IMG/VR virus record: IMGVR_UViG_3300046368_000448 | Span: 1-37,474 of that record | DNA from: a virus | Length of the DNA: 37,474 nucleotides | Reading direction: 5' to 3' (one strand) | Shown: piece after piece, positions 1 to 37,474 of the stretch | Layout: every line of letters begins with the position of its first letter | How positions within the stretch are numbered: the first letter of the stretch is position 1 | Notes under the pieces: generated by a model | What the model was told of the DNA's origin: nothing | Seen by the model: the letters and a program-made list of their open reading frames with translations, nothing else | Databases searched by the model: none | Position numbers and translations under genes: made by a program

Positions 1-354
1 AAACCAGAAGCAGCACCTGCTCCAGTAGCAGAAACAAAGCCTGACGCTGTTGTAGTAAGTTCAGCAGACACAACAACACGTAAAGTTAAACTAGATTTAG
101 AAGTAGACACAAGTGTAAAAGATATGGGTCCTAACCCATACATGAGAATGATACACTTAGCAAGAGCAATTGATAGTTGGAGAATCTTTCCACGCTTGTT
201 CTTAACTGTATACATTATACTATTATACAAATGTGTTATTTGGTATATGAATTTGCCAGATCCAAGTATGGAACAAAGTGGACTAATCAGTATCGTAGTT
301 GGTGCTGGAGCAGCATGGTTTGGACTGTATACCGGAACTGACAAATCTAAATAA
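1..354 (+). CDS. Small membrane protein, 5' partial (holin-like, unproven)
   Basis: The reading frame is open from base 1 and ends with TAA at 352-354, so the start lies upstream of the window. The visible 117 residues begin with an Ala/Pro/Val-rich linker and a charged stretch. Two hydrophobic segments follow, at about nt 180-250 (around PRLFLTVYIILLYK) and nt 283-345 (GLISIVVGAGAAWFGLY), and the protein ends in a short charged tail (TDKSK). A two-segment membrane protein with a Gly/Ala-rich second helix resembles small phage holin-like or virion membrane proteins. No lysis partner is visible, so holin is only a guess. An internal ATG at 124 exists, but the open upstream frame argues for a longer protein. 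Confidence 0.6.
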   Translation, partial: KPEAAPAPVAETKPDAVVVSSADTTTRKVKLDLEVDTSVKDMGPNPYMRMIHLARAIDSWRIFPRLFLTVYIILLYKCVIWYMNLPDPSMEQSGLISIVVGAGAAWFGLYTGTDKSK

Positions 355-374
355 TACAGATAGTAAGTAATAGT

Positions 375-1199
375 ATGGACTATTACAGTATATTAGGTAT
401 TAACAAACAAGCTAGTCAGGATGAAATAAAAAAAGCATACCGCAAGTCGGCTATGAAACATCATCCTGACCACGGTGGCGACGGTGCTAAATTTTCACAA
501 ATAAATGAAGCATACGAAACCTTAAAGGATCCTGCTAAGAGGCAGGCATACGACAGCCCCCAAGTTAGAATGAATACACAGTCGATGAATGCTGGCGCTG
601 GAAGTGTGAATGATATATTTGAAGCAATGTTTGGCAGAGGATTTGCACAACAGCAACGCCCACAAAAAAATAGCGATGTTAAAATTGCAGTAAATATTAC
701 ACTACGTGATGTTATGGAAGGCAGAGATATTTTAGCCACATACAAACTGCCAAATGGTTTAGAAAGTAGTGCTAGTATAAAGATACAACAAGGTGTCCAA
801 AACGGACAAGTAATTAGATATCAAGGCTTAGGTGATAACTCTAATCCACGTTTGCCAAGAGGCGATTTATTAGTACAAGTCCGAGTTCAAGCACATCCAA
901 GATACGATCGTGATGGCATAAACTTACATTCTAATATAGACGTAAGTGTATTTGATCTAATGTTAGGTACTGTAATAATAATTGATAAGTTGACAGGCGG
1001 TCCTTTACGTGTTACAATACCTAAGAGTACTGCGCATAGTACAACATTAAGTGTAGGCGGGCAAGGTATCCCAGATCCAAGACAAGGACGTACTGGACAT
1101 TTGTATTTGCATATTAAGGGAACCCTTCCTAAATTAAATACTATAGAAGATGAAGAAAAGGTAAAAAAGTTATATGATGAACTTAGTAATCGCACCTGA
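375..1199 (+). CDS. dnaJ-like: DnaJ-like J-domain co-chaperone (type II, no zinc finger)
   Basis: This 274-aa protein has an N-terminal J-domain (about residues 1-62) with the Hsp70-stimulating HPD tripeptide at 30-32. A linker follows, then a C-terminal DnaJ substrate-binding region (about 95-265) with GLGD, RGDLLVQV and GTLP-type motifs. The CxxCxGxG zinc-finger repeats of classical DnaJ are absent, so the layout is that of CbpA or type II DnaJ. It would be expected to recruit host DnaK to substrates, perhaps for virion assembly or replication complexes. It starts the block dnaJ-def-clpA, and its 3' end overlaps the deformylase by 26 bases. The assignment rests on clear motifs; the phage-specific substrate is unknown. 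Confidence 0.93.
   Translation: MDYYSILGINKQASQDEIKKAYRKSAMKHHPDHGGDGAKFSQINEAYETLKDPAKRQAYDSPQVRMNTQSMNAGAGSVNDIFEAMFGRGFAQQQRPQKNSDVKIAVNITLRDVMEGRDILATYKLPNGLESSASIKIQQGVQNGQVIRYQGLGDNSNPRLPRGDLLVQVRVQAHPRYDRDGINLHSNIDVSVFDLMLGTVIIIDKLTGGPLRVTIPKSTAHSTTLSVGGQGIPDPRQGRTGHLYLHIKGTLPKLNTIEDEEKVKKLYDELSNRT
990..1018 (+). promoter_or_regulatory. Possible internal sigma70-like promoter inside dnaJ
   Basis: TTGACA (990-995) and TACAAT (1013-1018) are separated by exactly 17 bases, about 155 bases before the deformylase start. The match is good, but the bases encode a conserved-looking part of the DnaJ C-terminal domain, so chance or coding constraint could explain it. Confidence 0.3.
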
Positions 1200-1707
1200 T
1201 CCACAGCTTGAAACAGCAGTGGATGTTTACGACCAAGAATACTTTGGACACCCTGCTCCAAAGGCACTAGACATGATTGACGTTATGAATAAACATGGCG
1301 GTGTTGGACTTAGTGCAAACCAAGTAGGGTTCTCTGGACAAATTTTTGTAATGAAAGCATTTTTAAATAAACAGCACGGAGATATTGTTACAGTTATCAA
1401 TCCTGAAATTAAAGGACTTAGTAAAGAAATTGAACTAGGACCCGAAGGGTGTCTTAGTCATCCTGGACTAATACTAAAAGTAAAACGTCCAATTAGTTGT
1501 ATTGTTGGATTTGATACCTTGACAAATGACTATAAAAATGTTATACATGTAGAGATGAAACTGGACGACATCGATGCTAGAATTTTCTTACACGAGTATG
1601 ATCATTTGCACGGTATACAATACATTGATCGAGTAAGTAAATTCAAACTAAAACGTGCAGAAACAAAACGTATTAAAGATATTAAAAAGGCAATAAGAAA
1701 TGGTTGA
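1174..1707 (+). CDS. def: Peptide deformylase
   Basis: This 177-aa enzyme removes the formyl group from the N-terminal Met of new proteins. All three family motifs are present: GVGLSANQ (residues 43-50, motif I GxGLxAxQ), EGCLS (91-95, with the metal-binding Cys93) and HEYDH (140-144, the HExxH metal site). It is close to full bacterial length. The ATG at 1174 lies inside the end of dnaJ and is followed by a second ATG at 1177; either could be used. Deformylases are known from marine T4-like phages. Here it sits between two proteostasis genes, which fits a role in maturing phage proteins late in infection. Confidence 0.95.
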   Translation: MMNLVIAPDPQLETAVDVYDQEYFGHPAPKALDMIDVMNKHGGVGLSANQVGFSGQIFVMKAFLNKQHGDIVTVINPEIKGLSKEIELGPEGCLSHPGLILKVKRPISCIVGFDTLTNDYKNVIHVEMKLDDIDARIFLHEYDHLHGIQYIDRVSKFKLKRAETKRIKDIKKAIRNG

Positions 1708-3949
1708 ACCGAGTACAGAATTACAAGCAGTATTTGATAAAGCAGTCGGCGATGCAAAAAAGTTAAAGCATGAATATGTTACACTTGAGCATTTAACTTT
1801 TGCTATGCTATGCGAAGAAAACTTTCAAGAATCACTTGAAGAGTATGGTGCCGACGTTGACTTACTCAAAAGTGAACTTGAAAATTATATTAAGTCTCTT
1901 GAACAAATTAAAATTGATACTGATACTGTTAGTAAAAAATGGAAGCCTAAAAAAACACAAACTGTCGAGCGTGTATTGAATAGAGCATTTGCACAAGTGT
2001 TATTTCAAGGCAGAAGTAAAATTGAAATTTCTGATGTATTTACAAGTATACTAGGCGAAAAACGTAGCTTTGCGTATTTTGCAACACACAAGGCCAAAAT
2101 TACAAAAGCCGAGTGGCAAGCATTTGTTAATATTGCAATAGGCGAACAAGAAGAAGAACAAGAGCTACAAGAGAACGCTGGTGCTGCTAACCAAGCTATC
2201 CGACAGTTTACAGACGATTTAAATGCACAAGTAAAGTCAGGCAAAATTGATCCTGTAATTGGACGCCACGACGAACTAAGTAGTGTTGCACTAGCACTAG
2301 GTCGTCGTAGTAAAAGCAACGTACTAATGGTAGGCGATCCAGGCGTTGGTAAAACTGCTATTGCAGAAGGGCTTGCTTGGAAAATTGTTAATGGCGAAAC
2401 ACCAGAGTTTTTAAAAGAATATAATGTATATGCACTAGATATTGGTGCTATGCTTGCTGGTAGTAAATATCGTGGTGACTTTGAGGAACGTTTTAAACTA
2501 GTACTAGCCGGACTACAAAAGAAAGGCAAGACTATTATGTTTATTGACGAAGCACATATGATCAGTGGAGCAGGTGCAGGCGGACAGAATAGTAGTAACG
2601 ATTTAGCTAACTTACTAAAACCTGCATTAGGCAAGGGTAACTTAAAAGTTGTTGCGTCAACTACATGGGAAGAGTATCGCAAGTTCTTTGAAAAGGATCG
2701 AGCATTAATGCGTCGATTCCAACGTGTAAGTATTGACGAACCGAGCGAAGAAACTACACTCGAAATTCTAAAAGGCATTGTAGGATATTACGAAGACTTC
2801 CATGGTGTAAAGATTACAGACGATGCAATGGCTTCAGCAGTAAAACTTAGTGTAAAATATCAACCTGATAAGAAGCTACCAGATAAAGCAATCGACTTGC
2901 TGGACGTAGCATGTTCACGCTTTAAAGTAAACGATCAAACAGAAGACTTGGTTGTTACCGAAGAAGAAATTCAGTTTGAACTTGCTAAAATGGTAAAACT
3001 ACCCGAAGAGCAAGTAGCAGAACGTGAAGCTGAGAATCTAAAAGATCTTGAAAAGAATATGAAAGGTAGTGTGTTTGGACAAGACGATGCTATTGAAGGT
3101 ATTGTAGATAAGATTCTTGTAGCGCAAGCAGGACTAAAGCCTGATGATAAACCAATTGGATCTTTTGTGTTTATGGGCCCAACTGGCACAGGTAAAACAG
3201 AAACTGCAAAAGCTCTTTCAACAAACATGGGCATTCCGCTAGTACGTTTTGATATGAGTGAGTATCAAGAGAAGCACAGTGTTGCTAAACTTATTGGTGC
3301 TCCTCCAGGCTATGTTGGGTTTGATGACGATGCTGGACAGTTAATTGTAAAACTACAAGAAAATCCTAACTGTGTATTGCTACTAGACGAAATTGAAAAA
3401 GCACACCCAGATGTTAGTAGCGTACTATTGCAGCTAATGGATAATGGCAAAGTTACAGGATCAAATGGCAAAGAAGCAGATGCACGTAATGTTGTATTAA
3501 TTCTTACAACTAACTTGGGTGCAGCAGAAGCTGAGAAAAATGCTATCGGGTTTGGCTCAGAGGAAACTGAGTACGAAGATACTAGTATAAAAAATTACTT
3601 TAAGCCAGAGTTTAGAAATAGACTTGATGCTACAATTACATTTGCTAAACTAGGCAAGCCTGTAATGATGAAAATTGTCGGGAAGTTTATGAAAGAACTC
3701 AAAGACATGGTCAAACAAAAAGATGTTAAGTTTACTATTACAGACGAAGCGTTGGACTACTTAGTTGACAAAGGATTTGATCCTAAAATGGGTGCAAGGC
3801 CTTTGCAGCGTGTAATTGATAAAGATATCAAACGTCCGTTGTCAAGAGCACTACTATTTGGTGACTTGAAAAACGGCGGCGACATTGTTATTAAACTTGT
3901 TGATGACAAAATTGAACTAGAAGTTGAACAAGTTGTTGAAGAAGTTTGA
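1700..3949 (+). CDS. clpA-like: ClpA-like AAA+ unfoldase with ClpP-docking loop
   Basis: This 749-aa protein has an N-terminal Clp repeat domain (about 1-150) and two AAA+ modules. The first has Walker A GDPGVGKT at 212-219 and Walker B FIDEAH near 281; the second has Walker A GPTGTGKT at 493-500 and LLLDEIEKAH downstream. There is no long coiled-coil middle domain, so it is ClpA-like and not ClpB-like. The second module carries an IGF tripeptide at about 616-618, where ClpA has IGL and ClpX has IGF, the loop that docks on ClpP. No ClpP is visible here, so the simplest inference is that it uses host ClpP. It overlaps the deformylase end by 8 bases. Confidence 0.94.
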   Translation: MVEPSTELQAVFDKAVGDAKKLKHEYVTLEHLTFAMLCEENFQESLEEYGADVDLLKSELENYIKSLEQIKIDTDTVSKKWKPKKTQTVERVLNRAFAQVLFQGRSKIEISDVFTSILGEKRSFAYFATHKAKITKAEWQAFVNIAIGEQEEEQELQENAGAANQAIRQFTDDLNAQVKSGKIDPVIGRHDELSSVALALGRRSKSNVLMVGDPGVGKTAIAEGLAWKIVNGETPEFLKEYNVYALDIGAMLAGSKYRGDFEERFKLVLAGLQKKGKTIMFIDEAHMISGAGAGGQNSSNDLANLLKPALGKGNLKVVASTTWEEYRKFFEKDRALMRRFQRVSIDEPSEETTLEILKGIVGYYEDFHGVKITDDAMASAVKLSVKYQPDKKLPDKAIDLLDVACSRFKVNDQTEDLVVTEEEIQFELAKMVKLPEEQVAEREAENLKDLEKNMKGSVFGQDDAIEGIVDKILVAQAGLKPDDKPIGSFVFMGPTGTGKTETAKALSTNMGIPLVRFDMSEYQEKHSVAKLIGAPPGYVGFDDDAGQLIVKLQENPNCVLLLDEIEKAHPDVSSVLLQLMDNGKVTGSNGKEADARNVVLILTTNLGAAEAEKNAIGFGSEETEYEDTSIKNYFKPEFRNRLDATITFAKLGKPVMMKIVGKFMKELKDMVKQKDVKFTITDEALDYLVDKGFDPKMGARPLQRVIDKDIKRPLSRALLFGDLKNGGDIVIKLVDDKIELEVEQVVEEV

Positions 3950-4622
3950 AACCAAAAAACTACACTACGGACGATTTCTATATAAAGTAGTCGTCCGTAG
4001 TCCATTAGCAAGTGTGTTTAGAACTGAAATGCAACGCAACGGCAAACTAAGTTATGCACGTAGCCAAATTGATAGTTACAAACTTTCAGCAAAATTAGGA
4101 CTACCGTTAAAGAAGACTACGTGGCGTAGTGAGTTACATCTTGATTCTAATGACATAACAGATGCTGATAAAATTTGCAGATTGTTATTACATAGTAAAG
4201 AATATTTAGTACGTTGTGAATATAATACACTAATAATCTATAGTAATGATAAAAAACTTCTAACTACAATTTCAAAGTTTGAAATTGCTGAAGAATTTTG
4301 GGAACCTGATACAGCAAGTATTAAATACTTACAATCTAATGCAAACATTATACTTAGTGACAAAAAAACAAACTTTCCAATTAAATTAACGTTTGGACAG
4401 AAAACAGCAAAGCGTTCAATGGGCACATGGCTACAAAACAACACTGACAAAGCACGTTGTGGGCCTGTACTAATGAAAAACTTTCTTAATAGAGAGCGTT
4501 GGATCAAAGGACAATATATTTTTGTACGTGACGAAAAAGTTTTATTCATGGTACAACTGATTTGCGGTGACAATATTACTCGTATCGATAAAATTGTGTA
4601 CAAGGAAGATATTGATAAATAG
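3924..4622 (+). CDS. Conserved hypothetical phage protein
   Basis: This is a 232-aa basic protein with no domain I can name. Near its N-terminus it has an aromatic/basic stretch (LHYGRFLYKVVVRS, about residues 13-26). Its middle part is rich in Lys, Ile and Asn, and near the C-terminus it has an RYIFV-like strand (GQYIFVRDEKVLFM). The only plausible start is the TTG at 3924 inside the end of the clpA-like gene; the first in-frame ATG would remove the conserved-looking N-terminus. A perfect 11-bp inverted repeat lies in codons 14-26. The last codons (GAT AAA TAG) form part of a late promoter box. Function unknown. Confidence 0.7.
   Translation: MNKLLKKFETKKLHYGRFLYKVVVRSPLASVFRTEMQRNGKLSYARSQIDSYKLSAKLGLPLKKTTWRSELHLDSNDITDADKICRLLLHSKEYLVRCEYNTLIIYSNDKKLLTTISKFEIAEEFWEPDTASIKYLQSNANIILSDKKTNFPIKLTFGQKTAKRSMGTWLQNNTDKARCGPVLMKNFLNRERWIKGQYIFVRDEKVLFMVQLICGDNITRIDKIVYKEDIDK
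3964..4001 (+). repeat. Perfect 11-bp inverted repeat (hairpin) in coding sequence
   Basis: ACTACGGACGA at 3964-3974 is the exact reverse complement of TCGTCCGTAGT at 3991-4001, with a 16-base loop. It sits 15 bases after the clpA-like stop codon and inside the start of the next gene. No T-run follows, so it is not a classical intrinsic terminator. It could be an mRNA stability or processing hairpin, or an attenuator. Confidence 0.6.
4614..4621 (+). promoter_or_regulatory. T4-like late promoter (GATAAATA)
   Basis: GATAAATA followed by GTATT gives a 13-base stretch that matches the T4 late promoter TATAAATACTATT at all but two positions. It spans the stop codon of the upstream gene (TAG at 4620-4622) and lies 28 bases before the ATG at 4649, which has an AAGGA ribosome-binding site. 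The same box recurs at 9503. It would be read by the phage late sigma factor, encoded outside this window. Confidence 0.65.
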
Positions 4623-4648
4623 TATTAATAAACCTATAAGGATACATC

Positions 4649-5200
4649 ATGGAACATTTTGTAAGATTAGTAATGGAAAAGACTCAAGTCAAATTAGACG
4701 AAAGTATTTTTACAGAACAAAACATTTATGAAGCAGTAGAAAACACTTATGTTGAATTGCCTCTGCCACGTGAGCTTAGTGAGTCAGAAGCAGACGAATA
4801 CGCACAGCGTTTAGCCGATCTTATGTTTGAAAATGGTCACAAAGATTTTGACATTGAAATTATGTCGAATGAAGATGCAATCGACGAAGTTACATACGAC
4901 GATGACGACGACTTTTATGAAGACTACGGCGACATGTGGTTTAACACAGATTATCTTGATGAAGCCGAATATCAAGGACGCAAAGTAGCACTTGGTAAGC
5001 CAATGGCAGGTGACACTAAAAAGTTTAAAGTATACGTTAAGAATCCAAAAGGCAATGTAGTTAAAGTTAACTTTGGACAAAAAGGTGTAAAAATTAAAAA
5101 AGGCAATCCAGCACGTAGACGTTCGTTTAGAGCAAGACACAACTGCGATAATCCTGGACCAAGACATAAAGCAAGATATTGGAGTTGCAGAAAATGGTAA
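4649..5200 (+). CDS. Hypothetical acidic/basic two-part protein, probably late
   Basis: This 183-aa protein comes right after a late promoter. The N-terminal two thirds are acidic, with an Asp run (DDDDDFYEDYGD, about residues 88-99). The C-terminal 75 residues are basic and look like a compact domain, with KFKVYVKNPKGNVVKVNFG, a PARRRSFRARH motif and two Cys near the end (HNCDNPG and YWSC). I recall this C-terminal module from uncharacterised proteins of many large marine phages, where its function is not known. Late expression and neighbours suggest a virion or head-assembly role, but nothing in the sequence proves it. Confidence 0.75.
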   Translation: MEHFVRLVMEKTQVKLDESIFTEQNIYEAVENTYVELPLPRELSESEADEYAQRLADLMFENGHKDFDIEIMSNEDAIDEVTYDDDDDFYEDYGDMWFNTDYLDEAEYQGRKVALGKPMAGDTKKFKVYVKNPKGNVVKVNFGQKGVKIKKGNPARRRSFRARHNCDNPGPRHKARYWSCRKW

Positions 5201-5412
5201 AAACAGTCGCAGATGAAATTAGAGAAATGGGCGATCGCCTAACAGCACTATTAGATCAACGAGCAGTTGACGAAGCGGGCGGGTATTATACACAACCGGT
5301 ATACGACCTAATTAAAAAACACGGTATTGAAAAAGTAATGCATGAGCTACTAACATCTTTAGATGGTGATGCAATTCAAAGTTTTTTACAACGTGCGAAT
5401 TTTGAGGACTAA
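5194..5412 (+). CDS. Small hypothetical protein
   Basis: This 72-aa protein reads from the ATG at 5194 (MVKTVADEIREMGDRL). That start has GGAG nine bases upstream and overlaps the previous gene by 7 bases; a TTG at 5179 is an alternative but less likely start. It looks mostly helical, with an amphipathic N-terminal half and an acidic end (QRANFED). No recognised domain. It lies in the late block and is probably translationally coupled to the gene before it. Confidence 0.7.
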   Translation: MVKTVADEIREMGDRLTALLDQRAVDEAGGYYTQPVYDLIKKHGIEKVMHELLTSLDGDAIQSFLQRANFED

Positions 5413-5415
5413 ACA

Positions 5416-5781
5416 ATGGTAAAACGCAACGAAATCTTAGAAAACGATATGATGGACAACAGTCCTGAAAACAAAGTTGGTGGTGAGCTACCATTTGATG
5501 TACTTGACGATGTTGTTGTGTTCATGCAGAATGATCCAGACTTTTATAGAACCGAAACGTATCCAACATTAGTTAATGTACAAAAAGCAATAAACAACGG
5601 CGGCAAGTTTAATAAGAAACAAATGTTTCCAATGATTGACAAGGCTGTTGAATCGTATGTTAACAAGTTTAAGATTCCAAAACGTAACGATCGTGTAATT
5701 GGTACTGATGCTGAGAAGATAGAATGTGCTACTAGGCTTTTAAATGCCGAGAAGGAAAACTTTCGCAACAAGGAATACTAA
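5416..5781 (+). CDS. Hypothetical protein (LPFDVLDDVVVFM motif)
   Basis: This 121-aa protein has a short charged N-terminus, then LPFDVLDDVVVFMQNDPDFY (residues 25-44), a pattern I associate with small conserved proteins of marine T4-like phages. A helical, Lys-rich second half follows (KQMFPMIDKAVESYVNKF). The gene starts three bases after its upstream neighbour, and its stop shares one base with the next ATG (TAATG), so it is clearly part of the late operon. No biochemical function can be assigned. A role in head assembly is possible from context only. Confidence 0.72.
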   Translation: MVKRNEILENDMMDNSPENKVGGELPFDVLDDVVVFMQNDPDFYRTETYPTLVNVQKAINNGGKFNKKQMFPMIDKAVESYVNKFKIPKRNDRVIGTDAEKIECATRLLNAEKENFRNKEY

Positions 5782-6866
5782 TGCGTTACCGTGAATTTAA
5801 AATACTCACTGAAGCTAAAGTAGGCCGAGAGTACCAACACTTAGAAGACTTAGTATTTGTCGACGGCAGTGCTGGTGCGCAAAAAGCAACAGACATACTT
5901 AGTAAAATGGGCAGCGACAGTAGTGACATTGCTATCAAGTGGGATGGATATCCTACAATGTATTACGGCAGAGAGCCAAGTGGTAAATTTGTACTAGTAG
6001 GCAAAAACGGCTGGGGACGAAATAAAAGCTACTCTTCAGAAGACTTATATAAGTTTATTACCAATACAGGTAAAGGCGAAGAGTGGCGTGAGCGTTTTGC
6101 TAGTGAAATGGCTGGTATTTTTAAAGTCATGGAAGCAGCAACTCCTCCTAACTTTAGAGGCTATATCTACGGCGATATACTTTATCATCCAGGTAAGCCA
6201 GTTACAAAAACTGACGAAGGCTTACAGTTTACACCAAACTTAGTAACATATACTGTTGACCCTAACAGCGAACTAGGCAAGCGTGTAGCAAACAGTACAG
6301 TGGGTGTAACAGTACACACACGCTACGAAAACTTTGGAGACAGTACTGGTACACCTCTTAGCGATGTAAAAGAACTAAACAGTGGCGATGCAGTTGTATT
6401 AGGACAAACTTATGTTACACACCAGCCGCAAATAGATACAAAAGAAGTAGATGCTATTAGAATATTTGCAAAGAAATATGCAAGTGCAATTGATAGCTTC
6501 CTTGCTCCTGTACAAGGTTTAAGTGATATGAAAAATATCATCTATACATATGTAAACCAAAGCAGTAGAGCACAGCAATTACAACAACTTGACAAAAACT
6601 TTTTTAGTTGGTTGCAAGGTAGCAAAGTAAGTGCTAACAAACAAGCAAAAATTAAAGCAATGAGTGATGAAAATCCTAAAGCATTGCCTGCAATTTTTAG
6701 TCTTGTAAAACAAATAATGACAGCAAAGGATCACATTATACAACAGCTTGATGATGCTCCTGCAGATGTAAAACAAAGCACCAAAGGCGAAAAAGGCGGT
6801 GAGGGCTATGTAGCACTAGGCAGTAAAACTAAACTAGTACCAAGACAAAGGTGGCAACCGTCATGA
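5781..6866 (+). CDS. KxDG ligase/nucleotidyltransferase-like phage protein with CTS-like leader
   Basis: This 361-aa protein is related to a conserved phage family of unknown function (I believe DUF6267). The leader MRYREFKILTEAK resembles the T4 capsid targeting sequence (MKTYQEFIAEA) and contains LTE|A, a prohead-protease type site. The body has features of the covalent nucleotidyltransferase (DNA/RNA ligase) superfamily: KWDG at 53-56 (motif I KxDG), GYIYGDILY at 127-135 (like motif III), and a C-terminal EGYVALGSKTKLV at 341-353 (like EGxV and KxK of motifs IV/V). Whether it ligates anything is unknown. It overlaps the downstream cytidylyltransferase gene by 4 bases. Confidence 0.8.
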   Translation: MRYREFKILTEAKVGREYQHLEDLVFVDGSAGAQKATDILSKMGSDSSDIAIKWDGYPTMYYGREPSGKFVLVGKNGWGRNKSYSSEDLYKFITNTGKGEEWRERFASEMAGIFKVMEAATPPNFRGYIYGDILYHPGKPVTKTDEGLQFTPNLVTYTVDPNSELGKRVANSTVGVTVHTRYENFGDSTGTPLSDVKELNSGDAVVLGQTYVTHQPQIDTKEVDAIRIFAKKYASAIDSFLAPVQGLSDMKNIIYTYVNQSSRAQQLQQLDKNFFSWLQGSKVSANKQAKIKAMSDENPKALPAIFSLVKQIMTAKDHIIQQLDDAPADVKQSTKGEKGGEGYVALGSKTKLVPRQRWQPS

Positions 6867-8149
6867 AGATAAGAAGTTTATTTGAAGCATCAAAGACAGC
6901 AGTTCTTGCGTTTGGAAGAATGAACCCTCCTACAATTGGGCATAAAAAATTAGCCGATAAAGTAGCAAGTATTCCTGGTGATCCTTATATTTTTGTAACA
7001 CAAAGTCAAAAACCAAAAACAGATCCATTAGCATTTGCAGATAAATTAAAATTTGCACAAGCAAGTTTTCCAAATGTTAAAGTAGGCAGTAGCGATGTAA
7101 AAACGATTATACAAGCACTACAAAAAATTGAAGCTATGGGATATGATAGTATTGTATATGTTGCAGGCAGTGATAGAATACAAGATTTTACTACACTTAT
7201 TAACAAGTACAATGGCAAAGAGTATAACTTTAAAGATATTCAAGTTGTAAGTGCAGGAGAGCGTGATCCAGATGCAGAAGGCGCCGAAGGTATGAGCGCA
7301 AGTAAGATGAGAGCAGCAGCAGCTACAGATGACTTTGATAGTTTTAAACAAGGTGTTGCTAATCCAAAGATTGCCCAACAAATGTATGACGCAGTACGTA
7401 AAGGTATGGGGGTAACTGAGGTGTTTGGTTTTGCTACTAAGACCCCTAAACGTACAAGTATAAAGAAGAAGCCTGAAAAGTTTGACGAACCAACTGTTGC
7501 AGATAAAATTGCTGCAAGAAGAAAAGCAGCAGCAAAGGGTGACAAAGATGCTTGGAAAAGTAAGAAAGCATTAGAAAAAGCTCCTCCGGGCAGAGAAAAA
7601 CAAGTTAAAAAACTAAAAGGCAAGTTTGACGATCCTGGTGCACCTTATGCTATTGCTTGGGCACAGCATAACAAACATGGAAAGCCTAAAAAGAAAACTA
7701 ACGAAGGTTACAAGCTACAGTTAGAGCGTGACACCGATATGATGGTATTAAACATTGTTGACACTGCTACAGGCAGACGTACAGAAGTGCGTGGTAAGCC
7801 AGGTTACGAAACAGGCAACTATGATCCTAATGACAAGTTACACATGCTATTAGATAAAATTGGTAAAGCTGCTGATATTTCACAACTAATGAATGGCGAG
7901 CCTGTAGGTATTAATCCAAAACACCCACAAGGTGCTAGTGCTAAGGCTGCTACTGATAAAGCATATAGCGAAAACTTTGCTGACGGTAAGAAAAAAGGCA
8001 AAAGCAGACCAGGGCGTGTAAAACGTTCAGGTGCAAGTTGTAATGGTAGTGTAACAGCACTACGCAAACGTGCTAAGAACGCAAGTGGTGAGAAGGCTAA
8101 AATGTATCACTGGTGTGCTAATATGAAAAGCGGTAAGAAAAAGAAATGA
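6863..8149 (+). CDS. Cytidylyltransferase-domain protein with CTS-like leader and basic Cys tail
   Basis: I take the ATG at 6863, which overlaps the previous stop as ATGA, rather than the GTG at 6851, because the protein then begins MKIRSLFEASK, a leader like T4 capsid targeting sequences with an LFE|A cleavage-type site. Residues about 12-175 form a nucleotidyltransferase domain with NPPTIGH (21-27, the HxGH-type motif of NadD/TagD enzymes) and SASKMRAA near its end. A very Lys-rich middle follows, then a C-terminal region with SGASCNGSVTALRKRAK and MYHWCANM (paired Cys). The protein has 428 residues. It probably transfers a nucleotide to a small phosphate; the substrate is unknown. It may be packaged in the head. 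Confidence 0.82.
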   Translation: MKIRSLFEASKTAVLAFGRMNPPTIGHKKLADKVASIPGDPYIFVTQSQKPKTDPLAFADKLKFAQASFPNVKVGSSDVKTIIQALQKIEAMGYDSIVYVAGSDRIQDFTTLINKYNGKEYNFKDIQVVSAGERDPDAEGAEGMSASKMRAAAATDDFDSFKQGVANPKIAQQMYDAVRKGMGVTEVFGFATKTPKRTSIKKKPEKFDEPTVADKIAARRKAAAKGDKDAWKSKKALEKAPPGREKQVKKLKGKFDDPGAPYAIAWAQHNKHGKPKKKTNEGYKLQLERDTDMMVLNIVDTATGRRTEVRGKPGYETGNYDPNDKLHMLLDKIGKAADISQLMNGEPVGINPKHPQGASAKAATDKAYSENFADGKKKGKSRPGRVKRSGASCNGSVTALRKRAKNASGEKAKMYHWCANMKSGKKKK

Positions 8150-8277
8150 CCCAAGAAGAACTAGAACACTATATAGCTAAGTATAAAGAACACGAAGCAC
8201 GTAGAGCTAGTACCAACGAAAGAAATGCATACTGGAATGAATATAGAAGATCTAAAGAAACTAGCAGGGATCAGTGA
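8146..8277 (+). CDS. Small hypothetical protein (43 aa)
   Basis: An ATG at 8146 overlaps the preceding stop as ATGA and opens a 43-residue frame beginning MTQEELEHYIAKYKEHEARR. It ends with TGA at 8275-8277, inside the next gene. The composition is highly charged and helical, like many tiny phage proteins. The junction and lack of any other gene in 8150-8236 support it, but a peptide this short cannot be assigned a function. Confidence 0.5.
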   Translation: MTQEELEHYIAKYKEHEARRASTNERNAYWNEYRRSKETSRDQ

Positions 8278-8443
8278 ATTTAAAGGATACACTGAATACA
8301 CTCTAGAAGATTTTAGCGATGCTGCAAATGCTAATCGTAAGAAAGAACGTGAGCAAAATATCAAACCAGGCACCGACGAATGGTTTAAACTATGGTTTAG
8401 TCAGCCTAAGATGCAAGGCAAAGGATTTAGAGGCCGCAAATGA
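8237..8443 (+). CDS. Small hypothetical protein (KKLAGI leader)
   Basis: I choose the ATG at 8237, giving 68 residues that start MNIEDLKKLAGISEFKGY; an in-frame ATG at 8225 is possible. Leaders of the form ELxxLAGI are common in small proteins of marine T4-like phages. The rest is charged and ends in a basic tail (GKGFRGRK). It overlaps the 43-aa gene before it and its stop overlaps the next ATG as ATGA. It belongs to the late block; function unknown, with packaging or head assembly as a contextual guess. Confidence 0.62.
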   Translation: MNIEDLKKLAGISEFKGYTEYTLEDFSDAANANRKKEREQNIKPGTDEWFKLWFSQPKMQGKGFRGRK

Positions 8444-8745
8444 AAATAGACGATTTATTTGAAGATGGACGTATTGTAAAAGGTGTTAACACTACTCCTG
8501 ATGTTGGTGTTAATCAAACTAGTATTGAAGCAGCAAAATTAGGCTTTAAAGTAGACAAAGATGGTAAGCCGCCTACATTAAGTAGTAAGGTAAAAGGCAA
8601 GTCAACTAATGTGCTTTTTAACTTAGGAATGACCGAAGATACTACTCCGCGATATACTGCGGCTGAATGGGCTATTATTGAAGGCGGACACACGCTTGAG
8701 GAACCTGAAGAAAAAGTAAAGTTATTTGATTGGACTAAATACTAA
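8440..8745 (+). CDS. Small hypothetical protein with CTS-like leader
   Basis: This 101-aa protein starts MKIDDLFEDGR, almost the same pattern as the leader of the cytidylyltransferase-domain protein two genes upstream (MKIRSLFEASK). The LFE triplet fits a prohead-protease type site, although the residue after it is Asp and not the usual small one. The remainder is hydrophilic and contains KDGKPPTLSSKVKGKSTNVLF and an acidic C-terminus (EEPEEKVKLFDWTKY). No domain recognised. Its start overlaps the previous stop as ATGA. Confidence 0.65.
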   Translation: MKIDDLFEDGRIVKGVNTTPDVGVNQTSIEAAKLGFKVDKDGKPPTLSSKVKGKSTNVLFNLGMTEDTTPRYTAAEWAIIEGGHTLEEPEEKVKLFDWTKY

Positions 8746-8746
8746 C

Positions 8747-8938
8747 ATGAGACTAAGAGAGACCTTTAAAGCGCCTGCATTTCATTTGTTTATTGCTGAT
8801 TTACGTATTAGACAAAAGTATTACTCGCAAGCTATCAAAGTGCAAGCACAAGCACGTAATGCTATTGAAGCTAAAAAGCAACTAATGGCACAATATGGTC
8901 CTGAGACTAAAATTATTTCAATTAGGCGAAGCAAATGA
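8747..8938 (+). CDS. Small basic hypothetical protein
   Basis: The ATG at 8747 follows the previous TAA by one base and gives 63 residues (MRLRETFKAPAFHLFIADLR...). The 8726 start would lie inside the upstream gene and is less likely. The protein is basic, helical, and rich in Gln and Ala in the middle (KVQAQARNAIEAKKQLMAQYG), ending IRRSK. Its stop overlaps the next gene as ATGA. No known domain; it could bind nucleic acid, by composition only. Confidence 0.6.
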   Translation: MRLRETFKAPAFHLFIADLRIRQKYYSQAIKVQAQARNAIEAKKQLMAQYGPETKIISIRRSK

Positions 8939-9507
8939 TTATAAGCGAAATTACAGGTGGCGGTAAAGCTGGGCATCAAGCCAAAGGCAAAGATCCAATG
9001 CCAAAAGCAAAGCCTGGTCGTACCAAACATCCTTTAAAAGGTAAACTAGTAGGCGAAGCACAACTAGACGAAGCAGCACCAATTATTGCAGCAGCAATAT
9101 GGCTAATCAAGTTTGCAGCGGCACGAGGAGCATGGCCTATTATTAAATGGCTGCTAAAAAGACACGGTGGCAAAATTGGCGCAGGAGCAGCCGCAGCATA
9201 TTATATCGACCAAGGCTGGGATTGGGTAATATCTCAAATTGGTGAAGAATATGCACAGATGCTTATTGATAACAAATTTGAAATTGGAATGGCAGTAGCA
9301 CTTATACTAGGTGCAGTTGCTCTTAAAAAGTTTGTTGAGAGAAAAGGCGAAGCATTAGTAGCCAAATATCAAGAAGAATCAATGTACGAAACAACAAGTG
9401 CTGGTGCAATTGCTGCAACCGGAAACGGGTTTGCAGGTGGCGGCCCAGGAAATATGCTACGTAGAGGTGCAGCACCAAAACGTAGAACAAAAAAGAAAAA
9501 CAGATAA
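8935..9507 (+). CDS. Hydrophobic late protein with prohead-protease-like sites
   Basis: This 190-aa protein starts MIISEITGGGKAG. A basic stretch follows, then KLVGEAQLDEAAP (about residues 37-49), which holds two (L)xE|A-type sites. Next come hydrophobic segments IIAAAIWLIKFAAARGAWPIIKW (split by Arg), GKIGAGAAAAYYI and MAVALILGAVALKKF. The tail has TSAGAIAATGNGFAGGG, a Gly-rich motif I recall from proteins of this genome neighbourhood in marine phages, then a very basic end (RRTKKKNR). Amphipathic or membrane-active internal virion proteins look like this, but the function is not shown. The final codons overlap the second late promoter. Confidence 0.68.
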   Translation: MIISEITGGGKAGHQAKGKDPMPKAKPGRTKHPLKGKLVGEAQLDEAAPIIAAAIWLIKFAAARGAWPIIKWLLKRHGGKIGAGAAAAYYIDQGWDWVISQIGEEYAQMLIDNKFEIGMAVALILGAVALKKFVERKGEALVAKYQEESMYETTSAGAIAATGNGFAGGGPGNMLRRGAAPKRRTKKKNR

Positions 9508-9510
9508 ATA
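9503..9510 (+). promoter_or_regulatory. T4-like late promoter (GATAAATA)
   Basis: GATAAATAGTAGT at 9503-9515 is nearly identical to the box at 4614 (GATAAATAGTATT). It overlaps the upstream stop codon (TAA at 9505-9507). The ATG at 9530 follows 19 bases after the box, preceded by CCGGAGAA as ribosome-binding site. Two copies of one box at the two points where the late block has gaps support the assignment. Confidence 0.62.
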
Positions 9511-9529
9511 GTAGTAACCGGAGAATACT

Positions 9530-10408
9530 ATGACAGATAAAAAACTTGCAGAACGTGATGTAGACGATAACTTCAACATCAATCCAAAGCACAAAGCTAT
9601 TGCCGCACTAGGCAGAAAAATGATTGACATGAGTTCAAGAATGACAGGAACTGATGACAACACACTGATGATGGCAAATGCATTATCAAGACTAGGCGAA
9701 TCACTTGAATCCTTTGGAGCAAGTTTTGGTCCAAAGAGTATGTCTGATGTTGTTAAAATGACAGGTATGAGCCAAGACGTTATTCAAATGTTAATTGGTA
9801 AAGCAAAAGCAGACAAAGATGCTTCAACTAATCGTGCAGCTGAACCAGCAGAAGGCAACAAGTTTTCCGGAGAACTTAAAAAAGCCAAAGACTCAGGCAA
9901 GGACGAATTTGAAGTAGATGGCAAAAAGCATAAAGTAAAAGAAGGTCTTGCCGATATGGCAGACATGGCAGAACGTGATCACGAAGTACAAATGGCACGT
10001 GCCGAATTATACAAAATTGCAAAGTATTCAATCAAACTACACGAAATTCTAAAAGGTGTAAGTGAAGCCGAAGGCATCGAAGGTTGGATGCAATCAAAAA
10101 TTACCAAAGCAGCAGACTATATCGGCAGTGTGTATCACACACTAGACTATGATAAATCACCAATTGCAGCAACCGAAAGTCACAAGTTTACAATGGATGA
10201 AAAAGATGTTGTAAAATACAAAAACAACTTAGGTTCAAAACTTTCAGAAGCCAAAGGTACATGCAACGAATGCGGCAAGCCAAGCTATACTACACTACCC
10301 GAAGAAAAGCAAAAAGGCGTTGACGGCAAGGTATGTTGGAAAGGCTACAAGCGTATGGGTACTAAGAAAAAAGGCGGCAAAACTGTAGACAACTGCGTTA
10401 AAATGTAG
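9530..10408 (+). CDS. Conserved late phage protein with Cys-rich C-terminus
   Basis: This 292-aa protein is driven by its own late promoter. Residues about 10-90 are helical and Met-rich. Residues about 147-205 (AERDHEVQMARAELYKIAKY, then LHEILKGVSEAEGIEGWMQ and KITKAADYIGSVYH) form a helical module that I recall from several uncharacterised proteins of T4-like marine phages. The C-terminus has CNECGKPSY, CWKGYKRMGTKKKGGKTVDN and a last Cys, arranged like a small zinc-binding or disulfide domain. The AERD and VSEAEG stretches could be prohead-protease targets. A scaffold or internal head role is an inference from context. Confidence 0.75.
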   Translation: MTDKKLAERDVDDNFNINPKHKAIAALGRKMIDMSSRMTGTDDNTLMMANALSRLGESLESFGASFGPKSMSDVVKMTGMSQDVIQMLIGKAKADKDASTNRAAEPAEGNKFSGELKKAKDSGKDEFEVDGKKHKVKEGLADMADMAERDHEVQMARAELYKIAKYSIKLHEILKGVSEAEGIEGWMQSKITKAADYIGSVYHTLDYDKSPIAATESHKFTMDEKDVVKYKNNLGSKLSEAKGTCNECGKPSYTTLPEEKQKGVDGKVCWKGYKRMGTKKKGGKTVDNCVKM

Positions 10409-10409
10409 T

Positions 10410-11009
10410 ATGGAAGACAGTGCCGAGGACTTTGTTTGGCTTAGTATCAACCCAGATAACATTTGGGTAATGGACAAACTTATACTTGCTCGTAAATTAA
10501 AATATAATAGTGGCCCGGTCGGACTCGATGTTCCGCATCCGGGCTTTTATATTGTACGTCCTTGTGTTAATATGCTAGGCTTAGGGCTGGGCGCACAAAA
10601 AGTATGGATTGAGAAAGAAACAATGCATCTTCCAGTAGGACATTTTTGGTGTGAATTCTTTGAAGGCAATCATTATAGTGTAGATTATTTTGAAGGTAAT
10701 CAAATGCTATGTGTACAAGGACACAAGCCCGAAGATACATTTACCAAATGGACTGATTGGAAACGAGATGATAAGAAATTTACGTTTCCTACATTGCTAA
10801 ACGAATTAGTCAAACAGCATCCATGGATGAACTGTGAATTTATAGGTGGCAAACTAATCGAAGTACACTTGAGACGCAACGAGGACTTTGACGGCAATAT
10901 TAATCATTTTATTCCAGTCTGGGAAGGCGAAGATATAACTCCTCCAACTGGATATTCATATAAAGATTATCCTGATGTACACGGACGTATAGGTGCATTT
11001 ATTCGTTGA
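10410..11009 (+). CDS. Possible ATP-grasp-like protein
   Basis: This 199-aa protein starts one base after the preceding stop. Two stretches recall the C-terminal half of ATP-grasp enzymes: FWCEFFEGNHYSVDYFEGNQ (about residues 76-95) and CEFIGGKLIEVHLRRNEDF (about 146-164), where ATP-grasp proteins have paired acidic residues and an ExNxR-type metal site. The usual Lys-bearing ATP-binding lobe is not obvious, so it may be a partial or divergent member. The protein is rich in Trp and Phe. Its TGA stop is embedded in the -35 box of the next promoter. The ATP-grasp idea needs a structure prediction to confirm. Confidence 0.6.
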   Translation: MEDSAEDFVWLSINPDNIWVMDKLILARKLKYNSGPVGLDVPHPGFYIVRPCVNMLGLGLGAQKVWIEKETMHLPVGHFWCEFFEGNHYSVDYFEGNQMLCVQGHKPEDTFTKWTDWKRDDKKFTFPTLLNELVKQHPWMNCEFIGGKLIEVHLRRNEDFDGNINHFIPVWEGEDITPPTGYSYKDYPDVHGRIGAFIR

Positions 11010-11034
11010 CAAACTGCAACTAATCGTATATAGT
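11006..11034 (+). promoter_or_regulatory. Sigma70-like promoter upstream of dsbA
   Basis: TTGACA at 11006-11011 and TATAGT at 11029-11034 are separated by 17 bases. The upstream gene's TGA (11007-11009) is part of the -35 box. AATCGTATATA just before and over the -10 also occurs as the repeat unit at the RNase H promoter. The dsbA ATG follows at 11059 after an AGGAG site. Confidence 0.75.
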
Positions 11035-11058
11035 ATAAGAAACACATAGGAGAAATAT

Positions 11059-11325
11059 ATGAGCGACAGAGTATACGGTCAAGAAGAAAAAGCCAAACTA
11101 GAACGTCTAGTTAAAGAAGGTGTAACTGTTCTACAAGAAATTGAAGATCTACAAGGTGGACTAAAAGAAACCGTAAAAGCAGTAGCAGAAGAACTAAATG
11201 TAAAACCTTCTCTTATTAATAAAGCAATCAAAGTAGCACAAAAACGTGACTGGAGTCGTGTACAAGACGAGTTTGAAGACCTCGAAACTATTGTTGCAAC
11301 AACTGGGTATGACAGTGACGCATAA
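11059..11325 (+). CDS. dsbA: DsbA-like double-stranded DNA-binding protein
   Basis: This 88-aa charged, helical protein matches in size and layout the small T4-type dsDNA-binding protein DsbA (89 aa in T4), which binds near late promoters and modulates late transcription. Visible features are an N-terminal acidic/basic helix (YGQEEKAKLERLVKEGV), a central region with KETVKAVAEELNVKPSLIN that looks like a helix-turn-helix-type core, and an acidic tail. The ATG at 11059 has a strong AGGAGA site. It has its own sigma70-like promoter, which fits early or middle expression of a regulator. Homology is inferred from pattern memory, without an alignment. Confidence 0.72.
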   Translation: MSDRVYGQEEKAKLERLVKEGVTVLQEIEDLQGGLKETVKAVAEELNVKPSLINKAIKVAQKRDWSRVQDEFEDLETIVATTGYDSDA

Positions 11326-11328
11326 TAA

Positions 11329-12228
11329 ATGTTTTCACTGGGTGTAGTACAATTTTATATTAGTCATACTTGTAATCTAGCGTGTCCAGGGTGTTTGAGT
11401 TTTAATAACTATAACATTTCTGGACACGATCTTTTTGAAGACTACAAAAACGATTCTATAGCATGGAGTAAAATATTAGATCCAATTGATATGAGCATCA
11501 TCGGCGGCGAGCCTATGAGCAATCCAGATTTACACAATTGGGCTATAGGATTACGTTCAATATTTCCGTATTGCAAAGATTTTAAAATATGTACAAACGG
11601 ACTTCTTATAGATAAGTGGAAACATAATCTCGTTGAATGGTGGAACGCAGGTATTGTTGTCGAAGTAAATGCACATACACCAGAACATTTTGCAAAAGCT
11701 GAACGAGACATTGAATCAGTTATTGGTAACAAAAATATAACAAAAGTTACTAGTGCAGAATTAACAAATGTTCCAAAATATTATAAAACTGATTACACTG
11801 TATTTTATGTACAAGACGGTCGTGTAGTTGCTATGATAGCTGAAGAGTTTGATTTTTATCAATGGGGATCAAAAGATCATAACAACAATCAAATTAATTT
11901 TTATAAAAACAATTATGAAGATGCACACAATGCTTGCGACATTAACGATTGTCATTATATTTACAAAGGCAAACTTTACAAATGCGGAACATTAGTTGGA
12001 GCACAGGCACTTGTTAAAAAATATGCAATAGAACCTAGTGCTGAAAAACTAATAAAAAAATACAAACCATTAGAGCATAGCGATAAAAATATATCACACA
12101 AAGTATCAAGGCTAACATCAGATGCAATCAAACAATGCTCGTTGTGTCCTATAGAGCCTAAGTATACTACAATAACCAATAATGATGTTAAGAAGGTCAG
12201 AGCCCCAACTAAATACTCTGATAGCTAA
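11329..12228 (+). CDS. Radical SAM protein with C-terminal Cys cluster
   Basis: This 299-aa protein has the radical SAM signature CNLACPGC (Cys15, 19, 22), which binds the 4Fe-4S cluster, followed by GGEPMSNPDL (the GGE SAM-binding motif, near residue 59) and KICTNGLL. The C-terminal third has several Cys (CDINDCHYIYKGKLYKCG and CSLC) spaced like a SPASM/twitch auxiliary cluster domain, as in peptide-modifying or sugar-modifying radical SAM enzymes. It starts 3 bases after dsbA with no strong ribosome site, so coupling is likely. Next to it are a 2OG-oxygenase-like gene and two glycosyltransferase-like genes. The substrate is unknown. Confidence 0.85.
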   Translation: MFSLGVVQFYISHTCNLACPGCLSFNNYNISGHDLFEDYKNDSIAWSKILDPIDMSIIGGEPMSNPDLHNWAIGLRSIFPYCKDFKICTNGLLIDKWKHNLVEWWNAGIVVEVNAHTPEHFAKAERDIESVIGNKNITKVTSAELTNVPKYYKTDYTVFYVQDGRVVAMIAEEFDFYQWGSKDHNNNQINFYKNNYEDAHNACDINDCHYIYKGKLYKCGTLVGAQALVKKYAIEPSAEKLIKKYKPLEHSDKNISHKVSRLTSDAIKQCSLCPIEPKYTTITNNDVKKVRAPTKYSDS

Positions 12229-12242
12229 TAAAGGAAAAATAC

Positions 12243-12746
12243 ATGAAACAAGGACATATTGAACCATGTTGGCAAGGACAACAATTTTATAGTTTACCAT
12301 ACGAAAGTGCAGGAGGCTATGGAGGCGATGAATATATCAAATATGGACACGATCCTTATAAAGTTATTATCAATAATGATGTATATGTAGGTCCTAAAGA
12401 CATTATGCCTGAATTTTGGAAAGGTGTAGTTGAGCAGCTACCAGACCACGATCACTTTGAGGTTGCAATTTACAGAACGCCGCCTGCTAACATTCTTCCT
12501 TTACACAAAGATATGTATGCAAACTTTATGAAGATGCATAATATTACAGATGTAAACACTATTACACGTTATATTGTATTTTTAGAAGATTGCAAACTAG
12601 GTCATTATTTCCACGTAGAAGATACATGCTTGTGTGATTGGAAAAATGGCGACTGGATTAGCTGGACAGGTAGTGCGCCACATGCTGCATACAATATGGG
12701 AATTGAACATCGTTTTACAATGCAAGTTACTGCTTTTGATAGATGA
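12243..12746 (+). CDS. 2OG/Fe(II) or aspartyl-hydroxylase-like oxygenase
   Basis: This 167-aa protein has a likely HxD iron motif in LPLHKDMY (His88, Asp90). A distal His147 sits in SAPHAAYNMG, and an Arg follows ten residues later (HRF, Arg157), the order expected of a 2-oxoglutarate/Fe(II) double-stranded beta-helix enzyme of the aspartyl/asparaginyl hydroxylase type. It has an AAGGAAAAA site before the ATG at 12243 and overlaps the next gene by 4 bases. It follows directly after a radical SAM gene. The same pair of families recurs at 27805-29351, so the two enzymes may act on one substrate. Substrate unknown. Confidence 0.7.
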   Translation: MKQGHIEPCWQGQQFYSLPYESAGGYGGDEYIKYGHDPYKVIINNDVYVGPKDIMPEFWKGVVEQLPDHDHFEVAIYRTPPANILPLHKDMYANFMKMHNITDVNTITRYIVFLEDCKLGHYFHVEDTCLCDWKNGDWISWTGSAPHAAYNMGIEHRFTMQVTAFDR

Positions 12747-13738
12747 AAGTAGTATATGGTGCTGACAAAGATGGAGTCATTGAGTCTGACTTAAAACAGA
12801 TCTATGCTCCTACAGAACAGCACTTTTTATACTATTCAGAAGAAGGTCGTAATATTAAAGATTTACAGGGTGCAATAACAGATAATAATTGTAAATATTT
12901 TTGGCATTGCAATCATTCAGATCCATATGTCGGCACAAAGGATTATCACATAACTTGGCCTGAATTTGATATGCTACTTAGTATCCAACCATTAGTACAA
13001 CAAAGACAATCACCTACACACTTGTATTTTAGTCAACAAAAGTCATTAGGTTATCATCGAGATTTGTTAATGAATCTTTTGTATAGACAAAGACTATTAT
13101 CAAAAGGTCTTGTAAGTTATGCAGAAGACTCAGGACCTAATGAAGACCATTTAACAATTAAATACATAAAAGATTCACAAAAATTTAAATTTAATAAATC
13201 CTGGCACAATAACATTCACAAATGGTTTCCTAGTGATAGTCATGATGACAGTTTAATATGGAATATAGAAGATAACCCACCGCCGCCTATTAGCACATGG
13301 TACAAGTCTTGTTTTAATATTATTACAGAAAGTTATTATGATATTGAGGCAAAAGATACTAGTTTACTTACAGAAAAAACATACAGTTGTTTACTACATG
13401 CCCAACCTTTTATTATTGTAGGATGCCAAAACATACATAAAAAAATAGAAGACGAAGGATATAAATTATATACAGATGTATTTGATTATTCTTTTGATAA
13501 ATTACCAACTATAGAAGCACGAACTGAAGCAATAGTAAAACAAATAAAAAACCTGAAAATAAACATGTTTAAATCAACTATAGAAACTGCTAAGTATAAT
13601 CAAACTATATTCTTAGACAAGGTAAAAAGATTACAATTACCTAGTATTTTAACTAGTGAAGATTACGTGTTCTGCCCAGAAGCACAACGACATAAAGAAA
13701 AAATATTAAAAATAAAAAAATATGCGGACAATATGTAA
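12743..13738 (+). CDS. Glycosyltransferase-like protein, paralog A
   Basis: This 331-aa protein is paralogous to the gene right after it. Shared motifs include FSQQKSLGYHRDLL, DNPPPP, FNIITESYYD, LLTEKTYSCLLHAQPFIIV and EDEGYKLYTDVFDYSFD. The block of an acidic TE-S/Y strand, then a TEKTY helix, then QPFI resembles the C-terminal nucleotide-sugar-binding part of fucosyltransferase-like GT-B enzymes found in large phages. The N-terminal half is not recognised. It overlaps the oxygenase gene by 4 bases and its stop shares one base with the next ATG. It may modify virion, cell-surface or DNA sugars; the acceptor is unknown. Confidence 0.65.
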   Translation: MKVVYGADKDGVIESDLKQIYAPTEQHFLYYSEEGRNIKDLQGAITDNNCKYFWHCNHSDPYVGTKDYHITWPEFDMLLSIQPLVQQRQSPTHLYFSQQKSLGYHRDLLMNLLYRQRLLSKGLVSYAEDSGPNEDHLTIKYIKDSQKFKFNKSWHNNIHKWFPSDSHDDSLIWNIEDNPPPPISTWYKSCFNIITESYYDIEAKDTSLLTEKTYSCLLHAQPFIIVGCQNIHKKIEDEGYKLYTDVFDYSFDKLPTIEARTEAIVKQIKNLKINMFKSTIETAKYNQTIFLDKVKRLQLPSILTSEDYVFCPEAQRHKEKILKIKKYADNM

Positions 13739-14766
13739 TGGCAGTTGTTGTAGGATTTACTAACGATCAACAGCCCGAAGCAAACTTGGCGGAAATATGC
13801 GATATAGTTGACGAACTACATTTGTTTTACTATATGGAAGAAGGTTACGACTCAAACTGGATAATTGACTACGTTCGAGACAAGAGATTTACACGTTTTG
13901 TTAAGCAAGGAAAACTAAAGTGGCACTGTACTCATATGGATCCGTACACTACTAAAGAACCAATGCACTACGAGTTCCCGGGATACATGCGACTTACTGG
14001 TATACAGCCTACAAACTATAATAAAAGTATTGATAGACTATTTTGTTGTCAACAACAATCGCTTGGATATCATCGAGACTATTTACTGGATAAATTATAC
14101 GACAACCAACTACTAGAAACTGGCTACGTAAGTTACAGTCAAATAGCAGTAGGTGACGATGACGATAGCTTACATAAAAGATACTTAGAAAGCGTAAAAA
14201 ATAAGCCGCTGCATAGAAACTGGGAAGGAAAAATTGTAAAATGGTTTGATTATGCTAAACACGACCCAGTATTAGTTTACGACTATTTTGATAACCCGCC
14301 ACCACCGCTTGATGTATGGAACAAAAGTGCTTTTAATTTAGTTACTGAAAGTTACTACGATATACCTGTTGTAGATACTACATTGTTAAGTGAAAAAACT
14401 TACAGTTGTTTGTTTCAAGCACAGCCTTTTTTACTTGTAACATGTAAAAACATGCACAAACACTTAGAAGATGAAGGCTATAAATTACACCATGATGTAT
14501 TTGATTATAGTTTTGACGCACACAATACTATCGAGCAACGTATAGATTCAATTGTAAATCAAGTAAAAGATCTAAATAACAGTACAGCATTACACAATAC
14601 ATTAGAAAAAACAGCAAAACATAATCAAAAGGTGCATATAAAGAAAATGAAAAATATGGAATTACCTAGTATATTATATAACGAAAGTTACCAATTTTTA
14701 ACTAGAGCAAAAAAACTTAGACATGACATACTTTATGCTAAATCGTTTGTTGACAACATTGCCTAA
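13738..14766 (+). CDS. Glycosyltransferase-like protein, paralog B
   Basis: This 342-aa protein is the second of a tandem pair. It repeats the paralog A motifs in the same order: FCCQQQSLGYHRDYLL, DNPPPPLDVW, FNLVTESYYD, LLSEKTYSCLFQAQPFLLV and LEDEGYKLHHDVFDYSFD. The C-terminal halves are clearly similar, while the N-terminal 100 residues and the middle have diverged, so the duplication is not very recent and both copies seem intact. The same fucosyltransferase-like GT-B suggestion applies. The -35 box of the DNA polymerase promoter lies inside its last codons. Confidence 0.65.
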   Translation: MAVVVGFTNDQQPEANLAEICDIVDELHLFYYMEEGYDSNWIIDYVRDKRFTRFVKQGKLKWHCTHMDPYTTKEPMHYEFPGYMRLTGIQPTNYNKSIDRLFCCQQQSLGYHRDYLLDKLYDNQLLETGYVSYSQIAVGDDDDSLHKRYLESVKNKPLHRNWEGKIVKWFDYAKHDPVLVYDYFDNPPPPLDVWNKSAFNLVTESYYDIPVVDTTLLSEKTYSCLFQAQPFLLVTCKNMHKHLEDEGYKLHHDVFDYSFDAHNTIEQRIDSIVNQVKDLNNSTALHNTLEKTAKHNQKVHIKKMKNMELPSILYNESYQFLTRAKKLRHDILYAKSFVDNIA

Positions 14767-14778
14767 ATATGTTACTAT
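14750..14778 (+). promoter_or_regulatory. Sigma70-like promoter of the DNA polymerase gene
   Basis: TTGACA at 14750-14755, a 17-base spacer and TACTAT at 14773-14778. The -35 and spacer overlap the end of the upstream gene. A nearly identical element (TTGACA-17-TACTATAAA) precedes folE at 33714. The polymerase ATG follows 21 bases after the -10, with AAGGAGA as ribosome-binding site. Confidence 0.78.
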
Positions 14779-14799
14779 AAAGAATAATAAGGAGATCGT

Positions 14800-17481
14800 A
14801 TGGCATACGTAGATGCATTTTTTGATAGAGATAGTGATATTATTCGTGTCGTTGAGCGCAAAGATGGAAAGAGACATTTCCATGAATATCAGTCAAAGTA
14901 TACTTGGTATTACGAAGACCCGCGAGGCAAATACAAAAGCATTTATGGCGATCCACTAACTAGAGTTGTGTGCAAGAGTACAAAAGACTTTCGAAAAGAA
15001 CTTGCTATTAACAAAGGCAAGACAATGTTTGAAAGTGATGTGAATCCAATCTTCCAGTGTTTAAGTGAAAACTATCTTAATCAAGATGCGCCTAAACTAA
15101 ACGTAGTGTTTTGGGATATTGAGACAGACTTTGATCCAGAGCGTGGCTTTGCTCCAGTTGAAGATCCGTTTATGCCTATTACTGCTATTACTGTACACCT
15201 ACAATGGCTAGATATGCTAGTAACAGTTGCTATGCCGCCCAAAGGCTTGCCGATGGAAGAAGCAGAAGCAATGTGTAAACAACGTTGGGGTGAAAGTTGC
15301 TTACTATTTCCAAACAGCGAAGCAGGCGAGCAACAGATGTTATCAACGTTCTTAGATCTTATCGAAGACGCAGATATTCACAGTGGATGGAACAGTGAAG
15401 GATATGATGTTCCTTATACTGTAAATAGAATTAAACGTATTTTAAGCAGTGATGACACACGTCGATTCTGTCTGTGGGGACAAAAGCCCAAGCGTAGAGA
15501 ATATGAAAAGTTTGGTAAGACAAGCGAAACGTATGATACTATTGGAAGAGTACATATGGACTATCTTAACTTGTATCGCAAGTACACATATGAAGAACGT
15601 CACACATATAGACTAGATGCTATTGGTGAAATGGAAGTAGGCGAGAACAAGACTGTATATGAAGGCACACTTGATCAGTTATACAACAACGACTTCGAAC
15701 GTTTTATTGAATACAACAGACAGGACGTTGCACTACTAGACAAACTAGACAAGAAACTACGTTTTATTGATCTTGCTAATGAAATTGCGCATGATAACAC
15801 TGTGCTACTACAAACAACAGCAGGAGCAGTTGCAGTTACAGAGCAAGCAATTGTTAACGAAGCACACAGACGTGGGCTACAAGTACCAAACAGAAAGAAC
15901 CACGAAGGCAATACAGCGGCAGCAGGTGCATACGTTGCGTTTCCAAAAAAAGGCGTACACGAGTGGATCGGTTCGATGGATTTGAACAGTCTGTATCCAA
16001 GTATTATTCGTGCAATGAATATGGCACCAGAAACTATTATAGGACAGATACGTTTAGATCTTACAGAAGAGTTTTTGCACAACGCAACTACACTTGAAAA
16101 GAAAAGTTTTGCAGGTGCTTGGGAAGGCAAGTTTGCTACATTAGAATATGATGCTGTAATGGAACAGCGTAAAGATGTGCCTCTTACACTTGAACTAGAA
16201 GACGGAACAGAGCATGTATTAAGTGGTGCCGAAATATGGAAACTTATTTTTGATAGCAATCAACCTTGGATGCTTAGTTCAAATGGTACTGTTTTTACAA
16301 CAGAAATTGAAGGTGTTATTCCCGGATTGCTAAAACGTTGGTATAGCGAACGTAAAGAACTGCAAGCAATGCTTAAAAAAGCCAAAGATGCAAAAAATGA
16401 TGCAGAGATCGAATACTGGGACAAGCGACAGTTGGTTAAGAAGATTAACTTGAACAGTTTGTATGGTGCTATTCTTAATCCAGGCTGTAGATTCTTTGAT
16501 AAACGTATTGGACAATCAACTACACTAAGCGGCAGAACTATTGTTAAGCATATGAGTGCCGAAGTAAACAAAGTTATTACAGGCGAATATGACCATGTTG
16601 GTAAAGCAATGATATATGGCGATACTGACTCTTGTTATTTTAGTGCATATCCTGTACTAAAAGATGATATTGACAAAGGCAACATTCCTTGGGATAAAGA
16701 CAATGTAATTACACTGTATGATCAAGTATGCGAACAGGCAAACACTACATTTCCGCAGTTTATGTTAGATGCATTTCACTGTCCAAGATCACGTAGCGAT
16801 GTTATTGCAGCAGCAAGAGAGATTGTTGCAGAAACAGGATTGTTTATTACTAAGAAACGTTATGCAGCACTAGTGTATGACATCGAAGGCTTTAGAAGTG
16901 ACAGCGACGGCAAAAGAGGCAAAGTAAAAGCAATGGGCTTGGACTTGAAGCGCAGTGATACTCCAGTTTTCATGCAGGACTTCTTAAAAGATTTGCTCGA
17001 TATGGTACTAGATAAAAAGCCTGAAAAAGAACTACTTGATGCTATTAGTGAATTCCGTAAAGAGTTTAAAGAAATGCCCGGGTGGGAAAAAGGCGCACCA
17101 AAACGTGCAAACAAGATTGGACACTACAGACGCTTAGAAGAAAAGCAAGGCAAAGCAAACATGCCAGGGCATGTAAGAGCAAGTCTTAACTGGAATACAT
17201 TGAAGCGTATGAATGGAGACAAGTATTCGCAAGAGATTGTAGATGGTATGAAAGTTATTGTTTGCAAACTAAAGCAAAATCCACTAGGTTATACAAGTGT
17301 TGCATATCCTACAGATGAATTGCGTATTCCAGAATGGTTCAAGGAACTGCCGTTTGATGGAGATGCAATGGAAGAGGTTATTATTGATAATAAACTAGGC
17401 AACCTTATTGGTGTGCTTAACTATGACTTAGAAAGCACAAAACAAAAAACAACATTTAACACTTTATTTGAATGGGATTAA
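14800..17481 (+). CDS. 43: T4-like family B DNA polymerase (gp43)
   Basis: At 893 residues this is the size of T4 gp43 (898). The 3'-5' exonuclease has Exo I WDIETD (Asp106, Glu108), Exo II HSGWNSEGYDVPY and Exo III YNRQDVALLD. The polymerase has motif A MDLNSLYPSI (Asp394), motif B KKINLNSLYGA and motif C YGDTDS (Asp608, Asp610). The C-terminal region ends in ELPFDGDAMEE...TTFNTLFEWD, where gp43 carries its clamp-binding peptide. No frameshift or split is seen. It is the phage replicase, working with the clamp (candidate at 21003) and RNase H (35879). It has its own early-type promoter and overlaps the sulfotransferase gene by 10 bases. Confidence 0.98.
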   Translation: MAYVDAFFDRDSDIIRVVERKDGKRHFHEYQSKYTWYYEDPRGKYKSIYGDPLTRVVCKSTKDFRKELAINKGKTMFESDVNPIFQCLSENYLNQDAPKLNVVFWDIETDFDPERGFAPVEDPFMPITAITVHLQWLDMLVTVAMPPKGLPMEEAEAMCKQRWGESCLLFPNSEAGEQQMLSTFLDLIEDADIHSGWNSEGYDVPYTVNRIKRILSSDDTRRFCLWGQKPKRREYEKFGKTSETYDTIGRVHMDYLNLYRKYTYEERHTYRLDAIGEMEVGENKTVYEGTLDQLYNNDFERFIEYNRQDVALLDKLDKKLRFIDLANEIAHDNTVLLQTTAGAVAVTEQAIVNEAHRRGLQVPNRKNHEGNTAAAGAYVAFPKKGVHEWIGSMDLNSLYPSIIRAMNMAPETIIGQIRLDLTEEFLHNATTLEKKSFAGAWEGKFATLEYDAVMEQRKDVPLTLELEDGTEHVLSGAEIWKLIFDSNQPWMLSSNGTVFTTEIEGVIPGLLKRWYSERKELQAMLKKAKDAKNDAEIEYWDKRQLVKKINLNSLYGAILNPGCRFFDKRIGQSTTLSGRTIVKHMSAEVNKVITGEYDHVGKAMIYGDTDSCYFSAYPVLKDDIDKGNIPWDKDNVITLYDQVCEQANTTFPQFMLDAFHCPRSRSDVIAAAREIVAETGLFITKKRYAALVYDIEGFRSDSDGKRGKVKAMGLDLKRSDTPVFMQDFLKDLLDMVLDKKPEKELLDAISEFRKEFKEMPGWEKGAPKRANKIGHYRRLEEKQGKANMPGHVRASLNWNTLKRMNGDKYSQEIVDGMKVIVCKLKQNPLGYTSVAYPTDELRIPEWFKELPFDGDAMEEVIIDNKLGNLIGVLNYDLESTKQKTTFNTLFEWD

Positions 17482-18035
17482 GATTGGATTTATATAAACA
17501 TCCTTATGGTCTTTGTGTGTCAGTTGACAAAGATAATGTTATTGTACGCATACCAAAAAATGCTTCGAGCTTGGTAGCTAACTATGGCCTAGAACGAAAT
17601 TGGTTTTATGTTGGAAATGAATTACATCTTGTAAAACCAAAATTTTTTCATGTTGTGTTAAGAGACCCAGTCGAGCGTTGGATTAGCGGAGTTCTTGAAT
17701 TTCAACAAAGAAAAAAATATCCTGTAATAAAATTTTTAGAAATTTTAAAAAAAATTGAGTTTGACGAACACACAGTTCCGCAATACAAATTTTTACCAGC
17801 TTATGGAAAATTATACTTTTATAATATGGATGATGGAGGTTTAGATATATTATTAAAACATAAATTTAAGCTATTTCCACAAATACGACCATTGCCTAAA
17901 ATTAATTCTACTAAAGAAACCAAGAAGAGAGAAATTCAAAATAGAATAATAGAAGCAATGGATGAAAGTCTTGTTAATGATATTAAGGAATATTACGCAA
18001 AAGATTACAAATTAATAAAGGAGCATTTACATTGA
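17472..18035 (+). CDS. Sulfotransferase-family protein
   Basis: This 187-aa protein carries the two PAPS-binding signatures of cytosolic/Golgi-type carbohydrate sulfotransferases. IPKNASS (residues 27-33) is the 5'-phosphosulfate loop with Lys29, and LRDPVERWISG (63-73) is the 3'-phosphate site with Arg64 and Ser72. It is at the short end for the family, but both sites are present. The likely reaction is transfer of sulfate from PAPS to a sugar hydroxyl. It starts a run of sugar and nucleotide genes and overlaps both neighbours (10 bases with polymerase, 3 with the next gene). The acceptor is unknown. Confidence 0.82.
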   Translation: MGLRLDLYKHPYGLCVSVDKDNVIVRIPKNASSLVANYGLERNWFYVGNELHLVKPKFFHVVLRDPVERWISGVLEFQQRKKYPVIKFLEILKKIEFDEHTVPQYKFLPAYGKLYFYNMDDGGLDILLKHKFKLFPQIRPLPKINSTKETKKREIQNRIIEAMDESLVNDIKEYYAKDYKLIKEHLH

Positions 18036-18439
18036 AAGTAGGATTTACATGTAGTACATTTGATTTACTACACGCAGGACACGTACAAATGTTGCGTGAA
18101 GCAAAAGAACAATGTGATTATTTACTAGTTGGACTACAAATGGATCCAAGTGTAGATAGAGAAGAAAAAAATGCACCTGTACAAAATATTGTAGAAAGAT
18201 ATACACAACTTAAAGCAGTGAAATATGTGGATGAAATTATTCCATATGGCACCGAACAAGACCTAAAAGATATCTTGACAATGTATAATATTCATGTTAG
18301 AGTATTAGGTGTAGAGTATAAGGACAAAGACTTTACTGGTAAAGAAATATGCTTACAACGTGGCGTAGATTTTTATTTTAATAAACGTGATCACAGATTT
18401 AGTACAAGTGATCTTAGAAAAAGGGTATGTGAAGTATGA
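18032..18439 (+). CDS. Cytidylyltransferase (TagD/HldE-C type)
   Basis: This 135-aa protein has the size and motifs of glycerol-3-phosphate cytidylyltransferase and related enzymes: FDLLHAGHVQML with HAGH at 14-17, VGLQMD, and RFSTSDLRKRV near the C-terminus (the STSxxR-type motif). It would transfer CMP or AMP from CTP or ATP to a sugar or polyol phosphate. The start is TTG at 18032, overlapping the sulfotransferase stop as TTGA, with AAGGAG about ten bases before it. Which substrate it uses (glycerol-P, heptose-P or other) cannot be told from sequence alone. Confidence 0.85.
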   Translation: MKVGFTCSTFDLLHAGHVQMLREAKEQCDYLLVGLQMDPSVDREEKNAPVQNIVERYTQLKAVKYVDEIIPYGTEQDLKDILTMYNIHVRVLGVEYKDKDFTGKEICLQRGVDFYFNKRDHRFSTSDLRKRVCEV

Positions 18440-18600
18440 CTTGGGTATTATTAGTAGTTTCGTATGTTACAGTGTTCGATGAATATAAAGTTACATACTA
18501 CAACAGTTACAATAGCGAAATTAATTGTCATACCAATAAAGCAGTATTAGAAGCAAGTTTTACTGAAGGTGAATCTGCTATTTGTGCAATGGAGAACTAA
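18436..18600 (+). CDS. Small hydrophobic-leader peptide (54 aa)
   Basis: An ATG at 18436 overlaps the previous stop as ATGA, and the frame ends with TAA at 18598-18600, which shares its last base with the next ATG. The product starts MTWVLLVVSYVTVFDEYK, which could be a weak signal sequence or a single membrane segment. Thirty-odd polar residues with two Cys (INCHTN and AICAMEN) follow. It fills the only gap between two enzymes, so it is probably real. Function unknown; a periplasmic or membrane-bound micro-protein is plausible. Confidence 0.6.
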   Translation: MTWVLLVVSYVTVFDEYKVTYYNSYNSEINCHTNKAVLEASFTEGESAICAMEN

Positions 18601-19295
18601 TGGAATTTGTTTTTGATGTTGACGGTACACTAACACCAAGCCGTGGCAAAATTGATCCTGAATTTAAACAGTTTTTTGATGAGTTTTGTGTAAAGAATAA
18701 TGTATATTTTGTTACAGGAAGTGACAAAGATAAGACTGTTGAACAACTTGGCGAAGATACTTATGCACTGGCTAAAGTAGTGTTTAACTGTTCGGGGAAT
18801 GATATCTATACTACTGGTGTTAATGTACGAAAAAGCGAATGGACATTGCCAGACCAATTAAGAAAAATGCTTGAAGGGTGGCTACAAGGCAGTAACTTTA
18901 AATATCGTACTGGAAATCATATTGAAGAACGTCCAGGTACTGTAAACTTTAGTATTATTGGACGTAACTGCACACTAGACGAACGTAAAGAATATATCAA
19001 ATACGACAAACTGATGCGTGAACGTGAAAGTATTGCATTTCAAATTAATCATTCTTTCAAAGAAATAACTGCTACAGTTGGCGGAGAGACAGGCATCGAC
19101 ATCTATCCTACTGGATGTGATAAAGGACAGGTATACTACGAATTTAGTAAAGGCGCTACAATACACTTTTTTGGTGACAAAATGGAACCAGGTGGCAATG
19201 ACTATCCACTAGCCAAATTACTAAAACATCCTAGTAAAGCTATTCAAGTAGATAATTGGCAACATACATGGAAGTTACTTAAAGAATATGACTAA
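18600..19295 (+). CDS. HAD phosphatase, phosphomannomutase-like
   Basis: Taking the ATG at 18600 gives 231 residues starting MEFVFDVDGTLTPSRG, with HAD nucleophile and acid-base Asp at positions 6 and 8. Further motifs fit the eukaryotic-type alpha-phosphomannomutase family: FVTGSDKDKT (motif II), the RTGN and RPGTVNFSIIGR strands, GGETGIDIYPTGCDKG and FFGDKMEPGGNDYPLAK (motif IV). It would interconvert mannose-6-P and mannose-1-P or act on a related sugar phosphate. It lies between a cytidylyltransferase and a UDP-sugar dehydrogenase homolog, supporting nucleotide-sugar metabolism. An upstream in-frame start at 18582 lies inside the small gene and is less likely. Confidence 0.83.
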   Translation: MEFVFDVDGTLTPSRGKIDPEFKQFFDEFCVKNNVYFVTGSDKDKTVEQLGEDTYALAKVVFNCSGNDIYTTGVNVRKSEWTLPDQLRKMLEGWLQGSNFKYRTGNHIEERPGTVNFSIIGRNCTLDERKEYIKYDKLMRERESIAFQINHSFKEITATVGGETGIDIYPTGCDKGQVYYEFSKGATIHFFGDKMEPGGNDYPLAKLLKHPSKAIQVDNWQHTWKLLKEYD

Positions 19296-20028
19296 AATAG
19301 GAATTGCTGGCTACGGTTTCGTAGGCCAAGCGCATCACGAAGCATTAAAAGACTATTACGAAGTACTAATTAGTGATCCGACAAAAGGATACTACGACGA
19401 CTTACGGCATTGCGACTGTGTAATTGTTTGTGTTGCAACACCGCAAGCAGAAGACGGTACTTGTTATATGCAGAATGTATATGATGTACTCAACGATCTT
19501 AAAAATGTGCCAGTGCTGATTAAAAGCACTATAAGCCTTATAGGCTGGCAGTACATTCAACGCACATTTCTTAAGGTTAGTTTTTCACCAGAGTTCTTAA
19601 GAGCAGAATCAGCACTAGAAGACTTCCGTGAAAACAATACAATACTCATTGGCGGTGATAGTGTACATTTTTGGCAGGAAATATTTTTAAATGCAATGGG
19701 TAATGTCAACATAGATGTTGCTACACCCGAAGAACTTATACTTACAAAGTATTTTAGAAATAGTTTTCTAGCAACTAAGGTTGCGTTCTTTAATGAAATA
19801 TACGATTTATGCAAAGCAACTGATACAGACTATGAAAATGTATCAAGGCTTATTGCGTTGGATTCACGGATTGGAAGTAGCCATACACAAGTTACTGAAG
19901 ACCGAGGATTTGGAGGACACTGCTTCCCTAAGGATGTAAGTGCATTATTAAAAATGGCAGAAAGTTTTAAAAATAATCTAAATATACTTGAAGCTGCTAA
20001 CAACTATAACAAAAGGATACGAAAGTGA
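19288..20028 (+). CDS. UDP-glucose/GDP-mannose dehydrogenase homolog, lacking C-terminal domain
   Basis: This 246-aa protein has the N-terminal Rossmann motif GIAGYGFVG (5-13), the strand [26 protein letters not shown], the central helix domain with [17 protein letters not shown], and the catalytic loop [10 protein letters not shown] with Cys212. Family members are usually about 390-450 residues; the C-terminal UDP-binding domain is missing here, and the protein ends shortly after the central domain. It may use a different or smaller substrate, or be helped by another protein. It overlaps the phosphomannomutase-like gene by 8 bases and prs by 4. No frameshift was seen that would restore a longer protein. 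Confidence 0.85.
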
Positions 20029-20957
20029 AAATAATTGCCGGAAACGCTAATATGGCTCTAGCAGAAGAAATTGCAGAGCATTGTTTTGCAGCGTTAGTTC
20101 CATCTAAAATTGATACATTTGCCGATGGCGAAACAACTGTAGAGTTTCATGATAACATACGTGGCGAAGATGTTTTTATAGTACAAAGTACATGTACTCC
20201 TGTAAATGATAGCCTAATGGAACTATTGATTATGATCGATGCTGCACAGAGATCAAGTGCTAGACGGATCACAGCAGTTATTCCTTACTTTGGTTATGCA
20301 AGACAAGACCGTAAGAGTGCTTCACGTACACCTATTACAGCAAAACTAGTTGCTAACCTACTAGCAACAGCAGGTGCAGATAGAATACTTACAATGGATT
20401 TACACGCAGGACAGATACAGGGCTTCTTTGATATTCCAGTAGACGATTTAACAAGCCGATTGGTGTTTGCCAAAGATATTAAACGCAATGTAGGAACAGA
20501 ACAAGGTACAGTATTTGTATCGCCGGATGCAGGCGGAGTTGTTCGTGCTAGAAAGTTTGCTGATATGTTCCACGCAGACATTGCTATTGTAGATAAGATG
20601 CGTCCTGAAGCGGGTAAGAGCGAAGTCATGAACTTGATCGGCGATGTTACTGGTAAACACGCCATTCTGGTTGATGACATTATCGACTCAGGTGGTACAT
20701 TGTGCAATGCAGCCAAAGCAATTATGGATGCCGGTGCTCTAAGTGTTAGAGCATATATCACACACGGAGTACTAAGCGGAGAAGCATGTCAAAAAGTTGA
20801 GAAGAGTGTACTAGAAGAACTAGTAGTAACAGACAGTATTAACAATCGCTGTCCAAAGAATTGCAAAAAGACCCGATACGTAAGTGTAAGTCAACTATTT
20901 GGCGAAGCTATTAGACGTGTCACAAACGAAGAATCAGTTAGTAGTTTATTTGGTTGA
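20025..20957 (+). CDS. prs: Ribose-phosphate pyrophosphokinase (PRPP synthetase)
   Basis: This 310-aa protein has full bacterial Prs length and all landmarks: [22 protein letters not shown], the ATP-site region [23 protein letters not shown], and the PRPP loop [15 protein letters not shown]. It makes PRPP from ribose-5-P and ATP for nucleotide synthesis or phosphoribosyl transfer. The start is GTG at 20025, overlapping the previous stop as GTGA. Phage Prs is known in large T4-like phages. A phosphoribosyltransferase homolog lies at 32767, so PRPP demand may be raised by the phage itself. The TGA stop is inside the next promoter's -35 box. Confidence 0.95.
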
Positions 20958-20982
20958 CTTTATACCAAATATGCAGTACAAT
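20954..20982 (+). promoter_or_regulatory. Sigma70-like promoter upstream of the clamp-like gene
   Basis: TTGACT at 20954-20959, a 17-base spacer, TACAAT at 20977-20982. The upstream TGA stop is at 20955-20957, inside the -35 box. An AGGAG site and ATG (21003) follow within the next 21 bases. Confidence 0.7.
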
Positions 20983-21002
20983 AATACATATAGGAGAATC
21001 AC

Positions 21003-21731
21003 ATGCACGACATTTTACAAGATATCGTAAGCCATACACACAAATTAGGCTTTATCACAACACTAAAAGTTACAGCTGAAAAAGATACACAGATCGAAAC
21101 AATGGCAGACGATCGTAGTGTTATCATGACAGCGGAAACGCACAATCCAGTAAGCGAATTTGCTGGTACATTTGGTATGCCAGACTTAGGCAAACTTGCT
21201 TATCACTTGAACAATCCAGAGTACAAAGAAAATGCTAACATTGCGGTTGTTGAAGATGATCGCAACGGCGAAACTATCCCAACACACATTCACTTTGAAA
21301 ACACAACTGGTGATTTTAAGAATGATTATCGCTTTATGAACAAAGCAATTATTGAAGAAAAACTAAAAAGTGTTAAGTTCAAAGGTAATAGCTGGGATGT
21401 CGAAATCCAACCTACAATGGCATCAATTGCACGTATGAAACTTATGTCTGGTGCTCATAGTGAAGAAAATGTATTCCAAGTTAAAACAGAAGATGGCAAT
21501 CTAAACTTTTACTTTGGAGACGAAGCTACACACGCAGGTTCGTTTACATTTGAACACGGAATCAGCGGTTCATTAACGCATACTTGGGCGTGGCCAGTTG
21601 CACAAACTATTGCTATTTTAAACTTAGATGGTGATAAAACTCTTAGTATCACAGATCAAGGCGCAATGAAAATTAGCGTAGACAGTGGCATGGCAACATA
21701 CGATTATATCCTCCCAGCACAACAGAAGTAA
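21003..21731 (+). CDS. 45: Probable sliding clamp (gp45-like)
   Basis: This 242-aa protein is close in length to T4 gp45 (228 aa). It shows alternating strands with motifs I associate with the marine T4-like clamp: SEFAGTFGMPDLGKLAYHL (about residues 51-69), a central DYRFM, DVEIQPTMASIARM, FYFGDE and a final strand KISVDSGMATYDYILPAQ. It has its own sigma70-like promoter, as the polymerase does, which fits a replication gene needed early. Clamps diverge strongly at sequence level, so this is a moderate call. The alternative is an unrelated beta-rich conserved protein. Confidence 0.58.
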   Translation: MHDILQDIVSHTHKLGFITTLKVTAEKDTQIETMADDRSVIMTAETHNPVSEFAGTFGMPDLGKLAYHLNNPEYKENANIAVVEDDRNGETIPTHIHFENTTGDFKNDYRFMNKAIIEEKLKSVKFKGNSWDVEIQPTMASIARMKLMSGAHSEENVFQVKTEDGNLNFYFGDEATHAGSFTFEHGISGSLTHTWAWPVAQTIAILNLDGDKTLSITDQGAMKISVDSGMATYDYILPAQQK

Positions 21732-21734
21732 TAC

Positions 21735-23288
21735 ATGAATACAGATCTCACAGAAGCACAGAAGGACTATGCAGTATTTTTGCCTAGCATTAGTGGCTTC
21801 TATGCTACTTTTATAGGCAAACAACGTTTCCAAGAGTATGTCGAGCCAGCTAGAATTCCAGTTGGTATCGACAAAATGGAAAGTATGAACTTTTTGAATT
21901 CAAAAGAAGGAGCGTTCCACTACAAATGGGCGCTCTATTCTGCAGGACATGCCGAGCTTGACACTAATAAGTTCAGTGAAAAAGAAGATATGCTACGTAA
22001 GCGTGATAGAGAGAATTCATGGTTACTTGGAGACTCCGGAGGCTTCCAGATTGCTAAAGGCTTATGGCCAGGTGATTGGACTAATCCAGATTGTCCACTG
22101 GCTGCAAAGAAACGTGAGCTAGTTGTAAACTGGATGGAAGAATATATGGATTACGGCATGATGCTCGATATTCCAACATGGACATTCCAAGACAAAAAAG
22201 CAGCAGATGCAGCAAATATTCATAGCTATCAAGATGCTGTTGATGCAACACATATTAATGCACGTTATTACATGGATAATAGACGTGGTAACTTTAAAGT
22301 ACTCAACGTATTACAAGGCAGTACTCATACTGATGCTGATAGTTGGTACGAAGAGTTTAAGGACTATTGTGATCCAGCAAAATACCCAGACACACACTTT
22401 AACGGGTGGGCAATGGGCGGACAAAACATGTGTGATGTGCATCTTATCTTAAGGCGCCTTGTGCATATGATACACGATGGCTTGCTAGAAGAAGGATTGC
22501 ATGATGTAATGCACTTCCTGGGTACTAGTAAGTTAGAATGGGCTGTATTACTTACAGACATTCAACGTGCAGTACGTAAATATCATAACAAAAACTTTAT
22601 GATTACATACGACTGTGCATCTCCGTTTCTTGCTACAGCAAACGGACAGATTTATCACAGTATCCGCATCGAAGATCGTGGCAAATGGAGTTACATGATG
22701 GCTCCGGGTGCCGATTCATTGAAGTATGCTACAGATAAACGCAAGTTTAGTGATGCAGTTATAACTGACAACATACTAGATGCATTTGAAGACTCTCCTA
22801 TTAGCAAACATTGCAAGATGAATGATATCTGTATCTATGCAGAAGGTGATAAAAACAAAGTCGGTACTATAAAAGTAAAAGCAGGTGATGTTGACTTAGA
22901 TAAAGAAGGCAATCCTCTACTAGATGCTGATGGTAATACTACTGTGCGTAAAAAAGATAGCACCAGTTGGGATAGCTTTAGCTATGCACTACAAATGGGC
23001 CATAATGTCTGGATGCACATCGAAAGTACACAACGTGCAAACAGAGAATACGACAATGGCAAGTTTCCGTACATGCTAATTAACGATACTGACTTCCAAA
23101 AGTATGGTGTAGTTAAGTTTAAAGAAATAGTAGACGAAATCTTTAGCTTAAAAGATCGAGAAAAAAGTTTAAAACTTATTGAAGACTTTGATCGCTATTG
23201 GATGCACGTAATCGGAACACGTCTAAATATTGGCAAGAAGGCTGTTAATGCACAAACTAAATTTAACGAATTATGGGAGTATAAATGA
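21735..23288 (+). CDS. dpdA-like: DpdA-like tRNA-guanine-transglycosylase family protein
   Basis: This 517-aa protein has TGT-fold landmarks: LLGDSGGFQ (Asp100, the substrate-binding Asp of TGT), NVLQGS (191-196, like VQGG), NGWAMGGQ (223-230, like GYAIGG), FLGTSKLEW and MITYDCASPF (289-298), whose Asp293 is where TGT has its nucleophile. It is longer than tRNA TGT and resembles phage DpdA proteins, which exchange guanine for a 7-deazaguanine in DNA. It follows the clamp gene by 3 bases. FolE, QueE, QueD-like and YhhQ-like genes in the same window support the DNA-modification reading. Specificity for DNA rather than tRNA is inferred. Confidence 0.8.
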   Translation: MNTDLTEAQKDYAVFLPSISGFYATFIGKQRFQEYVEPARIPVGIDKMESMNFLNSKEGAFHYKWALYSAGHAELDTNKFSEKEDMLRKRDRENSWLLGDSGGFQIAKGLWPGDWTNPDCPLAAKKRELVVNWMEEYMDYGMMLDIPTWTFQDKKAADAANIHSYQDAVDATHINARYYMDNRRGNFKVLNVLQGSTHTDADSWYEEFKDYCDPAKYPDTHFNGWAMGGQNMCDVHLILRRLVHMIHDGLLEEGLHDVMHFLGTSKLEWAVLLTDIQRAVRKYHNKNFMITYDCASPFLATANGQIYHSIRIEDRGKWSYMMAPGADSLKYATDKRKFSDAVITDNILDAFEDSPISKHCKMNDICIYAEGDKNKVGTIKVKAGDVDLDKEGNPLLDADGNTTVRKKDSTSWDSFSYALQMGHNVWMHIESTQRANREYDNGKFPYMLINDTDFQKYGVVKFKEIVDEIFSLKDREKSLKLIEDFDRYWMHVIGTRLNIGKKAVNAQTKFNELWEYK

Positions 23289-23497
23289 CAAGTCTCGAAG
23301 GATTAACTGCATATCTAGCAGAGCTTACAAAAAAACATAGAGCATTAGACGAAAAAATTATAGAACTAGAAAAAAGACTTTATGTAGATCAAGAAGTAAG
23401 AACTTTAAAAACACAAAAGTTGTTCTACAAGGACGAACTACATCGAATACAGAATAAAATAAATGCAATGGAGAATGGAGTAAATGGATCCAAATGA
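23285..23497 (+). CDS. Small coiled-coil protein
   Basis: This 70-aa protein is nearly all heptad-like charged helix (LEGLTAYLAELTKKH, KIIELEKRLYVDQEVRTL, KDELHRIQNKINAMENG). It overlaps the DpdA-like stop as ATGA. It resembles small helical accessory proteins that are common in phages, with no assigned function. It might be an accessory of the DpdA-like protein, but only adjacency supports that. Confidence 0.65.
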   Translation: MTSLEGLTAYLAELTKKHRALDEKIIELEKRLYVDQEVRTLKTQKLFYKDELHRIQNKINAMENGVNGSK

Positions 23498-23657
23498 GAA
23501 AAAAGTTCGTTTAGAAACAATTGAAATGGCACTAGAAGATATCGAAACTATCATTGCTAACATGGAAGAAAAAAACTACCCTAAAAAAGAAATCAACGAA
23601 TACTATAAAAAACGTTGGGATCTTTGGCAAGAACAATATAAAACGAGGAAATCATGA
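23484..23657 (+). CDS. Small hypothetical protein (57 aa)
   Basis: The ATG at 23484 lies 14 bases inside the previous gene with GGAGTAAATGG context, and the stop at 23655-23657 overlaps the next ATG as ATGA. The 57 residues (MDPNEKKVRLETIEMALEDI...) are helical and highly charged, ending YKTRKS. It fills an otherwise gene-free stretch of about 150 bases. Function unknown. Confidence 0.6.
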   Translation: MDPNEKKVRLETIEMALEDIETIIANMEEKNYPKKEINEYYKKRWDLWQEQYKTRKS

Positions 23658-24181
23658 AAAGAGTTTACGATCAAGGAACCGATATCGAAAGTGTTCAATA
23701 TTTTGTTGGAACAGAAGTTGAACATACACCACAGTTTGGAAAGAAAACACTATTCGTTGTAGGTGCCATGGATCCAGACGAAGTAATAGCCATGGCTGAA
23801 ATGCAAGGATGTAAACATATCTACTGTGGTGCTAATATGAGTTTCAATGTCACTAGCAATACAGAAAGCGAATGGAAACCTTGGGAAGCTATGATATTTC
23901 CATTATTGAAAGAAGGCTATTGGGTCACACTAGATGCTGATGCAAGCCAAATTGAAGGGTTGCTAGAAAGTGGATTCACAGAACACAACCGCTTTATTCC
24001 AATGATTAGCGTAAAACTTCCGTATATCGATCAACTTGGATATAATGCTTGTTTAAAAATTGACGATAAAGACTTTGATGCAAGTAACCCTGGTGTATGG
24101 GTTCATAGACTACATGATTTAAAAGAGAAGGCTGTTTTTACAGACTGGTCTAAATACACTACAGACACAATTATCACTTGA
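23654..24181 (+). CDS. Hypothetical protein next to deazaguanine genes
   Basis: This 175-aa protein has strands such as KKTLFVVGAMDPDEVIAMAE (about residues 30-49), HIYCGANMSF, EGYWVTLDADAS and NRFIPMISVKLPYIDQLGYN, and ends LHDLKEKAVFTDWSKY. The alternating pattern suggests an alpha/beta fold, and conserved-looking DADAS and KIDDKDFDASNPG patches could be metal or phosphate sites, but I do not recognise the family. It sits between the DpdA-like and QueD-like genes. It starts with an ATGA junction, and its TGA is inside the next -35 box. Confidence 0.72.
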   Translation: MKRVYDQGTDIESVQYFVGTEVEHTPQFGKKTLFVVGAMDPDEVIAMAEMQGCKHIYCGANMSFNVTSNTESEWKPWEAMIFPLLKEGYWVTLDADASQIEGLLESGFTEHNRFIPMISVKLPYIDQLGYNACLKIDDKDFDASNPGVWVHRLHDLKEKAVFTDWSKYTTDTIIT

Positions 24182-24206
24182 CAATATGCAACAAGAACGT
24201 TATTAT
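24178..24206 (+). promoter_or_regulatory. Sigma70-like promoter upstream of the QueD-like gene
   Basis: TTGACA at 24178-24183, a 17-base spacer, TATTAT at 24201-24206. The upstream TGA stop is at 24179-24181. Transcription would begin near 24213, downstream of the in-frame ATG at 24186, which argues that the next gene really starts later (24225 or 24246). Confidence 0.75.
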
Positions 24207-24245
24207 ACATATATGCAACGGCGCATGAGAGAAGAGGACGCTAAA

Positions 24246-24638
24246 ATGGCAAACGCACTAGAAAACGCAAAACGTAGTATTTGGGTAACCTTTACTAAAG
24301 AAGGTATTCACAAATATCCAGCAGCACTCGACGATCCTGCGCTGGCAACAGGTGACGAATACGATGTAAGTTTCTTAGGATACCCACATCGACATACGTT
24401 TCACTTTAAAGTACAAATTCAAGTAACACACAACGATAGAGACATTGAATTTATTCAATTCAAACGTTGGTTAGAGAATCTTTATAAAGAAGATATTCTC
24501 GAACTAGATTACAAGTCATGCGAAATGATTGCGGATGATTTGTATCTACACATCAACAACAAATACCCCAGCCGGTTTGTTGTTATTGATGTTGCCGAAG
24601 ATGGCGAAAACGGCTGTCAAATTGTTTACCCAGCATAA
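24246..24638 (+). CDS. queD-like: QueD/6-pyruvoyl-tetrahydropterin-synthase-like protein
   Basis: From the ATG at 24246 (preceded by GAGAAGAGG) the product is 130 aa, the size of QueD. The order of motifs fits the 6-PTPS fold. EGIHKYP has a His where QueD has its first zinc ligand. YPHRHTFHFKVQIQV matches the HxH strand. DIEFIQFKRWLENL corresponds to the DFxxLK region, SCEMIADDL to the TxExLA helix, and VAEDGENGCQIVY to the final vxEtxxxxaxY strand. The catalytic Cys that QueD has between the first His and HxH is not seen, so it may be a binding or altered-activity paralog. It would act between FolE and QueE. Confidence 0.6.
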   Translation: MANALENAKRSIWVTFTKEGIHKYPAALDDPALATGDEYDVSFLGYPHRHTFHFKVQIQVTHNDRDIEFIQFKRWLENLYKEDILELDYKSCEMIADDLYLHINNKYPSRFVVIDVAEDGENGCQIVYPA

Positions 24639-24651
24639 AGGAATAAGGTAA

Positions 24652-24852
24652 ATGAATATCACATTTAATCGTGATGCGTATCAGAAAGTATTCAACGATC
24701 TGGACGAATTCCGCGACTACTGTCGCTTTGAAGGTAAAGTGTATGATGAAAAGTCACTTTATAAAAAATCTGACCCTGTATGGCAGGCGTATCAGAAGTA
24801 TCAAAATTACTTACGTGCAAAAGCACGTGGTGGTAAACCTCGGAGACGCTAA
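24652..24852 (+). CDS. Small hypothetical protein with basic tail
   Basis: This 66-aa protein starts MNITFNRDAYQKVFNDLDEF, has aromatic-rich helices (YCRFEG, WQAYQKYQNYLRAKARG) and ends in a basic tail (GGKPRRR). AAGGAATAAGG precedes the ATG. Its last base is the first base of the next ATG (TAATG). It could be a small nucleic-acid-binding accessory, but no family is recognised. Confidence 0.65.
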   Translation: MNITFNRDAYQKVFNDLDEFRDYCRFEGKVYDEKSLYKKSDPVWQAYQKYQNYLRAKARGGKPRRR

Positions 24853-26018
24853 TGCGTAAACTATTTTATATGGGCTTAGAGCCATATGAAGGACGTTATA
24901 CACTCCAGTTGCAAGACTGGAGTGAACGTGCTTTCAAAAGACGTGGTATTGACTATGTAGTTGTACCTGGTACAACAATTGATGACACTAAATCTATTAG
25001 TGTTGGACAAGTTCTTGATGCACACGGACGTAGTTACTTTGCTATGTCGCAGATGATGAACTTGGTGCAAATGATGCGCAACGGCGAAGTAACAGCTGAA
25101 GACGTTATTTTCTTTGAAGATATGTTTCAGCCTGGTATGGAGTCATTGCCGTACATTATGGATCAAATTCCAGCAACCCAACAGCCAAAGGTGTTTATTA
25201 GATGCCTTGCACAAGCTGTAGACCCAGATGACTTTGTTCATGTATGGGGTATGGGTAAATGGATGAGTTTGTACGAAGAAATGTGCAACGAATTTGTTAC
25301 AGGAGTATTAGCAAGTAATGAAGAAATGATTGCTAATATGAAAGTAGCTAATTGGAAGGCGCCGCTCTACAATATTAGTGGATTAGCCTTTGACAAAAGA
25401 GAAGTTGTACAACGATCCGGCGAAGCACCAACGTTTTGGGAGTCACGTAGCAACCGTGTTGTGTTTGCAGCACGTTGGGATCAAGAAAAACAACCTGATT
25501 TTTATATGGATCTTGCTGAGAAGTATGCAGACACAAATGTTGAGTTTGCTGTACTACAAGGCGGTCCTTTACGTAGTAATAATCCTAAGTATATTGAACG
25601 TGCAAACGACTTAGTAAGCAAAGGTGTACTAAGGATTTATGAAAATCTTAAAAAAGAAGAATATTACCATATTGTCAACGATAGTAAAGTATTGTTTAAC
25701 TGTGCTTTACAAGACTGGACAAGTAATACTGTAAGCGAAGCTGATGCATTAGGTTGTAATGTATTATTTCCTGCTTATAGAAGTTTCCCTGAAATCTTTT
25801 CCAACTGTCATGAGCGTATGTATATACCTTGGAGTGTTGAAGATGCAGGAAACAAACTTGACAAGTTACTAGAAGGCCCACACAAAGATATGGGAAAAAT
25901 TAGTGACTGGACAAGTGCTACTATTGATCGTTACATTGATATTATGCAAGGTAACGGAGAACAATGGAAGCGAGATGATAATCGTTATAGAGATCATGTA
26001 GCGGTTAACAAGTATTAG
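24852..26018 (+). CDS. GT-B glycosyltransferase (GT4-like)
   Basis: This 388-aa protein has the C-terminal features of a GT-B enzyme: NRVVFAARWDQEKQPDFYMDL (about 195-215, the family's aR-d-eKgp pattern), VEFAVLQGG, LRIYENLKKEEYYHIVNDSKV and NCALQDWTSNTVSEADALGCNVLFP (the E-x7-E-like sugar-nucleotide region). The N-terminal half (LFYMGLEPYEGRYTLQLQ...) would bind the acceptor. It lies between deazaguanine-related genes and a GalE-like gene that could supply UDP-sugar. Acceptors could be a modified DNA base, a virion protein or a cell-surface glycan; the sequence does not decide. Confidence 0.75.
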   Translation: MRKLFYMGLEPYEGRYTLQLQDWSERAFKRRGIDYVVVPGTTIDDTKSISVGQVLDAHGRSYFAMSQMMNLVQMMRNGEVTAEDVIFFEDMFQPGMESLPYIMDQIPATQQPKVFIRCLAQAVDPDDFVHVWGMGKWMSLYEEMCNEFVTGVLASNEEMIANMKVANWKAPLYNISGLAFDKREVVQRSGEAPTFWESRSNRVVFAARWDQEKQPDFYMDLAEKYADTNVEFAVLQGGPLRSNNPKYIERANDLVSKGVLRIYENLKKEEYYHIVNDSKVLFNCALQDWTSNTVSEADALGCNVLFPAYRSFPEIFSNCHERMYIPWSVEDAGNKLDKLLEGPHKDMGKISDWTSATIDRYIDIMQGNGEQWKRDDNRYRDHVAVNKY

Positions 26019-26035
26019 ACAAGAAGGAGAAATAA

Positions 26036-26635
26036 TTGTTTAAAGATATTGATAAAAGTATGATGATTAAACTTGCGCTGTTGCATGTTATCGTCGTTGT
26101 AGTAAGTAATGCTTTAGTTAGTATTCCAGTTGAATTTTTTGGAGTAAAACTAACCTGGGCTGCATTTACATTCCCGATTGTTGTTCTTGCAACCGATCTT
26201 ACTGTGCGTATGCTAGGTAAGAATATTGCACGAGCAACTATCGCAGCAGCCTATCCGCTTGCTATCATTGGTAGTATTGCAGTAGTATTGCTAGAAGGTG
26301 CACCGCAGAGTGTTGCACTACGTATTGGCTTTGCAAGTGCTACAGCATATGCAGTTGGTACAATGCTAGACGTATATGTATTCCAATACTTGCGTGAAAA
26401 GTATCGTGCATGGTGGTTAGCACCAGCGTTGTCAACTGTAGTTGCAAACGTAATTGATAGTTACACATTCTTCTTTGTTGCGTTTAACAACTCAGCAGAC
26501 GAGTATATGGCAGCAAACTGGATGGAGATTGCAGGATCACAAACTGTACTAAAGATTGCAGTAGGTTTGATTATCTTCTTACCAGCATATGGATTGCTAT
26601 TAAAAGCATTATCCGGAAAGTTGCGAGAGCAATAA
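26036..26635 (+). CDS. yhhQ: YhhQ-like queuosine-precursor (preQ0) transporter
   Basis: This 199-aa integral membrane protein belongs to the VUT/DUF165 family. The signature IPVEFFGVKLTWAAFTFPIVVLATDLTVRMLGK (split between about residues 30-62) corresponds closely to the YhhQ pattern of a TWaaFtFP strand followed by ATDLTVR. Other membrane segments are AYPLAIIGSIAVVLL, FASATAYAVGTMLDVYVF, WLAPALSTVVANVIDSYTFF and a final hydrophobic helix. Known YhhQ imports preQ0/preQ1 in bacteria. The start is TTG at 26036 with AGAAGGAGA seven bases before it. In a phage it would load the infected cell with deazaguanine precursors for the DpdA-like enzyme. Confidence 0.88.
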   Translation: MFKDIDKSMMIKLALLHVIVVVVSNALVSIPVEFFGVKLTWAAFTFPIVVLATDLTVRMLGKNIARATIAAAYPLAIIGSIAVVLLEGAPQSVALRIGFASATAYAVGTMLDVYVFQYLREKYRAWWLAPALSTVVANVIDSYTFFFVAFNNSADEYMAANWMEIAGSQTVLKIAVGLIIFLPAYGLLLKALSGKLREQ

Positions 26636-27511
26636 ATGAAAGTATTAGTTACAGGTGCAAGCGGTTACATTGGTAGCCATGTATGCAAATTACTTAAAGA
26701 AAAAGGTCATAAAGTTATAGGTTGGGATACAGAAATCCACGGCGAAACTAATGATGTTAAGGAATTCTGTGACGAGTATTATAACGTAGACGTTACTGGT
26801 CAATATGCCGGTGGCGTCTACGATGCTATTGTACACCTTGCAGGACGCAGTGTAGTGCCTGATAGTTTAAAAGAACCAGCAGAGTATTATAGAGTAAATG
26901 TAGGCGGTACAGCAAACTTACTATCAATGACAACAACACCACATGTAATTTTTGCTAGTACAAGTAGTGCGTGGGAAATGGCATCACCTTATGCTCGCAG
27001 TAAAGTGGCAGCAGAAGATGTAATTAAGGAGAAAGCAGATGGATACACCATCTTTAGATTTTTTAACGTATCTGGTACTGACGGTGTTCATCGTCAATTG
27101 GGTGCTCCTACCCATCTTATTCGTGTCGCTGCTATGGTGGCTAGTGAAAAGATACCAGACCTTAAGATCTTTGGTACGGACTATGATACTAGGGATGGCA
27201 CTTGCATTCGTGATTATATTCACGTTGTTGATTTGGCTGGCGCCATTGTCACAGCCGTGGAACGAGGCCCCGCAAATACGCCATATGAATGTTTAGGCAG
27301 TAATGTAGGATATAGTGTTAGAGAAGTTATTGACACTATGCAAAAAGTAACTGGTAAACAATTAAATATTATAGAAGCACCTCGTAGAGAAGGAGATGCT
27401 GTGAGCAGTGTTGTAGATACTCTTAGCGAGCATGTTACACTTACAAAAACAATAGAGGAAATGTGCAATGACCAGTACGAACTGGAACTTAGAAGACACA
27501 ATCACAATTGA
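26636..27511 (+). CDS. galE-like: NAD-dependent epimerase/dehydratase (GalE-like)
   Basis: This 291-aa short-chain dehydrogenase has TGASGYIG (6-13, NAD-binding), VHLAGRSVVPDSL, the catalytic Ser/Thr region FASTSSAWE, YARSK (Tyr119, Lys123) and the GalE-type RDGTCIRDYIHVVDLAGA motif. It is somewhat shorter than E. coli GalE (338 aa), mostly from loops. The likely reaction is UDP-glucose/UDP-galactose (or GlcNAc/GalNAc) interconversion. It starts one base after the transporter stop (TAAATG) and its 3' end overlaps the next gene by 44 bases. It may supply sugar donors to the glycosyltransferases at 24852 or 12743-14766. Confidence 0.9.
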   Translation: MKVLVTGASGYIGSHVCKLLKEKGHKVIGWDTEIHGETNDVKEFCDEYYNVDVTGQYAGGVYDAIVHLAGRSVVPDSLKEPAEYYRVNVGGTANLLSMTTTPHVIFASTSSAWEMASPYARSKVAAEDVIKEKADGYTIFRFFNVSGTDGVHRQLGAPTHLIRVAAMVASEKIPDLKIFGTDYDTRDGTCIRDYIHVVDLAGAIVTAVERGPANTPYECLGSNVGYSVREVIDTMQKVTGKQLNIIEAPRREGDAVSSVVDTLSEHVTLTKTIEEMCNDQYELELRRHNHN

Positions 27512-27824
27512 TACTAGTATTGACGAGGATTTAACATTTGATGTGTCAGACATTACTATAAGTAGTATCGATACTAGCAGCATTGATACTATTACAATCG
27601 ATACAACAAGTACTATCACACTCGAAGATACACATTGGGCTGACAATATTACCTGGGAACAAACTGAGTTTGTAGATACAATGCCTAGCATTGATAAAAT
27701 ACATAACATGGTTGGATATTACCCAGCTTTAGAAAAAGCATACGAAAATTTTAAAACAATTTACAAAATGGTAGAGCAAGACTATAAAGGAAATCACCAA
27801 GAAAATGATGAAACTCCATTCTAG
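27468..27824 (+). CDS. Repeat-rich Ile/Thr/Asp protein
   Basis: This 118-aa protein has two parts. Residues about 8-55 are a low-complexity series of short units built on I-T/D-I-D-T (TITIDTSID, DITISSIDTSSID, TITIDTTSTITLEDT), as in beta-solenoid segments of tail fibres or in repetitive precursor peptides. Residues about 70-108 form a helical module (DTMPSIDKIHNMVGYYPALE, then KAYENFKTIYKMVEQDYKG) that I recall as a C-terminal module of uncharacterised phage proteins. It is very acidic and overlaps both neighbours, the GalE-like gene and a radical SAM gene. It could be a virion protein or a substrate of the adjacent enzymes; neither is shown. Confidence 0.7.
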   Translation: MTSTNWNLEDTITIDTSIDEDLTFDVSDITISSIDTSSIDTITIDTTSTITLEDTHWADNITWEQTEFVDTMPSIDKIHNMVGYYPALEKAYENFKTIYKMVEQDYKGNHQENDETPF

Positions 27825-28740
27825 TTGTTCAGCATTATATAGTCATACAAACATTAGGGGAGGCAATCGTGTCTACCCTTGCTGCCGTTATAAAACACCT
27901 ATACAAACATTTGACGGTGATGTAGGCAGTATACTATACAGTGACGAATATAAAGCACTACGTGAGAACTTTACTATCGATGATCCAAATTGTGCAAAGT
28001 GCAAGCATGAAGAAAGTCTCGGCAAGGAAAGTTTACGAGAATGGTTTAATAAAACATACCCAATGGATATCAAACTTAGATATCTTGAAGTAGGATTTGA
28101 TAACATATGCGATCTTACATGCGATGGCTGTTGGGAAGAGTGGAGTAGCAGTTGGTGGGTAAAGAAAAACCCAGACTTGCCTCCTAAAAAAGGAATTACC
28201 AGTACTACAGAATTTAGAAATATACCAGAAAGCATTAGTAAGGTTGTTTTCTTAGGTGGCGAACCATTAATGACTAATAGACATAGGCGCTTCCTAGAGT
28301 CATTTGACACCTTAGAACATTTAGAAGTTGAGTACTTTACTAATGGTATGCACAAACTTGTTGAAGATGATTATAGACTACTTAGTCAATGCAAACATGT
28401 ACATTTTACAGTTAGTATTGACGGAGTAGGCGCATTAAACGAACAAGTACGTGGCGGTAGTGTTTGGAGTAGAGTAGTCAAAACATTAGACGAAATTGCT
28501 GATACATTTGATTATACTATTCATACAACGCTACATAAAAATAACTGGCAAGGATTACCTGATATGTGTGAATTTGCTAATAATTATAAAAAATGGACAA
28601 CAAATGTCTTGACATATCCAAAGAAACTTAATATAATAAACTTAGAGCAGTCTGATAAAAATCAACTTATAAAAATACTAAAAACAAATAAAATACCAAA
28701 TAGGCAATATATAGAGGCGCACTTGAAAGGAGAAGCATGA
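27805..28740 (+). CDS. Radical SAM protein with N-terminal twitch-like Cys
   Basis: This 311-aa protein has the radical SAM motif CDLTCDGC (Cys102, 106, 109), then VVFLGGEPLM (GGE motif), YFTNGM and VSIDG. Unusually, extra Cys lie before the motif: C8, the CCRYK pair at 26-27 and CAKC at 63-66. They are arranged like an auxiliary-cluster (twitch/SPASM) region placed at the N-terminus, as in phage 'twitch domain' radical SAM proteins. Start ATGs at 27805 and 27808 are both possible. It overlaps the repeat-rich gene by 20 bases, and the next gene overlaps its stop as ATGA. Substrate unknown; the next gene is a 2OG-oxygenase-like protein. Confidence 0.86.
   Translation: MMKLHSSCSALYSHTNIRGGNRVYPCCRYKTPIQTFDGDVGSILYSDEYKALRENFTIDDPNCAKCKHEESLGKESLREWFNKTYPMDIKLRYLEVGFDNICDLTCDGCWEEWSSSWWVKKNPDLPPKKGITSTTEFRNIPESISKVVFLGGEPLMTNRHRRFLESFDTLEHLEVEYFTNGMHKLVEDDYRLLSQCKHVHFTVSIDGVGALNEQVRGGSVWSRVVKTLDEIADTFDYTIHTTLHKNNWQGLPDMCEFANNYKKWTTNVLTYPKKLNIINLEQSDKNQLIKILKTNKIPNRQYIEAHLKGEA
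28609..28637 (+). promoter_or_regulatory. Consensus sigma70-like promoter inside the radical SAM gene
   Basis: TTGACA at 28609-28614 and TATAAT at 28632-28637 with exactly 17 bases between them, a perfect match to the consensus. It lies inside the radical SAM coding sequence, 100 bases before the next start at 28737, and would give separate transcription of the oxygenase, aminotransferase and amidinotransferase genes. Confidence 0.7.
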
Positions 28741-29351
28741 TGGACATGCGCAGTTACGAAGAATGGAAACAACACGGTGCTGAAGAAAGTTCAGTAGACG
28801 AAGTTACATGGAGCAAAAACGATCTACTAACACTGGATTGGGAAGCTACACATATGACAGATGAAATCCCAGAAGATAGTAGTTGGGATACATTTGCTAC
28901 AAAAAATAAAAAAGCATTAGAAGCAATGTACAAACAATGGAAAGTACCAAAAGAAGGTAGTTTACATTATATGTGTATTAGACCTGAGCTTACAAAAGGT
29001 TTAACTAGTGTTATTGTACCTTATGCACATATGAAATTTAACTATAACTTTTTAAAACTAACACCCGGATGCAGTTTAATGTGGCACTTTGACACATATG
29101 CTACATTTGTAAAATTTAATAATATCACAGAGGATCAAGCAGACGATATATGTCGCACTGTTACTATGATGTCGGATTGGGATAGAGGACAAGTGTTACA
29201 AGTTGGCGACGAAGTATATACACACTGGCAAGCAGGTGATACATATACGTGGAAAGGCGATACATGGCACGGAATGTCAAACTTTGGTCCAAGTGAATGT
29301 ATTGTTTCGCAAATAACATTTTTGGACGAAGATGACAAATATACCCAATGA
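28737..29351 (+). CDS. 2OG/Fe(II)-oxygenase-like protein
   Basis: This 204-aa protein has an HxD motif in LMWHFDTY (His117, Asp119) and a distal His178 in GDTWHGMSNFG, with WDRGQVLQVGDEVYTHWQAGDTYTW between them. This is the layout of cupin-fold 2-oxoglutarate/Fe(II) or aspartyl-hydroxylase-like enzymes (PGxxLxxHxD ... GD ... WHgxxNxG). The N-terminal 80 residues are acidic and unrecognised. The ATG at 28737 has GAAAGGAGA upstream and overlaps the radical SAM stop. It is the same family type as the gene at 12243 but clearly diverged, and again directly follows a radical SAM gene. Confidence 0.72.
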   Translation: MMDMRSYEEWKQHGAEESSVDEVTWSKNDLLTLDWEATHMTDEIPEDSSWDTFATKNKKALEAMYKQWKVPKEGSLHYMCIRPELTKGLTSVIVPYAHMKFNYNFLKLTPGCSLMWHFDTYATFVKFNNITEDQADDICRTVTMMSDWDRGQVLQVGDEVYTHWQAGDTYTWKGDTWHGMSNFGPSECIVSQITFLDEDDKYTQ

Positions 29352-30234
29352 TAAAAGACATATGGATTTTGGAAGTGCTTTTGCAATAAGCGATCCAGAA
29401 ACTACAAAACTTTTACGTAATACATTAGATCTACAATGTCTCAATAATGACAACATTATTGACGAATTTTTGTATGACTACGACAAATGGATTAAAAAAT
29501 CAACAGTTAATAGTATTACAGGGTTAGAAGATTTTAAATACAAATGCTATAGCAACGGAACAACCGAATCATTTGATAAATTTTATATGAAAAATTCTAA
29601 AAGACGCTTCCGCTGTTTTAAAGGCGAGTATATGTATCATAAACTTGCTTGGAGAGACAAATATGTTTGGGCATATTTAGAAGATGAACCGTTGCACAAA
29701 GCAGATGCAGTAGTAATTAGTCTACCATTTGCAGATACAGGCGACAAGCACTCTAAGTATCATGAACTTATGCGTGAGTGCTGTGAGCTTGGAATACCAG
29801 TACTGGTAGATTGTGCATATTTTGGTGCTTGTTACGGCGTATCAATTGATATTGCATATAATTGTATAACTGATGTAACTTTTAGCCTTAGTAAAAGTTT
29901 TCCAGTAGCATATGCACGTATTGGTATAAGATATACTAAAGTCGATGACGACGATACTATGTTTGTATACCATAAAATTTCATATAACAACAAACTAGGT
30001 GCAGCATTAGGCATAAAGTATCTTGAAAACTTTACACCCGACTACATACCACAAAAATATATACAAAAACAAAAAGAATTTTGTAATGAGCTAGGAATAA
30101 ATCCAAGTGCGACAGTAATTTTTGGTATAGATGATAAAAATATATATAACCAATATAATCGCGGCGGAAATACAAATAGATTAAGTTTCCATAAACAGTA
30201 TATAAAAGGATTAAATTTTGCCAGTACAGAGTAA
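29332..30234 (+). CDS. PLP-dependent aminotransferase-like protein
   Basis: This 300-aa protein looks like a shortened fold-type I PLP enzyme. CYSNGTTESF (72-81) fits the cofactor phosphate loop. ADAVVISLPFADTG precedes GIPVLVDCAYFGA, whose Asp160 would contact the pyridine nitrogen. TFSLSKSFPVAYARIGIRY has Lys188 in the S-x-SK-x-F-x7-R-G context of the Schiff-base lysine. Typical class I/II aminotransferases are about 400 residues, so the small domain is reduced. Its start overlaps the oxygenase gene by 20 bases and the amidinotransferase overlaps its end by 17. The likely role is amine transfer to an unknown keto compound. Confidence 0.72.
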   Translation: MTNIPNDKRHMDFGSAFAISDPETTKLLRNTLDLQCLNNDNIIDEFLYDYDKWIKKSTVNSITGLEDFKYKCYSNGTTESFDKFYMKNSKRRFRCFKGEYMYHKLAWRDKYVWAYLEDEPLHKADAVVISLPFADTGDKHSKYHELMRECCELGIPVLVDCAYFGACYGVSIDIAYNCITDVTFSLSKSFPVAYARIGIRYTKVDDDDTMFVYHKISYNNKLGAALGIKYLENFTPDYIPQKYIQKQKEFCNELGINPSATVIFGIDDKNIYNQYNRGGNTNRLSFHKQYIKGLNFASTE

Positions 30235-31270
30235 CAACGATTGGGATCCATTGCAAGAAATTATCATCGGCACTGCTGATAATTGTGTACATCCTACTAT
30301 GAATAAGAGTACACACAGCTTTATCTACGGTGGTGAAGAAGCAGAAGACATCAAACAGTTTGATGGACAACCTATTGCACAATGGATTGTAGACGAAGCA
30401 AACGAAGACCTTGACGGGCTAGAAAAATGTCTACAAGGACTAGGTGTAAAAACAATGCGTCCAGAGCCTGTAGATCACAACAAAAAGTTTAGCACTCCAG
30501 AGTGGGAAACAACAGGGTGGTATACATTCTGTCCAAGAGATTTGCTGCTGCCGTTGGATAATATGATTATTGAATGTCCAAGCCCTATGCGAGCAAGATA
30601 CTTTGAAACTAGAGCATACTACGAACATTTGTATCGCTGGATGCAAGAAGGTACACAGTGGATCAATGCTCCAAAGCCTATCTTAACAGATGACAACTAT
30701 CAACTAGAAGACAGACGTGATGCTACACTAGTAAACAAAGAGATTATTTTTGATGCACCAAATATTGTTCGTATGGGACGTGACTTGTTGTGCCAAGTAA
30801 GCAACAGTGGCAACCAACTAGGCTTTCAGTGGCTTAAGACTATCTTAGAGCCCAAAGGCTATCGCCTACACGTTGCTGAGAAGTACTATAGCTTTGCACA
30901 CTTTGATAGCACAGTACTGCCGCTACGCCCTGGATTGGTGCTGTTAAACGCAGGCAGACTAAGTGAAGATTGGTACCCACCTATTTTCAAAGACTGGGAC
31001 AAGATTTGGGTAGGCGAAGAAGACCTACACGTACCGCCAGCAAACACAGGTGTTGCTCCGTGTAGCCCGTACATTGGACTTAACTTCCTAAGTGTTAACG
31101 AAGAACTGGTTGTTGTAGATGAAAAACAAGAAGCACTAAGACGTATATTAGGCAAGCACGGCATTGATACTATTGGACTACCTATGCGTCAAGCACGTAG
31201 TATGAGCGGAGGCTTCCACTGTGCTACACTAGATACAAAGCGTAAAGGCACATTGGAGGATTACTTTTAA
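30218..31270 (+). CDS. Glycine/inosamine amidinotransferase-family protein
   Basis: This 350-aa protein resembles arginine:glycine amidinotransferase and its bacterial relatives. Motifs are PRDLLLPLDN, the FDAPNIVRMGRDLLCQVSNSG strand-loop, HFDSTVLPLRPG (His228, of the family's HxD pair), and MSGGFHCATLDTKRKGT with the catalytic Cys335 in the GGGFHCxT context. It would move an amidino group from arginine to an amine, making a guanidino compound. The start is TTG at 30218 with AAAAGGA before it, overlapping the aminotransferase gene by 17 bases. Amidinotransferases occur in marine cyanophages; the acceptor is unknown. The neighbouring PLP enzyme could supply an amine substrate. Confidence 0.88.
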   Translation: MPVQSNNDWDPLQEIIIGTADNCVHPTMNKSTHSFIYGGEEAEDIKQFDGQPIAQWIVDEANEDLDGLEKCLQGLGVKTMRPEPVDHNKKFSTPEWETTGWYTFCPRDLLLPLDNMIIECPSPMRARYFETRAYYEHLYRWMQEGTQWINAPKPILTDDNYQLEDRRDATLVNKEIIFDAPNIVRMGRDLLCQVSNSGNQLGFQWLKTILEPKGYRLHVAEKYYSFAHFDSTVLPLRPGLVLLNAGRLSEDWYPPIFKDWDKIWVGEEDLHVPPANTGVAPCSPYIGLNFLSVNEELVVVDEKQEALRRILGKHGIDTIGLPMRQARSMSGGFHCATLDTKRKGTLEDYF

Positions 31271-31494
31271 TGCTACACACTATTGAAGAACTAATACAAA
31301 GACTCGAAGTTATGAAAGATAAGGCTATCGAACTACATCGTATACGCAATCAATATAGCGAACTAAGTGGTAAAACATACGACAAGACGATTGCAAATGC
31401 ATTACTTGACGATATACAAAGTATGGCAATGTCAATTGCAAATGATCGCGAAGGCGATGAAATAAAAACAGAAATGGATGAATGGAAAAAATGA
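31270..31494 (+). CDS. Small helical hypothetical protein
   Basis: This 74-aa protein is almost entirely charged amphipathic helix (MLHTIEELIQRLEVMKDKAIE..., ANALLDDIQSMAMSIAND). It shares one base with the upstream stop (TAATG), and its stop overlaps the metK ATG as ATGA. No family recognised. Its position suggests co-expression with the amidinotransferase and SAM synthetase. Confidence 0.65.
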   Translation: MLHTIEELIQRLEVMKDKAIELHRIRNQYSELSGKTYDKTIANALLDDIQSMAMSIANDREGDEIKTEMDEWKK

Positions 31495-32582
31495 ACAACT
31501 ATATCTTTACAAGCGAAAGTGTTAGTGACGGACACCCCGATAAAGTAGCAGATCAAATATCTGATGCACTAGTGGATGCCGGGCTTGCTAATGGAGACGA
31601 AACTTCTCGTGTTGCCATTGAAACACTTGTAACCACTAACCATGTAACGTTAGCGGGCGAAGTAAAAAACTTTAATGTCACTAAGGACAAAGTTAAACAA
31701 ATCGTGCGTGACAAAGTTAAAGAGATTGGTTATGAACAAGAAGGGTTTCATTGGGATAATTTGCGTATCTATAATGAGATTCACTCACAAAGTGGTGATA
31801 TTGCACTAGGTACAGACGACTTTGGTGCAGGCGATCAAGGCTTGATGTTTGGCTATGCTTGTAATCATACAGACAGTATGATGCCAGCACCTATTCATTA
31901 CAGTCATGAGATACTAAAGAACTTAAAAGGCAAACGTGGTGCTATACTAGGACCAGATGCTAAAAGTCAGGTAAGCGTCGAGTACTATGGTGCTAGACGT
32001 GACGGTGTGATCAAACGTATTGATCAAGTTGTGATAAGTACACAGCACACAGAAGGCAACGTAGAAGAAGCAAGACATCTTTGTAAACTTGCCGCAATGG
32101 AAGAATTAGGAGACTTAGTTGATGAAAGAACTACATGGCATCTTAACCCTACTGGAAATTTCGTTATTGGTGGTCCTGACGGTGATGCAGGTGTTACTGG
32201 GCGGAAAATTATTGTTGATACTTATGGGGGTTTTGCTCCTCATGGTGGCGGTGCGTTTAGTGGCAAAGATCCAACAAAAGTCGACAGAAGTGCCGCCTAC
32301 ATGGCACGATGGCTCGCCAAGAATGTAGTAGCAGACAATATGGCAGACTGGTGCAATATCCAGTTGAGCTATGCTATTGGTGTTAAAGAACCTACAAGCA
32401 TTTATGTTGATTCGAATGGACACAATGCTAGTATTGCAAAGTTTATTGAACGTGAGATTGACTTGACTCCAAAAGGAATCATTGACAGATTCGATTTATT
32501 CAAGTATAATAACTATAGTAAGAACTGTACATACGGACACTTTGGTAATAAAGATGTTCCTTGGGAAAGGCTCGGTTGGTAA
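31491..32582 (+). CDS. metK: S-adenosylmethionine synthetase
   Basis: From the ATG at 31491 (ATGA overlap; an in-frame ATG at 31482 is the alternative) this is 363 aa, a little shorter than E. coli MetK (384). Signatures present are SDGHPDKVADQISDA, GAGDQGLMFGYAC, GPDAKSQVSVEY, GNFVIGGPDGDAGVTGRKII and GGGAFSGKDPTKVDRSAAY, so the ATP, methionine and metal sites look complete. It makes SAM from Met and ATP. That would feed the two radical SAM proteins, QueE and any phage methyltransferase, and could also serve in Pelagibacter-like hosts with tight sulfur budgets. A consensus promoter lies within its last 100 bases. Confidence 0.97.
   Translation: MNNYIFTSESVSDGHPDKVADQISDALVDAGLANGDETSRVAIETLVTTNHVTLAGEVKNFNVTKDKVKQIVRDKVKEIGYEQEGFHWDNLRIYNEIHSQSGDIALGTDDFGAGDQGLMFGYACNHTDSMMPAPIHYSHEILKNLKGKRGAILGPDAKSQVSVEYYGARRDGVIKRIDQVVISTQHTEGNVEEARHLCKLAAMEELGDLVDERTTWHLNPTGNFVIGGPDGDAGVTGRKIIVDTYGGFAPHGGGAFSGKDPTKVDRSAAYMARWLAKNVVADNMADWCNIQLSYAIGVKEPTSIYVDSNGHNASIAKFIEREIDLTPKGIIDRFDLFKYNNYSKNCTYGHFGNKDVPWERLGW
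32482..32510 (+). promoter_or_regulatory. Consensus sigma70-like promoter inside metK
   Basis: TTGACA at 32482-32487 and TATAAT at 32505-32510 with a 17-base spacer, a perfect consensus match. It ends 72 bases before the next start (32582), so it is placed to drive the small gene and phosphoribosyltransferase downstream. Confidence 0.7.
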
Positions 32583-32764
32583 TGAAAGATCCAAAAGTAG
32601 AACAAATGGTTAAAGAACTAAACACTTTAGTAAACAATATGAATAAATTAAATATTAAATTGTATAAACAAGGCGTGTCATATAGATTAGAAGATGGGTT
32701 TAATGACGAAATAAATGCAAAACACGTCGAAATACAATATTTACAACAAAAAGTAGAGTATTAA
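32582..32764 (+). CDS. Small coiled-coil-like protein (60 aa)
   Basis: The ATG at 32582 shares one base with the metK stop (TAATG). The product (MKDPKVEQMVKELNTLVNNM...) is a charged helix rich in Asn and Lys, ending HVEIQYLQQKVEY. A longer reading from 32561 would run inside metK and is unlikely. Resembles the small helical proteins at 23285 and 31270. Function unknown. Confidence 0.6.
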   Translation: MKDPKVEQMVKELNTLVNNMNKLNIKLYKQGVSYRLEDGFNDEINAKHVEIQYLQQKVEY

Positions 32765-32766
32765 AA

Positions 32767-33285
32767 ATGGTAAAAACATACTATAGTTGGCAAGACGTTA
32801 ATACGGCTGCAACTAATATTGCGTTAAAAATGTATAAAGATGGCTGGAAGCCCGATTATATTGTTGGATTGAATAGAGGTGGATTACCAATTAGTGTAAT
32901 GCTTAGTCATCTGCTCAACTGTAATCATTATGCGCTAGATGTGCGTTTGCGTGACAATGCTACACAAGAATCAAACTGCTGGATGGCCGAAGATGCTTTT
33001 GGATATCACGATGGACAATGCAAACCTAAAATGCGAAAGCAAATACTAATTGTAGATGACATTAACGATACAGGTGCTACGTTCAAATGGATTAGAGAAG
33101 ATTGGCAAAGCGGTTGCTTGCCCAATAGCGAAGGCTGGAATGATGTTTGGAATGACAATGTTCGCTTTGCTACCATGTGTGAAAAGACACATACAAAATT
33201 TGACGGTGTTGATTATTATTGGAAAGAAATTGACACTAGCGAAGAAGATACTTGGATTGTGTTTCCTTGGGAATACGACGAATGA
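32767..33285 (+). CDS. Phosphoribosyltransferase-family protein
   Basis: This 172-aa type I PRTase has the hood/first loop YIVGLNRGGLPISVML (residues 31-46) and the PRPP-binding motif ILIVDDINDTGATF (93-106, with Asp97 and Asp98). The layout is like bacterial Gpt/xanthine or hypoxanthine PRTases, but a Trp-rich insertion (DWQSGCLPNSEGWNDVWND) and the C-terminus (VDYYWKEIDTSEEDTWIVFPWEYDE) resemble a PRTase subfamily in which the base is not known. It could salvage purines for phage DNA or act on a deazapurine. PRPP would come from the prs gene at 20025. It is 2 bases downstream of the previous gene. Confidence 0.88.
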   Translation: MVKTYYSWQDVNTAATNIALKMYKDGWKPDYIVGLNRGGLPISVMLSHLLNCNHYALDVRLRDNATQESNCWMAEDAFGYHDGQCKPKMRKQILIVDDINDTGATFKWIREDWQSGCLPNSEGWNDVWNDNVRFATMCEKTHTKFDGVDYYWKEIDTSEEDTWIVFPWEYDE

Positions 33286-33524
33286 TAGTTGACTGGAGTC
33301 TAAGTGACCTAAAACAAGGCGTAAACAAAATTAGTTTTGCTGAAAGCGATCCTCGAATGGACGGATTTGTTACTTGGGGTTGTAAAAAAGACTTGTATGA
33401 GTTACTATGGCATATCGAAGATGCATTAGATAAATGTAGTACGTATGCTGGTGAAGATCTCTTTGTAAGAGACAGAGAGAAACAACAAACTATAAAAGCA
33501 TTAAAAGGAGAAAACAATGCGTGA
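33282..33524 (+). CDS. Small hypothetical protein (80 aa)
   Basis: From the ATG at 33282 (overlapping the PRTase stop as ATGA) the product is MIVDWSLSDLKQGVNKISFAE... with a central Gly/Cys patch (VTWGCKKDLYELLWHIEDALDKC) and a charged helix near the end. The 33252 start lies inside the PRTase gene and is less likely. It overlaps the next gene by 8 bases. No recognised family. Confidence 0.62.
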   Translation: MIVDWSLSDLKQGVNKISFAESDPRMDGFVTWGCKKDLYELLWHIEDALDKCSTYAGEDLFVRDREKQQTIKALKGENNA

Positions 33525-33717
33525 ACAACTAGTAAAGGCAGCTCGTATGCATGCCGAAGGAGAGCTCGAAAGAGCAAAAACAAACATCTTGGTGTATATG
33601 CATCAAAGTGTTGGTATCGGTGAGCATAGCGATATTGTTGAAGCTATTCAAGAAGAACTTGATAAAATGGCTGCCGCAACAGATCGTATTGAAATGTTAA
33701 ATGAACATTTTAGTTGA
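33517..33717 (+). CDS. Small helical hypothetical protein (66 aa)
   Basis: The ATG at 33517 is preceded by AAAAGGAGAAAAC and overlaps the previous gene by 8 bases. The product (MREQLVKAARMHAEGELERA...) is helical, with a second acidic helix (VEAIQEELDKMAAATDRIEML). Its TGA (33715-33717) is inside the folE promoter -35 box. No family recognised. Confidence 0.65.
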   Translation: MREQLVKAARMHAEGELERAKTNILVYMHQSVGIGEHSDIVEAIQEELDKMAAATDRIEMLNEHFS

Positions 33718-33742
33718 CAAAAGATCTAAATAATGTTACTAT
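33714..33742 (+). promoter_or_regulatory. Sigma70-like promoter of folE
   Basis: TTGACA at 33714-33719, a 17-base spacer, TACTAT at 33737-33742, followed by AAAC. The same -35, spacing and TACTATAAA occur before the DNA polymerase gene. The upstream TGA stop is inside the -35 box. Confidence 0.78.
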
Positions 33743-33748
33743 AAACTA

Positions 33749-33768
33749 TATAGACATCCACGTCTATA
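33749..33768 (+). promoter_or_regulatory. Hairpin at the 5' end of the folE transcript
   Basis: TATAGAC at 33749-33755 pairs perfectly with GTCTATA at 33762-33768 across a 6-base loop (ATCCAC). The predicted transcription start, about 7 bases after the -10, is at or next to the first base of this stem, so the mRNA would begin with a stem-loop just upstream of the CGGAG ribosome site. Such 5' hairpins commonly stabilise mRNA; here the function is inferred. Confidence 0.55.
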
Positions 33769-33781
33769 ACTCGGAGAAAAA

Positions 33782-34465
33782 ATGAGCAAAGCAGAACAAC
33801 TAAAAGCCCGCCTAGATGAACTAGGCATTCGTCACTGGGCAGGCGACAATATTTCACAAGTATTACAAAATGGTGATAAAGAAGAACTTATTGATAATGC
33901 TACTACAGCATTTGAAGGTGTACTAGATGCACTATTGATTGATCGTCATAACGATCCTAACTCACAAGGCACAGCAAGACGTCTTGCTAAAATGTACTTT
34001 AATGAAATTATGGCAGGACGTTATGATCCAGCGCCAAGTGCAACAGCATTTCCTAATGATAGCGATGATCGCTATGAAGGTATGTTAGTAGTACGCAGTG
34101 AACTTAAAAGTATGTGTTCGCATCATCACCAGCCAGTAGCAGGTATTGCATACATTGGTATTATTGCCGCTGATAAGTTAATTGGTCTAAGCAAGTACAC
34201 ACGTATTGCACAATGGTGTTCACGTCGTGGCACACTACAGGAAGAACTTGCAAATGATATTGCACGTGAGATCCAAGCCGCAACTGGTGCAGAACATTTA
34301 GGTGTTTATATTCAAGCAACACACGGTTGTTGTGAGAATCGCGGTATTATGGCACATAGTAGTTTAACACAAACTACAGTACTACGTGGCGCATTTAAAG
34401 ATGATGCAGGTACAAAGAAAGAGTTCTTTGATAACATTAAACTACAACAGGAGTTTAGTTGCTAA
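33782..34465 (+). CDS. folE: GTP cyclohydrolase I (FolE)
   Basis: This 227-aa enzyme matches E. coli FolE in length and motifs. The zinc ligands fit SMCSHHHQP (Cys112, His115) and ATHGCCENRG (Cys183 or Cys184, with His181). DKLIGLSKYTRI and SRRGTLQEELANDIA are the conserved substrate-site segments. It converts GTP to dihydroneopterin triphosphate, the first step of both folate and 7-deazaguanine synthesis. Since it is followed directly by queE (one shared base) and a QueD-like gene is nearby, the deazaguanine role is favoured. It has its own promoter and a leader with a 5' hairpin. Confidence 0.95.
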   Translation: MSKAEQLKARLDELGIRHWAGDNISQVLQNGDKEELIDNATTAFEGVLDALLIDRHNDPNSQGTARRLAKMYFNEIMAGRYDPAPSATAFPNDSDDRYEGMLVVRSELKSMCSHHHQPVAGIAYIGIIAADKLIGLSKYTRIAQWCSRRGTLQEELANDIAREIQAATGAEHLGVYIQATHGCCENRGIMAHSSLTQTTVLRGAFKDDAGTKKEFFDNIKLQQEFSC

Positions 34466-35358
34466 TGAAACTTAGATATTCAGAAGCTTTTTATAGCGTA
34501 CAAGGCGAAGGCAAGTTTGTAGGAGTACCCAGTGTATTCCTACGCACCTTCGGTTGTAACTTTCGTTGTATGAACTTTGGCTTAAAGAACGAGCCAATGC
34601 GTGATGTAAAACAAAAAGCAGGCATTATTCACAATGCCGAAGTACAAGGATTACTTGACGCAGGTGTACATGAAACAACTAAAGAATTTACAGACTTGCC
34701 TATTATACACACAGGTTGCGATACATATGCAAGTATCTATCCAGAGTTTAAACACTTTAATCGACAAGCAACTGTGGACGAAGTAGTTGAGCATTTACTT
34801 TCACTTACTCCTAATGGTAAGTGGGTACAGGACAATGGTCAAGATGTACACTTGATCATGACAGGCGGTGAACCGTTGTTAGCGTGGCAACGGCTTTACG
34901 TAGAGCTGTTTGAACATCCACGTATGCAGGATTTAAGGAACATCACATTTGAAACAAACACTACACAACATTTACACGACGATCTCTACAACTATCTCAA
35001 CAACAGCGACAGACTTACAGTCACTTGGAGTTGTTCCCCAAAACTTAGTGTCTCAGGAGAACCTTGGGAAACTGCTATCAAGCCTGATGTTGCTAGTGAG
35101 TATCAGTGCGTTACTGATAGCGAACTTTATCTTAAGTTTGTTGTGGCTACTGAAGACGACTTTGAAGAAGTTAAAAGAGCTGTGGACGCTTACAGAAGTG
35201 CCGGGGTGGAATGTCCGGTATATCTTATGCCAATGGGCGGACGCAGTGAAGAATACACCCTCAACGTTAAAGACGTGGCTGAAGCGTGTATGGCAGAAGG
35301 ATGGCGATTTACCCCAAGACTCCATATCAGCTTATTCGGAAATGCCTGGGGAACTTAG
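34465..35358 (+). CDS. queE: 7-carboxy-7-deazaguanine synthase (QueE), variant cluster loop
   Basis: From the ATG at 34465 (TAATG with folE) the product is 297 aa. The start SEAFYSVQGEGKFVGVPSVF, the GCNFRC motif and IMTGGEPLL identify QueE, the radical SAM enzyme that forms CDG. The usual third cluster Cys of CxxxCxxC is replaced (CNFRCMNF; Cys31, Cys35, then Phe). About 50 residues later a conserved-looking HTGCDTYASIYPEFKHF supplies Cys85. I take this as the variant phage-type QueE with a long insertion between the second and third Cys. The C-terminus (TPRLHISLFGNAWGT) is typical. It is 5' coupled to folE. Confidence 0.9.
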   Translation: MKLRYSEAFYSVQGEGKFVGVPSVFLRTFGCNFRCMNFGLKNEPMRDVKQKAGIIHNAEVQGLLDAGVHETTKEFTDLPIIHTGCDTYASIYPEFKHFNRQATVDEVVEHLLSLTPNGKWVQDNGQDVHLIMTGGEPLLAWQRLYVELFEHPRMQDLRNITFETNTTQHLHDDLYNYLNNSDRLTVTWSCSPKLSVSGEPWETAIKPDVASEYQCVTDSELYLKFVVATEDDFEEVKRAVDAYRSAGVECPVYLMPMGGRSEEYTLNVKDVAEACMAEGWRFTPRLHISLFGNAWGT

Positions 35359-35437
35359 ACAATATAAAAATGCACAACACGAAAAGGCTATGAAGGCGCC
35401 TATCGATCAAGACGCACTTAGAAAGGCAGGTCTATAA
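35342..35437 (+). CDS. Tiny ORF between queE and next gene (31 aa)
   Basis: An ATG at 35342, inside the end of queE, opens a 31-residue frame (MPGELRQYKNAQHEKAMKAP...) that closes with TAA sharing one base with the next ATG. It fills the 78-base gap after queE. No clear ribosome site precedes it, so it may be real or just untranslated leader. Confidence 0.3.
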   Translation: MPGELRQYKNAQHEKAMKAPIDQDALRKAGL

Positions 35438-35817
35438 TGGGATGGTGGAGTAAAAAAGTAAGAGACTTAACAGGCGTTACTGCTAAGGAACAAAAAGAAC
35501 TAGAAGTTATTAAAGTACGTGATCCAAAAGAATATGCAACACGTAAGAAGGAACCTTGGGTAAATGTACTTGATATGCAAGTCAACGGAGACAATATCCG
35601 TAATGGGTTCTTTGAGCTTGATTGGAACAAATACTTTATTCAAGAACTAATACAAAACGGATACGGAGAAGAATCAGATCCCGAAGAAGAAATTGTTGAT
35701 AGATGGTTCCGTGACATTGTGTATAACATGCTACAAGAAGAAGCAGTTGATTCTAAAGTAAACACTGGTTACATTAATGTAGTGCCAATTGATAAAGGCA
35801 AAAGCGAAGTAAGTTAA
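35437..35817 (+). CDS. Conserved hypothetical phage protein
   Basis: This 126-aa protein starts MGWWSKKVRDLTGVTAKEQK and contains DPKEYATRKKEPWVNVLDMQVNG and NIRNGFFELDWNKYFIQEL, then EEIVDRWFRDIVYNML. I recall this arrangement (PWVNVL followed by GFFELDWN) from small proteins of marine T4-like phages, with no function assigned. It ends four bases before the RNase H promoter. The acidic, Trp-rich composition suggests a protein-binding rather than DNA-binding role, but this is a guess. Confidence 0.7.
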   Translation: MGWWSKKVRDLTGVTAKEQKELEVIKVRDPKEYATRKKEPWVNVLDMQVNGDNIRNGFFELDWNKYFIQELIQNGYGEESDPEEEIVDRWFRDIVYNMLQEEAVDSKVNTGYINVVPIDKGKSEVS

Positions 35818-35820
35818 TGC

Positions 35821-35849
35821 TTGACAAATCGTATATAATCGTATATAAT
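35821..35849 (+). promoter_or_regulatory. Consensus sigma70-like promoter of the RNase H gene
   Basis: TTGACA at 35821-35826, a 17-base spacer and TATAAT at 35844-35849, a perfect consensus match. A second TATAAT at 35834-35839 and a TATATA at 35854-35859 are produced by the overlapping 10-base repeats. The gene starts at 35879. Confidence 0.85.
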
Positions 35850-35857
35850 CGTATATA
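35828..35857 (+). repeat. Three tandem copies of ATCGTATATA within the promoter
   Basis: The 10-base unit ATCGTATATA occurs three times in a row with no gaps, covering the spacer, the -10 and the start region. A 10-base period is close to one helical turn. The same AATCGTATATA string occurs once at the dsbA promoter (11022-11032). It could arise by slippage or serve as a phased binding site for a regulator. Confidence 0.8.
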
Positions 35858-35878
35858 TAAACAACAATAGGCAAACTA

Positions 35879-36874
35879 ATGGCAACTTATATTCTAGTAG
35901 ACACTGCTAACACTTTCTTTCGTGCAAGGCATGTAGTACGTGGCGATATTGACACTAAGGTCGGTATGGCCTTCCATATTACATTGTCAGGTGTTAAGAA
36001 AGCATGGCAAGACTTTGATGCAGATCATGTTGTGTTTTGTTTAGAAGGTCGTAGCTGGCGCAAGGACTATTATGAGCCTTACAAGCGCAACAGAAAAGTT
36101 GCTCGCGATGCACTAACTCCTGCACAGCAAGAAGAAGATACAATCTTTTGGGAGTGCTTTGACGAATTTAAAACATTTATTACAGACAAAACTAACTGTA
36201 CAGTAATGCGTCATCCGCAACTAGAAGCAGATGACTTAATTGCTGGTTGGGTGCAAGCACACCCTAATGACAATCATGTTATTATTAGTACTGACGGCGA
36301 CTTTGCACAACTTATTGCACCTAATGTACAACAGTACAACGGTGTTAGCAATACTATTATTACACACGAAGGATACTTTGACGATAAGAAGCGTGAGCCT
36401 GTTATTGACAAGAAGACTAAAGAGCCTAAGCCTGCACCCGAGCCCGACTTTATGTTGTTTGAAAAGTGTATGCGTGGCGATACTAGTGACAACGTGTTTA
36501 GTGCTTACCCCGGTGTACGCAAGAAAGGCACTAAGAACAAAGTAGGTCTTATTGAAGCATTTGCAGACAAAGACACTAAAGGTTACAACTGGAACAATAT
36601 GATGTTGCAACGCTGGACTGATCATAATGGCGAAGAACATCGTGTACTAGATGACTACAACCGCAATGTTGTACTATGTGACTTGACTGCACAACCTGCA
36701 GATATTAGAGAGATAATTAATAGTACTATTGAAGAAAATGCAAAGCCTAAAGAAGTACAACAAGTAGGCATGCGTCTTATGAAATTCTGTGCTAAGTGGG
36801 ATATGCAACGTATTGCAGACCAGGCAGCATCTTATGCAACACCATTACAAGCGAGGTATATAAATGACAATTAA
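35879..36874 (+). CDS. rnh: T4 RNase H-type 5'-3' exonuclease
   Basis: This 331-aa protein is a FEN-1/T4 RNase H family nuclease (T4 RNase H is 305 aa). Acidic metal-site motifs are present: LVDTANTFFRARH (Asp8), PQLEADDLIAGWV, STDGDFAQLI and the helix-hairpin-helix-like RGDTSDNVFSAYPGVRKKG. In T4 this enzyme removes RNA primers from Okazaki fragments with gp32. It belongs with the polymerase and clamp as replication genes, and has its own strong promoter. Its end overlaps the next gene by 11 bases. The insertion around 170-190 (KKTKEPKPAPEPD) is Lys/Pro-rich and likely a flexible loop. Confidence 0.92.
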   Translation: MATYILVDTANTFFRARHVVRGDIDTKVGMAFHITLSGVKKAWQDFDADHVVFCLEGRSWRKDYYEPYKRNRKVARDALTPAQQEEDTIFWECFDEFKTFITDKTNCTVMRHPQLEADDLIAGWVQAHPNDNHVIISTDGDFAQLIAPNVQQYNGVSNTIITHEGYFDDKKREPVIDKKTKEPKPAPEPDFMLFEKCMRGDTSDNVFSAYPGVRKKGTKNKVGLIEAFADKDTKGYNWNNMMLQRWTDHNGEEHRVLDDYNRNVVLCDLTAQPADIREIINSTIEENAKPKEVQQVGMRLMKFCAKWDMQRIADQAASYATPLQARYINDN

Positions 36875-37337
36875 TGCTAAACCAATCTTAGAGGATAAGT
36901 TTTGGATTGTCGAAGAAGCCGGAGAAAAAGTTGGCACAATTAGTAAAAACGACGAAGGTTTCATTTTTAGTAACAAAGGTAAAATTACCTTTCACTCCGA
37001 TGCATCAGATCTAACTAAAAAGTTTGGGCCTAGTTTTTTAACTGCAAAAGTTATTGCACCTGAAGAGCAAAAAGACTTTTCAGTGCATGGATTTCCTACA
37101 CGCACAACACCATACAACAGTATGTTTGATATACAAAACAAACTTCCGTTGTTTACAAAAAGTGAAAAGAGTCGTAGTGTGTATTGTGCTGGTTATTATC
37201 TAATTAAGTTTAACGTAAACTGGCTTAAAAGTTTTTGTCCAAAGCAAGTTACAGTTGAGCGCAATGAATATATGGGTCCTTATAAGACTGAAATTGAAAT
37301 GAAACTGGCTCTAAGCAATGTCAAACGAACCACTTAA
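36864..37337 (+). CDS. Conserved hypothetical phage protein (HGFPTRTTPYN motif)
   Basis: This 157-aa protein has a beta-like N-terminal half (FWIVEEAGEKVGTISKNDEG, FIFSNKGKITFHSD). A conserved-looking core follows, with HGFPTRTTPYNSMFDIQNKLP, FTKSEKSRSVYCAGYYLIKF and NWLKSFCPKQVTVER, then a C-terminal YMGPYKTEIEMKLALS. I recall this family as a common but uncharacterised protein in T4-like marine phages, often near replication genes. It starts 11 bases inside rnh. Two Cys and many basic residues make nucleic-acid binding possible, but this is unproven. Confidence 0.72.
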   Translation: MTINAKPILEDKFWIVEEAGEKVGTISKNDEGFIFSNKGKITFHSDASDLTKKFGPSFLTAKVIAPEEQKDFSVHGFPTRTTPYNSMFDIQNKLPLFTKSEKSRSVYCAGYYLIKFNVNWLKSFCPKQVTVERNEYMGPYKTEIEMKLALSNVKRTT

Positions 37338-37474
37338 TACTGCTCCATTACAACAGTTTATCAAACAAGTTCAGGCTGCTGAAAACAGTCGTGCCAAAGA
37401 AGTTCGTATGGATATTGCACAAGCAAAAAATCTAGCATTTGCACTTGGTATTGTTATGTCTCGTATACACGGAG
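37318..37474 (+). CDS. Conserved hypothetical protein, 3' partial
   Basis: The ATG at 37318 lies 20 bases inside the previous gene, and the frame is open to the window edge (52 complete codons visible). The sequence starts MSNEPLNTAPLQQFIKQVQA and continues KEVRMDIAQAKNLAFALGIV, a helical, Gln-rich pattern that I recall from small conserved proteins in cyanophage-type genomes. The rest lies outside the window, so no function can be assigned. Confidence 0.6.
   Translation, partial: MSNEPLNTAPLQQFIKQVQAAENSRAKEVRMDIAQAKNLAFALGIVMSRIHG

Follow-up and report, generated by a model that had tools for sequence, protein, structure and literature searches.

A QueD-fold protein that seems to stand in for QueC in a probable 7-deazaguanine DNA-modification pathway of a marine phage

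Results

Gene content of the locus

The window, by which we mean the whole stretch of DNA analysed, is a 37,474-base linear IMG/VR record whose source is a marine phage; it is contained at 99.92% identity in a contig of 170,115 bases. Its relevant features are collected in Table 1. A sequence-only reading had named five genes of a 7-deazaguanine DNA-modification pathway here, of which four are real: those for the TGT-fold enzyme, YhhQ, FolE and QueE.

Table 1. Features of the window. Counts compare 80 loci fetched with the QueD-fold paralogue (QueDl) and 80 fetched with QueC.
Position	Strand	Feature	Evidence
21735..23288	+	DpdA-like DNA guanine transglycosylase (predicted), divergent, distantly related to Vibrio phage nt-1 DpdA2	TGT fold, profile link
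22032..22049	+	First catalytic motif, D100-SGGFQ	Invariant 14/14; aligns with DpdA2 DSGGLQ
22611..22613	+	Second catalytic Asp, D293 in ITYDCASPF	Invariant 14/14; aligns with DpdA2 ISYDS
23654..24181	+	175-aa protein, linked to QueD paralogue	77/80 QueDl loci vs 0/80 QueC loci
24186..24638	+	QueD-fold paralogue QueDl, phrog_17812, function unassigned; the QueD of the sequence-only reading	Fold, lost Cys, QueC exclusion
24852..26018	+	Glycosyltransferase-like protein, conserved paralogue neighbour	80/80 QueDl loci vs 0/80 QueC loci
26036..26635	+	YhhQ-like 7-deazaguanine precursor transporter (predicted, accessory)	TIGR00697 over cut-off
26636..27511	+	GalE-like nucleotide-sugar epimerase	PF01370 E 2e-35; 44/80 QueDl vs 1/80 QueC loci
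32767..33285	+	Phosphoribosyltransferase	PF00156 45.6 bits; 57/80 QueDl vs 4/80 QueC loci
33782..34465	+	FolE, GTP cyclohydrolase I	PF01227 130.5 bits, over cut-off
34459..35358	+	QueE, CDG synthase	phrog_2076 E 4e-51

Conservation of the neighbourhood was assessed in three samples: 80 fetched IMG/VR loci seeded with the DpdA-like protein, some of them near-identical; the 80 best among at least 597 stretches of IMG/VR seeded with the QueD-fold protein, mostly from one marine group; and the 80 loci fetched with QueC. In the counts that involve the QueD-fold protein and QueC, flanks extend to at most 10 kb, and both exclusion and linkage are thus counted over loci rather than over independent or complete genomes. 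The 23654, QueD-fold and 24852 genes recur in 78, 70 and 69, respectively, of the 80 DpdA-seeded loci, and their association is therefore not due to chance. Where at least 2.6 kb of downstream sequence is present, the QueD-fold gene is found in 60/60.

A TGT-fold protein with a profile link to DpdA2

The 21735 product has 517 residues and 159 IMG/VR relatives, and matched no Pfam, PHROG or NCBIfam model at E≤0.01. Its AlphaFold model is of low to modest confidence (pLDDT 61, pTM 0.65). The two top matches of this model in the PDB were TGT and ArcTGT (E 3e-4 and 7e-4), and all 50 rows listed by VIA-align were TGT entries (best Z 14.8, rmsd 5.2, 305 aligned residues). Profile comparison supports the DpdA/TGT-like assignment made earlier: the family matches nt-1 DpdA2 at the profile level (hhalign 96.6%, E 6e-10, around 200 columns), a link that two tblastn searches did not recover. 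As judged from these comparisons, the family may as well be a sister of DpdA2 as a subfamily of it, the two options being equally likely. Both members of the active-site Asp pair are present and shared by all aligned relatives; in E. coli TGT the sequence DSGGFQ matches the D100 motif, and FDCVMP aligns with the D293 region.

FolE, QueE and YhhQ

The earlier identifications of FolE and QueE also hold. The FolE product exceeds the Pfam cut-off, with NCBIfam FolE models matching below their own. For QueE, a start at 34465 is as good as one at 34459; matches to Pfam Radical_SAM and to the NCBIfam QueE models stay under the respective cut-offs, and solved QueE structures match the N-terminus. A long insertion between the second and third cluster cysteines (C33-x3-C37 ... 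C87-DT) displaces the third, yet all three are invariant in 10/10 and the TGGEP motif is present. When the DpdA-seeded loci are limited to the 21 that extend 9.9 kb or more downstream, FolE occurs in 13 and QueE in 12.

The YhhQ-like transporter, likewise confirmed, scores 112 bits against TIGR00697 (cut-off 50.95) and 191 bits against NF008406, below the cut-off of 252. It appears to be accessory, being present in only three of the 55 loci where both of its flanking genes occur. The union of synthesis and import arms in one phage, which the sequence-only reading considered notable, is not new. In Providencia phage PSTCR7 and Pantoea phage Vid5, YhhQ adjoins QueE and accompanies QueD, FolE and a QueC-family gene; in Vibrio phage 2.275.O it adjoins QueF and QueC. 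These GenBank phages differ from the present one in carrying QueC-family genes and no QueD paralogue. The part of Hutinet 2019 consulted (PMC6884629) already noted that phages carry YhhQ and that its presence does not correlate with group.

A QueD paralogue that is not QueD

The protein previously called QueD-like at 24246 (ORF 24186-24638) does have a QueD fold, but its identity as QueD does not stand. Its AF2 model (pLDDT 84.5) has E. coli QueD as top structural match, and VIA gave Z scores of 11.3 to PTPS and 10.5 to QueD; the profile link of the family to phage QueDs is weak (hhalign 56.6%). With QueD, the CPH4 synthase, it shares the T-fold and four residues that are invariant in 14/14 sequences and align with E. 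coli QueD. By analogy with QueD we take three of these, H42, H68 and H70, to be metal-binding His residues and the fourth, E138, to be the anchoring Glu. The catalytic residues of E. coli QueD, Cys27 and Asp-His 70-71, are in contrast lost. Leu occupies the Cys position in 116/116 distinct IMG/VR copies and in all of a set of 14 including 11 named phages, and the Asp-His segment is missing from the alignment, a DH string occurring within 60 residues of HxH in 13/116; the canonical QueDs compared keep both Cys and Asp-His in 10/10. Other invariant residues are specific to the paralogue (H82, R85, E88 and S111-C112-E113, the SCE being present in 115/116).

A canonical QueD (PF01242, with the Cys motif) is encoded elsewhere in the genome in nine of the 11 named phages, showing that the paralogue is not their QueD. 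Of the remaining two, Ahp1 has only a weak QueD-family match without the Cys motif, and the genome search of D479 gave no QueD-family match. Three of eight other long IMG/VR records searched also contain canonical QueD; none was found in the 170-kb contig. The 24186 product is a member of a second QueD-fold family.

Mutual exclusion with QueC

QueC was found in none of the 80 loci fetched with the paralogue, and the paralogue in none of the 80 fetched with QueC. Nine of the 11 named paralogue phages have no QueC match; X1 has a partial QueC-family match below the cut-off and D479, the exception to the exclusion, one above it. The phages also differ in gene arrangement: QueC adjoins DpdA2 in Vibrio phage nt-1 and Stenotrophomonas phage Ps15 and lies one gene away in Pseudomonas phage pf16, while in X1 and ACP17 it is the paralogue that lies between DpdA2 and QueE. 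The paralogue thus seems to replace the usual finishing enzyme QueC.

The earlier statement that QueC is absent is correct for the window. The 170-kb contig has no canonical QueC but does contain divergent QueC-like ORFs: one of 295 aa at contig position 57260, with a partial PF06508 match just above cut-off, and another at 90644-91339, around 45 kb beyond QueE. Of the two alternatives offered for the missing step, a CDG-type base fits better than imported or host-made preQ0, because QueC appears displaced rather than merely missing.

Genes linked to the paralogue

Two genes overlooked by the sequence-only reading, those at 23654 and 24852, are far more tightly linked to the paralogue than YhhQ is. 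The 23654 product has no convincing relative in Pfam or among solved structures, and its 13 GenBank records are all from PA5oct-like phages or ACP17, which also carry the paralogue. The 24852 product scores 18.1 bits against Glycos_transf_1, below the Pfam cut-off, which its homologues in X1 and ZZ01 do reach; of the 11 named paralogue phages, only five show the glycosyltransferase within the stretches read. Possible roles for two further genes are supply of the donor sugar (the GalE-like epimerase) and salvage of excised guanine (the phosphoribosyltransferase).

Discussion

Comparison with known systems

The locus resembles those of the DpdA2 phages (nt-1 and, by homology, Ps15 and pf16), which are likewise large phages with clustered genes for TGT-fold DpdA, FolE and QueE (the latter two as seen in Ps15 and pf16) and whose DpdA appears homologous, with the same two Asp motifs. 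They differ in having QueC and no QueD paralogue, and the DpdA of the present phage is only distantly related to theirs. Closer in content are Cellulophaga phiST, Acidovorax ACP17, Xanthomonas X1, Pseudomonas PA5oct, Synechococcus BUCT-ZZ01 and Sinorhizobium Phosso, all of which carry QueE as well as the paralogue; FolE lies in the stretch read for five of these six, and none has a full-length QueC. In these, however, canonical QueD is present and gene orders differ; ACP17, X1 and ZZ01 use DpdA2. For PA5oct, a deazaguanine synthesis and incorporation system is already stated in the part of the source consulted (PMC7824862).

Proposed pathway and alternatives

There is good support for the earlier proposal of a 7-deazaguanine DNA-modification pathway: a TGT-fold enzyme that appears homologous to DpdA2 stands in synteny with the FolE and QueE genes. 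Very probably, guanines in the phage's DNA are replaced by a base of the 7-deazaguanine type, which would hide the phage from bacterial defences. As to the route, we consider it somewhat more probable than otherwise that the pathway branches at 7-carboxy-7-deazaguanine (CDG), with the QueD paralogue in place of QueC. FolE and QueE would make CDG, the intervening QueD step (CPH4) being assigned to the host because no canonical QueD was found in this genome. The paralogue would then act on CDG, bypassing QueC and preQ0; the likeliest chemistry would be a decarboxylation that yields 7-deazaguanine, the base being held by the anchoring Glu and the three metal-binding His. DpdA would exchange 7-deazaguanine for guanine in phage DNA, conferring protection from restriction, and the neighbouring glycosyltransferase would most likely decorate the base after insertion. 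The product could be 7-deazaguanine, CDG or a glycosylated base, and the final base may be one that nobody has yet identified.

Cui et al. (2023, NAR) reportedly described phages with dDG and dCDG, and DpdL, said there to be a predicted CDG decarboxylase, would share the chemistry preferred here. That work is not known to describe a glycosyltransferase.

Of the alternatives, insertion of CDG itself (dCDG), with the QueD-fold protein binding CDG and either handing it to DpdA or shielding it from host QueC, is unlikely though the best of them. It predicts the same exclusion of QueC and agrees with retention of the ligand-anchoring rather than the catalytic residues of QueD, but the invariant residues specific to the paralogue look like a new active site and not a passive binder. 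CDG insertion was raised, in the part of Hutinet 2019 consulted, for Mycobacterium phage Bipper, in which QueC alone is missing (PMC6884629).

It is distinctly less likely that the paralogue functions as QueD through a rebuilt active site and that the pathway is completed either by the QueC of the host or by imported preQ0, which was the main line of the sequence-only reading. The fold, and the want of a clear canonical QueD in the 170-kb contig, Ahp1 and D479, would suit such an enzyme; the universal Leu, the loss of the Asp-His pair and the canonical QueD alongside it in most named phages do not, and exclusion with QueC would be unexpected for a QueD.

More doubtful still is the idea that the contig ORF at 90644-91339 is the missing QueC and the product ordinary preQ0 or ADG. 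This ORF has SGGxDS and C...CxxCxxC motifs, could still make preQ0, and has relatives in four other long records scoring 18.7-25.4 bits, either side of the QueC cut-off of 22. However, the P(G/Y)RN motif shared by the aligned QueCs is absent from the ORF, which has no Pfam match and sits among radical-SAM genes away from DpdA, and no homologue occurs in 150 loci with the paralogue (70 DpdA-seeded and 80 QueDl-seeded, at least seven contigs being counted twice).

Finally, action on tRNA to boost host queuosine, with the DNA unmodified, is highly improbable: such a process might be fed by YhhQ together with the pathway genes, but the 21735 family aligns far more poorly with E. coli TGT (hhalign 13.8%) than with DpdA2, the CxCxxC zinc motif of the E. 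coli tRNA enzyme is present in 0/14 relatives, and a DNA polymerase gene lies a few genes from the DpdA family member, in the same locus, in 80/80.

Implications

Under the preferred reading, in which the paralogue acts on CDG in place of QueC, the large phrog_17812 family can be assigned to a pathway and given a role open to testing, and a way is suggested in which guanine could still be modified by phages that lack QueC. It also cautions that QueD-like phage genes should not all be annotated as QueD. Modified bases of this kind bear on how phages evade restriction and on how far virome sequencing is biased, the latter discussed for a 7-deazaguanine phage in the part of the source consulted (PMC11515303).

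We suggest only tentatively that the marine group, which is abundant, and distantly related jumbo and T4-like phages share glycosylated 7-deazaguanine in their DNA: the QueD-fold enzyme would convert CDG to a new base where QueC would otherwise act, DpdA would insert this base, and the glycosyltransferase would attach a sugar. Glycosylated queuosines are carried by tRNA, and such a base would, if real, be their counterpart in DNA. The locus directs attention to phages in which a guanine analogue not yet described, and perhaps bearing a sugar, may be part of the DNA.

A DpdA-like enzyme and its partners

The five ORFs that the sequence-only reading had assigned to a 7-deazaguanine DNA-modification pathway are all present where that reading placed them, as a check of the sequence confirmed. 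Family models match three of them as YhhQ, FolE and QueE, in agreement with the earlier assignments, some of the scores lying below curated cut-offs. The product of the gene at 21735, by contrast with these three, matches no Pfam, PHROG or NCBIfam model. Its predicted fold, in a model of moderate confidence only, is that of TGT: Foldseek's two best PDB matches were both TGTs, one of the tRNA and one of the archaeosine type, and all 50 rows listed by a second aligner (VIA), which re-aligned Foldseek's own match list, were TGT entries with Z of 13.6-14.8. The family profile matches that of DpdA2, the type found in Vibrio phage nt-1 (hhalign, 96.6%, E 6e-10), and the profile alignment places D100-SGGFQ on DSGGLQ of DpdA2 and D293 on the Asp of ISYDS.

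The DpdA2 profile matches E. coli TGT at 89.6%. Direct comparison of the window DpdA family with E. coli TGT gave a weak match, and profile comparison with DpdA1 of phages Vid5 and PSTCR7 no convincing link. The CxCxxC of E. coli TGT is seen in none of 14 window DpdA relatives and none of six DpdA2s, with one string of this type in a wider set of nine sequences. PF01702 (TGT) had no match in any of 15 phage records, including those of Vid5 and X1, which contain genes annotated as queuine tRNA-ribosyltransferase; being silent even there, it is unfit as a test for DpdA. With its TGT fold, its profile link to DpdA2 and both Asp motifs aligned, the 21735 product is, as first proposed, a DpdA-like enzyme, and the neighbouring genes suggest that DNA is its substrate. 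Megablast of 20000-37474 matched no named phage.

Features of the window and of related records
Position	Feature	Remark
18032-20028	Cytidylyltransferase-like, PMM-like and UDP-sugar dehydrogenase-like ORFs	Sugar-nucleotide genes, upstream
20025-20957	Ribose-phosphate pyrophosphokinase gene	PF13793
21735-23288	DpdA-like protein	TGT fold
23654-24181	175-aa protein	Tied to paralogue; ACP17 and PA5oct-like phages have it too
24186-24638	QueD-fold protein (paralogue)	phrog_17812, annotated unknown function
24852-26018	Glycosyltransferase-like protein
26036-26635	YhhQ
33782-34465	FolE
34459-35358	QueE	49 residues between second and third cluster cysteines
170-kb contig, 57260	295-aa ORF	Partial PF06508 match
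170-kb contig, 90644-91339 (L093:10644-11339)	231-aa QueC-like ORF
L122:11221-12372	383-aa ORF, Vibrio phage Bakedbeans	Paralogue as C-terminal part
L125:11488-12369	293-aa ORF, Chryseobacterium phage MA9V-3	Paralogue as C-terminal part

The cysteine spacing of the window QueE may be compared with 42 to 50 residues among 10 aligned sequences.

A QueD fold that is not QueD

The protein described earlier as QueD-like (24246) is a separate protein, here 24186 or the paralogue, which has the QueD fold without Cys27 or the Asp70-His71 stretch. It obtains no score with the Pfam PTPS model, weak PHROG QueD matches are confined to 4 of 14 family members (lowest E, 0.007), and its profile is weakly similar to phage QueDs (hhalign, 56.6%, E 1e-4). 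Searches with Pfam, PHROG and NCBIfam models assigned it no named function. The structure model (pLDDT 84.5) is a T-fold whose top Foldseek match is E. coli QueD (E 5e-4); VIA gave Z of 11.3 for PTPS, 10.5 for QueD and 10.0 for QueF-like entries, differences below 1 being read as ties.

In the alignment, H42, H68, H70 and E138 correspond to H16, H31, H33 and E110 of E. coli QueD, the metal-binding histidines and the anchoring glutamate. Cys27 is substituted and the Asp70-His71 stretch absent, both catalytic in E. coli QueD. The Cys position is occupied by Leu in all 116 distinct IMG/VR copies of the paralogue and in all 14 members of a second set that includes 11 named phages. Of the 116, 115 show a new S-C-E motif and 13 have a DH string close by. 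Cys and DH are both kept in the ten canonical QueDs compared. In Bakedbeans and MA9V-3 the paralogue forms part of a longer ORF (table), and the N-terminal parts of the two seem, by eye, unrelated.

The paralogue as a probable replacement for QueC

Gene content and order indicate that the paralogue accompanies the pathway and takes the place of QueC. It occurs in 26 GenBank phage records, from which 11 distinct phages were examined (phiST, ACP17, PA5oct, RHph_I1_18, Phosso, X1, Ahp1, Bakedbeans, D479, BUCT-ZZ01 and MA9V-3); outside this set lie duplicates of ACP17 and phiST, ten other PA5oct-like Pseudomonas phage records, and Cellulophaga phi13:1 and phi19:2. HMM searches of the stretches read found FolE in ten of the 11, PA5oct being the exception, and QueE in eight (not in RHph_I1_18, Bakedbeans or D479). 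Over whole records, PF01242 (the QueD family) exceeds its cut-off in ten, D479 having no match; the Cys motif and DH are present in nine of these ten, and so in nine of the 11 phages, the weak Ahp1 match (24.9 bits) being without the Cys motif.

The search for QueC was negative in nine of the 11 phages. X1 gave a partial match short of the cut-off and D479 a partial match that exceeded it, so D479 departs from strict exclusion. None of the phages carrying QueC by HMM (2.275.O, PSTCR7, Vid5) or by annotation (nt-1, pf16, Ps15, phi38:2) is among the 26 paralogue records, and Flavobacterium immuto has neither gene within the 18.8 kb read. Substitution is also consistent with gene order, Ps15 having QueC-DpdA2-QueE where X1 has DpdA2-paralogue-QueE.

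The same exclusion is seen in IMG/VR loci, read with flanks of up to 10 kb around the best-scoring 80 of at least 597 (paralogue) and 80 of at least 433 (QueC). These loci are best-scoring and related, so that the following are not counts of independent trials: the paralogue-seeded loci include QueC in none, window-type DpdA in 76, the 23654 gene in 77, FolE in 61, QueE in 46 and canonical QueD in two, and the QueC-seeded loci the paralogue in none, QueD in 49, QueE in 49, FolE in 53 and DpdA2 in 23. A Fisher test on the locus counts (p 2e-47) was set aside, the loci being seed-chosen and related. The window DpdA profile matches nine QueC-seeded loci, eight of which score higher as DpdA2. Among 80 loci seeded with the window DpdA, at least seven of whose contigs, compared by eye, are shared with the paralogue-seeded set, 60 have 2.6 kb or more of downstream sequence, and every one of these contains the paralogue; FolE is found in 13 and QueE in 12 of the 21 extending 9.9 kb. 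One rare QueC-seeded locus (L301) combines a true window-type DpdA with QueC, QueD, QueE and FolE, without the paralogue, and offers a natural comparison pair.

That QueC is missing merely because the window, a 37,474-base record, is a fragment may be rejected: the 170,115-base contig IMGVR_UViG_3300047378_000694, which contains the window at 99.92% identity, is likewise without a canonical QueC. In the contig the reported absence of QueC holds for the canonical enzyme, divergent QueC-like ORFs being present. The PF06508 match in the ORF at 57260 (23.2 bits against a cut-off of 22) is confined to the first 74 positions of the model. The QueC-like ORF at 90644, found with a profile from relatives (E 4e-29), has no Pfam match; by alignment it retains SGGxDS and the zinc cysteines and lacks P(G/Y)RN. 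Nor was QueD found in the contig, either with PF01242 or with a QueD profile built here. Three of eight other long IMG/VR records searched do contain a QueD-family gene, Cys motif included; in the window phage the host probably carries out the QueD step, or its gene lies beyond the contig.

The 90644 ORF adjoins radical-SAM genes, and similar ORFs with radical-SAM-looking neighbours occur in the stretches L081, L084 and L086. CxxxCxxC is present in 22 of the contig's 180 ORFs, mostly clustered at about 60-117 kb (L092-L094); all nine tested pass the Radical_SAM Pfam cut-off and three that of SPASM, a striking number for a single phage.

Genes linked to the paralogue

The glycosyltransferase-like 24852 is, by its genomic association, part of the paralogue module. 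A profile of its family (24852 plus five homologues adjoining the paralogue in other phages) matches 80 of 80 paralogue loci and none of 80 QueC loci, and in 69 of the 71 loci with enough sequence no more than 1.5 kb separates the matching gene from the paralogue. As sole query the window protein matches 16 of 80 paralogue loci, implying that divergent members occupy the glycosyltransferase slot. Homologues were present, on either side of the paralogue, in the stretches read of five of the 11 named phages (ZZ01, X1, ACP17, Phosso and PA5oct). Those of X1 and ZZ01 pass the Pfam glycosyltransferase cut-off; those of ACP17, PA5oct and the window (18.1 bits) fall below it, and that of Phosso is annotated as a glycosyltransferase without such a match.

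GalE-like genes (44 of 80 paralogue loci versus one of 80 QueC loci) and phosphoribosyltransferase genes (57 versus four) also lean towards the paralogue, a preference for which shared ancestry rather than function may be partly responsible. Profiles against solved structures yielded no convincing relative for the window DpdA, 24186 or the 23654 protein, and Pfam no family for the last. Upstream, the cytidylyltransferase-like, PMM-like and UDP-sugar dehydrogenase-like genes recur in 73, 65 and 62 of the 80 DpdA-seeded loci, respectively, and the pyrophosphokinase gene in six.

YhhQ was rejected as a key partner, since only 3 of the 55 loci with both flanking genes include it (4 of all 80 DpdA-seeded loci; 7 of 80 paralogue loci), and its presence in the window is an accessory trait. 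In Providencia PSTCR7 and Pantoea Vid5 its neighbour is QueE, and QueD, FolE and a member of the QueC family are also present; in Vibrio 2.275.O it adjoins QueF and QueC.

A possible pathway

The analysis shows the folds, the residues that 24186 has lost and gained, the co-occurrence of the genes and, within the loci read, the exclusion of QueC. From these we infer that 24186 acts on CDG (7-carboxy-7-deazaguanine) at the step of QueC, and that insertion into DNA, glycosylation and protection would ensue. Decarboxylation is the first choice of reaction because 24186 would occupy QueC's place, acting on CDG; because T-folds with an anchoring Glu bind guanine-like rings; and because a CDG decarboxylase, DpdL, was reportedly predicted by Cui in 2023 in phages with the modified nucleoside dDG.

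Neither DpdL nor a 7-deazaguanine decarboxylase appears in the titles and abstract openings of the literature matches listed, and those matches include no link between 7-deazaguanine and a glycosyltransferase, most subscription papers lying outside that search; a full-text search for DpdA3 gave nothing relevant. A deazaguanine system in PA5oct has already been stated (PMC7824862). If 24186 is DpdL, the decarboxylation step has already been proposed in print, and the novelty would lie in the glycosyltransferase link and in the breadth of the system among marine phages.
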